Source: Streptomyces sp. yr375 (lineage in GTDB: Bacteria > Actinomycetota > Actinomycetes > Streptomycetales > Streptomycetaceae). Taken from it: a stretch of DNA of 64,000 bases. The stretch's first letter is position 1. Each line of letters begins with the position of its first letter. A program made the translations under genes and the position numbers. Under the pieces are notes generated by a model that had not been told where the DNA came from, made no database searches, and worked only from the letters and a program-made list of their open reading frames with translations. The stretch covers positions 248,001 through 312,000 of the forward strand of contig NZ_FOFF01000002.1 in NCBI RefSeq assembly GCF_900110755.1, given 5' to 3'. Positions 1-64,000 of the stretch are shown here, piece by piece.

Positions 1-718
1 CGTCCCGGTCCATCGCCAGCACGCCCTTGGGTCCCTGCTTCACGACCGCCAGCTCCACACCGGCCGCCAGCAGCGCCTTCGCGGCCGCGTACGGCTCGCG
101 CTCACCGGTGGCGACCTCGCACTCGTCGAGGTTGCCGACCGCGACCGTCGTGTGGCGCAGGGCCTCCTTGTAGTACGCCCGCGCCTCGGACGGGTCCGAC
201 CAGAACATCGGCCGCCAGTCCAGGTCGAAGACGGTCGCGCCGGACTTGGCGCGGTGCGCGAGGGCGGCGAGGGTGGCCGAACGGCTCGGCTCCTCGCTCA
301 GCCCGGTCCCGGTCACCCAGAAGATCCGCGCGTCCCGCACCGCGTCCAGGTCCAGCTCACCGGGCTCGATGTCCAGGTCGGGAGCCTTCGGCAGCCGGTA
401 GAAGTACAGCGGGAAGTCGTCCGGCGGGAAGATCTCGCAGAACGTCACCGGCGTCGGCGCGATGTCCGACGTCCCCACGTAGCGGCTGTCGACGCCGTAG
501 CCCGTGAGGGCCGTACGGACGTACTCGCCGAACGGGTCCCGGCCCGTCTTGGTGATCACGGCGGCCGAGCGGCCGTACCGGGCGGCGGCGACCGCGACGT
601 TGGTCGGGCTGCCGCCGAGGTACTTGCCGAACGAAGTGACCTCCGCAAGTCCCACGCCTGTCTGGAGTGGATACACGTCCACCCCCACGCGACCCATGGT
701 CAGCACTTCGAACGGCAT
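1..718 (-). CDS. iolC: 5-dehydro-2-deoxygluconokinase-like PfkB sugar kinase (partial)
   Basis: PfkB/ribokinase-family kinase whose C-terminal end lies beyond the left edge. The visible N-terminal 239 residues begin MPFEVLTMGRVGVDVYP and contain the ribokinase glycine signature GGSPTNVAVAAARYG near residue 35, which binds the sugar. The closest family I recognise is IolC, which phosphorylates 2-deoxy-5-keto-D-gluconate in inositol breakdown. The ATP-site motif (DTxGAGD) is outside the window, so activity cannot be judged. The ATG is preceded by a GGAAGGA ribosome binding site about 10 bases upstream. The gene lies downstream of the ABC transporter and isomerase genes but has its own LacI-type operator 28 bases before the start codon, suggesting a separately controlled promoter. 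Confidence 0.88.
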   Translation of the reverse strand, partial: MPFEVLTMGRVGVDVYPLQTGVGLAEVTSFGKYLGGSPTNVAVAAARYGRSAAVITKTGRDPFGEYVRTALTGYGVDSRYVGTSDIAPTPVTFCEIFPPDDFPLYFYRLPKAPDLDIEPGELDLDAVRDARIFWVTGTGLSEEPSRSATLAALAHRAKSGATVFDLDWRPMFWSDPSEARAYYKEALRHTTVAVGNLDECEVATGEREPYAAAKALLAAGVELAVVKQGPKGVLAMDRD

Positions 719-746
719 CTCGCTGGTTTCCTTCCGGTGGTGGCTG

Positions 747-760
747 TTAAAGCGCTTTAA
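747..760. promoter_or_regulatory. LacI-type operator in front of the iolC-like gene
   Basis: Perfect 14-bp palindrome TTAAAGCGCTTTAA with the central GC step typical of LacI-family operators. The same 14 bases recur at 4871-4884 beside the LacI-family gene. It lies 28 bp upstream of the kinase start, where a bound repressor would block transcription from a promoter in the 719-808 gap. Binding by the 4962-5996 product is inferred from position and identity. Confidence 0.8.
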
Positions 761-764
761 GAGA

Positions 765-785
765 AGCACGGCCGACGTCCGTGCT
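765..785 (-). terminator. Hairpin between isomerase and kinase genes
   Basis: Inverted repeat AGCACGG / CCGTGCT (7 bp, 7-base loop) just after the isomerase stop codon. On the minus strand it is followed by TCTCTT, a short pyrimidine run rather than a true T-tract. It could be a weak terminator or attenuator for the ABC transporter operon, or an mRNA-stabilising hairpin. It ends four bases before the operator palindrome. Confidence 0.4.
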
Positions 786-808
786 CACATACTGGACCAG
801 GGGGGTGG

Positions 809-1666
809 CTACTGCGCCGCGGCCAGGTACTCGGCGATCTTCTCGCGCATGAACACCGAGGACTCCTTGGCCCGGTCCTCCCACGCGAAGACGCACGCGG
901 TGAGGGTGCCGTCGAAACCGTTCGCCTTCAGCTCGCGGAACAGCTCGTCGAAGTCGACCTCGCCCTGGCCGATGTCGAGGTGCTGGTGGACCCGCGCCGT
1001 GGTGCCGGGCGGGTTCAGGATGTACCGGTTCCCGGAGGACGCGTTGTGGTCGAAGACGTCGGCCAGGTGCACGTGCGTCAGCAGGTCGCCCGCGTACTTG
1101 ATGATGCCGGGGGCGTCGTTGCCGATGTGGAACGTGTGCGGGGCGCAGTACAGGAAGGTGACGTTGGGGTTGTTGATGCCCCGGATCAGGTTGATCGCGT
1201 CGTACCCGTTCTCGATGAAGTCGTCCGGGTGCGGCTCGAGGGCGAGCTTGACGCCCTCGCGCTCGAACACCGGCAGCAGCTCCTCCAGCGACTTCCAGAA
1301 CTGCGCCTCGCTGCGGTCGGAGTCCTCGGGACGCCCGTTGAACTCCGAGATCATGCTGTCCACACCGAGGTCCGCGGCGATCTGGATCGAACGCTTCCAG
1401 TACCGTACGGCCGCCTGCCGGGCGTCCTCGTCCGGACCCGACCAGCGAAACAGCGGCAGCAGCGAGGAGATGCCGACACCCGCCGTGTCCAGCGCCTTGC
1501 GGAACTTGCGCACGGTGGCGTCGTCCACGCGGGGGTGCCGGAAGAACGGGATGAAGTCCTCCCGAGGAGACAGCTCGATCCACTCGTAGCCCAGCTCGGC
1601 CACCACGGCGGGCAGTTCGAGCAACGGCACATTGCGGATCATGTACGGGTCGAGGGCGATCTTCAC
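809..1666 (-). CDS. Sugar phosphate isomerase/epimerase (IolE/IolH-like TIM barrel)
   Basis: A 285-residue AP-endonuclease-2-type TIM-barrel protein. Candidate metal ligands are Glu and His residues in segments such as ALEPHPDDF (about residue 140), CAPHTFHIG and THVHLADVFDH, matching the xylose-isomerase-like fold. In inositol clusters such proteins act as ketoinositol dehydratase (IolE) or IolH-type isomerases; the exact substrate cannot be read from sequence. The start is GTG, with GGAAGG eight bases upstream. It is 42 bp downstream of the ABC ATPase gene and so probably the last gene of the transporter operon. Confidence 0.82.
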   Translation of the reverse strand: MKIALDPYMIRNVPLLELPAVVAELGYEWIELSPREDFIPFFRHPRVDDATVRKFRKALDTAGVGISSLLPLFRWSGPDEDARQAAVRYWKRSIQIAADLGVDSMISEFNGRPEDSDRSEAQFWKSLEELLPVFEREGVKLALEPHPDDFIENGYDAINLIRGINNPNVTFLYCAPHTFHIGNDAPGIIKYAGDLLTHVHLADVFDHNASSGNRYILNPPGTTARVHQHLDIGQGEVDFDELFRELKANGFDGTLTACVFAWEDRAKESSVFMREKIAEYLAAAQ

Positions 1667-1708
1667 GACGGGTTGCCTTCCGGGTGGGTCGGTGTGTTCG
1701 TGGGTCGG

Positions 1709-2575
1709 TCAGGAGGAGACGGTGGCGGCGTCGGGGAGCTCCTCGACGTCCACACCGCGAACCTGGGCCAACTCGTGCTTCAGGGCCGCGAGTTCGGCGC
1801 CGCCGGCCATGTGGTTGGTGAGCTCTTCGAGCGTGACCTCGCTGCGGTCGGCGCTCAACTCCATGGTGCCGAGGCGCAGGACGCTGAAGTGGTCGCCGAC
1901 CATGTAGGCGTGGTGGGGGTTGTGGGTGATGAAGATGACGCCGAGGCCGCGGTCGCGGGCGGCGGCGATGTACTTCAGGACCACGCCGGACTGCTTGACG
2001 CCGAGGGCGGCGGTGGGCTCGTCCAGGATGAGGACACGCGCGCCGAAGTGGACGGCGCGGGCGATGGCCACACACTGGCGCTGACCGCCCGACAGCGTAC
2101 CGATCGGCTGCTCCAGGTCGTCGAGGACGATCCCCATGTTGCGCAGCTCGTCGTCGGCCGTCTTCTTCATCCTCTCGATGTCGAGACGCCGCACCGGCCA
2201 GGGGCCCTTGGTGAGCTCGGAGCCGAGGAAGAAGTTCCGCCAGACGGGCATCAGCGGGACGGTGGCGAGGTCCTGGTAGACAGTGGCGATACCGCGGTCG
2301 AGGGCCTGGCGGGGAGTGGTGAACTGCACCGGTTCGCCGTCGACGAGGAACTCGCCCTCGGTGTGCTGGTGCAGCCCGGAGATGATCTTGATCAGGGTGG
2401 ACTTGCCCGCGCCGTTGTCGCCGAGGACGCAGGTCACCTTGCCGGGACGGACGGCGAGGCTCACACCGTGCAGGGCGCGGACGTTGCCGTAGGACTTGCC
2501 CGTGGCCTTGAGCTCGACGACAGCGGCCTCTTCGGTCGAGGTCTCGTCGGTCGTGGTGTCGTTTGTGATGGTCAT
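1709..2575 (-). CDS. Sugar ABC transporter ATP-binding protein (single domain)
   Basis: Cytoplasmic ATPase of a ribose/inositol-type (CUT2) importer. Visible motifs are Walker [10 protein letters not shown], signature LSGGQRQ and Walker [13 protein letters not shown]. At 288 residues it has one nucleotide-binding domain, unlike the two-domain RbsA type, so it probably works as a homodimer. I chose the ATG (MTITND) because GGAGG lies 11 bases upstream; a longer reading frame exists but would run into the permease gene. It sits 8 bp after the permease stop and 42 bp before the isomerase, within one operon. Confidence 0.92.
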
Positions 2576-2583
2576 GAGAGTGG

Positions 2584-3660
2584 TCACCTCCGGGTGGCCG
2601 TGCGCTGGACCCACAGGTTGATCAGGGTGGCGCCGAGAAGCATGACGCCGAGGAAGGCCTTGAACCAGTCGGGGTTCCAGCCGGCGTAGACGATGCCCTG
2701 CTGCACCATGCCGAACATGAACGCGCCGAAGACCGGGCCGATCGCCGAGCCGTAGCCGCCGGTGAGCAGACAGCCGCCGATGACGGCCGCCGCGATGTAG
2801 ATCAGCTCCTGGCCGACGCCCTCACCGGACTGCACGGTGTTGAACGTGAACAGTTGGTGCATGCCGACGAACCAGGCGCCGAAGCCGACCAGCATGAACA
2901 GCGAGATCTTGGTGAACGTCACGGGCACACCGACGGCCCGCGCGCTCTCCTTGTTGCCGCCGACCGCGAAGATCCAGTTGCCGTACTTCGTCCGCAGCAG
3001 GACCCAGGTGGCGATGGCGGCGAAGACCAGCCACCACACCACGGTGATCTTGACTTGTACGTCGCCGATGTCGAAGGACGAGGCGAAGATCGCCTTCGCC
3101 TGGCTGAAGCCGTCCATGTCGCTGATGTCGTCGGTCGCCACGTTGCCGGTGATCAGCTTGGTCACCGCGAGGTTGACGCCCTGGAGGATCAGGAAGGTGC
3201 CCAGGGTGACGAGGAAGCTCGGCAGCCCGGTCCGTACCATCACCCAGCCGTTGAAGAACCCGACTCCCAGCGACACCGCCAGGGCGACGAGCACGCCGAC
3301 CCAGATGTTCGCCGTGAGCTGGAAGCTGATCATGCTCGCGGTGAGCGCCGAGGTGATGACGGCGACACCGGCCGACAGGTCGAACTCGCCGCCGATCATC
3401 AGCAGCGCCACCGGCAGGGCCATGATCCCGATCGTCGACGACTGATACAGGATGTTGGCCATCGAGCTGCCGTCGCGCACGGGCGCGGCGGTTATCAGGA
3501 AGAACACGTACACCGCTACGGCACCGAGGAAGACACCCACCTCGGGCCGGGCCAACAACCGCAGGGCCAGCGGACGCTGTGCCGTCCGGCCGTCGGTCTG
3601 CTTCGGGCCGGAGGCCGGCGGTGTGGTCACCGCCGGCGCAGCCTGCTGAGTCACACTCAT
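2584..3660 (-). CDS. Sugar ABC transporter permease (RbsC-like)
   Basis: Integral membrane protein of 358 residues in the BPD_transp_2 family. About ten hydrophobic segments follow a cytoplasmic N-terminus of some 40 residues. The segment [19 protein letters not shown] is the typical RbsC-type loop, and [17 protein letters not shown] is another conserved part. It forms the channel for the substrate delivered by the adjacent lipoprotein. Its ATG overlaps the stop of the substrate-binding gene by one base (TGATG), so the two are translationally coupled. It is a CUT2-type transporter; the inositol assignment rests on the neighbouring kinase and isomerase. Confidence 0.93.
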
Positions 3661-4679
3661 CACCTCGTGCCCTTCGCGGCGAACTTGGCGACGGCGTCGA
3701 CGTTGGTCTTGTCGACGAAGGCCGGGCCGGTCAGCACCGGCTGCTCGCCGCCGCCGCTGAAGTTGCCGTTGGTCTTGTACAGCCACAGGGAGTCGACCGC
3801 GAGGTAGCCCTGGAGGAAGGGCTGCTGGTCGACGGCGAACTGGATGGTCCCCTTCTGGATGGCGGAGACGAGGTCCTTGTTGAGGTCGAAGGTCGCGATC
3901 TTCGCCTTGCTGCCCGTCTCGGACACCGACTGCACCGCGGTCAGCGCGACGGGGGCACCGAGGGTGACCACCTCGTCGATGGAGCTGTCCTGCTTGAGCT
4001 TGGCGGTGATCGTCGACTTCACCGACGGCATGTCGGTGCCGTTGACGTACAGGATGTCGGTCTTGCCGCCGAAGGTCTTCTTCACGCCGGCGCAACGCTC
4101 TTCGAGGTTCACGTCGCCCTGGGCCTGGATGACACACAGGGCGTGCTTGGCGCCGGTGCCGTTGATCTTGATGCCGAGGGCCTGGCCGGAGACGGCCTCG
4201 TCCTGGCCGAAGAACGACAGGAGGCCCTGCTGCTTCCAGACGCTGAGGCCCGCGTTGAGGCCGACGACCGGGATGCCGGCCTTCTCCGCCTTGGCGACGA
4301 CGTCCTTCAGGGCGTCCGGCTTGGCGAGGGTGACCGCGATGCCGTCGACCTTCTGGTCGATCGCGTTCTGCACCAGGTTGGCCTGGTCGCCGGCCGTCTC
4401 GTCGTTGGAGTAGATCAGCTTGACGTTGTCCTTGGCGGCGGCGGCCTCGGCGCCCTTGCGGATGGTGTCCCAGAAGGTGTCACCTGAGGGCGCGTGCGTG
4501 ACCATCGCGATGGTCATACGGGGCGTGTCCGCTTTGCCGGCCGAGACACCGGCCGCGCTGTCCTCGGCCTTCTTGCCGCCCGAGCTGCTGGAACAGCCCG
4601 CGACGGTCAGTGCGGCCGCTGCGGCGAGGGCCACGACGGGGACGACTCTGCGGGAACGGGGAAGGGACAAGCGATTCAT
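3660..4679 (-). CDS. Sugar ABC transporter substrate-binding lipoprotein
   Basis: Extracellular solute-binding protein of 339 residues, periplasmic_BP_4 family. The N-terminus has a basic start, a hydrophobic Ala/Val stretch and lipobox TVAGC with the lipidated cysteine at residue 29, followed by a Ser/Gly linker. The mature part starts with the ribose-binding-type strand MTIAMVTHAPSGDTFWDTI. A ribosome binding site GAGGTGC lies about ten bases upstream. It is the first gene of the leftward transporter operon, and its promoter region (4680-4961) is shared with the divergent LacI gene and contains an operator palindrome. A substrate such as myo-inositol is inferred from context only. Confidence 0.92.
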   Translation of the reverse strand: MNRLSLPRSRRVVPVVALAAAAALTVAGCSSSSGGKKAEDSAAGVSAGKADTPRMTIAMVTHAPSGDTFWDTIRKGAEAAAAKDNVKLIYSNDETAGDQANLVQNAIDQKVDGIAVTLAKPDALKDVVAKAEKAGIPVVGLNAGLSVWKQQGLLSFFGQDEAVSGQALGIKINGTGAKHALCVIQAQGDVNLEERCAGVKKTFGGKTDILYVNGTDMPSVKSTITAKLKQDSSIDEVVTLGAPVALTAVQSVSETGSKAKIATFDLNKDLVSAIQKGTIQFAVDQQPFLQGYLAVDSLWLYKTNGNFSGGGEQPVLTGPAFVDKTNVDAVAKFAAKGTR

Positions 4680-4870
4680 GCTTCGTGCACCTCACTGTGC
4701 AGGAGAGGGGTGGATCGATGGCTGCTCTAAGGCTGAATCTATGGCTAAGGGTGGCCGCTGCGCTCGCACCTGACGGTGGGTCGCGGGGTGTTCGCGGTGC
4801 GGTTGCGGCCGAGTCGAGGGCGAGCGCCTTGTGAGCGTCGGGCCGGACTTGGTTGGAACATCAGGACAAT

Positions 4871-4884
4871 TTAAAGCGCTTTAA
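4871..4884. promoter_or_regulatory. LacI-type operator in the divergent promoter region
   Basis: Perfect palindrome TTAAAGCGCTTTAA, identical to the one at 747-760. Outer flanks CAGGAC and GTCCTG are also inverted repeats but offset by three bases. A TACTAT hexamer at 4892-4897, a possible -10 element for the LacI gene, lies immediately to the right, so binding here could repress both the transporter operon and the regulator itself. Confidence 0.82.
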
Positions 4885-4961
4885 GTCCTGGTACTATCAT
4901 CCTTGTTTCGCAAGCGTGTCAAGGGTGTTGCGCAAGGAGTTTTTCCGACGGGGAGGCACAA

Positions 4962-5996
4962 GTGGACGAGGGTGATTCCGCACGTCAGCGGAACGGCACG
5001 CACAAGCGCCCGAGGCTGGAGGACGTGGCCGCGCGGGTGGGGGTGTCCACGGCGTCGGTGTCACTGGTGCTCCGGGGGGTGCCCGGGCCGAGTGAACGGA
5101 CCCGGGAGCGGGTGCTGCGGGCGGCGGCCGACCTCGGCTATCAGGTCGATCGCACGGCCAGTATGCTGGCCAGCAGGCGCACCCGCCTCCTGGGCGTCAT
5201 GGTGGATATTCACAGCCCGTTCCACGCCGAACTCGTCGAGCATCTGCACACGGCCGCCGAGGATGTCGGCTATGACCTCGTGCTGAGCACCCTCACCCGC
5301 ACCCGCGACGAACACACCGCCGTGGAGACGCTGCTGGCCTTCCGCAGCGAGGCGCTGATCCTGCTCGGTCCGACCGCCTCCGCGGACGCGCTCGCCATCC
5401 TCGACCGCAAGTCGCCCGTCATCACCGTGGGCCGCCGGATAGCCGACGCCGGCCTGGACGTCGTACGCACCGCGGACGAGGACGGCGTCGGCCAGATCGT
5501 CGACCACCTGGTGGACCTCGGACACCGCGAGATCGTCTACGTCGACGGCGGCAAGGGCGTCATCGCCACCGACCGGCGGCGCGGCTACCGCACGGCGATG
5601 CGCCGCCGCGGCCTCGACGCCCACATCCGGGTGCTGCACGGCGACCACACCGAGGCGGCCGGTGAACGCGCGGCGCACCAGATACTCGAGGGCGACGACC
5701 TGCCCACGGCGGTCGTCGCCTTCAACGACCAGTCCGCCATCGGCGTCCTCGCCGCGCTGTCCCGGGCGGGCGTCGCGGTCCCGCGCGAGGTCTCCGTGGC
5801 CGGCTACGACGACGACACGACCTCCCGGCTGAGCTGCTTCAACCTGACGACGGTCAGCCAGGGCGCGCGGGAGCAGGCCCACCACGCGGTGACCGCCGCC
5901 GTGGAACGCCTCGACCAGGGCCGCACAGCGCCCCGAGAGGTCGTCCTCACCCCCCGCCTGGTCCTGCGCACCACCACATCGCAGCCGGCCGCCTGA
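4962..5996 (+). CDS. LacI-family transcriptional regulator
   Basis: Repressor of 344 residues. The N-terminal helix-turn-helix is in RLEDVAARVGVSTASVSLVL (about residues 18-37), followed by the hinge (TASMLASRRTRLLGVMVDI) and a periplasmic-binding-protein-like sensor domain ending near residue 340. The start is GTG, with GGGAGG five bases upstream. It is divergent from the sugar ABC operon. Two identical GC-centred palindromes, one in its own promoter region and one before the iolC-like gene, are its probable targets; the effector is probably an inositol-pathway intermediate (inference). A terminator hairpin follows the stop codon. Confidence 0.92.
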   Translation: MDEGDSARQRNGTHKRPRLEDVAARVGVSTASVSLVLRGVPGPSERTRERVLRAAADLGYQVDRTASMLASRRTRLLGVMVDIHSPFHAELVEHLHTAAEDVGYDLVLSTLTRTRDEHTAVETLLAFRSEALILLGPTASADALAILDRKSPVITVGRRIADAGLDVVRTADEDGVGQIVDHLVDLGHREIVYVDGGKGVIATDRRRGYRTAMRRRGLDAHIRVLHGDHTEAAGERAAHQILEGDDLPTAVVAFNDQSAIGVLAALSRAGVAVPREVSVAGYDDDTTSRLSCFNLTTVSQGAREQAHHAVTAAVERLDQGRTAPREVVLTPRLVLRTTTSQPAA

Positions 5997-6004
5997 CAGG
6001 CGGG

Positions 6005-6035
6005 AGAGGGTCGGCGCTCCCAGCGCCGGCCCTCT
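6005..6035. terminator. Intrinsic terminator between convergent genes
   Basis: Inverted repeat AGAGGGTCGGCGCT / AGCGCCGGCCCTCT: 14-bp arms with one mismatch and a three-base CCC loop, followed by TTTCG on the plus strand. It lies between the convergent LacI-family and carboxypeptidase genes. The A/T content at both sides would let it act in both directions. Confidence 0.85.
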
Positions 6036-6066
6036 TTCGTGCATGCCCTATGCCCTTACCGCCGCG

Positions 6067-7440
6067 TCACGCCCAGCAGCCGTTGACCGTCGCCGCGAGG
6101 CCGTCCATCGCGTCCTTGATGTCGGCCGGGTTGGCCGTGGAGCCGTTCTCGATGAAGGAGAACACCTTCCACTTGCCGTCCTTGCCCTGCGTCAGACCGC
6201 TCAGGGCGATCGCCCCGGTGAGCGTGCCGGTCTTCGCCCGCACCTTGCCGACCGCGCACTTGGAGTTCGCGTCGTCGAAGCGGCCCCACTCCGGACCGAG
6301 CGTGCCGCCGGCCTCACCGGCGACGGGCAGACCGTCGCGGATGGCGCCGAGGGTGTAGTCGTAGCGGGGGTTCGTGAGCAGTTCGAGGATCTCCGCGAGG
6401 GTGGCCGCCGGGATCCGGTCGGCGCGCGACAGACCGCTGCCGTCGTAGATCTCGAAGTTGGTGAGCGAGACGCCGTACTTCTTGCTCAGGACGTTGCGCA
6501 CGACCTCCGTGCCGCCCTCGAAGGTGGCCGGGCGGCCCGCGCCCAGGGCGGTCATCCGCAGCAGGGTCTCGGCGATGTTGTTGTCGCTGGTCTTGAGCAT
6601 CGTGTGGACGATGGCGGACAGCGGCGCCGACTGGTGGCGGGCGACCGGCACGTCGGTCAGGCTCGCCGTGGCGCGGGCGACCGTGCCGTCGACCGTGACG
6701 CCCGCAGCGGTGAGCTGCTGGGCGAAGACCTGCCCGGCGTCGAGCGACGTGTCGTCCACCCCGTGCCCGTCGACGACGAGCGCCCGCACCGGGGCGACCG
6801 AGTCGGGGTAGTAGCCGGTGTTCCAGCCGTTGGCGAGGGTCGGCTCGGGGAAGAGGCTGTCGTCCACGGCGACCTTCACCGACGTCAGCCCCGCCGCCTT
6901 CAGTCCGGCGACCGCGTCCTTCGCCAGTTCGGCGAGGTCGGCGGTGGTCAGCGTCCGGTCGGCGCCCCCGATGAGGGTGAGGGTGCCGTTGCCGTAGACG
7001 ACCTTCGTGGTGAACCGGTGGTCGGGGCCGAGCACCGTGAGGGCCGCGGTCGACGTGGCGAGCTTGACGTTGGACGCCGGCATCAGCGCCGTCGCCCCGT
7101 TGTGGTCCCACAGCGTGGCGTCCGACTCGGAGTCGAGGACCACGCCGCTGACGTTGGTGCCCAGTCGCTGGTCGAGGACCCGGGTCTCGAGATTCGTGAC
7201 CATCTGCTGGTCGTCCGCGTCGAGGTCCTGGCTCGACGCGGTGTCCTTGGCCGTCGCGCCGATGCCCTTGTCGGCGGCGAAGGCCGAGGGACCGGCGAGC
7301 GCCGCCGACGTGACGGGGACGGCCAGCGCGAGGACCAGCGCCCGCCGGACGCCGGTACCGCTCTGCTTGGCCTTACGGTGCCGGCGTCTCCCGCCCGGGA
7401 TGAAGGAGCTCGCGGGGGTTTCTGCCGTTATGTCGTTCAT
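6067..7440 (-). CDS. dacB: D-alanyl-D-alanine carboxypeptidase (PBP4/DacB, peptidase S13)
   Basis: Serine penicillin-binding protein of 457 residues that trims or cleaves peptidoglycan peptide stems outside the membrane. All three active-site motifs are present: SNVK at residues 123-126, SDN at 285-287 and KTG at 403-405, which is the spacing of the DacB family. A basic N-terminus of about 33 residues precedes a hydrophobic signal or anchor segment, LVLALAVPVTSAALAGPSA. The start is the ATG giving MNDITAE; a longer frame upstream lacks a signal-like beginning. It is monocistronic, convergent with the LacI gene and separated from it by a terminator. Confidence 0.9.
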   Translation of the reverse strand: MNDITAETPASSFIPGGRRRHRKAKQSGTGVRRALVLALAVPVTSAALAGPSAFAADKGIGATAKDTASSQDLDADDQQMVTNLETRVLDQRLGTNVSGVVLDSESDATLWDHNGATALMPASNVKLATSTAALTVLGPDHRFTTKVVYGNGTLTLIGGADRTLTTADLAELAKDAVAGLKAAGLTSVKVAVDDSLFPEPTLANGWNTGYYPDSVAPVRALVVDGHGVDDTSLDAGQVFAQQLTAAGVTVDGTVARATASLTDVPVARHQSAPLSAIVHTMLKTSDNNIAETLLRMTALGAGRPATFEGGTEVVRNVLSKKYGVSLTNFEIYDGSGLSRADRIPAATLAEILELLTNPRYDYTLGAIRDGLPVAGEAGGTLGPEWGRFDDANSKCAVGKVRAKTGTLTGAIALSGLTQGKDGKWKVFSFIENGSTANPADIKDAMDGLAATVNGCWA

Positions 7441-7587
7441 GGATCGTCTCAAGGCTTTCGTGTGGGGGCCCAGCAACAAGAGAATTCGGGCGCACCATAT
7501 CACCCGTCACATGCGACCCACAGGAGGCAAATTGACCGGCTGATGGTTATTCAGGTGCAGAATTCACGCCCTTTCTTCACGTTCTGT

Positions 7588-9210
7588 TCAGTAGGTCGTC
7601 CCCAGGCTCTGTGTCGTGTAGGCGCACTCGGTGTAGAGGTAGCCCGACTCGAGCTTGGCGGTGTCCGAGGCGGGCGTGTCGAGGCTGTCGTTCATCGGCT
7701 TGTGCAGGAAGTACGTGGTGCCGACCGGCAGGCTGATGGTGCGCTGCGGATAGTTCTTGCCGCTGTCGCTGCACGGCTCGAAACCCGGCGTGATGGTGCG
7801 CACCATGGAATACGCCTTGCAACTGGCGCACCCCTTCAGGGTGAAGCTGCCGGTGACCGGCCCGGTGTAAAGGACGGTGATTTCGTCGGGGCTGTCGTTC
7901 TGCACCGTCACCGAGATGCTGCCGCCCTTGCGGGCCGTCGGCAGGGTCTTTCCGGCGGCCGGCACCGTCTGGGCGATCTCCGCCGCTATCGCGATCTTCT
8001 TCGCCAGGGCCGTGTTCTTGGCGGTCTTGTGGGCGGACGCGTAGTCGGTCATGGTGGTCTGCGCCGCGTCGAAGTCGCCGTCCCGGTACTGGTCCACGCC
8101 GCAGGTGTAGGTGCCCGCGTCGGCGCTGCCGGTGGCCCGCAGCGAGTCCTTGTCGAGCGCGGCGTCGACCTCGGCCTGATCGGCCCGCACACCGTCGATC
8201 TGGGTGCTGAGGGTGCGCAGCCGCTCGACCGCCGCGCAGGGTTCGGCCCCGCGCAGGTCCCGCTCCGTCCGGACGACGGCGGCGGCCACCGCCGGTTCGG
8301 CCTTCGCGGCCTGCTCCGACTCGGGGAAGCTGGTCAGCAGTTCGCCGAACTGGGCGGCCCAGGTGGCCTCACCGGCGGTGAGCGCCGTCGCCGCGCACTC
8401 GTAGAGCGAGGTGGCCAGACGGTCGTCGGGCCAGGACTTCAGGTCGCCGAGATCGGTGTCGGGCAGGCTCTTGGGGACGGTGCGCAGATAGGTCAGCGGC
8501 TCCACCGCCTGGCAGTAGTCGCCCTGCTCGTAGGTGGCGCCGACCGTCGTGTAGAAGGTCTTCATCCGCGCGGGCACCCGCTCGGCCGCCCGGGAGCCGG
8601 GGTGGTCGGCGCGCAGGTCCGCGTAGGTCTTCAGCGCCGTCCGGAAGTCGGCCTGGGCCGTGAGGAAGGGCTGCTCACCGGCGGCCTGCACCAGTTGGTC
8701 GGCCTTGTCGAGCCGGTCGAGCAGCATCTGCTGCGTCGCCTCGTCCCGGGCGTCGTCGTACAGCACGACGCCGCCGGCGGGCGCGACGAGCAGGAGCAGT
8801 CCGAGCCCGAGCGCGAGCGGCGCCTGCCGCAGACCGGCCAGCGGGGTGCGCAGGCCCACGCGGGCGCCGTGCGCGGCCGCCGCGACGAGGAACACGACGT
8901 ACAGGGCGAGCGCGGGGGCCGGGACGCCGTCCGGGTCGGCCGGCAGCGCGACGAACAGCAGGAGGGCGGTGGCGAGCCAGCACAGCGCCGCGAGCGCCCA
9001 GCGGCGCAGCAGCGCGTAACCCAGGCCCAGGCCACTGAGGTTGAGCACGGCCGCGGCGACGGCCCGCACACCGTCCGCGGGGGCCAGGGGGACGGGCGGG
9101 GCCGACGGTGCGGGAAAGGCCGGCGGCGGGGCCGCGGGCATGGGCGGGACGTGGAAATCGCTGTCGTGACGACTCGTGTCGTCGTGTCTGCCGTACTGGT
9201 CCTCGGACAT
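7588..9210 (-). CDS. Conserved membrane protein of unknown function
   Basis: A 540-residue protein I cannot assign. Residues 20-45 are Pro/Ala-rich and cytoplasmic. About four hydrophobic helices follow between residues 47 and 150. The remainder is a large, probably extracellular, alpha-helical region that reads like tandem TPR-type helical hairpins (ADQLVQAAGEQPFL, ATYEQGDYCQAVEPL, QYRDGDFDAAQTTM), each describing an acidic helix pair. The C-terminal roughly 100 residues have five to six cysteines (KGCASCKAY and others) and may form a small beta domain with disulfides. The ATG has GGGGGGAG six bases upstream. It is transcribed alone. Confidence 0.75.
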   Translation of the reverse strand: MSEDQYGRHDDTSRHDSDFHVPPMPAAPPPAFPAPSAPPVPLAPADGVRAVAAAVLNLSGLGLGYALLRRWALAALCWLATALLLFVALPADPDGVPAPALALYVVFLVAAAAHGARVGLRTPLAGLRQAPLALGLGLLLLVAPAGGVVLYDDARDEATQQMLLDRLDKADQLVQAAGEQPFLTAQADFRTALKTYADLRADHPGSRAAERVPARMKTFYTTVGATYEQGDYCQAVEPLTYLRTVPKSLPDTDLGDLKSWPDDRLATSLYECAATALTAGEATWAAQFGELLTSFPESEQAAKAEPAVAAAVVRTERDLRGAEPCAAVERLRTLSTQIDGVRADQAEVDAALDKDSLRATGSADAGTYTCGVDQYRDGDFDAAQTTMTDYASAHKTAKNTALAKKIAIAAEIAQTVPAAGKTLPTARKGGSISVTVQNDSPDEITVLYTGPVTGSFTLKGCASCKAYSMVRTITPGFEPCSDSGKNYPQRTISLPVGTTYFLHKPMNDSLDTPASDTAKLESGYLYTECAYTTQSLGTTY

Positions 9211-9365
9211 GGCGGCTCCCCCCGGTCAACTGCGCCCGTACATCTGCGATTTGTCAGTGTACGGGCGAGGCGGGGGGTGCCGACAGGGGTGCCCGACGGG
9301 CAGCCGGCCGGGCCGCCACCGGGGGCATGGGTGGCGGCCGCGGCTGCTATCGCGTCAGGCATGGG

Positions 9366-9953
9366 TCACGCCACACCCCCCACCGTCTTCTTGCGGCGCA
9401 GGGCGTAGATGCCGGTGCCGGCGACCGCGAGGACGCCGAGTCCGGCGGCGGTCGTCGAGGGCCCGGCGAGGGCGCCGCCGCCGGTGTGCATGCCACCGCT
9501 GGGCTTGTCGTGCTCACCGCTCCAGCCGCCCGACTCCTCCTTGTCGCCGCTCCAGGAGTCGTTCTTGCCGTGCTCGCTGTCCTTCTCGGTGTCCTTGTCC
9601 TTGTACGTCTCCGGGTCGTACTTGGGGTCCTTGGCGGCCGCGCTGCCGCCGCTGGTGTCGTTCACCAGGGCGAGCGCGCCGCCGCCGGTGTGCACGCCGC
9701 CGTGCGGGGACTCGTGGCCCTCGTCCTTGCCGTGCTCCTTGCCGTGCTCCTTGTCCTCCTCCTTGCCCTCTTCCTTGCCGTGCTCCTTGCCGTGCGAGGA
9801 GTCCTCCTCCTTGGCGGTGGAGGAGCCGTCCTCCTTGCTGTAGGAGGAGGAGTCGTGCTCCCAGTCCCCGTCGGCGGCGTGGGCACCCGGGGCGCCGATG
9901 GCGAGGGCGGCCGAAGCCGCCGCGGTGGCCAGGATCATGCGAGCAGAACGCAT
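9366..9953 (-). CDS. Secreted, membrane-anchored HTGGGALA-repeat surface protein
   Basis: A 195-residue exported protein. The signal peptide covers residues 1-26 (MRSARMILATAAASAALA, cleavage after AHA). The mature chain is highly charged with Lys/Glu/His repeats (KEHGKEEGKEEDKEHGKEHG), and the motif HTGGGALA occurs twice, once mid-chain and once before the C-terminal anchor. The C-terminus is a hydrophobic helix followed by RRKK, like a sortase substrate but with no clear LPxTG or LAxTG motif. The ATG is chosen because GGAAGGA lies seven to eight bases upstream. Streptomyces encode several such proteins; the function is unknown, with a cell-wall surface role likely. Confidence 0.78.
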   Translation of the reverse strand: MRSARMILATAAASAALAIGAPGAHAADGDWEHDSSSYSKEDGSSTAKEEDSSHGKEHGKEEGKEEDKEHGKEHGKDEGHESPHGGVHTGGGALALVNDTSGGSAAAKDPKYDPETYKDKDTEKDSEHGKNDSWSGDKEESGGWSGEHDKPSGGMHTGGGALAGPSTTAAGLGVLAVAGTGIYALRRKKTVGGVA

Positions 9954-10253
9954 CTGATGGTCCTTCCGTCCCGACCGGGCAGCCGACACCTCGTCAGCTC
10001 ACAGGACCCGGTCCGACGTGATCCACCGTCAGCCAGCCGAGCGCCCGCCACCACTCGGGGCGCTCACCCGGGTGAACCGGCCCGTCCGGCCCGAGTTTTC
10101 CGCCGTCGATGCGTGTTTCCTTGAAGATCCACTCCAACGGCGTAGCGGAAAAACGATTCGCGGGGTGAAGGGGCGCGGCAGCCGGTCAACGCCGGGGCGA
10201 ACGCCGTGATCCTGGGCCAGGCATTCGGCCGATCCGATCAAAGGAGTCCCGCT
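9954..10253. other. Divergent intergenic region
   Basis: 300-bp gap between two divergently transcribed secreted-protein genes. It holds an inverted pair TTTTCCGC (10096-10103) / GCGGAAAA (10145-10152) separated by 41 bases in a locally AT-richer stretch, which may be regulatory. No further gene-like reading frame with a ribosome binding site was found. Confidence 0.5.
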
Positions 10254-10547
10254 GTGCGTGTTCGTCGTACGGTGCTCAGCACCCTAGCTGCCGTCGCTCT
10301 CGTGCTCACCTCGCTGGGCGCGGTGACCGCCGCGACCGCGGGCCCCGCGGCCGCGGACCCGTGCGGCTTCTACGAGACCGGCTCCGACGCCTACTACAAC
10401 CACTGCACGTCCGACGGCTCACGCGTGGTCATCAAGGTCGGGGTCGCGCTCGCGCCCGACTACGAGCGGTGCGTCGCACCCGGCAGGACCTGGCTGGGCT
10501 CGGCCGGCAGGATCCAGAGCGCCCACTACGCCGGCCGCACCTGCTGA
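10254..10547 (+). CDS. Small secreted DUF6355-like protein
   Basis: A 97-residue precursor with an N-terminal signal peptide (RVRRTVLSTLAAVALVL, cleavage around AAA near residue 35) and a mature domain of about 62 residues containing four cysteines that could form two disulfides. The sequence after the signal (DPCGFYETGSDAYYNHC) resembles the DUF6355 family, sometimes labelled a natural-product biosynthesis protein on weak grounds. GTG is chosen as start because AAGGAG lies seven bases upstream; an upstream in-frame ATG has no such site. It ends 15 bp from the convergent hydrolase gene. Confidence 0.78.
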   Translation: MRVRRTVLSTLAAVALVLTSLGAVTAATAGPAAADPCGFYETGSDAYYNHCTSDGSRVVIKVGVALAPDYERCVAPGRTWLGSAGRIQSAHYAGRTC

Positions 10548-10562
10548 CCGGCGCCCGCGTGT

Positions 10563-11411
10563 TCACTCCAGGACGGTGAGCAGGCGGGCGGCGAACTCCT
10601 TCGGGGACTCGACGGCTGCGAGGTGGCCGCCGGGGAACTCGACGAGTGCGCGGCCGAGGAGTTCCGCGAGGCGTGCGGCCGGTCCGTACAGGGGGAGTTG
10701 GCGGCGGGAGTCGCGCCCGGCGGCGGGCACCAGCTTGTGGGACACGGCCCGCAGCGCGTCGAGGTCGGGCACGGTCGAGGAGAACGGGACGAGCATGCGG
10801 CCCAGGAACACGGGCAGGTTGGCGTGCATCCGGGCCGCCATCTCCCGGATGCCGGGCGGCAGTTGCGTCGGCTGCGCGGGTTCCGGCCGCACCGCTCCGT
10901 CGGCCAGACCCTCGCCGAGCCGGGTCATGGCGGCACCGGCTCCTTCCGTGTGGAGAATCTCGCGGACCTCGGCGAACAGCGCGCGATGCGGGGCGGGGTC
11001 CGGCAGCAGTTCCAGCAACGGCGGTTCGTGCGCGACCACGTGGCGCAGCCGCTCCGGGTGCCGGGCCAGCAGGTCGACCGCGACGACGGCACCGGAACTG
11101 CAACCGAGGACGACCGCCTCCTCGTCGGGGCTCAGCAGATCGAGCAGCCGGCGGGCGTCGTCGCTCCACACCCGTACGTCTTCGTCGGCGCGCGGTGCGT
11201 CGGCGGGGCCGTCGAGCGGGCTGCGGGACAGGCCGCGCGGGTCGTAGGAGACCACCGTGTACCGACCGGCCACCTCGGGCGCAAGGCCCGCGTACAGCCC
11301 GGCGTCACCGGCGCCGCCGGGGATGAGCAGCAGGACGGGCCCGCTGCCCCGCGTCTCGTAGCGGAGGGTGGCACCGGGCACTTTCAGCAGGCCGGTACGG
11401 GGCGTGCTCAT
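10563..11411 (-). CDS. Alpha/beta hydrolase
   Basis: Cytoplasmic hydrolase of 282 residues. The oxyanion region is LLLIPGGAGDAGLYAGLAP, the nucleophile elbow GCSSGA carries serine, and the late GGHLA histidine fits the triad. It resembles epoxide-hydrolase or chloroperoxidase-like enzymes; the substrate is not readable. AGGAGC six bases before the ATG supports the start (MSTPRTG). The upstream region, 11465-11508, contains two clear dyads close to the likely promoter, so it appears to be regulated, but no regulator gene is adjacent. Confidence 0.85.
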   Translation of the reverse strand: MSTPRTGLLKVPGATLRYETRGSGPVLLLIPGGAGDAGLYAGLAPEVAGRYTVVSYDPRGLSRSPLDGPADAPRADEDVRVWSDDARRLLDLLSPDEEAVVLGCSSGAVVAVDLLARHPERLRHVVAHEPPLLELLPDPAPHRALFAEVREILHTEGAGAAMTRLGEGLADGAVRPEPAQPTQLPPGIREMAARMHANLPVFLGRMLVPFSSTVPDLDALRAVSHKLVPAAGRDSRRQLPLYGPAARLAELLGRALVEFPGGHLAAVESPKEFAARLLTVLE

Positions 11412-11464
11412 CGCTTGCTCCTGTGGGGTCGGGTACGAGTTCCGGCTTCGCATACGCCGCGCCC

Positions 11465-11479
11465 AGGCATGCCATGCCT
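11465..11479. promoter_or_regulatory. Palindromic operator candidate upstream of the hydrolase
   Basis: Perfect 15-bp dyad AGGCATG-C-CATGCCT, 54 bp before the hydrolase start. It runs into a second inverted pair, CCTAG / CTAGG, spanning 11477-11491. No cognate regulator gene is next to it. Confidence 0.6.
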
Positions 11480-11494
11480 AGGGCCTCTAGGTTG

Positions 11495-11508
11495 GATGCT
11501 AGTGCATC
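11495..11508. promoter_or_regulatory. Second dyad upstream of the hydrolase
   Basis: Inverted repeat GATGC-TAGT-GCATC, 16 bp from the first dyad. Together they occupy most of the 170-bp gap between the hydrolase and the next gene, and could be a two-site operator for one dimeric repressor. Confidence 0.45.
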
Positions 11509-11581
11509 ATGGTTGCGTATTGCCGTCCCGTAACCGAGCCCTGGTGCCCGGCCGTTCGTCGTGCGGCCGTCGCGCGGGCCG

Positions 11582-12523
11582 TCAGGGGGTTCGGGTGCGG
11601 CGTACGAGGTCGGCGGCGGCCTCCGGCCACTCGGGGTGGGTGAAGGTGAAGCCCGCGTCGAGGAGTCGGCCGGGGGTGACGCGGCGGCTCTTGAAGAGCA
11701 GTTCGGTGTCGGAGCGCAGGGCGAAGGCGCCGAGTTCGGCCATCCAGCGTGTCGCGGGCAGGCCGAACGGGACCCCGGACGCGCGGCGCAGGGCGCGCAT
11801 GAAGGCGCGGTGGGGGAGGGGAGCGGGGGCGGCCAGGTTCACCGGTCCGGCGAGGTCGTCGCGGGCGACGAGGAACTCGACGGCGCGGACGAAGTCGTGG
11901 TCGTGGATCCACGACACGTACTGCGCGCCGCCCGCGACCGGCCCGCCGAGCCCGAGCCGGGCCAGCCGCAGCAGGACGTCGAACACCCCGCCCCGGTCCG
12001 GGCTCATCACCATCGCGGCGCGCAGGGCCACCTTGCGGGTGTGCGGGGTGTCGGCCCGCTCCTGCTCCCGCTCCCAGGCGGTCGCGATGTCGACGCTGCG
12101 GCTCCAGTAGGCCGGGACGCCGGGTTCGGCGCCGCCGATCACGCCGGTCGCCTCGTCGTTGGGGTCGTCGAACCGGTGGGCGTAGACGGTGGCGGTGCTC
12201 ATCTGGAGCCACACCCTCGGTGGCCGCGCGGCGGCGGCGATCGCCTCGCCGACCACCCGTGTCGAATCCACCCGCGAGTCCATCATGGCCTTCAGGTTGG
12301 CGGGGGTGTAGCGGCAACTGACGCTGCGGCCCGCCAGGTTGACCACGAGGTCACTGCCGTCGACCACCTCCGTCCAGGGGCCGGGCGTCCTGCCGTCCCA
12401 CCGGACCTCGCCCCGGCCGGCGGGCCGCCTGCTCAGTACCACGACCTCATGCCCGGCAGCGGTCAGCGCACGGCGCAGCACGGTCCCCATTTGCCCGGTC
12501 CCGCCCGGCAGCACGATCTTCAT
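11582..12523 (-). CDS. TIGR01777/YfcH-type NAD(P)-binding epimerase-like protein
   Basis: A 313-residue extended-SDR protein. The Rossmann motif GGTGQMG starts at residue 7, a sugar-epimerase-like middle follows, and a C-terminal DUF1731-type segment (LRSDTELLFKSRRVTPGRLLDAGF) identifies the TIGR01777 subgroup. These proteins bind NADP but their physiological reaction is unknown in most bacteria. A 16-bp palindrome 65 bp upstream is the likely control site. The gene is preceded by a 119-bp gap and read in the same direction as its neighbours, but spacing suggests it has its own promoter. Confidence 0.86.
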   Translation of the reverse strand: MKIVLPGGTGQMGTVLRRALTAAGHEVVVLSRRPAGRGEVRWDGRTPGPWTEVVDGSDLVVNLAGRSVSCRYTPANLKAMMDSRVDSTRVVGEAIAAAARPPRVWLQMSTATVYAHRFDDPNDEATGVIGGAEPGVPAYWSRSVDIATAWEREQERADTPHTRKVALRAAMVMSPDRGGVFDVLLRLARLGLGGPVAGGAQYVSWIHDHDFVRAVEFLVARDDLAGPVNLAAPAPLPHRAFMRALRRASGVPFGLPATRWMAELGAFALRSDTELLFKSRRVTPGRLLDAGFTFTHPEWPEAAADLVRRTRTP

Positions 12524-12587
12524 CGGTAAGGCCCCCTTCGTCGGCGATCGTCGTCCGATCGGCTCGCGAAGAGGACCCTACCCCTGA

Positions 12588-12603
12588 TTTGAACGCGTTC
12601 AAA
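12588..12603. promoter_or_regulatory. Perfect 16-bp palindrome upstream of the epimerase-like gene
   Basis: TTTGAACGCGTTCAAA, fully self-complementary and AT-flanked in a GC-rich region, 65 bp before the start of the epimerase-like gene and 39 bp after the amine-oxidase stop. TTGAAC-NN-GTTCAA is a form seen for several TetR-family operators. The regulator is not adjacent. Confidence 0.7.
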
Positions 12604-12642
12604 ACCCCTGTGGGGTCGTGGGCCGGTCGTGGGCCGGGCGGC

Positions 12643-14727
12643 TCAGCCCAGGTGCACCTCCAGTGCGGCCCGCACCCCCGACTCCAGCGCGCCCTCGATC
12701 CACGACGGCTTGACCGAGGTGTGGTCCCCCGCGAAGTGCAGCGGCCCCTCGGGGGTGCGGATGGCGGTCAGCAGCTCCGTGTGCTGGCCGGGGAGCAGGA
12801 CGGACGCCTCCCCGTAGGCGTACGGGTCGCGCAGCCAGCTCTGGGTGCGGCCCGCGCCCGTGTAGAACACCTCGACGCGCTGGCCGTAGACCTGCTGAAG
12901 TCCGCGCAGGGCGTGCGGGTAGCGCGCGTCGTCGTCCAGGGAGTCCCAGCGGGAGGCGTCGTCGGCCCAACTGTAGGAGGCGAGGACGACACCGCCCTGG
13001 CTGCCGTCGACCGGATGGGACGGGTTGATCATGAACCGGTTGGAGTTGTCGGAGACCGAGCCCCCGCCGACGATGTGCGCCGCCTCGGGCTGGTCACGGG
13101 TGGCCCACCGGTTGGCGGCGTAGTGCACCCGCTGCCCCGGCGTGATGTGGCCGGCCGGCACCGACGGGTGCACGCCCAGCAGACTCCCGTCGGCCGGCGC
13201 CTTCCCCGACCGGTAGTCCTCGTACAACCCCGGGCGCACGGCGTTCAGTTCACGCTTCCAGTCCGCCTCGGAGAACTCCCACCAGCGGCGCCCGAACTCC
13301 AGCAGCACCTTGGTCGCGCTGTCGTAGTGCAGCTCCGCCACGGCACGCCGCTTCTTGTACGACATCAGCGGGCTGACCTGCACCTGCCGCAGCCCCGAGA
13401 ACGGCACCGTGACGATCGCGAGGTCGGCGGTGAACTCCTCGCGCACCACCTTTCCGCCGCGCCCCTCGGAGACGGTGTCGATCCACACGTGCGGCCCGTC
13501 GGCACGGACGTGGGAGGTGTCGTCGTCGCCCTGGCGGTCCGGCGACCAGTACTCGATGTGCGTCGCGCGCCGGTCGAGCCGCAGCACGTCGGCGACCTCC
13601 TTCAGCAGCGCGTCCGGGAGCGTGGCCGTACCCCCGACCAGCTCCCAGAACTCGGTGTCCGCGCTGATCAGCGAGGCGCTGATGAAGCTGTGGATGAACG
13701 AAAGCGGCAGCCGGGAGGTGAGGTTCTCCAGCGTGCCGACCAGGTCGACGGTCCGTTCGTCGAGGCCCGCCTCCTCGGTCAGGAACCGGTACATCGACCA
13801 GTCCCCGAACCGCTGCACCACCCGCGCCCACCCCCGCACCCGCTCCGGCAGCGGCTTGTCGACCCGCCTGCCGTCGGAGCCCAGGGTGCTGAACTCGTCG
13901 CGTACGGGATCCAGGGCCGCGCGCAGGATGGCCCCGGACGGTGTGTCCCAGTACTTACGGGGCACGCCGAAGGACCGGTTGACCTTGCGCGGCGACTTCG
14001 CGTACGCGGAGCGGCGCACGCGCACGCCGTTGACGTGCAGCCAGGCGTTGTTGACGGGCTTGCCGTCCGCGTCGACGTCCACCAGGTAGAACGGGCGCTT
14101 TTTGACGCCGAGTTGGGCGATCAGGCCCATCACCAGCGGATGGCTGCCCGGGATCCGCATGGCGCCCGCCTCCGCGTACTGGCGCGCGTCGGCGAACGCC
14201 TGCGCCGCCTGCTCGTGGCCGCCGGTGCGGAAGGTCTTGACACGGCCGCCGACCCGGTTGCCGTTGGCCTCCACGAGGGTGACGTGGTGTCCTGCCCGCT
14301 TCAGCAGCCAGGCGGCCACCAGTCCGGCCGGCCCGGCACCGACCACGAGCACCTTCTTCGCGGTCTTCGTCCCCGCCCGCGGCAGACCGCCGGCGAGAAC
14401 CTTCTCGTATCCCGGCACGAGCGGCCGGTCGTCCTTGTCGACCACCAGCAGTGCTCGGGCGACGGCCAGGCAGGTCGCCCAGTCGGCGGTGGATTTCGGC
14501 GGGCAGGCGGGCTGCCGGAGCTGCTGGGGTCGGGCCGCCGCGGCCGGGGCGGCGACCGTGAGCGCGGCGACCGAGGCCACGGAGGCGGCGGTCGTCGCCG
14601 TGGCCGCGGCGAACCGCCGACGCGAGAGCGGGCCGGGTTCCACCACGGATGCGGGGCCGACGGATGCGGGGTCTACGGGCGCTGGGGCTACGGATGCGGG
14701 GTCTACAGATGTGCGCGAAGTGTCCAT
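12643..14727 (-). CDS. Tat-exported flavin monoamine oxidase / L-amino-acid oxidase-like protein
   Basis: A 694-residue flavoprotein. The N-terminus has the twin-arginine sequence SRRRFAAA (about residue 35) followed by an Ala/Val hydrophobic stretch, so export of the folded enzyme is expected. The FAD-binding motif VVGAGPAG is at 128-135 with the expected acidic residue at the end of the second strand ([12 protein letters not shown]). The C-terminal FAD segment [21 protein letters not shown] is typical of L-amino-acid and polyamine oxidases. The reaction is oxidative deamination releasing peroxide and ammonia, and the substrate is uncertain. Before the Tat motif, VDPAS-type repeats reflect a short DNA tandem repeat. 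Start M (MDTSRTS) follows an upstream frame with no signal-like sequence. Confidence 0.88.
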
Positions 14728-15005
14728 ATGCCCTGGATACGGGCCTGGTCGAGGGCGGTGTGCCACTCCGACGGATCATCACCTGAACGTGTAAGCGCAT
14801 CGACCGTCCCCGTGCAACCGGCAGGCGGGCCAAGGTGGTTTGAGCCAGGCGTCCGCAGTTATCAGGTCAAGCGTCCCGGACTATTGACTCGGAACGCGTC
14901 TGTCGCGATCCTCATCCCACCTATCTTGCGTCGGTCATGACAAACCCATGGGCAGTCAAAACGCCCTAGTCGACCGCGCCTTCCGTCGACCGAGGGACGT
15001 GGGCT

Positions 15006-17066
15006 GTGACCATGACCGGACGCCCGTACCGCAGGCGCAGAGACGTCACCGTCGTCTCGCTGCTGCTTCTCGTGCTGGCCACGATCCTCGGCCCGACGCC
15101 GAGTTCGGCGGCGGGTGCGGAGTGGTGGACGCCGACCGCGCGGCCGAACCCCGACTCGCAGATCGACGTGACCGGTGCGCCGTTCACCGGGACCAACGCG
15201 GCGGGCGAGGTGCGCGGGTTCGTCGACGCGCACAACCACCTGCTCTCCAACGAGGCCTTCGGCGGGCGGCTGATCTGCGGCAAGGTGTTCTCCGAGGCGG
15301 GCGTCGCCGACGCGCTCAAGGACTGTCCCGAGCACTACCCGGACGGCTCGCTCGCGCTCTTCGACTACATCACGCACGGCGGCGACGGGAAGCACGACCC
15401 GGTCGGCTGGCCGACGTTCAAGGACTGGCCGGCCTACGACTCGATGACCCACCAGGCGAACTACTACGCGTGGGTGGAGCGGGCCTGGCGCGGCGGGCAG
15501 CGGGTGCTCGTCAACGATCTGGTCACCAACGGCATGATCTGCTCCATCTACCCGTTCAAGGACCGCAGTTGTGACGAGATGACGTCGATCCGCCTCCAGG
15601 CGAAGCTGGCCTACGACCTCCAGGCCTACGTCGACACGATGTACGGCGGCACCGGAAAGGGCTGGTTCCGGATCGTCCTGGACAGCGCGCAGGCGCGGGA
15701 CGTCGTCAAGCAGGGCAAACTCGCGGTCGTGCTCGGCGTCGAGACCTCCGAGCCGTTCGGCTGCAAGCAGATCCTGGACATCGCGCAGTGCAGCAAGTCC
15801 GACATCGACAAGGGCCTGGACGAGCTGTACGGGCTGGGCGTGCGCAGCATGTTCCTGTGCCACAAGTTCGACAACGCGCTGTGCGGCGTCCGCTTCGACG
15901 AGGGCGGCCTCGGAACGGCCATCAACGTCGGCCAGTTCCTGTCGACCGGCACCTTCTGGCAGACCGAGAAGTGCACCGGCCCGCAGCACGACAACCCCAT
16001 CGGCGACGCCGCCAGCGCGGCGGAGTCGGACCTGCCGGCGGGCACGGACGTGCCGTCGTACGACGCGACCGCGCAGTGCAACAAGCGCGGGCTCACCGCG
16101 CTCGGCGAGTACGCCGTGCGCGGAATGATGCAGCGCAAGATGATGCTCGAGATCGACCACATGAGCGTCAAGGCCACCGGCCGGGTGCTCGACATGTTCG
16201 AGGCGGCGAACTACCCCGGCGTGCTGTCCTCGCACAGTTGGATGGACCTGAACTGGACCGAGCGGGTCTACGCGCTCGGCGGTTTCGTCGCCCAGTACAT
16301 GCACGGCTCCGAGGCGTTCGCCGCCGAAGCGAAGCGCACGAACGCGCTGCGCGACAAGTACGGCGTGGGCTACGGCTACGGCACCGACTTCAACGGCATC
16401 GGCGACCACCCCGCCCCGCGCGGCGCGAACGCCGCCGACAAGGTCACGTACCCCTTCAAGAGCGTCGACGGCGGCTCCGTCATCGACAGACTGACCACCG
16501 GGCAGCGGACGTTCGACGTCAACACCGACGGCGCGGCGCACGTCGGCATGATCCCGGACTGGATCGAGGACATCCGGCTTGTCGGCGGCCAGGACGTGGT
16601 CGACGACCTGTTCCGGGGCGCCGAGTCCTACCTCGACACCTGGGGCGCGGCCGAGCACCACCAGGCCGGCGTCAACCTCGCCAAGGGCGCTGCGGCGACG
16701 GCCAGTTACTCGGAGACGAACCCGGTCACCAGCTACGCGCCGGGCCGGGCCGTGGACGGCGACACCGACACCCGCTGGGCCAGTGACTGGAAGGACGACC
16801 AGTGGCTGAGCATCGACCTGGGCGCGACCAACCTGGTCAAGCGGGTCACGCTCGACTGGGAGCGCGCGTACGGGAAGTCGTACCGCGTCGAGCTGTCCAC
16901 CGACGGCGTGAACTGGCAGACCGCCTGGTCCACCACCGCCGGTGACGGCGGCCTGGACACCGCGTCCTTCACCGGCACGCCCGCCCGCTATGTCCGGATG
17001 CACGGTCTGCAGCGCGGCACGGACTGGGGATACTCGCTGTACGAGGTGGGCGTCTACAGCAGTTGA
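15006..17066 (+). CDS. Secreted M19 dipeptidase-like metallohydrolase with C-terminal F5/8C domain
   Basis: A 686-residue exported protein. The signal peptide covers about residues 1-36 (basic RPYRRRR, then VVSLLLLVLATIL). The catalytic region has FVDAHNHL near residue 70, a DHMS motif and SHSWMD further on, which resemble the metal ligands of membrane-dipeptidase/amidohydrolase enzymes. The last 135 residues (from NLAKGAAATASYSE) form a discoidin-type F5/8C carbohydrate-binding domain, with DGDTDTRWASDW as its signature. It probably binds a polysaccharide or cell wall and cleaves a small substrate nearby. GTG at 15006 or ATG at 15012 may be the start. The next gene, a TetR regulator, starts 34 bp downstream. 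Confidence 0.82.
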   Translation: MTMTGRPYRRRRDVTVVSLLLLVLATILGPTPSSAAGAEWWTPTARPNPDSQIDVTGAPFTGTNAAGEVRGFVDAHNHLLSNEAFGGRLICGKVFSEAGVADALKDCPEHYPDGSLALFDYITHGGDGKHDPVGWPTFKDWPAYDSMTHQANYYAWVERAWRGGQRVLVNDLVTNGMICSIYPFKDRSCDEMTSIRLQAKLAYDLQAYVDTMYGGTGKGWFRIVLDSAQARDVVKQGKLAVVLGVETSEPFGCKQILDIAQCSKSDIDKGLDELYGLGVRSMFLCHKFDNALCGVRFDEGGLGTAINVGQFLSTGTFWQTEKCTGPQHDNPIGDAASAAESDLPAGTDVPSYDATAQCNKRGLTALGEYAVRGMMQRKMMLEIDHMSVKATGRVLDMFEAANYPGVLSSHSWMDLNWTERVYALGGFVAQYMHGSEAFAAEAKRTNALRDKYGVGYGYGTDFNGIGDHPAPRGANAADKVTYPFKSVDGGSVIDRLTTGQRTFDVNTDGAAHVGMIPDWIEDIRLVGGQDVVDDLFRGAESYLDTWGAAEHHQAGVNLAKGAAATASYSETNPVTSYAPGRAVDGDTDTRWASDWKDDQWLSIDLGATNLVKRVTLDWERAYGKSYRVELSTDGVNWQTAWSTTAGDGGLDTASFTGTPARYVRMHGLQRGTDWGYSLYEVGVYSS

Positions 17067-17100
17067 CGCGCGCCGGGAGACGAACGCGAGGGACACGCGG

Positions 17101-17712
17101 ATGACGCGGATGACACGGATGCCGTCGGCCGAGCGCCGCCGACAGCTCACGGCGGCGGCGATCAGGGCGATGGCGCGGGACGGCGTCGCCGGCACGACGA
17201 CCCGGTCCATCGCCGCCGAGGCGGGCGTGTCCCTCAGCGTCTTCCACTACTGCTTCGACTCCAAGCAGGCACTCGTCGAGTCGGTCATCACGAGCATCAC
17301 CGACGAGTACGTGAGCGTGGTGAAGGAGGCGTTGCGGCCCCGGGCGACTCTCGAGGAGACCGTCCGGGCCGGCTTCCAGGCGTACTGGGACCACGTCCGC
17401 GCCCACCCCGACGCGCACCTGCTGACGTACGAACTCACCCAGTACGCGCTGCGCCGGCCGGGGTTCGAACAACTGGCGCGACGGCAGTACGAGTTGTACG
17501 GCGACGCGTACACCGAGCTCATCGAGCAGCTCAGCGCGAGCATGAACCTCCGACTGCGCGTGCCCGTCGCGGTGTTGGCCCGCTACCTGGCCGCGATGAC
17601 CGACGGCCTGACCCTCAACTACCTCGTGCTCGGCGACGCGGACGTCTGGACCGGCGTCCTCGACACGGTCACCGCGCACATCGGGAGCCTGGTCGTGGCC
17701 GACGCCCCCTGA
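17101..17712 (+). CDS. TetR-family transcriptional regulator
   Basis: A 203-residue repressor-type protein. The N-terminal helix-turn-helix lies in TTTRSIAAEAGVSLSVFHYC (about residues 37-56), followed by an all-helical ligand-binding domain. Three in-frame ATGs (MTRMTRM) occur at the start; the first is used, with GAGG nine bases upstream. It is read in the same direction as the M19-F5/8C gene, 34 bp after it, and may regulate it. Its stop is 12 bp from the convergent M23-like gene. Confidence 0.85.
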   Translation: MTRMTRMPSAERRRQLTAAAIRAMARDGVAGTTTRSIAAEAGVSLSVFHYCFDSKQALVESVITSITDEYVSVVKEALRPRATLEETVRAGFQAYWDHVRAHPDAHLLTYELTQYALRRPGFEQLARRQYELYGDAYTELIEQLSASMNLRLRVPVAVLARYLAAMTDGLTLNYLVLGDADVWTGVLDTVTAHIGSLVVADAP

Positions 17713-17724
17713 CCCGGGGCGGGT

Positions 17725-18246
17725 TCAGAGCGAGGGCGGCGAACCGTCCTGGTTGAAGGTGACCGGGGTGACCGCCTCGGAGTTCGCCGTGTCCAGGAAC
17801 ATCCGGTACAGGTCCACCCCCTGGTACTGGCCGCCGGGCGCGCCGCCGATGATCTCGACCAGCGCCATGTGCAGATGCGACGAGGTGCCGGCGATCTCGT
17901 ACACCTCGCCCAGCACATCCCCGCGGGACACCTGTGAGCCGACGGTCAGTCCGGCCGGGACGTTCGTGACGTGCGTGTAGAAGCCGCCCATCTCGTCGTT
18001 GGGGGCGCGCATGAACAACTGCGCGCCGTAGACCTTGGCGCTGTCGGCCGAGGGGTCGTGCGGGCTGTACTTGGTGATGTGGGCGTCGAAGGCGGCGCGC
18101 ACCGGAGTGCCGGCGCCCGCGGCGAGGTCCATGCCGTACTGGATGTACCAGTTCTCGGACTGGTGGCCGCCCTCGCCGGGACCGCCCAGGGCGCCGACGA
18201 AACCGGCGGGGAGCGGGTTCGACACATCGATGGTGAATGCGGACAT
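17725..18246 (-). CDS. M23 (LytM-type) peptidase-like protein with an altered metal ligand, no signal peptide
   Basis: A 173-residue single-domain protein of the M23 endopeptidase fold. It keeps the Asp (D40, in QYGMDLAAGAGTPV), H92 (FYTHVTN) and the H124-x-H126 pair (SSHLHM), but the first ligand, normally His in HxxxD, is Gln36. It is therefore perhaps inactive, or uses another residue (H28 is close). No signal peptide or transmembrane segment is visible, so it must stay in the cytoplasm or leave by a non-Sec route. It lies at the downstream edge of the contractile injection system genes, making it a candidate cargo or lysin (inference). The start ATG has AAGGGG seven bases upstream within a long purine-rich leader. 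Confidence 0.75.
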   Translation of the reverse strand: MSAFTIDVSNPLPAGFVGALGGPGEGGHQSENWYIQYGMDLAAGAGTPVRAAFDAHITKYSPHDPSADSAKVYGAQLFMRAPNDEMGGFYTHVTNVPAGLTVGSQVSRGDVLGEVYEIAGTSSHLHMALVEIIGGAPGGQYQGVDLYRMFLDTANSEAVTPVTFNQDGSPPSL

Positions 18247-18447
18247 CGTTTATCCCCTTGCCTCTTCCCATTCCCTTTCTTCTTCCTCTTCTCATCCCAG
18301 TGTTGGGGTTTTCCGGGTCGATGGGACATGCAATTACCTTTGAGGGAACGGTGAATGTGGAATGCGAAACCACTATCCGCGTGTGGCGTGGCTGCGGGAT
18401 CGGCGTCACGATGGAAGGGACGCCTGTCATTTCGCAGGGAGGCCACC

Positions 18448-18930
18448 ATGACAGCGACCGCCACCATTTTCGACGTCTTCTGCATCCACGCCGCGACCGG
18501 CACCGACGCCGCCGCGAACGAGGCCGTGGGCGCACTCGCGGGCAAGATTCCGCTGGGCAGCCTGGGAACCTCGCTGCAGGGCTTCGTCCAGTCGGTGCCG
18601 CAGGCCGTCGCGGCGATCGACGCCGCCCGTGGCGACCCCGACGACCTGTACGTCACCACGAGCACCCAGGGCGACCTGTCCCAGGCGATCTGGCCGGGCA
18701 ACGGCTCGACCGGCTCGGTGGCGTCGGGTCAGACGCAGCCGCTGGGGGTGACCGTGCCGGTCGACTTCGTCCAGAACCTCTCCCTGTGGGACCACGACGA
18801 CGTCTCCGCCGACGACCTGCTGGGCTCGATCCGCATCGAGGAGTCGGAGCGCGGGGAAGGCCCCATCGCGAAACTCGCCTCCTCGCCGGTGGAGGGCTCG
18901 GTCTACTACGTCACGTACCAGGTCAACTAG
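18448..18930 (+). CDS. Unrecognised protein, possible injection-system-associated
   Basis: A 160-residue protein with no family I recognise. Residues 1-75 are mixed helix and loop (FDVFCIHAATGTDAAANEAV). The C-terminal half reads as beta-rich, with a C2-like acidic segment LWDHDDVSADDLLGSIRIEE and a terminal strand SVYYVTYQVN. No signal peptide or membrane helix is seen. A strong AGGAGG-like site (AGGGAGG) is eight bases before the ATG, which fixes the start. It begins a two-gene rightward unit with the zinc-ribbon protein and points toward the convergent end of the contractile injection cluster. Confidence 0.72.
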   Translation: MTATATIFDVFCIHAATGTDAAANEAVGALAGKIPLGSLGTSLQGFVQSVPQAVAAIDAARGDPDDLYVTTSTQGDLSQAIWPGNGSTGSVASGQTQPLGVTVPVDFVQNLSLWDHDDVSADDLLGSIRIEESERGEGPIAKLASSPVEGSVYYVTYQVN

Positions 18931-18933
18931 ATC

Positions 18934-19581
18934 GTGGACGGCGCCTGGATGTGTGAGCGGTGTCATGCGGAAGCGCCGCCCGACGCACAGCGGTGCCGCC
19001 GCTGCCATGCCGCGCTTCCGGCGTACGGCGAGGACGAGGATCCGCCGCCGCGACGCCCGTGGCGGCCGCGCCCGATCCATCTCCGGACCCAGGAGATGCG
19101 GCAGCCCACGACCCGCGTCCCGTACGAGCGGCCCCCGCGCCGGGATCCCCCGCGGGTGGAATCCGGGGACGGGAGCCGCCGCCCCCGTCCCGTCCCGATC
19201 GCCGCCCTCGACGGCAGCGGCACCGTCTACGGCGTCGCGCGCACCGTGCGGATGCGGACCGAGGTGAGCGGCAGCGACGGGGACGTCGGCACCACCGTCG
19301 TGTGCAACTTCAGCCTGGAGATGCGCGATCGCGCGGGCCGTCCGGTCGGGCTGGTGCCCGTCGAGATGCGCGGCGACCTGTTCGAGGGCGCCGTCAACGA
19401 CGGGGACCGGGTGCGGGCCACGGGCCGGGCCAGGAACGGCACGCTGCGCGTCAAACGGCTGCGCAACCTGACGACGGGCGCCGAGGTCTCGGCCCGCAGC
19501 ACCCCCGCCATCGTGGTCGCCGTCGTCATCCTGCTCTTCGTCGCGTGGCTGGTGGTCATCTTCGCGATCACCGGACGCTGA
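18934..19581 (+). CDS. Zinc-ribbon, tail-anchored membrane protein
   Basis: A 215-residue protein. An N-terminal zinc ribbon has CERCH at residues 7-11 and CRRCH about 13 residues later, giving four Cys ligands. A Pro/Arg-rich disordered region of about 60 residues follows, then a beta-rich domain (residues 90-185), and last a single C-terminal transmembrane helix (AIVVAVVILLFVAWLVVIFAI). It is thus a tail-anchored cytoplasmic protein. It starts with GTG four bases after the previous stop, so it is probably translationally coupled; ATG at 18949 is an alternative. It ends 3 bp from the convergent DUF6519 gene. Function unknown. Confidence 0.75.
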   Translation: MDGAWMCERCHAEAPPDAQRCRRCHAALPAYGEDEDPPPRRPWRPRPIHLRTQEMRQPTTRVPYERPPRRDPPRVESGDGSRRPRPVPIAALDGSGTVYGVARTVRMRTEVSGSDGDVGTTVVCNFSLEMRDRAGRPVGLVPVEMRGDLFEGAVNDGDRVRATGRARNGTLRVKRLRNLTTGAEVSARSTPAIVVAVVILLFVAWLVVIFAITGR

Positions 19582-19584
19582 CCG

Positions 19585-20973
19585 CTACCGCCGGTGCGCC
19601 AAGGGCACCCGGAGATCCACCAGCCGGAAGTCGTCGCCGCCCCGGGGGTCGATGTACGCGAGCGGGGCGTAGTGGTACGGCACTCCGTGCGGGCGGCGGC
19701 GCAGGGGCTGACCCTGGCGGGTGCGCGGCCATTCGACGTCGCCGGTGAGGACCCGGGCCGGGACGAGCCAGTAGTCGCCGTGGCGGTAGTTGCGCGGCTC
19801 GTCCTCCCCGGGGTGGAACCTGACCTGGACGCCGTCCTCCAGGGGCAGCCAGGTGCCCTCCCGCAGGAGCAGGCCCCTCTCGTCGCCCCCGTAGCCGTCG
19901 TCGCGGCCGCTCCTGCCGTGGTCCCAGCGGCGCAGGAACGGGCGGCGGCGCGGCACCTGACCGACTGTCCTGTCGTACGGGTCGTCCTCGGGCGGGCTGT
20001 CCAGTTCGACCCGGAACCCGGCGTGGTCGACCTTCCTGACCGTGTACAGGCGGCCGCAGCCCTCGTCGTACCGGTCCGACGCCCCCCGGCACACCGAGGC
20101 GTCGTCCAGCAGCTCCACCACGTCGCCCGTGTCCACGCCGAGCTTGTCGTCCCGGCCCAGGGTCTCCAGCTCCACCGACCGGCCGTCGACGGACCGCACC
20201 GGCAGCACCACGCAGCCGTTCTCCCGGGACCACTTGTACGTCGCCGTCCCCTCGCCGCCGCCCTGGTGCACCTCCACCCGGTAGAGCTGGTTCTCGGGCC
20301 CCCGGTACCCCGAGGACGCGGCGGACGAGGTGGACACGGTCGGGGCGTCGCCCGGCCCGTCGTCCGCCGGCCGTCCGGTCGCCGCGGAGAGCAGCCCGCG
20401 CGGCTCGAACGCGCCGCGGACGCGGTCCCGCAGGAAGTACGCGGCGCTGCGCATGTCGGGCACCGGCGCGTCCCGCCCCAGCGGGAGCACGCACACCTGC
20501 CACACCACCCGGCTGCGCGCGGTCGTGTCCGGGCCGTTCACGCCGAGCGCCACCTCACGGATCCAGGGCGCCTCCCACGCGGTGACCAGCCGCTCCCACA
20601 CCCGCAGGTACACCAGGAACGGCCCCGAAGGCAGTTGGTCGTCCTCGTGGTCGGGGTCGAGGTGGCCGTCGGGCTGCTGCCAGTAGTCGGTGCCGTCGCA
20701 CTCGCACAGGATGCCGTCGACGTACATGCGGCCCGGGGCCACGGTGAAGGTGTAGCCGTCGAAGTCGTCGACGCCGAAGCCGCCGAGGCCGTCCGCCTCA
20801 GGCGGGTAGGCGGCCGGCCCCATCAGGTCGGTGGCCAGCGTGCGCACGTAGTGCAGGAGGATCGCCGTCTGCTCGTTGATCTCGGCATCGAGCTGGACCC
20901 GGCCCTGCTGGGAGAGCACGGCGGAGAACCGCCGAGCGGGATCGAAGATGACGCGGGAGAAGTCGCCGTGCAT
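19585..20973 (-). CDS. DUF6519 protein of contractile injection locus
   Basis: A 462-residue protein with the DUF6519 N-terminal pattern (MHGDFSRVIFDPARRFSAVL...QQGRVQLDAEINEQ). Such proteins accompany baseplate and tail genes in actinobacterial phage-tail-like loci and may decorate the baseplate or act as a fibre-like adaptor; no activity is known. Mostly beta-strand predicted from alternation, with Arg/Asp-rich loops. AGGAAGC lies seven bases before the ATG. It is the last gene of the operon, 48 bp after the tail-I-like gene, and ends 3 bp from the convergent zinc-ribbon gene. Confidence 0.8.
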   Translation of the reverse strand: MHGDFSRVIFDPARRFSAVLSQQGRVQLDAEINEQTAILLHYVRTLATDLMGPAAYPPEADGLGGFGVDDFDGYTFTVAPGRMYVDGILCECDGTDYWQQPDGHLDPDHEDDQLPSGPFLVYLRVWERLVTAWEAPWIREVALGVNGPDTTARSRVVWQVCVLPLGRDAPVPDMRSAAYFLRDRVRGAFEPRGLLSAATGRPADDGPGDAPTVSTSSAASSGYRGPENQLYRVEVHQGGGEGTATYKWSRENGCVVLPVRSVDGRSVELETLGRDDKLGVDTGDVVELLDDASVCRGASDRYDEGCGRLYTVRKVDHAGFRVELDSPPEDDPYDRTVGQVPRRRPFLRRWDHGRSGRDDGYGGDERGLLLREGTWLPLEDGVQVRFHPGEDEPRNYRHGDYWLVPARVLTGDVEWPRTRQGQPLRRRPHGVPYHYAPLAYIDPRGGDDFRLVDLRVPLAHRR

Positions 20974-21021
20974 GCGTGTGCTTCCTGCCTGGGCCGGGGC
21001 GGACAGTGTCGGGGCCGCTCC

Positions 21022-23160
21022 TCAGGTCACGAAGAACAGCCCCGGGTCGCATCCGGCCGGTGTGTACTCGGCCAGCCGGGTGCGGAGATTGTCCTCCCGC
21101 TGCGGCTGGAACAGGTGGTGCAGCGCGCCGGGTTCCGAGCCGTTGTCGCCCCCGCGGCGGATCACCTCGGCGCAGTGGTCGGCGAGCCGGACGTAGTCGG
21201 GGGAGCCGTACCGGGTGCCGGCGAAGCGCAGTGCGCGCGCCCGGGCGCCGGAATGGTCGGGCTCGCAGTGGAAGCGGGCGGGCGTCGCGCTCTTCGCGGA
21301 CGGCAGCCAGCAGAACCGTACGGAGCCCTGGTCCCGGCGCTCGATGCGGACCTCGCCGGCCAGCAGGCAGTTCTCCAGCAGCTCCACGGCGTGGGCGCGC
21401 ACGGCGCCGATGACGGTGCAGCGGCGGGCCGTGAGGAGGACGTCGGCGGGGCCGCCGTCCGGGTCGCTGAGCGCCGTCGCCTCGCTGAGGGTCGCGTCCA
21501 GCACGCTGTCGTACACCTCGAGCCGCGGCGGCTCCCGCCCGTCGCCCCGCGCGGCGATTGCCACGGGGCCGAGGACGCTGTGCCGGATCTCGGTGCGGAC
21601 CGGGCCGCCGGAGATCTCCAGGCTCGGCGCGCCGGGCGCCAGGGGCGTGCCCCGGGACTCCAGTTCCCAGCCCGGCACGAACGTGCAGTGCCGGACGACG
21701 AGCCGGCCCACCCCGCCCCGCACTCGCACCATGCCGCCCGTCACCAGCAGCCCGTCCAGGACGAGCACCGCCGTCGCCCCGGCTCCGCTCTCGCGTCCGG
21801 TGATCGTCAGGGTGCGGGGGCGGTCGTCGTCGCGGCGGCCGGTCAGCCGGACGACCGGGCGGACGCCGTCGGCGGCGCGTACGGTGAGCCGGTCGCCGGG
21901 GTCGAGGCGCAGCTCGGTCAGGTCCTCGTACACCTCGTTGGCGGTGATCTCCACGATCGCCGCCGCCTTGTGCTCGTGCGCCCGCTTCTCCGCACGCCAG
22001 CGGCCGACCGCGTCGGCGATGGTGTGGTGGTTCTCGCCGGGACCCACCCGGTAGCGGTCCGTCGGGCCGGTCGCGGCGGGCTCCGGGCGCGGGTACTCGC
22101 CGCCGCCGAGGTCGCCGGAGAACGCGTGGTGGTACGTCACCCGCACCCCGTGCGCGGGAGCCGTGCCCGGCGCGAGCATGAGCCGGCCGAGCACCGGGTC
22201 GACGGCGACCTCCCCGGCGGCCAGCCGGAAACGCCAGTCGGAGAGGTCGGCGACGACGATCCGGTCCAGCAGCACGACGTCGTGCTCCTTGTCGGGGCCG
22301 GTCCACACGCACAGGCTCTTGCCCGGCCCGTAGTAGTCGTACAGGCGGTCCTTGAGGGCCCGGCGGCCGATGGGCTCCGGGACGTTCGTCTCGTCCGCGA
22401 TGTGGAAGCTCGACGGCTCGGGCACCGGCGCGGTGAACAGGGGCGTGTCGACGGCGAGCACGTTGAACGTGTAGCAGGCCCGGTCGCGGTCCAGGCAGTA
22501 CGCGGGCGCCCGGGTCACCGGGTAGGTGCGCAGCCGCCACAGGTGCAGGCCGACGGACTGGATGCCGTACCGGCCGACCCGGCGGGCCGAACCGGCGCGC
22601 GGCACCTCCACGGTGCGGGCCAGGGTGTCGAACGGCCCGCCCAGTTGGTCCAGCGCCCCCGCGTCCCGTACGTCGACCAGCGCGCCGCGCGTCAGCCTGC
22701 GGCGCGTGTCGGCCCCGTCGGAGGTGTAGCGGCGCACCGGCTGGGTGACGGACAGCAGCCGCCGGTACTCCACCACCCGGGCGGGCCACCCGGCCACCGC
22801 CGACGCGAGATCCTCCAGCAGCGCCAGGGTGCCCTTGCGGCGGCGGTTGACGACGGTGTCGGCGACGTCCCGGCGCGGTACGGCGGCGGCGGGCAGGCCG
22901 CTCGACCGCGCGGTGTCGTCGGACAGGGCGGCGGCGATCCGGGGCAGCAGCTCGTAGCCGACGAGGTCGCCGAGGTAGGGCACCACCCAGTCGTCGCATG
23001 TCTCGATGAACCAGTTGTCGTAGAGCTGCTCGATGTCCTCCCGCACGACCGCCGCCTGTTCGGCGACGACCGTCAGCAGCGCCCGCAGCGGGCCGCCCTG
23101 TTCCGCGTCGCGCCTGCGGTGCACGGCCGGCAGCAGCGCGTACAGCTCGTCCGGGGTCAT
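21022..23160 (-). CDS. Phage-tail-like baseplate/tail protein (tail protein I-like N-terminus)
   Basis: A 712-residue protein. The first 130 residues resemble tail protein I / P2 gpI-type sequences (LPAVHRRRDAEQGGPLRALL, then DNWFIETCDDWVVPYLGDLVGY), which cap the wedge of contractile baseplates. The long remainder is beta-rich and has repeated right-handed beta-helix-like turns in its second half. It may serve as receptor-binding or adhesion arm, since no separate fibre gene is present (inference). ATG overlaps the stop of the upstream baseplate gene (ATGA), fixing the start. Confidence 0.85.
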   Translation of the reverse strand: MTPDELYALLPAVHRRRDAEQGGPLRALLTVVAEQAAVVREDIEQLYDNWFIETCDDWVVPYLGDLVGYELLPRIAAALSDDTARSSGLPAAAVPRRDVADTVVNRRRKGTLALLEDLASAVAGWPARVVEYRRLLSVTQPVRRYTSDGADTRRRLTRGALVDVRDAGALDQLGGPFDTLARTVEVPRAGSARRVGRYGIQSVGLHLWRLRTYPVTRAPAYCLDRDRACYTFNVLAVDTPLFTAPVPEPSSFHIADETNVPEPIGRRALKDRLYDYYGPGKSLCVWTGPDKEHDVVLLDRIVVADLSDWRFRLAAGEVAVDPVLGRLMLAPGTAPAHGVRVTYHHAFSGDLGGGEYPRPEPAATGPTDRYRVGPGENHHTIADAVGRWRAEKRAHEHKAAAIVEITANEVYEDLTELRLDPGDRLTVRAADGVRPVVRLTGRRDDDRPRTLTITGRESGAGATAVLVLDGLLVTGGMVRVRGGVGRLVVRHCTFVPGWELESRGTPLAPGAPSLEISGGPVRTEIRHSVLGPVAIAARGDGREPPRLEVYDSVLDATLSEATALSDPDGGPADVLLTARRCTVIGAVRAHAVELLENCLLAGEVRIERRDQGSVRFCWLPSAKSATPARFHCEPDHSGARARALRFAGTRYGSPDYVRLADHCAEVIRRGGDNGSEPGALHHLFQPQREDNLRTRLAEYTPAGCDPGLFFVT

Positions 23161-26100
23161 GGAATCCTCCGCAGGATCAGCGTTCCGGGCACGGCCGGGT
23201 CCAGCAGCACCAGTTGGGCGGGGCGCAGCACCAGCCGCGGCAACGCGGCCGGTGTGGCCGGTGTGGCCGGGGTGGTGCCGACGGTGAGCAGGACCGTGGG
23301 CGCTTGCGCGGCGTCGACGACGGCGTTCGGGTCCGGCGGTCCGCTTCCCGCGGGGGCGGCGGCGGACGGTGTGCGGTCGCGTACCGCGCGCGGGCCGGCC
23401 GGGAGGGCCGGGACGAAGGCGGCGACGGACGGGTGTTCGGCGAACCGGACGACGTCGGCCGGGTCGGAGCCCTCCGGCACCCCGCCGAAGGCGTCCAGGT
23501 CCACGAAGTCGACGCCGGGCACCGCCTGCGCGGCGGCGATCACCGCGCTCTGGTACACGGGATGCCCCAGGTACGCGCCCCGGAAGCCCAGCCGGGCGGC
23601 CAGCGCCTCGCGCACCCGCCGCTCGACCTGCTCCGGGAGATGCCCGTCGGCCGTGCGCACGCCGAGCACCACCACCAGCCGGACCCGCTCACAGGGCTCC
23701 ACCCGCACCGGCAGCGCCGGGTCGCCGTACCGGCGCAGCGCGCCGCGCAGGGCGGCCAGCAGCGGGGAGGAGGCGTCGAGCGGGGCGTCGTCGGCGGCGA
23801 CGACGGTGACGTGCAGGATGGGCCGGCCGCCGTCCACGCAGCGGCGGGCGACGGCCTGGCCGACCCCCGCGAAGGCACGGGCGAAGGACTGGTGGTCGGC
23901 CACCGACACCAGGCGGTCGAACGCGGCGAGCCGCAGCGGGATCGTCTGCCGGGTGCGCGCCGGGCCGTCGGCGTCCGCGCCGCCCGTCGCGGGCAGCGGG
24001 TTGGTGACCCCGCTGACCCCGAACGGCCTGCTCACGAGCTGGTTGATCCGCCCGGCCGCGACATTGCCCGCGAGGCCGCCGCCGACCCGGTAGCGGGCGG
24101 TGACGTTCTCCGTGCCGGTCGGCGGGCGGGCCCCGTGCCGGCCGTCGCCGAACTCCACCGCCGCCCGCCCGTCGACGCCCGCGCGCAGCCGGAACACCTG
24201 GTCGAGCGGCCCCTCCTCGCCCAGGTCCACGGTCCGCCGCCAGGCCACGCCGTCCACCCGGACGGTGATGTCCTCCTCGCCGCCGTCGGCGCTCACCGAC
24301 GGCAGCCAGACCAGCGGCCCGCGCCGCAGCCCGAACACCTGACCGGACCGGTCGGCGGCGCCGCTGCCCAGCACCTCGGCGACGGTCTCGCCCGCGGTCG
24401 CCGTGACCACGTTGCCGTGCACGACGACGCTGTCGCGCCGGTAGCGGTGCGCGAGCGGCGCGGTCAGCCGCAGCGTCGTCCGCACCCGGTCGTCGAAGGA
24501 CGTCCCGTCGAAGGCATGGCGCACCCCCGCCAGGACGGCCAACTCCGCGCCCGCCACCCCCGCGCCGCCCCCGGGCACGACGTCCGTGCGCTCCCCGGAG
24601 ACGATGACCAGCCGGCCGGCGGCCAGTCCCTCGAACGTGTCGTCCAGGGCGACGGCGTCCCCCGCCACGTCGGCGGGATCGGGCGCGGCGGCCGGTGTGA
24701 GCGGCTCGCCCGCCGCCCACACGGTGGTGGCCCGCCGCACGGCCATGTCCGCGCAGTCCACGGTCCACGGCTCGGCCAGCCGCAGCCGCGTCACCCGTAC
24801 GGCGTCCACGTCGTTCGCGACGGACAACTGGCCGACCTCGACGACCCGGATCACCCGGGTGCGCGACCGGCCCGCCACCCGCACCGCGAGCCAGCTCCCC
24901 GGCTGGATCTCCTCGTGCACCGCGTCCAGCAGCAGCACGTCGCCCGGCAGCGCGCCCCCGCCCTCCGCCTGGGCCGCAGCCGCTCCGCGCAGCAGCCGCA
25001 GGACCCGGGCGTCATCCGGGATCGACGCGCCCAGCGGGGTGGCGACCACCCGGAAACGGTGCACGCCCGGCGCGGTGACCGGGGGCGCGACGGCGGACAG
25101 CGCCGCGTAGAGGGATGCGGCGACGCCGGGCCCGTTGCCCGCGAGGAGACGGGGCAGCGCGTCGGATCCGGCCCCCAGGGCGTCGGTCACCGCGGGCGCT
25201 GTCCGGCGCGGCGGCTCGCCCCGGCCGAGCGCGTCCAGCAGGGGTTCGACCGCGTGCTGCACCCGCCCGTCCGGGTCGGCGAGGTCCCGCAGCAGCGCCC
25301 GGCCGCCGGCTGCCGCCGCCCGCTCCGTCGCCCCGGCCAGCCGGCGCACGGCGTCCTGTACGGTCGCCAGCCGGACGGCCGCCCGCTCGGCCAGCTTGTC
25401 GACGTCCAGGTCGCCGCCGAGCCCGGCGAGACGGTCGTGCAGCCGCCGCAGCCTGCGGTCGAGCCGGGCCGCGAAGGTGTCCGGGTCGCGCAGCTCCTCG
25501 GCGCGCTGCCGGACCTCGCGCAGCAGCGTCAGCAGCTCCTCGAACGGCCCCTCGGACCGCGCCCGGCGCGCCGCGTCCTCCAGGTCCTCGCGCAGCGCGT
25601 CCACCGCGTTGTCCAACTGCCCGGCCGCGTCCGGCACCCGCAGCAGCACCGTGGTCCGCCCCCGCGCCGGATCGGGGTGCGCGCTCTCCACCACCCGGGT
25701 GAGGTTCAGCCGGGCGTCGGGGTAGGCGAACAGCAGCCGGTCACCGGGGCGCAGGGCGGGCTGGACCCCCTCGACGTCCAGAGAGCGGACGCGGATCGCG
25801 ACGTCGGCGGTGAGGGCGGGCGGCCGGGTGGCGCGCACCGGCAGCCGGTTCCACTCCGCCCGCGCGGCGAGGTCCCCGGCGGTCTCGAAGACCACGGGCA
25901 GCGCGCCGGGCTCCGGCTCGCTCTTCACCTGCGAACCGGCCGGCACGACACACGACGTGCCCGGATCCAGTGTGTAGGCGAGGTGGGCGGCGGCCGCGAG
26001 CGCGGGGCGCGGCCGGTGCCCGACCAGCCGCCCGAGCCGGACCAGCGACTCGGGCTCCGCCGCCGTGCGCAGGAACCCCTCGTCGGCGATCCGCTCCTGA

Positions 26101-26348
26101 TAGAAGGTCAGCACGTCGGCGACGACCGCCCAGGCGTCGAGCAGGGCGATCGAGGGATCGTCCGGCTCCCGCGTCGTCAGCCCGGCCAGCGGCCCGCGGT
26201 CACCGTCGTCGGCGCCGACGGCGGGCAGCCGGGCCAGCATCGCGTCGAGGAACTGCCGGTGGCCGCCCACCCGGTAGGACAGCGCGGGCAGCCCGGGACG
26301 GTTCCACACCGGCGGCGGACCCGGTCGGCCGGCGGGGCAGTCGGTCAT
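23157..26348 (-). CDS. Putative baseplate assembly protein (J-like, large)
   Basis: A 1063-residue protein of the contractile-injection 'putative baseplate assembly protein' type. The N-terminal motif VLTFYQERIADEGFLRTA near residue 90 and the late Baseplate_J-type region (SVADHQSFARAFAGVGQAV, then a segment with GDPALPVRVEPCERV) are diagnostic. It should form the wedge ring between tube hub and sheath. Residues 240-350 hold a coiled helical insert. It is a paralogue-like partner of the neighbouring 947-residue gene. Start ATG (MTDCPAG) overlaps the upstream stop as ATGA, with GAGGTGG four bases upstream. Confidence 0.87.
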   Translation of the reverse strand: MTDCPAGRPGPPPVWNRPGLPALSYRVGGHRQFLDAMLARLPAVGADDGDRGPLAGLTTREPDDPSIALLDAWAVVADVLTFYQERIADEGFLRTAAEPESLVRLGRLVGHRPRPALAAAAHLAYTLDPGTSCVVPAGSQVKSEPEPGALPVVFETAGDLAARAEWNRLPVRATRPPALTADVAIRVRSLDVEGVQPALRPGDRLLFAYPDARLNLTRVVESAHPDPARGRTTVLLRVPDAAGQLDNAVDALREDLEDAARRARSEGPFEELLTLLREVRQRAEELRDPDTFAARLDRRLRRLHDRLAGLGGDLDVDKLAERAAVRLATVQDAVRRLAGATERAAAAGGRALLRDLADPDGRVQHAVEPLLDALGRGEPPRRTAPAVTDALGAGSDALPRLLAGNGPGVAASLYAALSAVAPPVTAPGVHRFRVVATPLGASIPDDARVLRLLRGAAAAQAEGGGALPGDVLLLDAVHEEIQPGSWLAVRVAGRSRTRVIRVVEVGQLSVANDVDAVRVTRLRLAEPWTVDCADMAVRRATTVWAAGEPLTPAAAPDPADVAGDAVALDDTFEGLAAGRLVIVSGERTDVVPGGGAGVAGAELAVLAGVRHAFDGTSFDDRVRTTLRLTAPLAHRYRRDSVVVHGNVVTATAGETVAEVLGSGAADRSGQVFGLRRGPLVWLPSVSADGGEEDITVRVDGVAWRRTVDLGEEGPLDQVFRLRAGVDGRAAVEFGDGRHGARPPTGTENVTARYRVGGGLAGNVAAGRINQLVSRPFGVSGVTNPLPATGGADADGPARTRQTIPLRLAAFDRLVSVADHQSFARAFAGVGQAVARRCVDGGRPILHVTVVAADDAPLDASSPLLAALRGALRRYGDPALPVRVEPCERVRLVVVLGVRTADGHLPEQVERRVREALAARLGFRGAYLGHPVYQSAVIAAAQAVPGVDFVDLDAFGGVPEGSDPADVVRFAEHPSVAAFVPALPAGPRAVRDRTPSAAAPAGSGPPDPNAVVDAAQAPTVLLTVGTTPATPATPAALPRLVLRPAQLVLLDPAVPGTLILRRIP

Positions 26349-29188
26349 CGTCCACCTCGCAGTCGCAGCGTCAGCCACCCGTTCTCCTGCCGGGTGACGT
26401 CACCGTCGAGCCGTGGCACCTCCAGCGGACCCAGCCGCAGCTCCCCGGACGGCGGCACGTCAGGCCCCTCCCGCTCCGCGCCGATCCCGTACCGGCGCAA
26501 CTCGGCGACCTCGGCGTGCCGTACACCGGGCACGCCCATGCACAGCGCCACCAGGGCGCTGCACCGCACCGGAGTGCCGAAGGTGAGCGCCGCCGGGTCG
26601 AAGAAACCCGGCTCGCCGTCGGTCCGGCGGCCCGGCAGGAAGCGGCGCATCAGGGCCTCCCGCACATCGGCGGTGACGTAGTGCGGGTCGACGAGCACGT
26701 TCAGGCGCACGGTGAGCGGCACCAGCAGCGCGGGTCGGGTGACGACGTCGTGGCCGATGCGCCGGTAGCGGTGCAGCGCGGCCCGCACCTCCGCCAGCAG
26801 CGCAGGCGACGGCACGGCCGCCCCCGCCGGGTCGAGCGCCACGTCGGCCTCGTACCAACTGCCCGTCCAGCGCAGCGAGGCTGCGGCGCGCTGCACGTCG
26901 GGACGGCTCATGGCGAGGGTGGCGTAGTCCTCGGCGGTGACGGCGCGCAGCAGCGTGCGGAACGGGGCGCGCGGGGCGGCCCGCCGCACCTGGGCCAGCG
27001 GCTCCGGGTCGGTGCCGCCGCTCGCCGGCACCGGGTTGCGCACCCGCGTGATGCCCTCCAGCCCCCTGGCGGTGCGGTGCGCGATCCGGTTGACGGCCTC
27101 GCTGCCCGCGTTGCCCGCACGGCCGTTGCCCACCCGGTAGAAGGCGTACATCCCGGTCCCCGGGCGCGGCGCACGGCCGCACCGGTCGTCGCCGAAGCGC
27201 AGGGCGAGCACTCCCTCGTCGTCGGTCTCGGCCACCAGGTGCCGGTCCCGGGGGCCGCTCGCCAGCAGGTCCCGGCGCGGGGTCCAGACCGGGCCCGCGC
27301 CCGGATCCTCCGTGAGCGGATCCTCCGTGAGCTGGAGTACGGGCAGCGCCTCGCGGGGGTCGGGGCGCAGGGCGCTGCTCACCGGGCCGTGCAGGGCCGG
27401 GTCGGCGGGGTCCAGCCCGGCGGCGGCCCCCTTGCCCCAGGTCTGCTCCAGCTCCCAGCCCGCGTCGGCGTGGTCGAGCACGTAACCGGCGCGGGCGCGC
27501 TGGGCGAGCGTCTCCAGGCGGCGCAGCCTCGGTTCGAAGAAGTCCTCGAAGAGGGAGAGGAAGCGGGCGGCCCGGCCGCGCCGGTCGGCGTCGTCGGCGA
27601 GCCCGGCGAAGTCGTCGAGGAAGGACGCCCCGAACAGGGCCGTCAGCAGCTCACGGCTCTCCGGGTGCAGTTCGGCCACCCCGTGGTGCAGCTCCCGCAG
27701 CCCGTCCCGGGCCCTGGCCGCGAGGCCCAGGAGCCGCCGCCCCTGCGCGGCGGCCAGATCGGCCGGGCGCGGATACGGCGGCGACCAGGTGACGGGCCGC
27801 CCGCGCAACGTCACCGCCCGCCCCGGCACCCGGACGAACTCGCCGGACGCGTCACCGGGGAACCAGACGATCTCCAGGCCGTGTTCGACGAGCAGGGCGT
27901 TGCCCCGGGCCACGACGGTCGCGCCCGGCCGCCCGTCGGGGCCGCGCGGGTTGCGCACGCACAGCGGGAAGGCGAGGGCGTCCTCGTCGGCCCAGGCGAT
28001 CTTCACGACCGCCGTACCGGTGTTCGCGTCGACGTCCCGGATCGCGCGGGTGAGCCGGACGGCCTGCCGGTGACCGGGGTCGGGCGGCCCGCCGCCGGGC
28101 CCGTGCGTCTCCTCCAGGACGAGCAGGTCGCCGATCCGCAGATCCAGCACCCGCCGCCCACGGCCACGGCCGCCGGCACTGTCGCCGTCGCCGTCGCCGC
28201 TGCCGTCGTCGTCGAGGAGGGCGGCGCGGGTGGCGCCGACGGGCAGCGCGAAGCCGTCCTGCCCCCAGGCCCACAGCGGCACGCCGTTGTGCGCGGGCAG
28301 CAGCCGCACCGGGCGTCGCTCCAGCGGCTGGTAGACCGGATGCGGGGCCGAGACCAGGGCCTCCGGCGGGATCACCGGGCCGTCGGACCGGTCCGACGGC
28401 TGCGTGAGGTCGTCCTCCGGCAGCGCCGTGAACGCCAAGTCACCGGTGTCCAGGGTCAGTTCGGTGGCCGTCTCGACGCAGACGACGGTGCGGGCCGCGC
28501 AGCCGTCGTGCATCGGGTAGCCGACCAGGCGCGCGTGCCGCCGCACCGAGGTGCGCAGCCGCGCCGTGTCGAGGTACGCCTCGGTGGCCACCGCGTCCTG
28601 CTGGTAGCTGAGCCGGTCCCCGACATGGGCCAGCAGCTCCACCAGGGTGACCCACAGATCGGGCGCGTGCCGCTCGGTCCAGCGCGGCAGGGTGAGCGAG
28701 AGCCGCTCCAGGAGCAGCCGGCGGAAACTCGCGTAGTCCTTGGCCAGGTAGTCGATCGCCGGGGCGTCGTCGGGCGGGGCGACCGGGGGAGCGGCCTTCG
28801 GGACGGGGCGCGGGGGGTGGCGGACGGCCGGGTGGAAGGTGAAGTCGGCGTGGTCGTGGCCGCCGTGGAAGCCCCGCCCCAGCACCCGCAGCCGGTACGT
28901 CGACTCGTCGCCCGGCCGGTCCAGGACCAGCCGCAGCCGGTTCGCCGCGCCGTCCCCCGCATCCGGCTCCGCCTCCTGCTCCGCGCCGTGGTGGACGCGC
29001 AGGACGCGGATGCCGACGATCCGCCGGCCGCCCTCGACGACGAACCGGGTGCGGTCCACGTCCGGCGGGAGCACCCCGAAGAAGGTGACGGTCAGCGTGC
29101 GCCGGTCCGGGTGCGCCCGCACCTCCCGGATCCCGGCCGGCCCGTTGTCGCGCCGGCCCTCGTACGACGGCCCGTCCAGCAGGCTCAT
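26345..29188 (-). CDS. Putative baseplate assembly protein (J-like)
   Basis: A 947-residue wedge protein. The N-terminal beta domain (residues 1-120) is followed by the family pattern YLAKDYASFRRLLLERL and LSYQQDAVATEAYLDTARLR, and the C-terminal Baseplate_J-like part contains AEDYATLAMSRPDVQRAA. By family it forms the baseplate wedge with the next gene. Start ATG (MSLLDGP) overlaps the gp25 stop (ATGA) with a GGGGGGA site eight bases upstream; a longer upstream frame is ignored. Both its ends overlap neighbouring genes, so translation is coupled along the operon. Confidence 0.88.
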   Translation of the reverse strand: MSLLDGPSYEGRRDNGPAGIREVRAHPDRRTLTVTFFGVLPPDVDRTRFVVEGGRRIVGIRVLRVHHGAEQEAEPDAGDGAANRLRLVLDRPGDESTYRLRVLGRGFHGGHDHADFTFHPAVRHPPRPVPKAAPPVAPPDDAPAIDYLAKDYASFRRLLLERLSLTLPRWTERHAPDLWVTLVELLAHVGDRLSYQQDAVATEAYLDTARLRTSVRRHARLVGYPMHDGCAARTVVCVETATELTLDTGDLAFTALPEDDLTQPSDRSDGPVIPPEALVSAPHPVYQPLERRPVRLLPAHNGVPLWAWGQDGFALPVGATRAALLDDDGSGDGDGDSAGGRGRGRRVLDLRIGDLLVLEETHGPGGGPPDPGHRQAVRLTRAIRDVDANTGTAVVKIAWADEDALAFPLCVRNPRGPDGRPGATVVARGNALLVEHGLEIVWFPGDASGEFVRVPGRAVTLRGRPVTWSPPYPRPADLAAAQGRRLLGLAARARDGLRELHHGVAELHPESRELLTALFGASFLDDFAGLADDADRRGRAARFLSLFEDFFEPRLRRLETLAQRARAGYVLDHADAGWELEQTWGKGAAAGLDPADPALHGPVSSALRPDPREALPVLQLTEDPLTEDPGAGPVWTPRRDLLASGPRDRHLVAETDDEGVLALRFGDDRCGRAPRPGTGMYAFYRVGNGRAGNAGSEAVNRIAHRTARGLEGITRVRNPVPASGGTDPEPLAQVRRAAPRAPFRTLLRAVTAEDYATLAMSRPDVQRAAASLRWTGSWYEADVALDPAGAAVPSPALLAEVRAALHRYRRIGHDVVTRPALLVPLTVRLNVLVDPHYVTADVREALMRRFLPGRRTDGEPGFFDPAALTFGTPVRCSALVALCMGVPGVRHAEVAELRRYGIGAEREGPDVPPSGELRLGPLEVPRLDGDVTRQENGWLTLRLRGGR

Positions 29189-29559
29189 GACGAGGTCCCC
29201 CCGCCCAGGACCGTGGCGGTGAGGCTCTCGCCGGTCGCAGTCAGGACGTACGCCACGTGCACCCGCAGCGTCGCCTCCTGCGAGGTCACCGTGACGGACT
29301 CCACCGTGAGCAGGTCGCCCAGCCACCGTTGCAGGGCCGCCTGGGCGGTCATCTCCAGGGTCGCGGCCAGCTCGGGACTGTTCCCGGCGAAGACCAGGTC
29401 GAGCAGGTTGCAGCCGAAGTCGGGCCGGTTCACCCGCTCGCCCGGGCTGGTGAAGAGGACCAGCTCGACCATGTCCCGGACATGGCCGGCGTGGCCCGCG
29501 CCCGCCGTGCGGCCACGCGCGTCCACCCGGTACGGGAAGTCGACGTCCATCGCGCTCAC
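29185..29559 (-). CDS. GPW/gp25-family baseplate protein
   Basis: A 124-residue gp25-like protein. The family is recognised from MDVDFPYRVDARGRTA at the start, the conserved LLFTSPGERV-type stretch (LVLFTSPGERVNRPDFGCNLLDLVF) and the C-terminal beta strand. T4 gp25 homologues link sheath to baseplate and start sheath assembly. GTG is chosen because it overlaps the PAAR stop as GTGA; the ATG nine bases downstream is nearly as good. It ends with an ATGA overlap into the J-like gene. Confidence 0.88.
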   Translation of the reverse strand: MSAMDVDFPYRVDARGRTAGAGHAGHVRDMVELVLFTSPGERVNRPDFGCNLLDLVFAGNSPELAATLEMTAQAALQRWLGDLLTVESVTVTSQEATLRVHVAYVLTATGESLTATVLGGGTSS

Positions 29560-29906
29560 ATCCCCTGGACCCGGAACTGCATGGCCAGCACCATCGGCGG
29601 GTTCGGCGGCGGGGTGCCCACGCCGATCGCCGGGGCGACGCCGGTCGGCGTCGGCTGCAACAGCGCGGGCAGACCGTTCACCAGCACCCGGGTGGACGTC
29701 TGGAGCCAGGTGACCGTCGTGCACGGCGGCGCCCCCATGCTGGCGGCGGGGAAACTGCACCCGGCCACCAGGAACATGTCGGCGCCGGTCAGCACCGGTT
29801 GGGCCGACACCATGACACGCTGCTGGACCGGCGCGGGGACGGTCACGAGGCCGGGCGGGTGCGCGCACATCATCATCGCGCCGTAGTGGAGCAGCAGTCC
29901 GGGCAT
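29556..29906 (-). CDS. PAAR-like spike tip protein
   Basis: A 116-residue small beta protein. It starts MPGLLLHYGAMMMCAHPP and contains Gly/Pro-rich PAAR-type turns (ADMFLVAGCSFPA, then TRVLVNGLPALLQPTPTG). By its place next to the gpV-like spike it is expected to sharpen the spike tip, where PAAR proteins sit and where cargo can be carried. It contains three Cys and a His that could bind a metal in the tip. It starts seven bases after the gpV-like gene and overlaps the gp25 gene by GTGA. Confidence 0.78.
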   Translation of the reverse strand: MPGLLLHYGAMMMCAHPPGLVTVPAPVQQRVMVSAQPVLTGADMFLVAGCSFPAASMGAPPCTTVTWLQTSTRVLVNGLPALLQPTPTGVAPAIGVGTPPPNPPMVLAMQFRVQGM

Positions 29907-29913
29907 GGTCTCC

Positions 29914-30489
29914 TCACAACACCGTCAGCGCGCCGTTGTTGACGTTGATCTGGGGTCCGGCGAGCTGGATGGTGGCGAGGCCGGGACCGCAGGAGATCTC
30001 GATCGACACCTCGTTGATCTTGATGAACGGCCCGTTCTCGCCGTGCAGTTGGAGCTTGATCCCGCCCGCGGGCCCCGGCAGGTCGCTGATGACGAGGGCG
30101 TTGCCGGTCGGCGTCGCCAGCACGATCTGCGGGACGCCCGGCGGGGCCGACTTGGCGGCCGACGGCACGTCCTTCGGCCCGCCGCGCCGGAACCCGACCC
30201 ACACCGCCCGCTCGGGGTCCCCGTCCAGGAACCGCACCCACACCCCGGAGTCCGGCGGCGGCACCACGTACATCCCGCAGTCCGAGCCGGCCATCGGGGT
30301 GAGCGGCGCGGCCCACACCGGGGCGTCGTCCCCCAGCACCTCCGGGACCCGGACCAGGAACCGGCCGACCCCGGTCGGATCGACGGCGGACACCACGACC
30401 CCCTCGTACAACCCGTGCCACTGGTTCACCTGCGCCGCCGTATGCGCATACGCGCGTGTTGTCGGGTCTGTCGTCTCTGTCGTCGTCAT
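29914..30489 (-). CDS. Baseplate assembly protein V-like spike protein
   Basis: A 191-residue gpV/gp5-like spike. The OB-fold part contains YEGVVVSAVDPTGVGRFLVRVPEVLG and GVWVRFLDGDPERAVWVG. The C-terminus is a regular run of short beta segments (IKLQLHGENGPFIKINEVSIE), consistent with the triangular beta-helix of the needle. Start ATG overlaps the gpD-like stop (ATGA). With the gpD-like protein upstream it forms the hub and spike, and is the likely support for the PAAR tip. Confidence 0.88.
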   Translation of the reverse strand: MTTTETTDPTTRAYAHTAAQVNQWHGLYEGVVVSAVDPTGVGRFLVRVPEVLGDDAPVWAAPLTPMAGSDCGMYVVPPPDSGVWVRFLDGDPERAVWVGFRRGGPKDVPSAAKSAPPGVPQIVLATPTGNALVISDLPGPAGGIKLQLHGENGPFIKINEVSIEISCGPGLATIQLAGPQINVNNGALTVL

Positions 30490-31616
30490 GCGGTCACCGC
30501 CTGGGTGTCGGCGCCGAGCCCGTCGCGGACCAGCGCGAAGTGCTGCCTGTAGGTGTCCCGGGTGAGGTCGTGGGTGACGGCGGCCACGAAGTACCGCCCG
30601 TCGTACGCCCGTCCCGCCCCGCGCACGCCCACCAGACCGTGGGCGGCCAGGACGTGGCCGTAGCGCAGCACGTCGACGGTGCCGCGGCCGGTGACGGCGT
30701 CGGCGGCGACCTCGCGGCCGAGCCCCGCCAGCAGGGTCCGGGTCAGGGAACGGCCGGTCTGCCCGGTCAGCGCCCCCGTGCGCAGCGCCTCGGCCGGACT
30801 CGCCGCCAGGCTCTTGCGCAGTACGCCCGGATCGGGCGCGGTGACCTCGGAGGCGGTCGTCGACGGCGGCTCCAGCCGGTCGACGGAGTAGCCGGAGGCG
30901 GCCAACCCGTCGAAGGAGAAGGTGAGTTCCTCGACGTTGTCGGCCGCCCCGCAGCCCGTGGTCAGGGCCGGCTGGAGGGCTCCTTCGCGGTGCTGCGGCC
31001 CCCAGTAGGCGGTGCTGACGCCCGGCGCGGGCCCCGGTTCGAGATGGAAGACGTGCCCGACGTCCGCGGCCATCGCCCGCAGATACGCCAGGTCGGTCGC
31101 CGACTGCACCGGAATGTCGATCACCGGGTTGGGCTGGTCGGTGAGCACCGGCGCCACGGCCCGCGGCGTGATCCCGTACTGCGCGTACCCGGCGCACACC
31201 GCCGTCGCCCGAAGCTGCGGCGGCAGCCCCGGGTACGCCCGCCGGACGTGCCGCAGGTCCATCAGCACGGTCAGGTCCTCGCCGGTCACGACGAGGAACG
31301 ACGCGCCCGGCGCCCGCCCCGCGTGCAGCTCCTGATGGGTCACCACGCCGTCCATCAGCACATGACACCGGCCCGCCAGCACGACGGCGACCACGACCCG
31401 CTTCTTCACGTAGAGCGCCCCGCCCGGCCCGACCGCCCCGGCCGACGGCGACCCGGCACCGGCCGCGAAGGTGAGCTGGAAGCCGTTGGTCCGGCCGCTG
31501 GCCGAGGTGATCCGCACCCCGTGCAGGGCGTCGACCAGCGCCGCCGGGGCCGGCGCGGGCACGGTGTCCCCGACGAGCAGCATCAGATGCAGGTGATGTG
31601 TCATCCGCTGACTCAT
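30486..31616 (-). CDS. gpD/VgrG-N-like hub protein
   Basis: A 376-residue phage late-control-gene-D-type protein that forms the central baseplate hub. It begins MSQRMTHHLHLMLLVGD and has a C-terminal pattern HDLTRDTYRQHFALVRDGLG typical of hub proteins joined to a gpV partner. In this locus VgrG is split into this gene and the gpV-like one. ATG overlaps the LysM stop by one base (TGATG), and the stop overlaps the next start (ATGA). Confidence 0.87.
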   Translation of the reverse strand: MSQRMTHHLHLMLLVGDTVPAPAPAALVDALHGVRITSASGRTNGFQLTFAAGAGSPSAGAVGPGGALYVKKRVVVAVVLAGRCHVLMDGVVTHQELHAGRAPGASFLVVTGEDLTVLMDLRHVRRAYPGLPPQLRATAVCAGYAQYGITPRAVAPVLTDQPNPVIDIPVQSATDLAYLRAMAADVGHVFHLEPGPAPGVSTAYWGPQHREGALQPALTTGCGAADNVEELTFSFDGLAASGYSVDRLEPPSTTASEVTAPDPGVLRKSLAASPAEALRTGALTGQTGRSLTRTLLAGLGREVAADAVTGRGTVDVLRYGHVLAAHGLVGVRGAGRAYDGRYFVAAVTHDLTRDTYRQHFALVRDGLGADTQAVTA

Positions 31617-31939
31617 CACGCGTCCGGTGCGGTGCCGCCGGCCGCCGACGCCTCGGCGGGCAGGGTGATCCGCAGCCGCCGGCCGGGCACGGCCGTCAAC
31701 TCGTCGGGACACATCGCCCGGTTGGCGTCGGCGAGCCGCCACGACTGCTCGGGGTCGCCGTAGCGCCGGGCCGCGATCCGGTCGAGCCGGTCACCGGCCG
31801 CGACGACGTGTTCGCCGACGCCCGTCAGCTCCTCCGGCTGCGGCAGGAACCGGCGTCGCAGATGGGTGACGGTCCTGCCGTCCGCGAGGGCGCGGGTCGT
31901 CGTGGGGACCGCGTGATACCTGCTGCCGGGCTCGAACAT
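31616..31939 (-). CDS. LysM-domain tail/baseplate protein
   Basis: A 107-residue protein with one LysM domain (about residues 43-93: HVVAAGDRLDRIAARRYGDP... then LADANRAMCPDELTAVPGRRLRI). In contractile systems such a protein links the tube end to the hub (T4 gp53-like place). ATG (MFEPGSR) is fixed by GAGAGGAG eight bases upstream. The 65-bp gap before it carries a 10-bp periodic repeat. The stop overlaps the hub start by one base. Confidence 0.85.
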   Translation of the reverse strand: MFEPGSRYHAVPTTTRALADGRTVTHLRRRFLPQPEELTGVGEHVVAAGDRLDRIAARRYGDPEQSWRLADANRAMCPDELTAVPGRRLRITLPAEASAAGGTAPDA

Positions 31940-31950
31940 GGCCGGTCTCC

Positions 31951-32020
31951 TCTCGCATCTGCTCATACCTGCGTATACCTGCGTATATCTGCTTGTATCA
32001 ACTCTCATCCGCTCGTATAG
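31951..32020. repeat. Seven 10-bp periodic repeat units in the operon
   Basis: The 70 bases divide exactly into ten-base units: TCTCGCATCT, GCTCATACCT, GCGTATACCT, GCGTATATCT, GCTTGTATCA, ACTCTCATCC, GCTCGTATAG. The middle units are near-identical and the outer ones diverge. It is the longest gap in the tight part of the injection-system operon and is AT-richer than its neighbours; the unit length equals one DNA turn. Confidence 0.75.
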
Positions 32021-32646
32021 CCGACTGTTCCCGGGCCGTAGCCGACGAGTGCGGCGAAGCGTTCCCTGCCCTGCTGGTACTGGAGGTACAACCCGCCGGC
32101 CTTGTGGTCGAAGCCCACGTCGTCGACGGTGAGGACCCGCACGGTGAGCGTCACCCGCGCCCTGATCGGACTCAGCTCCCCGTCGTACGCCTCCTCCGTC
32201 ACATCGAGGTCCAGCATCCGCACCGGCAGCACCCGGTGCGCCCCGAGCACCAGCACGGGCAGCGGGGCCTGGACGGGGGCGATCTCCAGGATTCCCTGGG
32301 CAGCCAGGTCGTTCTGCCGGGTCAACTGCGCGGCCGTGGGCGCGACCGCCGTCTCCAGCGCGGACAGCATCCCGAACAGCCCGGACCCGGCGGGCGGCGC
32401 GGGACCGCCCGCCGGGGCCACCTGGTCCGTCGCGTCGAACTCCGCGTCGATCCGGAACGTCTCCCGGGGCGGCCCCTGCAACCGCAGCGCCTCCAGCCGG
32501 TCACCGGCGTCGGCGCCGATGCCGCGCGGCTGGAGCGTACGGGTGACGCTGTCGGGGTTGTACTGGAACGGCACGACCCGCAGCACCCGCCCCTGCTCGG
32601 GATCGAGGAACACGAACCCACCGCGCCGCGGCACAGCTCCGGTCAT
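32005..32646 (-). CDS. Tube/baseplate adaptor protein of injection system
   Basis: A 213-residue protein. It opens GFVFLDPEQGRVLRVVPFQYNPDSVTRTL, the pattern of the tail-adaptor family (CIS tube protein, LysM-partner group) which lies between inner tube and hub. The C-terminal part MLDLDVTEEAYDGELSPIRARVTLTVRVL is also conserved. It begins ATG overlapping the upstream stop (ATGA). It precedes the LysM gene as in other loci. The ATGA context and the following 65-bp gap separate it from the hub genes. Confidence 0.8.
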   Translation of the reverse strand: MTGAVPRRGGFVFLDPEQGRVLRVVPFQYNPDSVTRTLQPRGIGADAGDRLEALRLQGPPRETFRIDAEFDATDQVAPAGGPAPPAGSGLFGMLSALETAVAPTAAQLTRQNDLAAQGILEIAPVQAPLPVLVLGAHRVLPVRMLDLDVTEEAYDGELSPIRARVTLTVRVLTVDDVGFDHKAGGLYLQYQQGRERFAALVGYGPGTVGYTSG

Positions 32647-32903
32647 GACGCCGCCTCCTCGGTCGCCATCGCCCGGTGGACGGCGCGGGCGATATGCCGG
32701 GCGAGGGCGGCGAGTTCGCCATCCACGGGTACGGGTACGCGAGCGGGTGCGGGCGTGAGGCCGAGGAGTACGGCGAGTTCCGTCTCGACGGCCGCGCAGA
32801 GCGCCGCCCGGGACACGTGGGCGGCGGCCGGGTCCAGCACGAGCCGGCGGATATGCAGTTCGACCCGGGTAGTGCCCAAGCCCATGTCGATGTCCATGCT
32901 CAT
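32643..32903 (-). CDS. Small conserved injection-system protein
   Basis: An 86-residue protein between DUF4255 and adaptor genes. It has one beta-type segment near the N-terminus (RVELHIRRLVLD) and helices later (RAALCAAVETELAVLL, then LAALARHIARAVHRAMA). It has no signal peptide. The segment I-x-RLV resembles the C-terminal strand of the adjacent 738-residue protein (HITIDRLVV), suggesting that both attach to the same partner (inference). It starts ATG overlapping the DUF4255 stop and ends in an ATGA overlap with the adaptor gene. Confidence 0.72.
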   Translation of the reverse strand: MSMDIDMGLGTTRVELHIRRLVLDPAAAHVSRAALCAAVETELAVLLGLTPAPARVPVPVDGELAALARHIARAVHRAMATEEAAS

Positions 32904-34129
32904 GTGATCACCAGTGCCGTGTCGGCGTCGAAGCGCTCCGCGTCCGGGGCGGCCACCGGGCTGTCCACGCCGTCGACGCGCAGCCGCAGCGGATACCGCC
33001 CCGGCAGGCCGCCCGAGGCCAGCCGGAACCGCAGCTTGCGCGTGGCCCGCGAGAAGGGCTCGGCGAGCACGGGCAGATCCGCCACGAGCAGCTCGGCCCG
33101 CTGCCCGGGGTGCACGGCGGGAGTGCAGTCCAAGGACAGCACCATCGCCCCCTTCGGGCCCTTGGCCCCCTTCGCGGCGCGTACGACGGTCAGCGGCAGG
33201 GCGCTGGTGATGCGCGGCGCGATCTGGAGGGTACGGGGCGCGGTGGTCCGTTCGCTGCCGTCGGGAGCGGTGAGGACGACGACCACCGACCAGTGGCCCG
33301 CGCCGAGTTCCTCGCCCAGGGTGACCCGCACGGCGGCGGCCCCGTCGGAGCGGGCGGGCAGGACGACGGGCCCGCCGAGCAGCGGATGCGTAAGACGGAC
33401 GCTGGCCACCCCCGCCCCCGCCCCGAACCCGCTGCCGCTGAGGACGACGTCGGTGCCCGGCGGCGCGATCGCGGGCAGTACGGCGTGCAGCACCGGCCAC
33501 GGTTCGGCCGCCGTCGGCGCGGCCTCCGGACCGGCCCCGGCGGCCCCGCGCCGCAGGACCGGCAGGGGAGTGCGGCCCGGCACGGAACTGTCGACGAGCA
33601 CGACCCGGGCCTCGTACGGCACGGACAGCCGGTAGTCGTGGCCGAGCGCCGTCCACAGCCGCCACATCTCGTCGGTCGGCAGCACCGCCGGGGTGACCTT
33701 CACCGGCTCGGGCTGTAGATGCAGATCACTGAAGTCGGCGGCGGCCTTGAGGGCCGTGGCGGGCAGCTCGGGCCGGTCGTGCAACGCCGACATCGCCGCG
33801 CAGAGCAGCCGTTCGGGGAGGGTGGAGTCCTGGTCGCGGGGCGCGTAGCCGGTGAGCAGGTAGTGCAGGACGAGGGGCAGCGCGGGGTGGTGGGTCTCAC
33901 CGGGGTGCGTGTCGAGGGGGTCGGTGTTGCGCCAGGCCGCGTCGATGGCGGTGCGGTAGAGGAAGACGTTGAGCGTGGGCACCGGTCCGTGGCCCTCGTC
34001 GCCGACGTCGTCCATGCCGCCGGGATGACGCACCGTCACCACCCCATCCGGCACCGCCCGGCGCACGGCCTCCTGCAACACGGCCCGCAAAGTCTCCGTC
34101 ACGGCGGCAACAGCCAGCACGTCACTCAC
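32900..34129 (-). CDS. DUF4255 (Pvc16/Afp16-like) cap protein
   Basis: A 409-residue protein whose first 190 residues match the DUF4255/Pvc16 N-terminal domain (VPTLNVFLYRTAIDAAWRNTD, then HYLLTGYAPRDQDSTLPERLL). In eCIS, the Afp16 type caps the tube and sheath end and helps set length. Residues 225-400 form one or two IPT/Ig-like beta domains. The start is GTG overlapping the 738-residue gene stop (GTGA). It is read together with the downstream small protein through an ATGA overlap. Confidence 0.87.
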   Translation of the reverse strand: MSDVLAVAAVTETLRAVLQEAVRRAVPDGVVTVRHPGGMDDVGDEGHGPVPTLNVFLYRTAIDAAWRNTDPLDTHPGETHHPALPLVLHYLLTGYAPRDQDSTLPERLLCAAMSALHDRPELPATALKAAADFSDLHLQPEPVKVTPAVLPTDEMWRLWTALGHDYRLSVPYEARVVLVDSSVPGRTPLPVLRRGAAGAGPEAAPTAAEPWPVLHAVLPAIAPPGTDVVLSGSGFGAGAGVASVRLTHPLLGGPVVLPARSDGAAAVRVTLGEELGAGHWSVVVVLTAPDGSERTTAPRTLQIAPRITSALPLTVVRAAKGAKGPKGAMVLSLDCTPAVHPGQRAELLVADLPVLAEPFSRATRKLRFRLASGGLPGRYPLRLRVDGVDSPVAAPDAERFDADTALVIT

Positions 34130-36342
34130 GCCCGCCTCCCGAGGTACTCCTCCAGCGACATCTGCGACCGGCGTGGGGGAGTTGGGGCGGCGGAAGCGTT
34201 TGGCCGGGGGCGGGTGGTGTGGACGACGAGGCGGTCGATGGTGATGTGCAGGACGGTTTGGGTGGGGGCTGCTGTGGGTGCGTTGGGGGGTTCTGGAGGG
34301 GGTGCTGATTCGGGGGTGGGGGATGTTCGGGGCGTGGGGCGGGTGGGGTGCGCGGTGTGCGTGGGGCGTTCTGGTGCCGTGGGGGCGGCGGACCTCGCGG
34401 TGCGGACCTGGAGGTGAGGGTGCGGGGCGAGTGGCGGGGGGCTCGGAGGGGTGTTCGAGGGGGCGCTGACCGGGGGCGCGAGCGGGATGGGGGCTGCTTG
34501 GGAGGGGGCCGGGGAGGGGGCCGGGGACGAGGAGCGGGGCTGGAGCGGGGGCGGTTCCGGGAGGTGCGGGGGTGTGGCGGTCCGGGACGGGGGTGGCTCG
34601 GAGGGCGGCAAGGGAGGCATAGGTGAAGCGGTGTGGGACCGGTGTGGCTGAGTGGCGGCTGGGGGTGCGGTGGTCCGGGACGGGGCTGGTGGGGAGACGG
34701 GCGGACGTGTGCTGGCCTCGGGCGGGGACGGTTGGGAGAGGCGCGGGGGTGTGGTGATCCCGGACGGGGGCGGCTGCGAGACGGGCGGAGGTGAGGTTGT
34801 CTCGTATGGGGGTAGCGGGGAGGGGGACGGGGGTGTGGTGGTCCCGGATGGTGACGGCGGGGAAGCGGACGGAGGTGAGGTGGTCTCGGATGGGGGCAGC
34901 GGGGAGGCGGGTGGAGGTGAGGTGGTCCCGGATGGTGACGGCGGGGAGGCGGGCGGAGATGAAGTGGTCTCGCGCGAGGGCGAGGGCGAGGGCGAGGCTG
35001 GGGTCGGGGTCGGGGTCGGGGTCGGTTCGGTGAGGTGCGGAGGCGAGGCGGGGGCGGACCGGGATGGTTCGGCGGCGCTCGGAGACGCGGTGGCGATGGA
35101 CGGCGGTGGGTCGGAGGCGACAGTCGTCGCTTCCGGTGCCGTCGGCCTCGCGGCAGCCTCGACCGGGGGCACCTTGTTGTGTGCCCGCTCGGCGATCGTC
35201 AAGGGGCTGGGCTGGACAGCGCGCTCGGCGAATCCTCCGACGCGCTTGTCGCCGGTTGCCGGGCTGTGGGGCGGTGCCGTGCCTGGGGACTGGGGCGACG
35301 TGTTCGGGCTGAGTGGCGGCGAGCCTGCGCCTGGAGGGCGCGGTGGTGCGTTCCGCCGTGTCTCCGGCGTGGCCAGATGCCCGCTGGACGAGGCCGGGTC
35401 ACGCGGTGCGGCGTCCTTGACCTGGGAGGACGGGCTCGGCTTGCGGCGCGCGGTCGCCTCGGTGGCGCGGGGCGTTGCCGGGGTGCCCGGTGAGGTGTTC
35501 TCGGCCTCGGCCTCGGCCTCGGCCTCGTGAGATGCGGTGGGGCGGACGTGCTGCGAGGTGCCCTCGATCTGCGGGGACGGGGCCGTGCCGTGAGATGAGC
35601 TGGCCTCGGCTGGCGGAGGCGTGGCAGGGCTGTGGGGTGACGTGCGCTGGAGTGTGCGTGGCGTGGCCGAGTCCCGGGGCGGCGCGGATGGCTCCTGGGG
35701 CTGCGCGGCCGGTGCCCGACGCGGCGCGCTTTGCGCCTCGGGTGGCGCGAGGGCGGCTCGCCGGGATGTGTCGGGCGTCGTCCTTGGAACGGCGACCGGG
35801 CTGCTGTCCGCTGACGTGGCTCGGGGGGAGGCGTGCGGTGAGGGTGCCCCGGCCTTGGGCGGAGTTGTCGTCGGACCGCCGTGTGGGGACGGGCTCTTGG
35901 CCTTAGGGTGCCGGCTCGGTGTCTGTGGCGAGACGGCGGAGTTCTCACCGATCGCCTCGGCGCTCCGGCCCGGCGCGTGGCGCGGTGTCACCGGTGTGGT
36001 GCGGGGAGTCGGCCGTGCCCGTTCCGCGCCCTGGGGTGTGTGCCCCGGGAGGTCCGCACTCGGCGTGGGGCGCGCGTCAGCCGTGGGAACGGGAACCTCC
36101 ACGGCTGGCCCCGCGCCGAGCAAAGAAGAGGAGTGCACGGAGACGTCCGACTCACCGGCCACGCCGACCTCTTGAGCCGCACCGGCATCCGCAACACCCG
36201 TACCCGCTTCCCCCACCGGCATGTCACCGCTCGGCACATCACCGCTCGGCAGGCGTCGTGCGCCCGGGTCGAAGATGTTCGGGGTGAGCGGCCTGAGCCG
36301 GGGCCCTGGTGCCCGCAGTACCCGGTCCACGAAGTCGTTCAT
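34126..36342 (-). CDS. Very long Pro/Ser/Thr-rich disordered injection-system protein
   Basis: A 738-residue protein with two short ordered ends. The N-terminus (MNDFVDRVLRAPGPRLRPL, then TPNIFDPGARR) and C-terminus (TVLHITIDRLVVHTT and MSLEEYLGRRA) resemble the conserved ends of a proline-rich hypothetical protein found in many injection-system loci. Everything between, about 650 residues, is low complexity with repeats such as SPPSASPPSPSGTTTPP and an EAEAEAEAE run. No hydrophobic segment or catalytic motif is visible. It may be a scaffold, a cargo docking arm or an unrecognised tape measure; none is proven. The ATG overlaps the upstream stop (ATGA) and the gene is co-translated with its neighbours. 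Confidence 0.75.
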   Translation of the reverse strand: MNDFVDRVLRAPGPRLRPLTPNIFDPGARRLPSGDVPSGDMPVGEAGTGVADAGAAQEVGVAGESDVSVHSSSLLGAGPAVEVPVPTADARPTPSADLPGHTPQGAERARPTPRTTPVTPRHAPGRSAEAIGENSAVSPQTPSRHPKAKSPSPHGGPTTTPPKAGAPSPHASPRATSADSSPVAVPRTTPDTSRRAALAPPEAQSAPRRAPAAQPQEPSAPPRDSATPRTLQRTSPHSPATPPPAEASSSHGTAPSPQIEGTSQHVRPTASHEAEAEAEAENTSPGTPATPRATEATARRKPSPSSQVKDAAPRDPASSSGHLATPETRRNAPPRPPGAGSPPLSPNTSPQSPGTAPPHSPATGDKRVGGFAERAVQPSPLTIAERAHNKVPPVEAAARPTAPEATTVASDPPPSIATASPSAAEPSRSAPASPPHLTEPTPTPTPTPASPSPSPSRETTSSPPASPPSPSGTTSPPPASPLPPSETTSPPSASPPSPSGTTTPPSPSPLPPYETTSPPPVSQPPPSGITTPPRLSQPSPPEASTRPPVSPPAPSRTTAPPAATQPHRSHTASPMPPLPPSEPPPSRTATPPHLPEPPPLQPRSSSPAPSPAPSQAAPIPLAPPVSAPSNTPPSPPPLAPHPHLQVRTARSAAPTAPERPTHTAHPTRPTPRTSPTPESAPPPEPPNAPTAAPTQTVLHITIDRLVVHTTRPRPNASAAPTPPRRSQMSLEEYLGRRA
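34200..35527. repeat. G-rich low-complexity DNA with hexamer tandem repeats
   Basis: The plus strand over this stretch is strongly G-skewed, opposite the Pro/Ser/Thr codons of the minus-strand gene. It contains GGGTCG hexamers in tandem at about 35000-35024 and four TCGGCC units at 35501-35524. Runs of four or more G at short intervals could form G-quadruplexes on the plus strand. Confidence 0.7.
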
Positions 36343-37085
36343 CCGGCGCTCGCCTCCAGATAGAACTGCCGCCGCGCCGGACTGATCGACAGCACGTCGG
36401 CTTCGGACCAGCCGTAGGCCCGCGCCAGAGAGTGCACCTCGTGCAGCAACTTGCGTGCGTAGCCGGAGACTTCGGTCCACAGATGGTCGCCGATGTCGAG
36501 CGCGGCCTCCCAACGGTGCGCGCACTGCGGGCAGTTCAGCACCAGTACGGTGTCGGCCCCCGGGTCGAGTTCCGGGAGCAGCCGGGCCACCTGTTCGAGA
36601 ACCTCTTCGGACAGGTCGTCGTCGACAGGCGGAGGACTGACGTGTACGACGCACCGGCGCAGCAGGCTGCGGCGCGCCCGGGGCGTGGTGGCGTCGACGG
36701 CCCGGACGTCGCGGCCGGTGAGGGCCCGGTACGTGACCGTCATACCGTCTGTGGTCAGCGTCGCCGTAGCGGGACTTGGACCCGCACCGGCGTCCGAGCC
36801 CACCGCGCAGGGCCGCAACTCCTCGGCCCCGACGGTGACATCGAGGCTGTCACCGCACTGCGGGCAGTCCGCCGCGCAAGGCAGCGCGTCACCGAACGCG
36901 CCGCGACGCAGCTCCAGCAGAAGGGCGTTGACGGCGCTCAACGGCAGGTCCGCGACGTCCTGACCGGGCGGTGCCGCCACCGAGGCGAGCAGGAGGGAGC
37001 GGGCCGCCGGGGTACCGCCGAGCCCGCCCTCCCACACCTCGAGGACGTTCGCCTCCGTCAGCCGACGCGGCATGCGGTCCGTCAC
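36339..37085 (-). CDS. Zinc-ribbon injection-system assembly protein (T4 baseplate-protein-like)
   Basis: A 248-residue protein with two CPQC motifs (CPQCGDSLDV near residue 74 and CPQCAHRWEAAL later) that can bind one zinc. A central region follows that reads like the family described as T4 bacteriophage base plate protein, found after the tube gene in many such loci. GTG is used as start because it overlaps the tube stop (GTGA); ATG 12 bases later is an alternative. Its stop overlaps the next gene by ATGA. Confidence 0.78.
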   Translation of the reverse strand: MTDRMPRRLTEANVLEVWEGGLGGTPAARSLLLASVAAPPGQDVADLPLSAVNALLLELRRGAFGDALPCAADCPQCGDSLDVTVGAEELRPCAVGSDAGAGPSPATATLTTDGMTVTYRALTGRDVRAVDATTPRARRSLLRRCVVHVSPPPVDDDLSEEVLEQVARLLPELDPGADTVLVLNCPQCAHRWEAALDIGDHLWTEVSGYARKLLHEVHSLARAYGWSEADVLSISPARRQFYLEASAG

Positions 37086-37603
37086 CCGGCGGTGTCGCTG
37101 AACTGCGGCTCCTGCGGCGGGTTGGTGTGCTCCCGCACCCAGCCGTGGTGCTCCACCTTGATGTGCTCGAAGGCGACGGCGTTGGACCCGGCGTCGAGTT
37201 CGGGAAGCCCCTGGTACTCGGAGACCCAGGCCTCGTGGACGGAGTAGGACAGCACCTGCTGCCCACCCTCGTCGAAGACGTCGATGACGAGGTCCCGTCT
37301 GAAGTCCTTCAGGGAGGTCTCCAGACCGCCCGCCGAGTTCTTCAGGCTCCAGACCCGGTTGGCCCATTCCTCGAAGGCGGTGTCGATGGTGCAGCCGCGC
37401 TCCAGGGTGATGGCCTCGTACTCGGTGCGACCGGGCAGCTTACGGCTGGTGCCCGGGTCGCCGCCGTCGCGGTGCCGGATGACCTCCGTGGTGCGTTTGA
37501 GGCCGCTGACCTTGCTGATTCCGGCGATATAGGCGGTCTCCCCGCTGAACTTCACCCGGAAGCGGAAGTTCTTGAAGGGGTCCCGGCGCGTGACTTCCGG
37601 CAT
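37082..37603 (-). CDS. Inner tube protein (phage tail tube, gp19-like)
   Basis: A 173-residue tail-tube protein, the family of T4 gp19 and Hcp-like tubes. It has RDPFKNFRFRVKFSGETAYI, VSGLKRTTEVIRHRDGGDP and the typical pattern ITLERGCTIDTAFEEWAN. Hexamer rings stacked inside the sheath are the known role. Strong GGAGGAGG sits seven bases before the ATG, as expected for the most abundant subunit. It starts 14 bp after the sheath gene. Only one tube gene is present; many related loci have two. Confidence 0.92.
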   Translation of the reverse strand: MPEVTRRDPFKNFRFRVKFSGETAYIAGISKVSGLKRTTEVIRHRDGGDPGTSRKLPGRTEYEAITLERGCTIDTAFEEWANRVWSLKNSAGGLETSLKDFRRDLVIDVFDEGGQQVLSYSVHEAWVSEYQGLPELDAGSNAVAFEHIKVEHHGWVREHTNPPQEPQFSDTAG

Positions 37604-37617
37604 CGGTCGTCCTCCTC

Positions 37618-39438
37618 CTAGACCTGGATCTGTCCGGCGAGCTGCTGGATGTGCACGATCACGAACTCCGCGGGCTTCAGCGGGGCGAAGCCCACGTGGA
37701 TGTTGACGATGCCGCGGTTGATGTCGTTCTGCGGGTTGGTGTCCTTGTCGCACTTGACGAGGTAGGCCTCCTGGGGAGTCCGGCCCTGGAACGCGCCCGC
37801 GCGAAACAGCGAGTTCATGAACGCGCCGACGTTCAGCCGGACCGACGCCCACAGCGGTTCGTCGTTCGGCTCGAACACCACCCACTGCGTGCCCCGGAAC
37901 AGGCTCTCCTCGATGAAGAGGGCCAGCCGGCGCACCGGGAGGTACTTCCACTCGTCCGCGAGCCGGTCCGCCCCGCGCAGGGTGCGGGCTCCCCAGGCGA
38001 CCGGTCCGGCGGCCGGCAGCCGCCGCAGACAGTTCACGCCGACCGGGTTCAGCCGCCCGATCTCCAGATCGGTCAGCGGCACTTCGAGATCACTGACCCC
38101 GCTCAACGAGGCGTCCGTACCGGCCGGCGCCTTCCACACACCCCGCTGGACGTCCGTCCGCGCGAGCACGCCGGCCATCACGCCGCAAGGCGGGAAGGGC
38201 TGGAGGGTGCCATTGAGGAGCGGGTCGGGGGAGAGGATGCGGGGGTAGTAGACCGCCGCGTTCTTGTCGGCTTCGTCGCCCTGGACTTCTACGAGCTTGT
38301 CGAGGACGGTGTCCAGGCCACCCGTCCAGCTCGGGGGCGGGTCGACCAGAAGGATCGCCCGGCGTTGGACGCACAGTCTCTTCGCCTCGCCCCGAAGGGA
38401 CGCCGCGTTGTCGCCGAGCAGGTGGGCGTCGGGCAGACACAGGATGTTGAAGATGTCCGTCTTCAACAACTGGTACAGCCCTGTCTTCTGGGCCGGGTCG
38501 CCCCTGTACGCATTTGCGTCGGGGGGAGTCTTGTCTCCCGCGGCGCCGCCGCCCCCGGTCGGGGCGTAGTAGGTCGGCTGGGCCCCCGGTGGCTGGTCCT
38601 CCGGCGCGACCTTGAACGGATCGGGACCCTTGTCTTTCGGCGCTGGCGAGTTCTCGAGCGGCACCGCGAAGGGGGAGGAACTGGGGACCACGCGGACCAG
38701 CCGCGAAGACGCGAGGAGATGCTCCAGATTCTGCGGACTGTCCTGCTCGACGCTGACGTTGAGGTATCTCTCCTCGGCGCCGGTCTCCATGTCACGGACC
38801 GTCAGGTTGAACAGCTTGCGCTGCTCACCCTTCGGTGTGGGCTGCGTGTCGTGGTCGACCCGGGCTCGGAGATTCAGCCCCCATCGCCCCGGAGAGGCGG
38901 CGATGAGGACAGGGGTGTTGGGGGAGCCCACGTCGGCGCGGGCGGGGGGCGCTGCTTTGGTGCTGCTGCTGCCGCCCGCGTCGCCCGCGCTCCGCTTCTT
39001 GTTCTTGTCGTCGGAAGCTGAATCATCTCCCGAGGTGCCTGCGGGACCAGCGGCTTCCCCGCCCTCGCCCGCCGCTGCCGCAGCGGGTGCCGGTGCGGGC
39101 GCGGGCGACGACGGGGTGGGCCCCTTCGTCGACTGGCCGGCCGTGAGGGAGAAGGAGACCTGTTCCTCACCGGCCTTCGCGATCCTGACGATCTCGGCCT
39201 CGCTGCCACCGTTCAGATAGAACTGGTAGACCGCGTAACTCATCGGGCAGTTCGACTGCAGTCCGCCGAAGACGGCCTCGTAGTCGGCCCAGCCGGTGAT
39301 GTGCACCGGCCGGTCGGCCGGGCCGCGCGGCGCGTAGCCGACGAAGGCGGCGATCGAGGTCGCCACCCCCGTGATCGTTCTGACGGAACTCTTGACCTCG
39401 TCGATGTACACGCCCGGATAGGTGGCGTTCACCGGCAT
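37618..39438 (-). CDS. Contractile sheath protein
   Basis: A 606-residue phage tail sheath protein. Conserved ends are NATYPGVYIDEVKSSVRTITG (residues 4-24) and the late region with VVFEPNDEPLWASVRLNVGAFMNSLFRAGAFQG followed by IVHIQQLAGQ, which are typical. Two inserted low-complexity regions stand out: residues 100-172 (Ala/Pro/Gly/Ser-rich) and around 250-330 (Pro/Gly/Asp-rich), probably on the sheath surface. The ATG (MPVNATY) has GGGG five bases upstream. It is the first gene of the operon; the AT-rich patch at about 39551-39572 could be its promoter, but no clear elements are seen. Confidence 0.93.
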   Translation of the reverse strand: MPVNATYPGVYIDEVKSSVRTITGVATSIAAFVGYAPRGPADRPVHITGWADYEAVFGGLQSNCPMSYAVYQFYLNGGSEAEIVRIAKAGEEQVSFSLTAGQSTKGPTPSSPAPAPAPAAAAAGEGGEAAGPAGTSGDDSASDDKNKKRSAGDAGGSSSTKAAPPARADVGSPNTPVLIAASPGRWGLNLRARVDHDTQPTPKGEQRKLFNLTVRDMETGAEERYLNVSVEQDSPQNLEHLLASSRLVRVVPSSSPFAVPLENSPAPKDKGPDPFKVAPEDQPPGAQPTYYAPTGGGGAAGDKTPPDANAYRGDPAQKTGLYQLLKTDIFNILCLPDAHLLGDNAASLRGEAKRLCVQRRAILLVDPPPSWTGGLDTVLDKLVEVQGDEADKNAAVYYPRILSPDPLLNGTLQPFPPCGVMAGVLARTDVQRGVWKAPAGTDASLSGVSDLEVPLTDLEIGRLNPVGVNCLRRLPAAGPVAWGARTLRGADRLADEWKYLPVRRLALFIEESLFRGTQWVVFEPNDEPLWASVRLNVGAFMNSLFRAGAFQGRTPQEAYLVKCDKDTNPQNDINRGIVNIHVGFAPLKPAEFVIVHIQQLAGQIQV

Positions 39439-39641
39439 GCCGGCCCCTTTCTCCATCCTGGACGCGCCTGTCCCGGCGGGGCCGGGCAGTGTGCGGGCGG
39501 ACCGGGGCCGCGGGCGTCGACCTGGAAGGACGCTGGTCGTGATCCGCGTTCACCGTATACACACATAACGTGACACGGCGCTCCGAACGGGCATCGGCTG
39601 CGGCGACCAGGTGAAGAGGCGGCCGTCTGTCGCTTCTCGCG

Positions 39642-40793
39642 TCAGCAGACCGGCACGCCCGGCAGTTGGTTGTCGGGTGACCGGACGTAGATGTTGGTGA
39701 GGTAGCCGCCGTACAGCGGCAGATAGGCCCACCAGTCGTTGGCGTACGGCGGCACCTCGACCCGCTGGCCCTGCTTCTGGCAGCGGATCAGCACCTCCAC
39801 CCCCGCCGGGAGCCTGGTCAGTTCGGCCGAGGAGGTGGTCGTACCGGCGCGGACGCGTACGTCCGAGCCCCAGGTGCCGAACCACGTGCCGGTCGGCCGC
39901 ACGCCCCCGGGCACGTTCAGGGACCGGACCAGCCGGTTCAGGTTGGTGTACGCGGCGCCGAACGTGGTGCTCGTCGGCTGGAGGGTGAACACGGCGACGA
40001 TCGTGCGGTCGCCGGCCCCGACGGTCCCGGTGCTGTGCAGCGCCCGCTGCGTCAGGTCCACGTCGCCCGCCCGGACGCCCGGGGCACCCGCGTCTCTACC
40101 CGTGACGGCGGCCGTGTCGGAACAGCTTCCGGAGTCGCCGAAGCCCGACCAGCCCTGCTTCACCGCCCACGGCCGTTCGAACGACGCCGGGATGCCGAAG
40201 CGCTGGTCGAACCCGTCCGCGCCGCACCGCGCGGACTGCCGCAGGTCGCCCATGACCATGGTGCGGACCGGCTCGGGGGCGCTGTCCAGGAGGTAGCGGT
40301 AGATCCGTACGGTGTCGGCCGCCGACAGCGCCGTGTACCCCCAGAACCCCGGATAACCGGCCGGCGGCCCCGCGGTGTCGGCGAGGCCGAGACGGGCGAC
40401 CATCCGGTCGACGATCGCGCTGCCGCCGTTCTGCGCCCAGTAGTACGAGGCACTCGTGTCGTCGCTGGCCCGCAGCATGGCGTCGAAGCGGGCGCGGTCG
40501 GCCGCCGGGAGGCTGTAGTCGGGGCCGCGGTTCCACAGGTGGTCGAGGGCGATGAGCAGCTTGACGACCGACGCGGAGCGGAACCGCGTCCGGGGATTGA
40601 GCTGTTCGGTGAAGGTCGCGGTCTGCCGGTCGAAGACCGCGACCCCCGCCGTCACCCCGGGCGGCACCTCGACCGCCCGCACGGCGGCCGGCGCGGACGC
40701 GTGTGCCGGGGCCGCCGCCACGCCGACCAGCACCGCCGCCAGAACACACCACCTCAGGACGACCGCGAGTCTGTCCCGTACTGACGCGTACAT
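39642..40793 (-). CDS. Secreted beta-lactamase-like serine hydrolase with SH3-like tail
   Basis: A 383-residue exported protein. The signal peptide covers about residues 1-32 (VLRWCVLAAVLVGVAAAPAHA). The serine-lactamase/transpeptidase motif SVVK lies at 75-78. The second motif reads SDD (110-112) instead of SDN, and the usual KTG is KQG near residue 204. The C-terminal 70 residues contain a bacterial SH3-like element (RAGTTTSSAELTRLPAGVEV) that could bind cell wall. It may be an amidase, transpeptidase or pseudo-lactamase. The ATG has GGGGGGA six bases upstream. It lies downstream of the PP2C gene and just upstream of the injection operon in the same direction. Confidence 0.78.
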   Translation of the reverse strand: MYASVRDRLAVVLRWCVLAAVLVGVAAAPAHASAPAAVRAVEVPPGVTAGVAVFDRQTATFTEQLNPRTRFRSASVVKLLIALDHLWNRGPDYSLPAADRARFDAMLRASDDTSASYYWAQNGGSAIVDRMVARLGLADTAGPPAGYPGFWGYTALSAADTVRIYRYLLDSAPEPVRTMVMGDLRQSARCGADGFDQRFGIPASFERPWAVKQGWSGFGDSGSCSDTAAVTGRDAGAPGVRAGDVDLTQRALHSTGTVGAGDRTIVAVFTLQPTSTTFGAAYTNLNRLVRSLNVPGGVRPTGTWFGTWGSDVRVRAGTTTSSAELTRLPAGVEVLIRCQKQGQRVEVPPYANDWWAYLPLYGGYLTNIYVRSPDNQLPGVPVC

Positions 40794-40904
40794 CAGAAAT
40801 CCCCCCACCCTCGTGTGCCCGGACCTTCGTGCCCGTGGAGCCTGGGAGCAGTGAACGTCGTCACCGCTCCCGCGTGAACCTCAGACATACGAGGGTCATG
40901 GGAC

Positions 40905-42971
40905 TTACAGGGCGCGGGCGACGAGCAGGGCGACGTCGTCGTGGTCGTCGGGGTGGCGCAGGCCGTACAGCAGGAGGTCGCAGATCTCCTCCAGGGGCCG
41001 TTCGGGTTCGTCGAGGAAGGTGAGGAGGACGTCCAGGCGGTCGTCGATGGAGTGGTGCCGGGTCTCGACGAGGCCGTCCGTGTAGAGGACCAGCAGGTCG
41101 CCGGGGGCGAGGTCGGTCGTGGTGGTCTCGAAGGGGACGCCGCCGACGCCGAGCGGCGCGCCCGAGGGCAGGTCGAGCAGTCTGGGCGGGTGGCCGGGGC
41201 CGGTCAGCGCGGGCGGCATGTGCCCCGCGTTGGCCATGCGGCACCGCCGGGTACGGGGGTCGTACACGGCGTACAGGCACGTGACGATGTAGTGCTCCAG
41301 ATCGCAGGTGATCTTGTCCAGGTGCTGGAGCACGGCGCCGGGGTCGAGGTCCAGGTCCGCGTAGGCGCAGGTGGCGGTGCGCAGCCGGCCCATGGTGGCG
41401 GCGGCGTCGATGCCGTTGCCCATGACGTCCCCGACGACCAGCGCGGTCTTGTCGTCGGTCAGCGGGATGACGTCGTACCAGTCGCCGCCGACCTCGCTGG
41501 TGGCCTGCGCGGGCTGGTAGCGGGAGGCGAGGTCGAGGCCGGTCTGATGCGGCGCGTGGTCGGGCAGCAGACTGCGCTGGAGGGTGAGGGCGGTGTTGCG
41601 CACGCTCTGGAACCAGCGGGCGTTGTCGATGGCCACCGCCGCCCGCCCGGCCAGCTCACCGGCGAGGACGACGTCGTCCTCGTCGAACGGCAGCGGGTTG
41701 CGGGTCCGCTTGAGGTCGAGCGCGCCGAGCACCTCGCCGTGCGCGATCAGCGGCACGGCGAGATACGAGTGGACCCCGGCGCGGGCCAGCAGCGAACCGG
41801 CCTCCGCGTCCCGGGCGATGCGCGGGAGGTCGTCGTCGCCGACGTGCCGCACCAGCACCGGCCGGCCGGTGTGCACGCACAGGGTGACCAGCCGGTCGCC
41901 GTCGTAGGCGGCGAGGTCGCCGGGCGGGTCGGCGGCGCGCAGCGCCACGGTGGGGTGGGACGCCTTGAGCGCGAGGGCCCGGAACAGCTCCGGGCCGTCG
42001 TCCGGCCGGCGCGAGCGGCGGCAGGCCAGCGCGGAGTCGAGGACGTCGACGGCGACCACGTCGGCGAGCTGCGGCACGGCGATCTCGGCCAGCTCGCGGG
42101 CCGTCCGGTCCACCTCCAGCGTGGTGCCGACCCGCGTCGAGGCCTCGGCGATGAGGGCGAGGCGGCGGCGGGCCCGGTCGGCCTCGGCCGCCGCCCGGTG
42201 CCGTTCGGTGACGTCGACGACCGAGGCGGCCGCGCCCAGGACCCGCCCGCCGGGGTCCTCCAGCCGGTAGAAGGACAGGGACCAGGCGTGTTCGCGGTCG
42301 GGGTCGGTGGGCGGCCGACCCACGTGGTACTGGTCGAGCAGCGGCGTGCCGGTGGTGAGCACCTGACGCAGCGCCGACTCGATGGTGTCGACGTCGGGCA
42401 GCGGCAGGGTCTCCCGCAGGCCCCGGCCGACATGGTCCTCGGCGGGGATGCCGTCGATGCGCTCCAGCGCCGGGTTGACCAGGAGATAGCGCAGGTCGGG
42501 GTCGAGGAGGGCGAGCCCGATCGGAGACTGGGTGATCAGCCGCTCGCACAGGGCGAGGTCGGTCTCGACGCGCTGGAGCAGGGTGTGGTCGGCGGCGATG
42601 CCCAGCGCGTACACGTCCCCGTGATCGTCCTGGAGGCGCATGTTGCGGAACTCCATCAGCCGGCTGCCGCCGTCCCGGTGCCGGACGGGGAACGTGCCCG
42701 CCCAGCTCCGGCCGGTCTCCAGCACCTCCGTGAACAGCCGCACCACGGCTTTCAGGTGTTCGGAGTGGATGAGCAGCCGCGCCGCGTACTTGCCGAGCGC
42801 CTCGTCGGCCGTGTAACCGAACAGCTCCTCCGCCTGCGGGGTCCAGAACACGATGCGCCCGTCGGCGTCGAGGACCATCGCGGACACGCTCAGCATGTCC
42901 AGCAGACCGGTGGGCGCGGACGTCTCGGGCTGGTACGCGTCACCGGCGGACCGGACGGGTTCGGCTGTCAT
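40905..42971 (-). CDS. PAS-GAF-PP2C (SpoIIE-type) protein phosphatase
   Basis: A 688-residue signalling phosphatase. Two PAS domains lie near residues 25-140 and 150-260, then a GAF domain at about 280-440, then a SpoIIE-type PP2C domain to the end. Metal-site motifs are present: GGDWYDV, GDVMGNGIDAA, NAGHMPP, LYTDGLVE and DDVALLV. It is expected to dephosphorylate an anti-anti-sigma factor in a partner-switching system for stress or development, with the PAS/GAF parts sensing a ligand. GGAGGAGG before the ATG supports the start. No anti-sigma or sigma gene is adjacent. Confidence 0.93.
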   Translation of the reverse strand: MTAEPVRSAGDAYQPETSAPTGLLDMLSVSAMVLDADGRIVFWTPQAEELFGYTADEALGKYAARLLIHSEHLKAVVRLFTEVLETGRSWAGTFPVRHRDGGSRLMEFRNMRLQDDHGDVYALGIAADHTLLQRVETDLALCERLITQSPIGLALLDPDLRYLLVNPALERIDGIPAEDHVGRGLRETLPLPDVDTIESALRQVLTTGTPLLDQYHVGRPPTDPDREHAWSLSFYRLEDPGGRVLGAAASVVDVTERHRAAAEADRARRRLALIAEASTRVGTTLEVDRTARELAEIAVPQLADVVAVDVLDSALACRRSRRPDDGPELFRALALKASHPTVALRAADPPGDLAAYDGDRLVTLCVHTGRPVLVRHVGDDDLPRIARDAEAGSLLARAGVHSYLAVPLIAHGEVLGALDLKRTRNPLPFDEDDVVLAGELAGRAAVAIDNARWFQSVRNTALTLQRSLLPDHAPHQTGLDLASRYQPAQATSEVGGDWYDVIPLTDDKTALVVGDVMGNGIDAAATMGRLRTATCAYADLDLDPGAVLQHLDKITCDLEHYIVTCLYAVYDPRTRRCRMANAGHMPPALTGPGHPPRLLDLPSGAPLGVGGVPFETTTTDLAPGDLLVLYTDGLVETRHHSIDDRLDVLLTFLDEPERPLEEICDLLLYGLRHPDDHDDVALLVARAL

Positions 42972-43006
42972 CGCGGATCCTCCTCCAGCCCTTCCATGCT
43001 CCCTCC

Positions 43007-43022
43007 CCCCGGGCGCCCGGGG
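43007..43022 (-). terminator. Perfect GC palindrome, possible terminator
   Basis: CCCCGGGCGCCCGGGG is a 16-bp perfect palindrome in the 101-bp gap between the lipase-like stop and the PP2C start, read leftward. It lacks a T-run on either side, so it may be a rho-independent stop of the Streptomyces type, an mRNA-stabilising stem or chance in GC-rich DNA. Confidence 0.35.
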
Positions 43023-43072
43023 AAGCGGAGCGCAGTCCGCGGGAACCGCCGCCGCGCCGCTGACCGGGCCCG

Positions 43073-44623
43073 TCAGTTCCAGGGGGACACGGTGAGCCGG
43101 ATCCGCGCGTTGTCGCCGAGGATCTTCTTGGTGGTGGCGGGCAGCCTGATGCCGGCGACCCAGGTGCCGACCTCGGGGTCCTCGTCGGCGAGGACCGAGC
43201 CGGTCTGCACGTACTCGCTGATGGGGCCCTTGATGGCGGAGTTCCAGGTGGCCCGGAGAGCGGGAGCCCCGTTCTCGTTGCCGACGTCGACGACGAGAAT
43301 GTCGTCGAAGTCCGCCGTCTGCTCGATGTGGTCGTGGAAATCCAGGAAACCGTTGTCCTGTTTACGCAGCGACAGGATCCGCAGATGCAGCGCGTACCGC
43401 ATGGAGCCGGAGCCGTTGGGACTGGCCAGTCTCTCGCACAGGAACGTGTGCGCCAGCGGCACCGCCCCGTCGGAGTCCGCGCCGGGCTCCCCGGGAACGC
43501 GCTCCGGGAGAACGCGCTCGGTTCCGTTCTGCAGTTGGATCGGACACCACTGGGCGCTCTTGCGCTCATGCATCACAATCTGCAGACCGCGCACCGACAG
43601 TCCGACCTCCGCCTGCCAGGCCGTGTCCTTCCGCAGCGGAATCTGGTGGTCGACGAGGTCGGCCGTCACCTCCAGGTCGCCGAACAGGAAACGCCGCAGA
43701 TTCTGGTAGCCCTCCTCGGAGTTGACGAGCCCGTACCGTCCGCTGTGGCTGCGGTGCACATAGGCCCGATGCGCGCCGGGGACGTACGCGTTGTCGATCT
43801 GCACCAGGCCGTCGCTGCGCGGCCCGACGACGGCGGACGAGAGCCCGAACGCCACGTCGTAGTCGGCCGGATCGGTGCCGACCAGGCAGAACACCTGGTC
43901 CAGGGGGAAGGCGGACGCCGGATCGGCGGCGGCCATCGAGCGTGGATCCCAGCCCTTCTTCGGCTTCTGCTTGGCGGTGGCGCCCGGCGTCAGATACTGG
44001 AACATCCGCTCCGGGCCGAAGATCTCCGCGCCGTTGACGCCGATCGCGTCCCGCAGCCGCTCCAGCATGCCGAAGCCGAAGTCGAAGGTGATGCCCCCGT
44101 GCGGGGTGCCGTAGGTGAAGAGCTTGGCGACGACGTCGGTGGGCTTGCGCCCGGCCTCCGGCAGGATTTTCTGCAGCAGACAACGGCAGATCAGACCGCC
44201 CATGGAGTGAGCGACCAGATAGACGCCACTGGCCCCCGACTTCGTCGTCACCTTGTCGATCAGCGTGAGCAGATCGGCCGCGGCGTCCTCCATACGGAAT
44301 TCCTTGGGATGCCCTCCCCAGGTACTCGCCGACGGATCGTAGAACCGGTGGATCCAGATGGTGTTCGACGGAATCTCGGGCTGGGTGTCCAAATAGACTT
44401 CCTGGCTGCCCTCGACGAGGATCTGGTACTCCTCGTCCATGTGCAGGCGCAGCAACGGGCTTTCGAACTGGTAGAAGTCCGGTTCGTCGTCCGGACCGAC
44501 ACGGATGTGCGTGGAGCCCTCGTTGAATCCGTAGAACGGATCCGACACCGCGTTGTTGATGGCCGACTGGCCGCCGGCGAATCCACGGACGTAAATGATG
44601 GGGAGTTTCGGCGAATTGGCCAT
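43073..44623 (-). CDS. Lipase/esterase-like alpha/beta hydrolase with C-terminal beta domain
   Basis: A 516-residue protein. It starts LPIIYVRGFAGGQSAINNAV, where YVRGFAG is the oxyanion loop; AHSMGG carries the nucleophile serine. C-terminal residues from about 370 form an added beta domain (QIVMHERKSAQWCPIQL, then FDDILVVDVG), perhaps a binding module. It has no signal peptide. The gene lies 15 bp after a 74-residue gene with a strong ribosome binding site and the two probably form one unit. Substrate unknown; phospholipid or polyester esters are candidates only. Confidence 0.83.
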   Translation of the reverse strand: MANSPKLPIIYVRGFAGGQSAINNAVSDPFYGFNEGSTHIRVGPDDEPDFYQFESPLLRLHMDEEYQILVEGSQEVYLDTQPEIPSNTIWIHRFYDPSASTWGGHPKEFRMEDAAADLLTLIDKVTTKSGASGVYLVAHSMGGLICRCLLQKILPEAGRKPTDVVAKLFTYGTPHGGITFDFGFGMLERLRDAIGVNGAEIFGPERMFQYLTPGATAKQKPKKGWDPRSMAAADPASAFPLDQVFCLVGTDPADYDVAFGLSSAVVGPRSDGLVQIDNAYVPGAHRAYVHRSHSGRYGLVNSEEGYQNLRRFLFGDLEVTADLVDHQIPLRKDTAWQAEVGLSVRGLQIVMHERKSAQWCPIQLQNGTERVLPERVPGEPGADSDGAVPLAHTFLCERLASPNGSGSMRYALHLRILSLRKQDNGFLDFHDHIEQTADFDDILVVDVGNENGAPALRATWNSAIKGPISEYVQTGSVLADEDPEVGTWVAGIRLPATTKKILGDNARIRLTVSPWN

Positions 44624-44638
44624 GGGGTTCCGTCCGGG

Positions 44639-44863
44639 TCAGCATTCATTGACGTCCGGAAGCCAGGCGTCCGGGTGGTCGATGAAAAGGGTGGAGAGAA
44701 AACACGTCACCGTCACTCGCGTCGGCCCCGGCAGCACGGCGACGACCGGAGCGTCCAGCCGGGGCAGCGCCCGCACGCCGTCGGCCGCGACACCGCGCCC
44801 CGGGAAACGCGCGTCGATCCGATACCGAAGGGTCTCCGGACTGTTAGCGACTCGCCAGGACAT
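44639..44863 (-). CDS. Small unrecognised protein upstream of the lipase-like gene
   Basis: A 74-residue protein (MSWRVANSPETLRYRIDARF...). It has a likely beta-rich core (VVAVLPGPTRVTVTCFLSTLF) and ends in VNEC. I recognise no family. GAGGAGGGCGTG before the ATG makes translation credible, and the gene ends 15 bp before the lipase-like start, so the two are probably co-expressed. It may be a partner, chaperone or immunity protein for the hydrolase (inference only). Confidence 0.6.
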   Translation of the reverse strand: MSWRVANSPETLRYRIDARFPGRGVAADGVRALPRLDAPVVAVLPGPTRVTVTCFLSTLFIDHPDAWLPDVNEC

Positions 44864-45064
44864 CACGCCCTCCTCGACTGGGGATCAATGGGGATGAAGT
44901 CGTGGTCGCCGCCGCCCAAGGTACGCAACCGCCGTCAGCGCGGCGTCATCCCGTCGTCACCGGCCCCTGGGCCGACGGAGTTGCAGGGCCTGTGCGGGGG
45001 GCCGAAACTGAGGGAAGAGGGAGGCCTCCCCGACGGACGGCACGCCCCGGCGTGGCACGACACT

Positions 45065-45856
45065 GTGAGCGAGGCGATCGCGTTGGTGTCCCCTCCTCCC
45101 CGGCTGCGGTTGCTCGGCCAGTTCCGGCTGGACATCGGTACCGAGACCGTCGAACTGTGCCGCAACGGCCAGCGGCTCCTGGCGTACCTGGGACTGCGCG
45201 GCCGGGTCTCCCGAACGGTCCTCGCCGGCACGCTGTGGCCCGAGGTCACCGAGGAGCACGCCAGGGGCAGCCTGCGCACGACCCTGTGGAAACTGCCGCG
45301 CGGGCAACCGCCGTTGATCGGGTCCTGCGGAGACGCGCTGCTCGTCGCCCCTGCCCTGCGGGTGGACGTCCACACCCTCGCCCGGACGGCACTCGGCGTC
45401 GTCCAGGGCTGCGGCCCGCCCCCGACTTCCCGGCCGCCGCTGGGACTTCTGGTCGGCGAGGACCTGCTGCCGGGCTGGGACGAGGACTGGATCCTGCTGG
45501 AGCGCGAACGCCTGCGGCAACTGCGGCTGCACGCGCTCGACGCACTGGCCGAGGCCCTCATCCGGCAGGGGCGACCGGCCCTCGCGATCGAGGCGGCGTG
45601 GGCGAGCGTCCGCGCCGAACCCCTACGGGAGAGCGCGCACCGGGCCGTTGTGGCGGCGCACCTCGCCGAGGGCAACGTCGGCGAAGCGGTACGCCACTAC
45701 GACGCGTTCCGCAGGCTGCTGTACGAGGAACTGGGCGTCGAGCCCTCCCCCCGCTTCGCCCGCATGCTCCCCGAGCGGCCACCGGCACGGACGTCGCCAC
45801 CGGGCGGACGGCATCCGGGTCGCAACGACCTCGGACTCGGAGCCTGGCCGGGGTGA
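45065..45856 (+). CDS. SARP-type BTAD regulator (short)
   Basis: A 263-residue SARP-like activator. The N-terminal winged helix is PRLRLLGQFRLDIGTETVELCRNGQRLLAYLGL, followed by the bacterial transcriptional activation (BTAD) domain with EDLLPGWDEDWILLERERLRQL and EAVRHYDAFRRLLYEELGVEPS. There is no NB-ARC or kinase domain, so it is the minimal type that directly activates secondary-metabolite or accessory genes. GTG at 45065 is tentative; ATG at 44888 or GTG at 45086 are alternatives. It is divergent from the 74-residue and lipase-like genes and may activate them (inference). Confidence 0.8.
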   Translation: MSEAIALVSPPPRLRLLGQFRLDIGTETVELCRNGQRLLAYLGLRGRVSRTVLAGTLWPEVTEEHARGSLRTTLWKLPRGQPPLIGSCGDALLVAPALRVDVHTLARTALGVVQGCGPPPTSRPPLGLLVGEDLLPGWDEDWILLERERLRQLRLHALDALAEALIRQGRPALAIEAAWASVRAEPLRESAHRAVVAAHLAEGNVGEAVRHYDAFRRLLYEELGVEPSPRFARMLPERPPARTSPPGGRHPGRNDLGLGAWPG

Positions 45857-45902
45857 CGCCCCCGCCCCGCACACCCTCCGCGCCGAGAACCCCGCGCCCG
45901 CC

Positions 45903-46922
45903 TCACCCGGCGACCGACCGCACCCACAACACGTCCACGTCCACGGGATCGACGCGCACGCCGTACCCGGCGGCGGCCAGGGCCTTGGTGTAGCGGGTCA
46001 ACTCCGTTGCGGGATCCAGGGTTTCCGGCGCGCCCGGGGTGCCGGGTGTACCTGGTGTGCCGGGTTCGTCCGGCTCGTCGGCCTCGCAGAAGTACACCTC
46101 GTACGGCTCGTCGTCCCGGCCGGGGTCGACGACGAAGCCGTCGTCCCAACGGTCGTGCTCCCGGCACCCGGCCAGGCGCAGAACCTCGCGGACCGCGTCG
46201 GCGGGGGACCGGGGAGCCCGTGTCTGCCGATCGGCCGTGCGCAGCAGGGATCGTCCGGCTTTCATCGCCGTCAGGATCGCTCCGCCGTCCAGATCCCAGA
46301 AGTCGGGGTCGAGGGCGCGCAGTGCCCGGGTCGAGCGGGAACCGACGTCCGGCAGGAGCCGCCCCTCGAGGTCGCAGACGTACCCTGCCCAGCCGCCCAC
46401 CTGGACCCGCGCCGGGTCCGCGATCCTCAGGAAGTTCCCGGCGGTGCACAGTTCGGCGGTCAGTCGGCCGTGGAACTCGGTGAGGTGCTGCTCGGTGACC
46501 ACGACCTCGGCGCGGGCGTCGCCCTTGACGACCGTGCGGCCGTGGTTGTAGACGCCGGCGAGGGTCTGCGCCACGTGGAGGTCGCCCTCGACGAGGATCT
46601 CGCTGCCGGCCGTGGCGAGGTTCCTGACTCGTACGTCGCCCCGGACCAGCAGGAACGGGCCGAAGTCCCACTCCAGGTTGGTGATCCGGTCGGCGACCGA
46701 GAGATCACCGTCGACCATGACCCCCAGGAACGCGTCCGGGGAGGTCTTCGACAGCCCGCACCAGGCGTCGAGACGTGTGTGGTCGAGCGGCAGGCTGTCC
46801 AGGGTCGTGTCGCCGGTGAGGACGACGACCTCCGCCGCGTCGTTCGCACCGAGGGGGAACCGGGACCGGATGCCGAAGCGCTCGTCGGTCTCCGGGAAGG
46901 GGACTGCCTCCATGTGCCGCAC
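45903..46922 (-). CDS. Bactofilin-like beta-helix protein (paralogue A)
   Basis: A 339-residue protein. Residues 65-150 hold short repeating beta strands with the pattern VDGDLSV, VRGDVRV, VEGDLHV and VKGDARA, as in polymer-forming cytoskeletal proteins. The C-terminal 100 residues end with a GTPGTPGTPG linker and a beta/alpha segment. It is a divergent paralogue of the leucine-rich-repeat gene 60 bp away, whose N-terminal half contains the same pattern. GTG with AAAGGA nine bases upstream is chosen; an ATG nine bases later is an alternative. Cytoplasmic, function unknown. Confidence 0.7.
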   Translation of the reverse strand: MRHMEAVPFPETDERFGIRSRFPLGANDAAEVVVLTGDTTLDSLPLDHTRLDAWCGLSKTSPDAFLGVMVDGDLSVADRITNLEWDFGPFLLVRGDVRVRNLATAGSEILVEGDLHVAQTLAGVYNHGRTVVKGDARAEVVVTEQHLTEFHGRLTAELCTAGNFLRIADPARVQVGGWAGYVCDLEGRLLPDVGSRSTRALRALDPDFWDLDGGAILTAMKAGRSLLRTADRQTRAPRSPADAVREVLRLAGCREHDRWDDGFVVDPGRDDEPYEVYFCEADEPDEPGTPGTPGTPGAPETLDPATELTRYTKALAAAGYGVRVDPVDVDVLWVRSVAG

Positions 46923-46982
46923 GCCCGTTGGTCCTTTCCCGCGCGCACTGTGCTGTCAGTGGCGATCGTTACTATCCGGAGC

Positions 46983-48665
46983 ATGAGCACAGAACCTTCA
47001 CCAACCGCCGCCTACCGTGTCATCACCGCCGCCGAGGCGGAGGAGCGGTTCGGTGTCTCGGCCGACGTCAGCCATCCGTACCAGGACCTCGCGGCCGAGC
47101 AGGAGATACGCCTCTACGAGGGCGGGCTGCGGGTCGAAGGCGGTCTGGACGCGGAGCCCGACGGCGACTGGGTACCGTACAACACGATCGTCGACGGAGA
47201 CCTGACGGTCGGCGGCGACCTGGAGTGGTGGGATTCGGCGAGCGGCAACTTCCTGCTGGTCACAGGCAGTCTACGAGCCCGCAACGTGCTGCTGTCCGGC
47301 TGCCCGGACGTGGTCGTGCGCGGCGACCTGACCGCGTCCGGCACCATCCAGGGCAGCTACGGCGACGACGGCGGAAACCTCACCGTGGCCGGTGACACGC
47401 ACGCCCAGGCCGTCATCAGCTCCCTCTACTTCGTCATGTGCTTCGCCGGGCGGCTGGACGCACTCCTCGTCGCCGACCCCTACCGCGTCAACCTGCCCGT
47501 CGACTTCACCGACGACGAGCTGGACGACCTCGTCCTGCCCGGACTCCTCGGCAAGGACGACACCGCCGACGAACGCGCGATCAGCGCCGCCCTGCGCGCC
47601 GGGGAGCCGGTCCTGCGCCCCGGCATCCGGCCCCGGCACGTGGTGGCGCTGGAGGAACTCGACGCGCTGCTGCCCCGCGCCGCGGAGATCACCGAACTCG
47701 ACCTGTCCGACCGCGGACTTCGCCGGCTCCCCGAGCAGCTCCACGCCTTCCCCCACCTGCGCGTGCTGTCCCTCGCCGGCAACGACGCCCTCGGCACCGG
47801 CAGCGGCACCGGCGGCACCGGCGGCCTGGACGAGCGCATCGGCGAACTGACCGCCCTGGAAGAGCTCGACCTCTCCGGGACGGGTCTCACCGCCCTCCCG
47901 GAATCCATCGGACGGCTGCGCGACCTGCGCGTGCTGAACATCTCCGGCAACGAGCTCACGGCACTGCCCGAGCGACTCGGCGACCTGCCCCGGCTGGAGA
48001 CCCTCCGCGCCGCCGGACTGTGCTGCGCCGTCCCCGACGCCGTCGCCCGGCTGAGCACCCTGCGCGAACTGGACCTGTCGAACCTGCAACCCGGCGAGTA
48101 CAACGAACGGGTCGCCTTTCCGCAGCCCGTGACCCGGCTGCCCGCGCTGCGCTCCCTCGACCTGTCGGACGTGTTCCTGGAGACGCTTCCCGACGAGCTG
48201 CTGGCGCTGACCGCCCTGGAGGAGCTGAACCTGAGCGGCTCGCTGTCGGCCCGCCTCCCGCGCCTGCCCGACCTGGCGAAACTGCCCCGCCTGCGCGTCC
48301 TGCGGCTGAGCGGCGGCACCCGATGGTCCTTCCAGCCCGAACCCGGCCGCGAACTCCTCGCCGGCGTCTGGCGGATCACCACCCTGGAACACCTGGAGAT
48401 CGACCGCTGGGGCGAGAAGACCGCCCGCGACGAGGTCATCCGCACCGCGTTCACCGCACTGCCCGACGACGCGTTCAGCCGCATGCCGGGGCTGCGCCGC
48501 ATCGGCCTGTCCTTCAACGAACTCACCACCCTGCCCGAGTCGTTCTTCGAGCTGCGCCACCTCGAAGCGGCCGACCTGCGGCACACCGCCCTCGACCGGC
48601 CCACCACCGACCGCCTGCGCACCGTCTTCCCCGACTGCCGACCGGACCTGCGCGACCCTTCCTGA
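46983..48665 (+). CDS. Bactofilin-like/leucine-rich-repeat fusion protein (paralogue B)
   Basis: A 560-residue cytoplasmic protein. Residues 20-180 share the bactofilin-like pattern (VDGDLTV, VRGDLTA, VAGDTHA) and the opening EERFGV with paralogue A. From about residue 230 there are around ten leucine-rich repeats of bacterial type with consensus LxxLxxLDLSGTGLTALPES. LRR parts bind proteins; the combination suggests a scaffold with a recognition arm. It is divergent from paralogue A across a 60-bp gap that must hold both promoters. It is convergent with the MFS exporter, 14 bp apart. Confidence 0.72.
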   Translation: MSTEPSPTAAYRVITAAEAEERFGVSADVSHPYQDLAAEQEIRLYEGGLRVEGGLDAEPDGDWVPYNTIVDGDLTVGGDLEWWDSASGNFLLVTGSLRARNVLLSGCPDVVVRGDLTASGTIQGSYGDDGGNLTVAGDTHAQAVISSLYFVMCFAGRLDALLVADPYRVNLPVDFTDDELDDLVLPGLLGKDDTADERAISAALRAGEPVLRPGIRPRHVVALEELDALLPRAAEITELDLSDRGLRRLPEQLHAFPHLRVLSLAGNDALGTGSGTGGTGGLDERIGELTALEELDLSGTGLTALPESIGRLRDLRVLNISGNELTALPERLGDLPRLETLRAAGLCCAVPDAVARLSTLRELDLSNLQPGEYNERVAFPQPVTRLPALRSLDLSDVFLETLPDELLALTALEELNLSGSLSARLPRLPDLAKLPRLRVLRLSGGTRWSFQPEPGRELLAGVWRITTLEHLEIDRWGEKTARDEVIRTAFTALPDDAFSRMPGLRRIGLSFNELTTLPESFFELRHLEAADLRHTALDRPTTDRLRTVFPDCRPDLRDPS

Positions 48666-48679
48666 GCCGGGCGACGCGG

Positions 48680-50296
48680 CTACGGCTCCGTCGAACGGGG
48701 CTGGGTCTTCGGGATCCGGTTCGTGAAGAACAGCGCGAGGAGCGCGGTGAAGGCGAGGATGGCGAGTGCGGCGCGCAGCCCGTCGATCCTGGCCTCGGTG
48801 TTCGCGTCGAGCGCCGCCTCCGTCACCGCGTCGCTCGTCCCCGCCTCGGCGAGGGCCGACTCGAGCTGGGCGTCCGACAGGAACGGCACACCGCTTTGGA
48901 GTTCGACGCTCGCCCGGCTCTTGACCTCGGCCGGGATCGCCGGATTCTGGTCCACGCTGGTCAGGAAGGACATCGTCAGCGCGGCGATCATGATCGACCC
49001 GGCGAGCGCCGTACCGATCGAGGCCCCGAGGTTGGTCACCGCGTTCTGGACGCCGCCGACCTCCGCGCTCTGCGACTCGGGCACCGCGGACACGGTGACC
49101 GACCCGAGCTGGGACGCCAGCGCGCCCATCCCCAGCCCGATCAGCAGGAGCGGGATCGTCACGATCTCCGCGCCCGCGTCCGCGTCGAGCGCCGCCATCA
49201 GGACCAGCGCGCCCGCGAGCAGCGCGAGGATCCCGAGCCGCACCACCCGCCGCGGCGAGACGTCCGGGAAGAGGCGGGGGATCAGGACGGCGGCCAGCAG
49301 CAGCGTCACGGAGAGCGGCAGGATGCGGGCACCCGTCTTGAGCGCGGACAGGCCCAGCGCCACCGACAGATAGAGCGGTACGACGAAGAACACGCCCATC
49401 TGGACGAGGTACTGGAAGAAGAACATCGTCAGCCCGCCGGTGAGCTGCTTGTTGTGCAGCATGGCCGGGTCGACGAGCGGCTCCGCGCGCCGCCGCACCA
49501 TGCGCGCCTCCCAGCGGAGGAACAGCCAGACCAGCAGCAGACCGGCCAGCATCAGCCACACGACCAGCGAGACCCCGAGCCACGAGGGCGCGTCGGGCTT
49601 CGGCTTGAACCAGCCCCATTCGTCCGACCGGAGCACACCGTAGACGAAGATCCCGAGCCCCAGCGCGGACAGCACCGCGCCGACGAGATCGATGCGCGGT
49701 CGCGCGCCGACCGGCGCGTCGGCGATACGGCCGGCCAGCACCAGGATGCCGGCCACCATCACCACCTCACCGGCGAACACCCACCGCCAGGAGAAGTACG
49801 TCGTCGCGACGCCCCCGATGAGCGGCCCGACGGCGATCGCCACGGCCCCCGCGGCGGCGACGAGACCGTAGGCGGCGGGACGGCGTTCGGCGGCGAAGTT
49901 GCTCGCCACGAGCGCCACGATCGCCGGCAGGATGAGCGCCGCCCCGAGCCCTTCGAGGAACGCCCAGCCGAGCAGCAGCACGGGCAGGTTCGGCGCGAGC
50001 GCCGTGGTGAGGGAGCCGCAGCCGTAGACGGCGCAGCCGATCATGAAGGCGCGTCTGCGGCCGATCAGCGCCCCGACCTTGCCGCCGGGGATCATGAACA
50101 TGGCCATCACGAGGGTGTAGGCCGTGATGGCCCCCTGGATGCCCGTCACGGTCGTGCCCACGTCCTCGGCCACCGTCGCGATCGAGACGTTCATGACCGA
50201 GCTGTCGAGCGCCATCAGGAACTGACCGGCCGCGAGTGCCAGCAGCACCACACGCGTCGTCGCCGGACCCTCGCTCGTGCCTGCTTTGGGTGCCAT
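48680..50296 (-). CDS. MFS drug exporter, DHA2 (EmrB/QacA) family
   Basis: A 538-residue transporter with fourteen hydrophobic helices. The motif C-like region VALVASNFAAERRPAAYGLVAA and motif A GGKVGALIGRRRAF are visible, as is the opening ALDSSVMNVSIATVAEDVG of the DHA2 family. It is likely a proton antiporter exporting cationic or hydrophobic toxic compounds. C-terminal residues 450-500 form an extracellular loop with Glu/Ala repeats. Monocistronic; it is convergent with the LRR gene and has no adjacent TetR gene. Confidence 0.9.
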   Translation of the reverse strand: MAPKAGTSEGPATTRVVLLALAAGQFLMALDSSVMNVSIATVAEDVGTTVTGIQGAITAYTLVMAMFMIPGGKVGALIGRRRAFMIGCAVYGCGSLTTALAPNLPVLLLGWAFLEGLGAALILPAIVALVASNFAAERRPAAYGLVAAAGAVAIAVGPLIGGVATTYFSWRWVFAGEVVMVAGILVLAGRIADAPVGARPRIDLVGAVLSALGLGIFVYGVLRSDEWGWFKPKPDAPSWLGVSLVVWLMLAGLLLVWLFLRWEARMVRRRAEPLVDPAMLHNKQLTGGLTMFFFQYLVQMGVFFVVPLYLSVALGLSALKTGARILPLSVTLLLAAVLIPRLFPDVSPRRVVRLGILALLAGALVLMAALDADAGAEIVTIPLLLIGLGMGALASQLGSVTVSAVPESQSAEVGGVQNAVTNLGASIGTALAGSIMIAALTMSFLTSVDQNPAIPAEVKSRASVELQSGVPFLSDAQLESALAEAGTSDAVTEAALDANTEARIDGLRAALAILAFTALLALFFTNRIPKTQPRSTEP

Positions 50297-50345
50297 GGGG
50301 CGAATCGTCCCAGGCGTCCGGGACGGCGCGATCCACGACCCGCCA

Positions 50346-50373
50346 CAGAGGTCGACCGGTTGGTGGACCTCTG
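50346..50373 (-). terminator. Hairpin terminator after DUF2252
   Basis: Inverted repeat CAGAGGTCGACC / GGTGGACCTCTG, 12-bp arms with one mismatch and four-base loop GGTT, in the gap between the DUF2252 stop and the MFS start. On the minus strand it ends the DUF2252 transcript; no T-run is seen. Confidence 0.65.
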
Positions 50374-50389
50374 GCCGGGGCCGTCAGGC

Positions 50390-51835
50390 TCAGGCGGCCA
50401 GCGGCAGTTGCTCCGCGGGCAGGCGGCCCGCGCGTACGGCGTCGACCAGGGCCTGGTGGTCACGCTCGTTCTGGTCGGCGTACGCCTCGGCGAAATCGGC
50501 CAGCGCCCGGTCGAACGCGTCGCCCTTGCCCAGGTACGCGGCGATCGCGATGCGGTCGCCGGACCGCGCGTGCGCACGGGCGAGGGTGACCCCGCACAGT
50601 TCACCGAAGGCCTTCATGCCGATCGGCCGCATGTTCTCCGGCTCGGCGATGCCCTTCCAGTCGCGCAACTGGCGTACGTAGAAGTCGCGTTGCTTGCCGT
50701 CGATGCCGTCCACCCGTTCCCAGCCGAGGAAGATGTCGCTGGTGGCCTGCATCAGCCGCTGGCCCGACACCACCCGTTCGCCCTGGTTGCGGTACCGGCT
50801 CGCGCCGACGTGGGCGGCGAGTACGGAGGTGTCGGCCTCCTTGGCCTGGAGGAACAGGGGGTCCTGGTTGTCCCGGCCCAGCAGCAGGAAGATCCAGCAC
50901 CGGGTGCCGACGCTGCCGACGCCGACCACCTTGCGGGCGACGTCCGCGAGCCGGTAGTCCTCCAGGAGGGCGCGCCGGTCGGAGGCGAGAGTGCGGCCGT
51001 ACCGCTCGACGAGACCGCGGAACTGGCGCTCCAGGGCGTTGCGTTCGATGTCCGGCAGCAGGTCGCCGGCCGGGATGAGCAGCGGGGGGTCCGCCGCGAT
51101 CCTGGGCCGGCCGTCGACCGTCTCGGTGAGCTTGTCGAAGGCTTGCAGGCTGTCGCGGGTGCGGGCCTTGGCCATGGCGCGGGCCAGGTTCTTCTGACCG
51201 CGGTGGTGCAGCCGGCCCGCGGCCAGGGACTCCAGGAGATCCGCGTCGATCTTCGCGTACCAGACGTCGAGGCTGCGCATGCCCGCGAAGCGGATCATCG
51301 CCTCTCGGTAGGCGCGGACGGTGGCGCCGACGATGTGGGCGCGCTCGTCGTCGTCGAAGCCGTTCGCCCGGCCGGCGATCACGAGGCTCGTCGTCAGCCG
51401 TTTGACGTCCCACTCCCAGGGACCCGGCAACGTCTCGTCGAAGTCGTTGATGTCGAACATCAACTGCCGCTCCGGCGAGGCGAGCAGCCGGAAGTTCAGC
51501 AGGTGCGCGTCCCCGCACAACTGGGCCGTGAGTCCCGAGCGCGGGGTGCCTGCCAGGTCGGACGCCATGATCGCGGCGGCGCCCCGGTAGAAGCGGAACG
51601 GGGACTCCATCATCCGGCCGTAGCGGATCGGCACGAGCTCGGGCACCCGCGCCGCCGACTGCGCCTCGAGGATCCCCAGCGGGTCCGGCCGGTCGGAGGC
51701 CGGCCGGTACTCGGCGTGGCCCGACCGCGGCGACGCGCGCCGCGCGGCCTTGCCGAGCGCCGTGCGCTCCTCGGGCGTGGTGTGCGGCGATGCGCGCATC
51801 GCCGTGGTCGCGTTCTGGGACTGGGACTGGGACAT
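50390..51835 (-). CDS. DUF2252 family protein
   Basis: A 481-residue member of the DUF2252 family, widespread in actinobacteria and proteobacteria and of unknown function. Conserved segments are RMMESPFRFYRGAA, the kinase-like LCGDAHLLNF and DINDFDETLPGPWEWDVKRL, which recall aminoglycoside-phosphotransferase catalytic loops, so it may be an atypical kinase (family inference). AGGAGGGTC lies before the ATG. It is in the same direction as the 108-residue CMD-like gene upstream, 30 bp apart, so the pair may be one unit. Confidence 0.88.
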   Translation of the reverse strand: MSQSQSQNATTAMRASPHTTPEERTALGKAARRASPRSGHAEYRPASDRPDPLGILEAQSAARVPELVPIRYGRMMESPFRFYRGAAAIMASDLAGTPRSGLTAQLCGDAHLLNFRLLASPERQLMFDINDFDETLPGPWEWDVKRLTTSLVIAGRANGFDDDERAHIVGATVRAYREAMIRFAGMRSLDVWYAKIDADLLESLAAGRLHHRGQKNLARAMAKARTRDSLQAFDKLTETVDGRPRIAADPPLLIPAGDLLPDIERNALERQFRGLVERYGRTLASDRRALLEDYRLADVARKVVGVGSVGTRCWIFLLLGRDNQDPLFLQAKEADTSVLAAHVGASRYRNQGERVVSGQRLMQATSDIFLGWERVDGIDGKQRDFYVRQLRDWKGIAEPENMRPIGMKAFGELCGVTLARAHARSGDRIAIAAYLGKGDAFDRALADFAEAYADQNERDHQALVDAVRAGRLPAEQLPLAA

Positions 51836-51865
51836 CGAAGACCCTCCTGCCTGGTCCGGCGGCCG

Positions 51866-52192
51866 TCAGCCCTGAGCCTCGTCCTCGGCTTCGGCGACGG
51901 CGATGGCGATGCCCAGCGCGGCGGTGATGTTGCCCGCCGCCGTCATGACCCGGGCGGTGCCCACGATGGGCGCGACGGCCACCAGGACGTCCTGCAACTG
52001 CTCGGCGGTCAGGCCCGTCCTGAGCGCGGGGTCGATATGCGCCAGGTAGGAGACGGGCGGGGCGTCCGAGGCGGCGAGCGCCGCGATACGCGTGAGGATG
52101 AGCAGATCCGGAGCCAGCCCGCAACGCTCGACGGAGTCGACCGTCATGGCGGCGAGGGTGTCCAGGACAGGGGTACGCGATGCGGTGGACAT
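51866..52192 (-). CDS. Carboxymuconolactone-decarboxylase-like protein
   Basis: A 108-residue helical protein with the CMD-like pattern HIDPALRTGLTAEQLQDVLVAVAPIVGTARV. The usual AhpD-type CxxC redox pair is missing; only one Cys (residue 24) is present. So peroxidase-linked activity is unlikely, and a decarboxylase-type or structural role remains. It is read in the same direction as the DUF2252 gene, 30 bp apart. Confidence 0.78.
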   Translation of the reverse strand: MSTASRTPVLDTLAAMTVDSVERCGLAPDLLILTRIAALAASDAPPVSYLAHIDPALRTGLTAEQLQDVLVAVAPIVGTARVMTAAGNITAALGIAIAVAEAEDEAQG

Positions 52193-52382
52193 GATGTGTG
52201 CCTTCCCTGGGGGTTACCGGGCCCGGGGATTCCCTCCAACCCTAGAACGCATCCGCCCCCGGCGCATAAGGAGCCCCGGGGCCCGAGGCCCGTGGCCTCC
52301 GGTGACACGCGGTACGGCCGGGGCGGGCGGGGCCGGACTCCCAGCCCGTCCCGCCCGCCCGTCCGCCCGGCCGTACGACGTC

Positions 52383-52970
52383 TCAGTCGGGTTCCGGGGT
52401 GGACCAGCCGATCAGGGCGCCGCGTAGGGCGGCCACCAAGCGGGTCGCCGCCTCGTTCTCGGTGTGGCCGGTCTTGATGAGGTCGAGGATGTCGCGGGGG
52501 TCGAACAGGGCGTTCCACAGGTACAGGGCTTCGTCGCCCAGGTCGCCGAGGCCGAGTTCCTCGGTCGTCTGCCGCAGTGGCTCGGCGAGCGCCTCGGCCT
52601 GTGGGGCGAGGTAGCCGGTGCCTTCGCGCAGCCGCTCCAGATAGCCGCGGTGCGAGCGCATCTGCGCCATCGCGCCGCCGTGTTCGAGCACCAGCGACAC
52701 CCAGTACCGGGACACCGCGTCGAGTCTCGCCATGCCCCGGGTGGTCTGCCGGGCGCTGAAGTCCTGTAGTTCGGAGCCCACTTGGGCGCGGAAGGCGTGC
52801 AGGATCTCCTCGACGGACGAGAAGTGGCGGTAGGCCGTCGCGGTGGACACCTCGGCGTGCTTGGCGATCTCGGCGAGGCTGACGGGCGTCGGCGAGTTCT
52901 CGAAGAGCCGCGCCGCCGCCTTGATGAGCTGTCGGCGGTTGCGCTCGGTGTCACTGCGCATGGGACGCAT
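52383..52970 (-). CDS. TetR-family regulator, likely of the aminotransferase/SDR/5-oxoprolinase region
   Basis: A 195-residue TetR-type protein. The helix-turn-helix is in VSLAEIAKHAEVSTATAYRHF (about residues 30-50). ATG giving MRPMRSDT is preferred because GAGGAG lies seven bases upstream; an earlier ATG overlaps the aminotransferase stop (ATGA). It is the last gene of the leftward SDR-aminotransferase unit, and similar TGAGAATA motifs upstream of the SDR and MFS genes are its likely targets (inference). Confidence 0.83.
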   Translation of the reverse strand: MRPMRSDTERNRRQLIKAAARLFENSPTPVSLAEIAKHAEVSTATAYRHFSSVEEILHAFRAQVGSELQDFSARQTTRGMARLDAVSRYWVSLVLEHGGAMAQMRSHRGYLERLREGTGYLAPQAEALAEPLRQTTEELGLGDLGDEALYLWNALFDPRDILDLIKTGHTENEAATRLVAALRGALIGWSTPEPD

Positions 52971-53002
52971 GGGACGACTCCTCGCCTCGGACGGGACAGC
53001 GG

Positions 53003-54172
53003 TCATCGTAGGGCCGCGAGACCGTCGGCCAGCCGGCGGACACCCTCGGTGATGGCCTGCGGACCGGCGGCGTACGACAGCCGCAGATGTCCCTCGCCCG
53101 CCGCGCCGAACTCGCTGCCGGGCCGCACGGCGACCCCGTGCGCGCGCAGCGCCGCGACGACGTCCACGGAGGGCAGGTCGACGTCGTAGCGCGGGAACTG
53201 GTAGAACGCGCCCTCCGCCGCGCTGAGGGTGAGGCCGGGGACGGCGGCCAGCTCGCGCCGCATGATCTCGCCGCGTTCCACGTACGCGGCGCGCATCCGG
53301 GCCACGTCCTCGTCGCAGCTCCGCACCGCGACGAGCGCGGCGTCCTGGATGACGGTGTTGACCGAGCCGTTGAAGGTGTTGTGGATGCGCGCGGCGGCGT
53401 CGATGAGCGACGGCGGCCCCCAGAGGTAGCCGACGCGCCAGCCGGTCATGGCGTAGCTCTTGGAGAACGTCTGGCAGTAGACCGTGCGCTCGCGCAGACC
53501 GTCGATCGAGATCGCCGAGGTGAACGGCCGCCCGGTGTAGTCGAGGTCGGAGTACGCCTCGTCGGAGATGACGATCGTGGCGGTGCCGTCGAGCAGGTCG
53601 GCGAGCGCGGTGAGCTCCTCGCGGCTGTGCACGATGCCGGTCGGGTTGACCGGGTTGCAGAAGACGAAGAGCTTGGCGTCCGTCAGCGCGTCGGCGAGCC
53701 GGTCGAGGTCCCAGTGCAGGTCGGGCCCGAGCGGCACGGGGACGACGGTGCCGCCGGCCATCGCGACCAGGTCGGCGTACAGGGAGTAGGTGGGGTCGGG
53801 TACGACCACCTTGTCCCCGGGGTCGACCATGCCGAGGATCGCCGCGGAGAGACCGGCGGTGCCGCCCTGCGTGATCAGGATGTCGGCGGCGGACACCGGC
53901 GCCCCGGCGATCCCGGTGAGCTTCTCGGCGAGCGCGTCGCGCAGGGCCGGTTCGCCGCGCAGCGGTGAGTAGTGGGTGCGCCCGGCGCGGAGCGAGGCGT
54001 GGGCCGCCTCGGTCACCTGAGGGGGCGTGTCGAAGTCGGGTTCGCCCATGGCGAGGGAGACGAGGTCGCCCTTGGACTGCGGCTGCTGCGTCCGGCGGGA
54101 GGCCGCCTCGATCCGGGCGACGGCGGTCGCCGGGCCGAACAGCGGGGGGTGCGTGGTGACGGTGGGGGGCAT
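53003..54172 (-). CDS. PLP-dependent class I/II aminotransferase
   Basis: A 389-residue fold-type-I aminotransferase. The PLP lysine is in QTFSKSYAMTGWRVGYL, with SDEAYSDLDY and NPVNPTG as other cofactor contacts, and a late Arg (LRLSYA) for the substrate carboxylate. It is close to aspartate/aromatic aminotransferases of subgroup I-gamma; the amino donor and acceptor are not readable. GGAGGAG is before the ATG. It lies 26 bp after the SDR and overlaps the TetR gene, with 5-oxoprolinase genes upstream. Confidence 0.9.
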   Translation of the reverse strand: MPPTVTTHPPLFGPATAVARIEAASRRTQQPQSKGDLVSLAMGEPDFDTPPQVTEAAHASLRAGRTHYSPLRGEPALRDALAEKLTGIAGAPVSAADILITQGGTAGLSAAILGMVDPGDKVVVPDPTYSLYADLVAMAGGTVVPVPLGPDLHWDLDRLADALTDAKLFVFCNPVNPTGIVHSREELTALADLLDGTATIVISDEAYSDLDYTGRPFTSAISIDGLRERTVYCQTFSKSYAMTGWRVGYLWGPPSLIDAAARIHNTFNGSVNTVIQDAALVAVRSCDEDVARMRAAYVERGEIMRRELAAVPGLTLSAAEGAFYQFPRYDVDLPSVDVVAALRAHGVAVRPGSEFGAAGEGHLRLSYAAGPQAITEGVRRLADGLAALR

Positions 54173-54198
54173 GCCCTCTCCTCCTGGTAGTGGGATGT

Positions 54199-54996
54199 TC
54201 AGGCCTGCGGCGCGGCGCCGGCGGGCGCGCCCGCCCAACGGCTGATCTCGAGGTCGCCCGAGGTGTCGCGCTGCCGGGTGGGGGCGACGACGATCTCCTG
54301 GAGGACGACGCGCTGGGGCAGGGCGACGGCCAGCCGGATGGCCTCGGCCACGTCCTCCGGCTGCACCATGTGGGCCCGCTCCTCCGGCTTCGGGGGCCGG
54401 GCGCGGTTGTCGAGGATCGGGGTGTCCGCCTCGCCGGGCAGCACGGTGATCGCCCGCAGCCCCTGGTTGCGGAACGTGTTGTGCAGGAACGTCATGAAGT
54501 TGCGGACACCGGCCTTTGCCGCACCGTAGGCCGCGCCGCCGAGCAGGTTGGGGGTGACCGCGGCGAGCGAGGAGACGGTGACGATGGTCCCGGCGCCGCG
54601 CTCCAGCATGTCGGGCAGGACGGCCTGGCTGAGCTGGAAGACCGCGGTGAGGTTGACCTCCAGTACCTCGCGCCACTCCTCGTGGGGGAGCCACTGCGGG
54701 TTGAGCACGGACGACGCGCTGCCCGCGTTGTTCACCAGGACGTCCACGGGGCCCAGTTCGGCCCGCACCCGCTCCAGGACCCGGGTCACGTCGGCCGCGC
54801 GGGTGATGTCGGCGGCCAGGGCGAGGGCGGTGCCGCCTTCGGCGCGGATCGCGGCGGCGACGGCGTCGAGCGCGTCCTGCCTGCGGCCGACCAGGACGAC
54901 GGCGGCACCGTCCCGGGCGAGCAGCAGCGCGGTCTCGCGGCCCATCCCGCTGCCGGCGCCTGTGATGAGTGCGGTTGTGCCGTTCGGCGTCGCCAC
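54199..54996 (-). CDS. Short-chain dehydrogenase/reductase
   Basis: A 265-residue classical SDR. The cofactor motif TGAGSGMG is near residue 13, NNAG near 88 and the catalytic YGAAK near 154 with Ser 16 residues before it. The residues after strand 2 (VGRRQ) suggest NADP. GTG is chosen as start because GGAGGAGG lies four to five bases upstream; an ATG 21 bases earlier is the alternative. An AT-rich promoter-like region with a TGAGAATA dyad precedes it. Confidence 0.86.
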   Translation of the reverse strand: MATPNGTTALITGAGSGMGRETALLLARDGAAVVLVGRRQDALDAVAAAIRAEGGTALALAADITRAADVTRVLERVRAELGPVDVLVNNAGSASSVLNPQWLPHEEWREVLEVNLTAVFQLSQAVLPDMLERGAGTIVTVSSLAAVTPNLLGGAAYGAAKAGVRNFMTFLHNTFRNQGLRAITVLPGEADTPILDNRARPPKPEERAHMVQPEDVAEAIRLAVALPQRVVLQEIVVAPTRQRDTSGDLEISRWAGAPAGAAPQA

Positions 54997-55051
54997 CGGT
55001 CCTCCTCCATGAGTCATGCGTGAATGGACCATACGAGAATGAAACGTCAAG

Positions 55052-55067
55052 TGAGAATATCTTCTCA
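55052..55067. promoter_or_regulatory. TGAGAA-type dyad before the SDR/aminotransferase/TetR genes
   Basis: Inverted repeat TGAGAA-TATC-TTCTCA, overlapping the last bases of pxpC, in a short AT-rich island. Thirteen of sixteen bases match the motif at 59280-59295 upstream of the MFS gene. Probably a TetR-type operator. Confidence 0.55.
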
Positions 55068-56069
55068 GTTCGTGTCGGGCAAGGGGACCCGGAAGCCGAG
55101 CGCGCCGAACGCCTCGGCGGTCGCGTGTCCGAGGGCGCGGACCTCGGCCTCGCGGTGCGCGAAGCGGCGCAGCGCGCTCTCCCGGTCGGTCCACCGGAAC
55201 CGCAGCCGCCGCCCCGGTGCGGCCTGCCCGAGCAGGGGCAGGGACACCCGTGCGGCGACCCCGACGATGGGGTAGCCGGCGGTCAGGCTCCGGTACCGGC
55301 CGAGGACGATCAGCTCGTCCGCGTGCGGGATCTGGAGTGCTCCGATGGGCACGCCGTGGGACACGATCTCGGTGTCGGAGTCCGGGTGGCGCACCGGTCC
55401 TTCGAGCCGCAGTCCGACGTGGTCGGAGCGCGGGGTGACGGTGTACGTCGCCTCCTCGATCACCTCGCGGATCCCGGGGATCGTATGGATCCCGTGGCCG
55501 GGGACGACGTCGACGACCCAGGGGCCGTCGTCGAAGCGCGGGACGGGCACGGGGAGCCGGAACAGCGCCGGCTGGAACGGCCGGCGGCCGAAACCCCGGA
55601 ACTCCGTGTCCAGCAGGACGCGCGAGCCCCGGGCGACGGTCTGCCCGAACCCCATCCGGGGGTCCGGCGCGGCGCTGCCCAGCAGGGTCGGCGTGTTCAG
55701 TTTTCCGTGCACGGCCAGATAGGTGCGGGCGCCGCGCGCCAGGTCGCTGCGGACCCGGACCTCGTGTCCCGCCGGCACGACCAGCGGCGACCAACTGTCG
55801 GCGGGGCAGCCCGCGACGGTGACCAGGGCGGGGGCGCCGGTCACCGCGAGCAGGACGTCGGCGTCGGGCACGAGCGCCAGTTCGCCGCCGAGGTTCTCGA
55901 TCAGGGTCGCCTCGCGGGGGTTGCCCACGAGGAGGTTCGCGACCGTCGCCGAGTGCTGGTCGGCCGCGCCGCCGGTGGGGACGCCGCGCCGCTCGGTGTC
56001 GCGGCGGCCGAGATCCTGGAACGTGGTGATCCAGCCGGCGGAGGTGATCTCCAGCGCCACGGTGTTCAT
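55065..56069 (-). CDS. pxpC: 5-oxoprolinase subunit C (biotin-dependent carboxyltransferase family)
   Basis: A 334-residue PxpC/KipA-type protein. It has ITSAGWITTFQDLGRRDTERRGVPTGGAADQ and VLLAVTGAPALVTV, family marks of the AHS2 domain. With PxpA and PxpB it hydrolyses 5-oxoproline to glutamate using ATP. GGAGGAG is six bases before the ATG, which overlaps the pxpB stop (ATGA). Its C-terminus overlaps a promoter-like island for the next genes. Confidence 0.92.
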   Translation of the reverse strand: MNTVALEITSAGWITTFQDLGRRDTERRGVPTGGAADQHSATVANLLVGNPREATLIENLGGELALVPDADVLLAVTGAPALVTVAGCPADSWSPLVVPAGHEVRVRSDLARGARTYLAVHGKLNTPTLLGSAAPDPRMGFGQTVARGSRVLLDTEFRGFGRRPFQPALFRLPVPVPRFDDGPWVVDVVPGHGIHTIPGIREVIEEATYTVTPRSDHVGLRLEGPVRHPDSDTEIVSHGVPIGALQIPHADELIVLGRYRSLTAGYPIVGVAARVSLPLLGQAAPGRRLRFRWTDRESALRRFAHREAEVRALGHATAEAFGALGFRVPLPDTN

Positions 56070-56812
56070 ACGGACTCCTCCGTCGGCAGCAGGAAACCGG
56101 CGTCCAGCGCCGCCGCCTCGGCCCGGCTGACGGGGACGAAGCGCACGGTGTCGCCGGTGCCGAACGAGACGGGGTCCGGGCGGGAGATGTCGACGATGGT
56201 GTGCGGGGTGCGCCCGACCACCCGCCAGCCGGTCGGGCCGGGGAACGGCTGGATGATGGCGTTGGTCCCGGCGATCATGATGGCGCCGGGGGCGACGTCG
56301 GTGCGCGGCTCGGCCCGCCGGCGTACCGGCCTGGGCAGTTTGAGCCCGTCCATCATCGGGGCCATCGCCGCGCCGAGCAGCGCGATCGTGAACGTGGACC
56401 CGGCGATCGCCTCGACGACCTCGGCCGAGGTCAGGCCCGTCTCCTCGGCGACGGACGCCAGATCGGGCCCGTCCTCGTCGTCGAAGACCACCGGGATCGC
56501 GAACGCCCGCACCGCCCGCGAACCGGCGGAACCGGCCGGACCGTCCGACGGCGACGGCGCCCACCGTGCCACCAGACGGGCCGCGTACTCCACGTGCGGG
56601 AGCGCGGTTTGCAGCGGGTCGAACTCGATGAGCAGGGATTCGAGACCGGAGACGACGTCGAGCACGCCGTGCGGCCGGTTCGCCAGGAACCGGTCGCGGA
56701 AGGCGACGATGCCGGCCCTGCGGACGGCCTGGTCGGTGTGGGGGATGGTCACCATCACCGCCGAGTCCCCGAAGGGCTCGACGGTGACGGCGCCGTACGG
56801 TGCTGTGGTCAT
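56066..56812 (-). CDS. pxpB: 5-oxoprolinase subunit B
   Basis: A 248-residue PxpB/KipI-type (AHS1 domain) protein with EPFGDSAVMVTIP at the start, then DGLKLPRPVRRRAEPRTDVAPGAI and GPTGWRVVGRTPHTI, which are typical. It pairs with PxpC. It is separated from pxpA by 29 bp and overlaps pxpC by ATGA; the ribosome binding site before its ATG is weak (AGGCG). Confidence 0.92.
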   Translation of the reverse strand: MTTAPYGAVTVEPFGDSAVMVTIPHTDQAVRRAGIVAFRDRFLANRPHGVLDVVSGLESLLIEFDPLQTALPHVEYAARLVARWAPSPSDGPAGSAGSRAVRAFAIPVVFDDEDGPDLASVAEETGLTSAEVVEAIAGSTFTIALLGAAMAPMMDGLKLPRPVRRRAEPRTDVAPGAIMIAGTNAIIQPFPGPTGWRVVGRTPHTIVDISRPDPVSFGTGDTVRFVPVSRAEAAALDAGFLLPTEESV

Positions 56813-56841
56813 CTGGTCATCGCCTGATCGTGCGCCCGGCC

Positions 56842-57660
56842 TCAGCGCGCGAGAGCGGCCTCCGCTCCCTTCGCTGCCTTCTCGGCGAGGACGTCCCGCA
56901 GGCCCGTGACGTTGATGCCCTCGGCGTCGAGCGCGGCCCGCAGGGCGATGCCGTTCGCGAGGACGGACGGGTGGTCGCCGTGCAGGAGCAGGACGTCGGC
57001 GTCGTGGCCGAGCGGCACCACGTTGCCGTCGACCGAGAGCACGGTGCCTTCCCGTACGACCTGCGCGGACCGGCGGCCGATCAGCTCGGGGTCGTGGATC
57101 AGACCGCCCTCGTGCGAGCGGGACACGGGCATGCCGTCGTCGCCGTAGCCACGGTCGGCGAGGAAGACGTAACCGACCTCGAGACCGCGCTTGCGGGACT
57201 CCTCGGCGAGCAGCCCGCGCTGGCAGATCACGATGTAGTCGGTGTTGTACGCGGCGATCGCGTCGGTGATGGCCCGCGCGTGCTTGGCGTCGGTCTGCGC
57301 GATCGAGCCCATCCGGCCGTGCGGGGCGACATGGCTGATGGTGCCGCCGTGCACCCGCGCGAAGGCGTCGAGCGCGCCGAGCTGGTAGAGGACGTCGGTG
57401 CGGATCTCCTCCTCGGTCGCCTCGATGAGCCGGCGGCCGAAGCCGACGAGGTCGGGGTAGCCGGGGTGGGCGCCCAGTTCGATGCCGCGCTCGACGCAGT
57501 CGGCGACGGTCTTGTCCATGATGCGCGGGTCGCCGGCGTGGAAGCCGCACGCGATGTTCGACGAGGTGACGAGCCCGAGCAGGGCGCCGTCGTCGCCGAT
57601 CGTGTAGTTGCCGAAGCTCTCGCCGAGGTCGGCGACGACGGCGACGGAGTTGATACCCAT
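56842..57660 (-). CDS. pxpA: 5-oxoprolinase subunit A (LamB/YcsF family)
   Basis: A 272-residue LamB/YcsF protein. Marks are VADLGESFGNYTIGDD, SSNIACGFHAGDP, GAHPGYPDLVGFGRR and a late LHGDHPSVL. It is the ATP-dependent hydrolase subunit acting on 5-oxoproline. Fully consistent with the neighbours pxpB and pxpC. It is 35 bp downstream of the MFS gene, so transporter and enzyme genes are likely co-expressed. Confidence 0.94.
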   Translation of the reverse strand: MGINSVAVVADLGESFGNYTIGDDGALLGLVTSSNIACGFHAGDPRIMDKTVADCVERGIELGAHPGYPDLVGFGRRLIEATEEEIRTDVLYQLGALDAFARVHGGTISHVAPHGRMGSIAQTDAKHARAITDAIAAYNTDYIVICQRGLLAEESRKRGLEVGYVFLADRGYGDDGMPVSRSHEGGLIHDPELIGRRSAQVVREGTVLSVDGNVVPLGHDADVLLLHGDHPSVLANGIALRAALDAEGINVTGLRDVLAEKAAKGAEAALAR

Positions 57661-57695
57661 GCTTTCTCCTGGTGTGTGGGGGCGGGTGAGGCGGC

Positions 57696-59072
57696 TCAGC
57701 GGGCCACGAGGGGCCGGCCCTTGGTCTCGCGCAGGAAGGCGATGGTGACCAGTGTGATCAGCGCGGTGATGATGGCGGCGAACGCCGGCACCAGGTTGGA
57801 GCCGGTCGACTTGATCAGCTCGGTCATCAGCAGCGGCGCGCTGCCGCCGAAGATGATCGTCGAGATGCTGAACCCGATGCTGTAGGCGGAGTAGCGCACG
57901 CTGGTCGGGAACATCTCGGCGAGCACGGTGTGCACGACGGCGGCGTGCCCGGAGAAGGCGATCGCGAGCACGATGGTGCCGATACAGGCGAGCCCGAACT
58001 CACCCGTGGTGATGAGCCGGAACATCGGGTACGCGACGACGGCCGTCGCGACGGCGGAGATCGTGAGGACGGGCTTGCGGCCGATCCGGTCCGACAGCCG
58101 GGCCATGAGCGGGATGCAGACCGCGATGGCGACCAGGCTGAACGCGGTGACCGTGAGCGCCCGCAGCATCGAGAAGTTGTGCTCGCCGAGCGAGGTCTTC
58201 AAGTAGGTCGGCATGTAGACGAACAGCAGGTAGTAGCCGGGGCCGTTGAGCGCCGGCAGGAAGATCGTGAGGGCGATCGCCTTCAGGTGGCGCTTGGAGG
58301 TCAGGGCCTCGCGCAGCGGGTTGCGCGCCACGGTGTTCTGCGCGCGCAGCGCCACGAAGTGCGGGGTCTCCTCCAGTTGGCGGCGGATGTAGAAGCCGAC
58401 GTAGCCGAGCGGGACGGCGAGCAGGAACGGCACCCGCCAGGCCCACGAGGTCATCGCGTCGTTGCCGAGCGTCGTGATGAGGATGGCGGAGAAGGCGCTG
58501 CCGAACATCAGGGCGATGAACGAGCCGACGGCGATGAAACTCATCATGTAGTTGCGGCGCGCGTCCGGCGCGTACTCGCCGACGAAGGACATCGCGCCGG
58601 CCACCTCACCGCCGGCGGAGAAGCCCTGGAGGACCCGGAGCAGGACGAGCAGGGCGGGCGCGGCGACCCCGATGACGCTGTGGGAGGGGATCAGGCCGAT
58701 GGCCGCGGTCGCCCCGGATATCAGCACCAGGAGGGTGGCCAGCAGGCTCTTGCGCCCGATCCGGTCCCCGAGGTAGCCGCAGATCACGCTGCCGAACGGG
58801 CGGGCGATGAAGCTGATCAGGAAGCCGACGTTGGTGAGGAACAGCCCGCCGGCCTCGGCTTCTCCCATGATGTTGAGCGCGAGGTAGGTGACGAGCAGGC
58901 CGTAGATGCCGTAGTCGTACCACTCGACGAAGGATCCGACCGCGCCCGCGATGGTGGCCTTGCGGACGACCTTGCCGTCGGCGGTGACGACGTCGACGGC
59001 TGCCGCGTCGGGCTTCTCCGACGCGGTCTTGGGGCGATCTGAAGTGGTGTCGAGCCGATCTGACGTTGTCAT
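57696..59072 (-). CDS. MFS transporter of the metabolite:H+ symporter (MHS) family
   Basis: A 458-residue transporter with twelve predicted helices. GAVGSFVEWYDYGIYGLL near residue 42, GYLGDRIGRKSLL (motif A) and RVLQGFSAGGEVAGAMSFVGEYAP are MHS-family marks (KgtP, ShiA, ProP group). The substrate is probably a carboxylate or zwitterion; 5-oxoproline is the simplest guess from the downstream pxpABC genes, but a sugar acid for the divergent operon is possible. It starts the leftward unit; a TGAGAATA-type motif about 210 bp upstream may control it. Confidence 0.9.
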   Translation of the reverse strand: MTTSDRLDTTSDRPKTASEKPDAAAVDVVTADGKVVRKATIAGAVGSFVEWYDYGIYGLLVTYLALNIMGEAEAGGLFLTNVGFLISFIARPFGSVICGYLGDRIGRKSLLATLLVLISGATAAIGLIPSHSVIGVAAPALLVLLRVLQGFSAGGEVAGAMSFVGEYAPDARRNYMMSFIAVGSFIALMFGSAFSAILITTLGNDAMTSWAWRVPFLLAVPLGYVGFYIRRQLEETPHFVALRAQNTVARNPLREALTSKRHLKAIALTIFLPALNGPGYYLLFVYMPTYLKTSLGEHNFSMLRALTVTAFSLVAIAVCIPLMARLSDRIGRKPVLTISAVATAVVAYPMFRLITTGEFGLACIGTIVLAIAFSGHAAVVHTVLAEMFPTSVRYSAYSIGFSISTIIFGGSAPLLMTELIKSTGSNLVPAFAAIITALITLVTIAFLRETKGRPLVAR

Positions 59073-59258
59073 TCGCGTTCACTTTCGGTGTCGCGGACCC
59101 GGGGACGGAGTCCTGAGAGACATGCGTGGAACGTGGTCGCTGCCGGCGGTCGATCCAGTGCCGAGGGGCACCCATATGTTGTGGGTCCTGTGTGGGGAAG
59201 GCGGTGGCGCCTCGGGGGGTCGCGTGGCTCTGCGGCGGGTCATCACAACGCCGGAGCC

Positions 59259-59298
59259 GAATGCGACTCGAATCGCGAATGAGAATAGATTCGCATTC
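59259..59298. promoter_or_regulatory. Nested inverted repeats upstream of the MHS transporter
   Basis: Outer arms GAATGCGA / TCGCATTC (59259-59266 and 59291-59298), inner arms GCGAAT / ATTCGC (59275-59280 and 59289-59294), and within them TGAGAATAGATTCGCA (59280-59295), which resembles the dyad before the SDR gene. A regulator binding site or tandem sites; TetR control is inferred. Confidence 0.55.
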
Positions 59299-59442
59299 TG
59301 AGCGCGGTCAAGGATCTGTGTTGCCCCCACGTTAACCTTCCGCTTCCATCGCGCTCCCGGTCTCGTCGCCGCCCTCCGCGCAGGCCGTCGCCGCGCAGGT
59401 CGCCCCTTGTCTTGCGGCCCGGATGCATGCAGACTGACCCCC

Positions 59443-59466
59443 AAAACGCGAAAGCTTTCTCGTTTT
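59443..59466. promoter_or_regulatory. 24-bp operator palindrome before the idonate operon
   Basis: AAAACGCGAAAG / CTTTCTCGTTTT: 24 bp self-complementary except one base pair, centred on AGCT with GAAAGCTTTC at its core. It lies 67 bp before the first gene of the operon and is the obvious regulator site. The regulator gene is not in this window. Confidence 0.75.
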
Positions 59467-59532
59467 CCGGACGGGATCCACCCCAGACCCACCCCCTCCA
59501 CCCAGCCGGGACCCACCCCCAGGGAGACCGCC

Positions 59533-60219
59533 ATGACCCAGGCCAACGCGCACGACGATGTGCAGGACGGCGTACCGCACTACGTGCAGGACAACGTGCG
59601 TGTGAACACCTCGTGGGAACGCGTCGACGAGGCGCTGCTCGACCGGTTCCGCGCCCACTCCGTCGCCAACCTCGGTGACGCCCTCGACCGGCTGAACATC
59701 GTCGACGGCGGCATCTCGGCGGTCTGGAACGGCGCCCGCGCCGTCGGCAGGGCGCTCCCCGTGCTCACCGTCGCGGGCGACAACAAGGCCGTGATCGCCG
59801 CGCTCGACCACATCCGCCCCGGCGACATCCTCGTCATCAACGCGTTCGGCTACGACGGCCGCGCGATCGTCGGCGACAACCTCGCCCAGCGGTTCGCGGT
59901 GTACGGCGCGGTCGGCGCGGTCGTCGACGGATACGTCCGCGACGCCGCGATCATCGAGCAGCTCGGCGTGCCGGTCTTCGCCCGTGGGCTCACCCCGGCG
60001 GGGCCGTTCAAGAACGGCCCGGGCACGATCGGCGAGGCCGTCGCCATCGGCGGCGTCGTGGTGAACCCCGGCGACATCGTCGCCGCCGACGGGGACGGCG
60101 TCATCGTCATCCCGCCGCACCGCGCCGAGGAGGCGCTCAAGGCCGTCGAGGAGATCGTCGCCCGCGAGGCGGCGCTCGACGCCGAGGTCGAGGCGCTGCG
60201 GAACAAGGCCGCCCGATGA
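59533..60219 (+). CDS. RraA-like aldolase-type protein
   Basis: A 228-residue RraA/HMG-aldolase-fold protein. It has VANLGDALDRLN near residue 45, LPVLTVAGDNKAVIAALD, and DGYVRDAAIIEQLGVPVFARG, which includes the Arg and Asp that bind substrate and Mg in 4-hydroxy-4-methyl-2-oxoglutarate aldolases. In this operon it may be a retro-aldolase of a keto-deoxy sugar acid or oxaloacetate decarboxylase (inference). AGGGAG lies six to seven bases before the ATG. Its TGA overlaps the next ATG (ATGA). Confidence 0.85.
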   Translation: MTQANAHDDVQDGVPHYVQDNVRVNTSWERVDEALLDRFRAHSVANLGDALDRLNIVDGGISAVWNGARAVGRALPVLTVAGDNKAVIAALDHIRPGDILVINAFGYDGRAIVGDNLAQRFAVYGAVGAVVDGYVRDAAIIEQLGVPVFARGLTPAGPFKNGPGTIGEAVAIGGVVVNPGDIVAADGDGVIVIPPHRAEEALKAVEEIVAREAALDAEVEALRNKAAR

Positions 60220-61283
60220 CCGGGCACGGTCCGGTGCCCGAGCGCCTCCGCGTCGCCGTCGCCGCACCGCTGTCCGAGGAGAACTGCGCGCGCATCCGGG
60301 AGCTGGAACCGCGCATCGACCTCGTCGTCGACCACTCCGTCCTCCCGCCGATGCGCTGGCCCGCCGACTTCTCGGGCGACCCGGCCTGGCAGCGCACCCC
60401 CCGCCAACAGCGCGTCTACGAAGCCGCCCTCGACTCGGCCGACGCCCTGTACGGCATCCCCGACGTCGACCCGGCCGCCCTCGCACGCGCCGTCCGGGCC
60501 AACCCCCGCCTGCGCTGGGTGCACACCATGGCCGCCGGCGGAGGCGGCCAGGTCAAGGCCGCCGGGCTGAGCGCCGACGAACTCGACCGGGTCCTCTTCA
60601 CCACCTCCGCCGGAGTGCACGGCCGTCCGCTCGCCGAGTTCGCCGTCTTCGGCGTCCTCGCGGCGGCCAAGGACCTGCCCCGCCTGACCCGCCAGCAGCG
60701 CGACCACGAGTGGAGCGGCCGCTGGACGATGGGCCAGGTGAGCCGGCAGACCGTGCTGGTGCTCGGCCTCGGCGGGATCGGCCGGCAGGTCGCCGCCGCG
60801 CTGCACGCGCTGGGCGCGACGGTCATCGGCACGAGCCGCAGGGACGTCGACGTCCCCGGCGTCGCCACCGTGATCCACCCCGACCGCATCACCGAGGTGG
60901 CCGCCACCGTGGACGCGGTCGTGAACACGCTCCCCGGCACCGAGGCGACCGAACACCTCCTGGGCAAGCGGTTCTTCGACGCCGTACGCTCCGGCACGGC
61001 CCTCGTCAACGTCGGCCGCGGCACCGTCGTCGACGAGGCGGCCCTCCTCGAAGCCCTGGACTCGGGCCGGATCGGCTTCGCCGCGCTGGACGTCTTCGAG
61101 ACCGAACCGCTGCCCGCCCACAGCCCGCTCTGGGACCACGAGCGCGTGCTCGTGAGCCCGCACACCGCCGCGCTCGACGCCGCGGAGGACCGCCGCATCG
61201 CCGAACTCTTCGCCGCCAACGCCACCCGGCTCCTCGACGGACAGCGCCCGCTCAACCGCGTGAACACCGTCGAGTTCTACTGA
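60216..61283 (+). CDS. D-2-hydroxyacid dehydrogenase
   Basis: A 355-residue NAD(P)-dependent D-isomer-specific 2-hydroxyacid dehydrogenase. The nucleotide motif is VLGLGGIG, followed by a basic SRRD segment (NADP-like). Catalytic residues are visible in VNVGRGTVVDEAALL (Arg), FETEPLPAHSPLW (Glu) and VSPHTAA (His). Next to idnD and idnO it probably reduces 2-keto acids such as 2-ketogulonate to idonate or gluconate. ATG overlaps the RraA-like stop. Confidence 0.88.
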   Translation: MTGHGPVPERLRVAVAAPLSEENCARIRELEPRIDLVVDHSVLPPMRWPADFSGDPAWQRTPRQQRVYEAALDSADALYGIPDVDPAALARAVRANPRLRWVHTMAAGGGGQVKAAGLSADELDRVLFTTSAGVHGRPLAEFAVFGVLAAAKDLPRLTRQQRDHEWSGRWTMGQVSRQTVLVLGLGGIGRQVAAALHALGATVIGTSRRDVDVPGVATVIHPDRITEVAATVDAVVNTLPGTEATEHLLGKRFFDAVRSGTALVNVGRGTVVDEAALLEALDSGRIGFAALDVFETEPLPAHSPLWDHERVLVSPHTAALDAAEDRRIAELFAANATRLLDGQRPLNRVNTVEFY

Positions 61284-61351
61284 CCGGCGCCGTCGGTTCC
61301 CCCGCCCCTGCCCCTGCCCCGACTCCCCTGACCAGGAAGACAGTTACGCAC

Positions 61352-62122
61352 ATGACGTCCCCCTTCGACCTCACCGGCAAAGTCGCCCTGGTCACCGGAT
61401 CGAGCCGGGGCATCGGACTCGGCATCGCCGCGGGACTCGCCGACGCCGGGGCCACCCTGGTGCTCAACGGCATCGACCCGGACCGCCTCGAAGCGACCCG
61501 CACGGCGCTCGCCGCCCGGTTCGGCGAGGAACGCGTCGCGGCCCGCGCCTTCGACATCGTCGACGAGGACGCCGTGGCGGAGGCCGTCGCGTCGATCGAG
61601 TCCGAGGTCGGCCCCCTCGACATCCTGGTGAACAACGCCGGCGTCCAGCACCGCGAACCCCTCGTCGACGTCAGCCTCGACGACTGGCGGCGCGTCGTCG
61701 ACACCGACCTCACCGGCGCCTTCGTCGTGGGCCGCCATGTCGCCCGCCGGATGCTGCCGCGCCGCACCGGCAAGATCATCAACATCTGCTCGGTCCAGAC
61801 CGACCTGGCCCGCCCGACCATCGGCCCCTACACGGCGGCCAAGGGCGCCCTGCGCAACCTCACCCGGGCCATGACGGCGGAATGGGCGGGCGACGGACTG
61901 CAGATCAACGGCATCGCGCCCGGATACATCCACACCGAGATGACGCAGAAGCTCGTGGACGACGACGAGTTCAACGCCTGGATCCTCGGCCGCACCCCCG
62001 CCCGGCGCTGGGGGACGGTGACCGACGTCGTCGGCCCCACGGTGTGGCTCGCGTCCAGCGCGTCCGACTACGTCAACGGCCAGATCATCTTCGTCGACGG
62101 CGGCATGACGGTCGTCGTCTGA
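61352..62122 (+). CDS. idnO: Gluconate 5-dehydrogenase (IdnO-like SDR)
   Basis: A 256-residue SDR closely matching E. coli IdnO: opening DLTGKVALVTGSSRGIGLG, NNAGVQHREP, INICSVQTDLARPTIGPYTA with catalytic Tyr, and QINGIAPGYIHTEMT and IFVDGGMTVVV at the end. It interconverts 5-ketogluconate and gluconate with NAD(P)H. It follows the hydroxyacid dehydrogenase by 68 bp; the ribosome site AGGAAG is about 12 bases upstream of the ATG. Confidence 0.9.
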   Translation: MTSPFDLTGKVALVTGSSRGIGLGIAAGLADAGATLVLNGIDPDRLEATRTALAARFGEERVAARAFDIVDEDAVAEAVASIESEVGPLDILVNNAGVQHREPLVDVSLDDWRRVVDTDLTGAFVVGRHVARRMLPRRTGKIINICSVQTDLARPTIGPYTAAKGALRNLTRAMTAEWAGDGLQINGIAPGYIHTEMTQKLVDDDEFNAWILGRTPARRWGTVTDVVGPTVWLASSASDYVNGQIIFVDGGMTVVV

Positions 62123-62150
62123 GAGCCGCCCCGCGAGATTGGGAACACCC

Positions 62151-63209
62151 ATGTCCTCCAGCAGCACCCCCGACGCCACCCCCGAGGCCACCATCGCGGT
62201 CGTCGCCCACGGCGCCGACGACCTCCGCGTCGAGCGGATCGCCGTACGCCCGCCCGGGCCCGGCGAGGCGGTCGTCGCCGTCGCCTACGGCGGCATCTGC
62301 GGCTCGGACCTGCACTACTGGCGGCACGGCGCCGTGGGGCAGTCCGTGCTGCGGGCGCCGATGGTCCTCGGGCACGAGGTGGTCGGCACCGTCGTACGGG
62401 CGGCGGCCGACGGCACCGGACCGGCCGCGGGCACCCGCGTCGCGGTCCACCCGGCGACGCACGAGGACACCGACGCCCGCTACCCGCACGACCGGCCGAA
62501 CCTCTCCCCGGGGGTGCGCTACCTCGGCTCGGCCGCCCGGTTCCCGCACACCGAGGGCGCGTTCGCCCGCGAGATCGTGCTGCCGTCGGCGATGCTGCGC
62601 GCCCTGCCCGCGGGACTCGACCTGCGCCTCGCCGCCCTGGCCGAGCCGGCCGCCGTCGCCTGGCACGCCGTGGCGCAGGCGGGCGACCTGCGGGGCAAGC
62701 GGGTCCTGGTCGTCGGCAGCGGGCCCATCGGCGCGCTCGCCGTCGCGGTGGCCGCGCGCGCCGGGGCCGCCGAGATCGTGGCCGTCGACCTGCACGCGAA
62801 GCCGCTCGAGATCGCCACCGCCGTCGGCGCGACGCGCACGCTGCACGCCGGTGACGCCGAAGGCATCGCCGCCGTGGACGCCGACGTGGTGATCGAGTCC
62901 TCCGGCAACCACCGCGGTCTCGCCTCCGCCCTCGCCGGCGCCACCCGGGGCGGCACGGTGGTCATGGTCGGTCTCCTGCCCAACGGCGACCAGCCCGTGC
63001 CGATCGCGCACGCCATCACCCGGGAACTGCGCATGGTCGGCTCGTTCCGGTTCAACGACGAGATCGACCACGTCATCGCGGCGCTGGCCGACGGGAGCCT
63101 GGCCGTCGGACCGGTCGTCACCCACACCTTCGAACTCGACGACGCACTGAAGGCCTTCACCGTCGCCGCCGATGCCTCGGTCTCGGGCAAAGTACTCCTC
63201 ACGTTCTGA
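62151..63209 (+). CDS. idnD: L-idonate 5-dehydrogenase-like zinc alcohol dehydrogenase, structural zinc site lost
   Basis: A 352-residue medium-chain dehydrogenase close to IdnD. Catalytic zinc marks GGICGSDLHYW (C50) and GHE (75-76) are intact, and the Rossmann motif VVGSGPIGALA is present. The four structural-zinc cysteines are replaced (E105, D108, Y111, S119 in PATHEDTDARYPHDRPNLS). It should oxidise L-idonate to 5-ketogluconate, which IdnO then reduces. ATG at 62151 with GGGAA seven bases upstream is preferred over a TTG upstream. Confidence 0.87.
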   Translation: MSSSSTPDATPEATIAVVAHGADDLRVERIAVRPPGPGEAVVAVAYGGICGSDLHYWRHGAVGQSVLRAPMVLGHEVVGTVVRAAADGTGPAAGTRVAVHPATHEDTDARYPHDRPNLSPGVRYLGSAARFPHTEGAFAREIVLPSAMLRALPAGLDLRLAALAEPAAVAWHAVAQAGDLRGKRVLVVGSGPIGALAVAVAARAGAAEIVAVDLHAKPLEIATAVGATRTLHAGDAEGIAAVDADVVIESSGNHRGLASALAGATRGGTVVMVGLLPNGDQPVPIAHAITRELRMVGSFRFNDEIDHVIAALADGSLAVGPVVTHTFELDDALKAFTVAADASVSGKVLLTF

Positions 63210-63211
63210 TA

Positions 63212-63270
63212 CAGAGTGACTGACACAGACTGCCCAACCAACCGTTTAACCAAGTGTCAGAGTGACTGAC
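63212..63270. repeat. Direct repeat before gnd
   Basis: CAGAGTGACTGAC occurs at 63212-63224 and 63258-63270 in the 94-bp gap before the gnd gene, with further GACTGACT units between 63270 and 63282. Possibly a slippage product or binding site; nothing more can be said. Confidence 0.55.
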
Positions 63271-63303
63271 CGACTGACTGATCTGATCGAAAGAGGCCCC
63301 CGG

Positions 63304-64000
63304 ATGAGCACCAGCGCAGTGGCGAACATCGGCGTCGTCGGGCTGGCGGTGATGGGATCGAACCTGGCACGCAACCTCGCCTCCCGCGAGGGCAACACCG
63401 TCGCCGTCTACAACCGCACCCATGCCCGTACCGAAGAACTCGTCGACGCCCACCCCGAGGCGGGCTTCGTGGCCGCCTCGTCGATCGACGAGTTCGTCGC
63501 GTCGCTGGCCAGGCCGCGTACCGCGATCATCATGGTGCAGGCGGGAGCGGGCACGGACGCGGTCATCGACCAGCTCGCCGAGCGGTTCGAGCCCGGCGAC
63601 ATCATCGTCGACGGCGGCAACGCGAACTTCCAGGACACCATCGCCCGCGAGCAGCGGATGGCACCCACCGGCATCCACTTCGCGGGCGTCGGCATCTCCG
63701 GCGGCGAGGAGGGCGCCCTCAACGGCCCGTCGATCATGCCGGGCGGCTCGGCGGAGTCCTACGAGACCCTCGGGCCGATCCTCGCGTCGATCGCCGCGGT
63801 CGCCGAGGGCGAACCCTGCGTCACACACGTGGGCACCGACGGCGCCGGCCACTTCGTCAAGATGATCCACAACGGCATCGAGTACGCCGACATGCAGTTG
63901 ATCGGCGAGGCCTACGACCTGCTGCGGACGGTGGGCGGGCTCCAGCCGCAGGCCATCGCCGACACCTTCGCCGACTGGAACAAGGGCCCGCTCGAGTCGT
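63304..64000 (+). CDS. gnd: 6-phosphogluconate dehydrogenase, decarboxylating (partial)
   Basis: The first 232 residues are present; the rest runs past the right edge. The NADP motif is GVVGLAVMGSNLARNL, with VYNRT after it. The substrate-binding GISGGEEGALNGPSIMPGG and catalytic GHFVKMIHNGIEYADMQLI with Lys and Asn are intact. It converts 6-phosphogluconate to ribulose 5-phosphate and completes the idonate-gluconate route if a gluconate kinase exists beyond the window. ATG is preceded by AAAGAGG about eight bases upstream. It is the last visible gene of the operon. Confidence 0.95.
   Translation, partial: MSTSAVANIGVVGLAVMGSNLARNLASREGNTVAVYNRTHARTEELVDAHPEAGFVAASSIDEFVASLARPRTAIIMVQAGAGTDAVIDQLAERFEPGDIIVDGGNANFQDTIAREQRMAPTGIHFAGVGISGGEEGALNGPSIMPGGSAESYETLGPILASIAAVAEGEPCVTHVGTDGAGHFVKMIHNGIEYADMQLIGEAYDLLRTVGGLQPQAIADTFADWNKGPLES

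What the first reader, a model, noticed from the sequence alone, without database searches (positions are those of the whole stretch)
19585..39438. Contractile injection locus without AAA+ ATPase, recognisable tape measure or fibre
Sixteen minus-strand genes include sheath, tube, DUF4255, LysM, hub, spike, PAAR, gp25, two J-like proteins and DUF6519. I found no Walker A/B AAA+ gene and no long coiled-coil or hydrophobic tape-measure protein in this stretch or within 10 kb on either side. Known eCIS loci normally carry an AAA+ ATPase. Either length control and assembly work differently, or the missing genes lie elsewhere.
Basis: partly seen in the sequence, partly recalled or inferred. Interest (0 to 1): 0.72.

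Follow-up and report, generated by a model that had tools for sequence, protein, structure and literature searches.

The report
Contractile injector without its cargo loader
A bacterium, likely a Streptomyces, carries a phage-tail-like injection machine that lacks the ATPase and tape-measure-like effector genes its relatives keep at the same spot, and two close relatives show no such ATPase anywhere in their assemblies, so the machine likely assembles and fires without a loaded payload.

Summary
The cluster (16 tightly packed genes) belongs to a widespread contractile injection system (CIS) family, probably the Streptomyces davawensis type. In relatives an AAA+ ATPase and often an eCIS_core effector (in Streptomyces a 2,100-2,300 aa tape-measure-like protein) sit between the Pvc16 cap gene and the baseplate genes. 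In the window and 8 Streptomyces/Kitasatospora relatives both are gone. In nine such genomes, eCIS-type ATPases number one fewer than Pvc16 genes; two genomes have none. The window's genome has one, beside the Pvc16 of a second CIS on another contig. Structural genes look constrained, so decay is unlikely. Published knock-outs show that CIS particles form without the ATPase but lose payload or activity; I therefore read this as a CIS stripped of its loading module, assembling ATPase-free and firing without a classical payload (inferred). 'No fibre' is softened: the 712-aa protein has a predicted tailspike-like beta-helix. A disordered Pro-rich protein next to the tube genes, expanded in this clade, is the best ruler candidate (untested). 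New variant of a known kind.

The parts
37618..39438 (-). tail sheath protein (606 aa)
   Evidence: PF17482 E 5e-10, PF04984 E 1e-9; best solved relative by sequence 8bky/9gtp, E 2e-79
37082..37603 (-). tail tube protein (173 aa), the only tube gene found
   Evidence: TIGR02241 E 2e-37; PHROG tail tube E 5e-20
36339..37085 (-). T4-baseplate-like protein with CxxC motifs (248 aa)
   Evidence: phrog_150 baseplate hub E 6e-6; PF12322 below cut-off
34126..36342 (-). Pro-rich, probably disordered protein (738 aa), conserved ends, length-variable middle; candidate ruler or lumen protein (untested)
   Evidence: same ends in relatives of 210-1127 aa; composition; no family match
32900..34129 (-). Pvc16/DUF4255 tube cap (409 aa)
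   Evidence: PF14065 E 3e-42
32900..32903 (-). pvc16 stop / small86 start overlap (ATGA): the place where relatives have AAA+
   Evidence: junction sequences; gap 290-436 bp from pvc16 to afp7N in 8 relatives versus 2058 bp or more in AAA+ loci
32643..32903 (-). small conserved protein (86 aa) that follows AAA+ in relatives
   Evidence: clear copies in Actinobacteria, Proteobacteria and other phyla among the hits (some listed hits there are wrong frames)
32005..32646 (-). Afp7-like baseplate/tube-initiator protein (213 aa)
   Evidence: family found in 64 of 73 loci; name by position and recall, no library match
31616..31939 (-). LysM-like baseplate protein (107 aa)
   Evidence: phrog_46 baseplate hub E 1.7e-5
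30486..31619 (-). baseplate hub protein (about 377 aa)
   Evidence: conserved position; weak phrog_350 tail, E 0.03
29914..30489 (-). spike with OB domain (191 aa)
   Evidence: PF04717 E 3e-16; TIGR01646
29556..29906 (-). PAAR-like tip (116 aa)
   Evidence: PF14107 E 9e-4, below cut-off
29185..29550 (-). gp25-like sheath initiator (121 aa)
   Evidence: phrog_43 E 2e-11
26345..29188 (-). J-like baseplate protein 1 (947 aa)
   Evidence: TIGR02243 E 2e-89
23157..26348 (-). J-like baseplate protein 2 (1063 aa)
   Evidence: TIGR02243 E 1e-81
21022..23160 (-). 712-aa protein: helical N-terminus, beta-helix C-terminal half (predicted tailspike-like)
19585..20973 (-). DUF6519 protein (462 aa), weakly phi812-baseplate-like
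   Evidence: PF20129 E 1.5e-66
18934..19581 (+). convergent neighbour: zinc ribbon + Pro-rich linker + C-terminal hydrophobic anchor (215 aa); candidate membrane adaptor (inferred)
   Evidence: next to DUF6519 in all 8 ATPase-less relatives and in L018; solo copies exist without a CIS

Best explanation
This is a reduced branch of a widespread contractile injection system family (likely the Streptomyces davawensis type) that lacks the AAA+ gene and the neighbouring tape-measure-like effector gene its relatives carry between the tube cap and baseplate genes, and it likely assembles without the ATPase and fires without a classical payload. Shown: the in-place absence, the intact rest of the cluster with low dN/dS, the presence of both genes in relatives, and two assemblies with no eCIS-type ATPase. 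Inferred: the particle assembles (as ATPase knock-outs of other CISs do), its work is puncture by tube and spike rather than delivery of an unfolded effector, and the expanded Pro-rich protein next to the tube genes takes over length setting or fills the tube. Also inferred: the tail-anchored zinc-ribbon protein beside the cluster docks it at a membrane, as CisA is proposed to do for the S. coelicolor CIS.
For: AAA+ sits between pvc16 and the small86/afp7N genes in 27 of 35 loci where this interval is visible; the other 8 of 35 are close relatives of the window (26 of 73 loci could not be judged). Across nine ATPase-less genomes, eCIS-type AAA+ (over 300 bits) versus Pvc16: G000 1/2, G385 1/2, G251 1/2, G030 2/3, G392 2/3, G393 0/1, G394 0/1, G395 1/2, G396 1/2; AAA+ controls G160 2/2, G060 1/1. 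G393 and G394 have one sheath gene each, full length. Family AAA+ (best match 555 bits or more) in 78 of 80 other Streptomyces genomes with a copy of the 712-aa protein, in some on another contig; the two exceptions are a 79%-complete genome and a genome whose cluster shows only three genes in 35 kb. In five AAA+ Streptomyces clusters mapped, the order is pvc16-AAA-small86-eCIS_core protein; three read to their end are 2139-2320 aa; one, read from residue 226 on, hits PHROG tape measure proteins at E 3e-13. eCIS_core linked in 30 of 39 AAA+ loci and 0 of 8 ATPase-less ones (own HMM built from nine of these loci), nor near C50 in the window's genome. Clean junctions. Rough dN/dS 0.04-0.58. Literature: PMC10020575 and PMC11495950, passages on knock-outs.
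Against: No experiment on this cluster; a particle is not shown. A review (PMC8910223, passage) states that the eCIS ATPase is essential for assembly. In the window's genome the C90 AAA+ could act on both systems. The S. coelicolor ATPase knock-out lost biological activity (PMC10020575), so an ATPase-less machine might be inert unless it works differently. The S. davawensis locus itself was not fetched, so that assignment is inferred. 9 of 39 AAA+ loci also show no linked eCIS_core protein. The Pro-rich protein also occurs, shorter, in the five clusters that keep the tape-measure-like effector, so it is not simply its substitute. Copies of the tail-anchored protein lie without a CIS in 5 of 11 genomes that have it, which weakens the docking idea. 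Completeness of G393 and G394 is not told by the tool; ribosomal S12, the sheath and generic AAA+ genes are found in both.
Confidence: 0.6

Rival explanations
1. The ATPase is borrowed: the AAA+ of the second CIS in the same genome serves both machines, so the C50 cluster only looks ATPase-less.
For: 7 of 9 ATPase-less genomes have another CIS with its own AAA+; the C90 protein is a homologue (412 bits to the family profile).
Against: G393 and G394 have one Pvc16, one sheath, no eCIS-type AAA+ and no eCIS_core protein. Each AAA+ found in the other seven lies beside the Pvc16 of another cluster.
Confidence: 0.18
2. The cluster is a decaying relic: it lost the ATPase and effector and no longer makes a working particle.
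For: Loss of two genes known or thought to matter for function; remnants of the family do exist (G100 shows DUF6519-U712-J2 only in the 35 kb fetched; L042 has broken frames).
Against: All 16 genes are open with tight overlaps; compared with four relatives they show pN below pS, tube dN/dS about 0.07-0.16; pvc16 and small86 overlap in the same ATGA in six of nine loci; carriers differ by up to about 40% in J-like protein 1 and keep the set.
Confidence: 0.14
3. It is a tailocin or defective prophage tail, not a CIS.
For: No AAA+; sheath has distant phage relatives (853 records, all under 60% identity).
Against: Pvc16 cap gene present; no phage record of 50,697 matches the 712-aa protein at E 1e-3; of 10 neighbouring proteins scanned, PHROG hits at E 1e-5 are one endolysin-like (the M23 protein) and one of unknown function on a transporter, none for head, portal or terminase; the family has AAA+ and eCIS_core genes in loci of several phyla.
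Confidence: 0.04

Closest known systems
Streptomyces davawensis CIS (Nagakubo 2024, PMC11126660; abstract, outline, passages and section 6 read)
   Same: A CIS clade spread over Actinobacteria, Proteobacteria and Chloroflexota, distant from the S. coelicolor CIS; a DUF4157 effector related to tape measure proteins lies immediately upstream of the baseplate genes; the AAA+ relatives mapped here have that layout.
   Different: The window's branch lacks AAA+ and the tape-measure-like effector. The S. davawensis locus was not compared by sequence here.
S. coelicolor CIS (subtype IId; PMC10066040, PMC10020575, PMC12237407; passages read)
   Same: Sheath, tube, Pvc16, spike and baseplate; also lacks a conventional fibre and a typical tape measure; its ATPase knock-out still makes normal-looking particles.
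   Different: Carries an AAA+. The window's genome has a separate AAA+ CIS on C90, whose sheath scores 275 bits against the window's; that C90 is of the S. coelicolor type is an inference.
Photorhabdus PVC and Pvc15 (PMC11495950, part 1 of 6 read)
   Same: Homologous cap and tube logic; particles form without Pvc15.
   Different: Wild-type PVC has Pvc15, a fibre and payloads with signal peptides.
R-type tailocins / contractile phage tails (PMC12210884, passages; partly recalled)
   Same: No AAA+ ATPase.
   Different: These have a tape measure and a fibre and no Pvc16; the window has Pvc16 and no recognised tape measure.

Membership tests
eCIS (as described in PMC10020575: phage-tail-like region with AAA+ ATPase and Pvc16_N terminator) | sheath, tube, spike and baseplate genes | tested here: met
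eCIS (as described in PMC10020575: phage-tail-like region with AAA+ ATPase and Pvc16_N terminator) | Pvc16_N terminator | tested here: met
   PF14065 E 3e-42
eCIS (as described in PMC10020575: phage-tail-like region with AAA+ ATPase and Pvc16_N terminator) | AAA+ ATPase in the gene cluster | tested here: not met
   no hit in the 64-kb window; none in the seven upstream and four downstream flanks (13-19 kb stretches) fetched from ATPase-less relatives
eCIS (as described in PMC10020575: phage-tail-like region with AAA+ ATPase and Pvc16_N terminator) | linked eCIS_core effector (common, not universal) | tested here: not met
   the only PF13699 hit of the genome is on C74, not C50
S. davawensis-type CIS | conserved core gene order from sheath to DUF6519 | tested here: inconclusive
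   order shared with AAA+ Streptomyces clusters that fit the published description; the S. davawensis sequence itself was not compared
S. davawensis-type CIS | tape-measure-related DUF4157 effector upstream of the baseplate genes | tested here: not met
   pvc16-small86-afp7N are contiguous
R-type tailocin / phage tail | tape measure gene | tested here: not met
   no tape measure family among matches of the cluster proteins scanned; sequence only
R-type tailocin / phage tail | absence of Pvc16 | tested here: not met
   Pvc16 present
tailspike-like beta-helix (712-aa protein) | parallel beta-helix fold | tested here: met
CisA-like membrane adaptor (18934-19581) | bitopic membrane protein encoded just after the baseplate genes | tested here: inconclusive
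   hydrophobic C-tail computed for the window and seen by eye in the 10 aligned rows; adjacent gene, but convergent strand and no sequence comparison with CisA

The most novel reading that the evidence does not exclude
A contractile injection system that runs without any ATPase and without a loaded protein effector: its unfoldase became dispensable once the folded tape-measure effector was lost, an intrinsically disordered, Pro-rich protein was lengthened to set tube length or fill the tube instead, and a tail-anchored zinc-ribbon protein docks the particle at a membrane for puncture.
Probability: 0.18. Interest if true: 0.82.

Novelty: new variant of a known kind. Interest (0 to 1): 0.6.

Why it matters
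An AAA+ ATPase is described as an invariable mark of eCIS clusters (PMC10020575, passage) and its presence or absence is one of the filters in a metagenome screen (PMC12210884, passage). A conserved branch without it suggests that the ATPase belongs to an effector-loading module that evolution can drop, and it gives natural strains with no eCIS-type ATPase or eCIS_core protein found (G393/S. sp. DI166, G394/S. sp. TSRI0107) in which to ask what an empty injector does and what sets tube length without a tape measure.

Tried and rejected
Rejected: 'the ATPase is in the window but was overlooked' (family HMM no hit; tblastn only chance hits, best E 0.40). Rejected: 'a cryptic gene hides in the cluster' (no gap over 65 bp). 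Rejected as general: ATPase in trans. Considered: one loss against two. The tree needs two changes because L018 (AAA+) is sister to L019+L020, and the L018 ATPase groups with that of L024 (100/100), so it is probably inherited; but a tree with all ATPase-less rows as one clade is not rejected (AU p 0.116). Junctions (ATGA overlap in window and L013-L017, GTGA in L033, 107- and 68-bp spacers in L019 and L020) fit more than one loss and do not prove it. Considered: the M23-like protein (17725-18246) and the 191-aa protein (18355-18930) as payloads; homologues sit at the same place only in L013, L015, L016 (the 191-aa gene has a weak match in L014), so they cannot be general. Led nowhere: solved structures by sequence for the 712-aa protein (none); PHROG and NCBIfam for the Pro-rich protein; a relatives search with the L025 Pro-rich protein gave only hypothetical or unnamed proteins; plasmid records hold only partial, under-60% matches to the 712-aa protein. 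The beta-helix reading rests on the second aligner, which re-aligns Foldseek's own list. A motif filter found no Pro-rich gene in the five tape-measure-bearing clusters; reading the frames shows that all five have one, of roughly 230-250 aa.

Limits: 26 of 73 loci show neither an AAA+ nor the full interval and are not in the ATPase count. The identity of G385, G251, G030, G160 and G060 with L014, L015, L033, L018 and L024 rests on equal contig lengths. In G393 the sheath lies on another contig than the rest of the cluster, because contigs end there. The spacer-length test (8 against 16 loci, Mann-Whitney p 2.7e-6) is not corrected for kinship, its values were typed and window coordinates, L042 has broken frames and no Pro-rich frame was recovered in L014 (assembly gap), L042 and L079. 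dN/dS values are simple pairwise counts. For the 80 genomes, linkage of ATPase and cluster was not checked one by one.
Full report
What is there. The window lies at G000:C50:248001-312000 of a 9.07-Mb genome; the window is 72% GC and the nearest named relatives of the cluster are Streptomyces (organism inferred). Between 19585 and 39438 on the minus strand are 16 genes in tight overlaps: sheath, tube, T4-baseplate-like, Pro-rich, Pvc16, an 86-aa protein, Afp7-like, LysM-like, hub, OB spike, PAAR-like, gp25, two TIGR02243 J-like proteins, a 712-aa protein and DUF6519. No AAA+ lies in the cluster or in the 64-kb window.

Relatives put the missing genes at one spot. A scan with J-like protein 1 brought 73 loci from several phyla; most have hits to the ten genes from DUF6519 to the Afp7-like gene, and the order was laid out for 16 of them. 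In 35 loci the interval from pvc16 to the Afp7-like gene is visible: 27 hold an AAA+ ATPase there (Walker A GPSGTGKT and Walker B in the alignment of 13), and 8 do not; 26 of 73 loci are cut off or could not be judged, and 12 more show the AAA+ without pvc16. The 8 are Streptomyces atratus, S. hydrogenans, S. cyaneus, S. spp. DI166, TSRI0107, NRRL F-6131, ISL-10 and Kitasatospora indigofera, close relatives of the window. Their gap is 290-436 bp, against 2058 bp or more in AAA+ loci.

A tape measure is there too in Streptomyces relatives. In five AAA+ Streptomyces clusters that I mapped (second copies in G251, G160 and G030; G284; G006), the order is sheath-tube-T4bp-spacer-pvc16-AAA-small86-eCIS_core protein; in the three read to its end that protein has 2139-2320 residues and the Afp7-like gene follows after 0.6-0.8 kb. 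Part of one, from its residue 226 on, matches PHROG tape measure families (best E 3e-13). This is the layout published for the S. davawensis CIS, whose effector Tme joins a DUF4157 domain, a tape-measure-like region and a nuclease, lies just upstream of the baseplate genes, and whose sheath clade spans Actinobacteria, Proteobacteria and Chloroflexota (PMC11126660; abstract, outline, passages and section 6 read). I did not compare the S. davawensis sequence itself.

Whole genomes. With a profile of the family ATPase, the nine ATPase-less genomes have one eCIS-type AAA+ fewer than they have Pvc16 genes, and each AAA+ found is within about 2 kb of another cluster's Pvc16: G000 1/2, G385 1/2, G251 1/2, G030 2/3, G392 2/3, G393 0/1, G394 0/1, G395 1/2, G396 1/2. 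The AAA+ controls are even: G160 2/2, G060 1/1 (threshold over 300 bits, the next AAA+ scores are below 100). G393 and G394 have no eCIS_core protein either; in the other seven, the hits lie on other contigs or, in G251, more than 500 kb away. Completeness of G393 and G394 is not told; both have ribosomal S12 and a single full-length sheath gene of this family. Of 100 genomes among 392 Streptomyces that hold the 712-aa protein, six were used above; of the other 94, 80 were given to the tool and 78 have the family ATPase (best match 555 bits or more; linkage not checked one by one); the exceptions are a 79%-complete genome and one whose cluster shows three genes in 35 kb. Loss is thus rare and clade-bound.

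How it was lost. In the window and L013-L017 the pvc16 stop and small86 start overlap in the same ATGA; L033 has a GTGA overlap; L019 and L020 have 107- and 68-bp spacers. On the core-gene tree the AAA+ locus L018 is sister to L019+L020 (95/96), and its ATPase groups with that of L024 (100/100), in line with the core tree. Two losses are therefore favoured; a single clade is not rejected (p 0.116). L018 keeps the ATPase but has no linked eCIS_core gene, and L024's genome has one just upstream of the sheath, which suggests that the effector left the site before the loader. eCIS_core genes are linked in 30 of 39 AAA+ loci and 0 of 8 ATPase-less ones; the loci are related and the HMM was built from nine of them, so this is a pattern and not an independent test.

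Not decay. Pairwise comparisons of the window with L013, L014, L015 and L017 give dN/dS of 0.07-0.16 for the tube and at most 0.58 for the other cluster genes compared (simple counts).

How it works (inferred from here on). PVC particles form without Pvc15 but lack payload (PMC11495950, part 1 of 6 read), and the S. [quoted passage not shown] A review says the ATPase is essential for assembly (PMC8910223, passage); the two knock-outs speak against that. An ATPase-less cluster should therefore assemble but not load unfolded effectors by the known route. I commit to a payload-free injector that works by puncture. Two features may fit this. First, the Pro-rich protein: conserved ends (DFVxRxL, PGPRLRPL, FDP; IxIDRLxV ... 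SLEEYLGRR in the window's clade), starting within the end of the T4-baseplate-like gene, middle of variable length: 407-1127 aa in the window and six ATPase-less loci with a readable frame against 210-393 aa in twelve AAA+ loci; spacers 1217-3377 bp in 8 against 317-1175 bp in 16. The five clusters with the tape-measure-like effector have spacers of 711-779 bp (subtracted) with a shorter homologue, so the Pro-rich protein is older than the loss and lengthened in this clade. It stands in the usual tape-measure position after the tube genes (recalled). Second, a convergent gene 3 bp from the DUF6519 stop encodes a zinc ribbon, a Pro-rich linker and a C-terminal hydrophobic anchor; it is at that place in all 8 ATPase-less relatives and in L018 and was not found in the other loci held at that point. 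CisA of S. coelicolor is a membrane protein needed for firing and encoded just after the baseplate genes (PMC12237407, passages). Against this: five of 11 Streptomyces genomes with this protein have it with none of the searched CIS genes nearby.

Known or new. Papers seen call the AAA+ an invariable or critical feature of eCIS clusters (PMC10020575, PMC8910223, passages), and gut Bacteroidales clusters carry an FtsH-like ATPase gene with DUF4157 and DUF4255 genes (PMC7394362, passages). My searches showed no report of an ATPase-free eCIS in listings and passages seen; the 2019 subtype paper did not come up in the library. By the strict definition the cluster fails one defining feature, so I file it as a reduced variant that works like a CIS. 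A missing tape measure and fibre are already reported for the S. coelicolor CIS (PMC10066040, passage) and a missing tape measure for a haloarchaeal CIS (PMC11566945, passage), so those two alone are not new.

Noticed in passing
G000:C90:26709-37371 (L087, L088): A second CIS in the same genome with its own AAA+ (frame of 851 aa) beside its Pvc16.
   Followed up: partly
window 17725-18246 (-) and 18355-18930 (+): An M23-peptidase-like protein and a 191-aa protein of unknown family beside the cluster, at the same place in L013, L015 and L016 but not in all relatives.
   Followed up: partly
G251, G160, G030: These genomes carry both a clade member (ATPase-less in G251 and G030, AAA+ in G160) and a separate AAA+ plus tape-measure-effector cluster of the same family.
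   Followed up: yes
L014, about 3300-3420: Pro-rich gene of S. hydrogenans contains a run of N and short repeats, probably an assembly problem.
   Followed up: no
L042 (Massilia sp. H-1): Cluster with many broken reading frames, either sequencing error or decay.
   Followed up: no
L129 (G188): Rearranged relative: AAA+ and an eCIS_core gene lie upstream of the sheath instead of after pvc16.
   Followed up: no
G100:C1:1187000-1222000 (L178, L179): A remnant of the family: only DUF6519, the 712-aa protein and J-like 2 were found.
   Followed up: partly
window 45648-48665 (+): A 1005-aa leucine-rich-repeat protein close to the CIS; no PADLOC match.
   Followed up: no
window 40905-42971 (-): PAS-GAF-SpoIIE phosphatase two genes upstream of the sheath; possible regulator, untested.
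   Followed up: no
L017 1649-5029: The longest Pro-rich protein seen (1127 aa), in a genome with no eCIS-type ATPase.
   Followed up: partly
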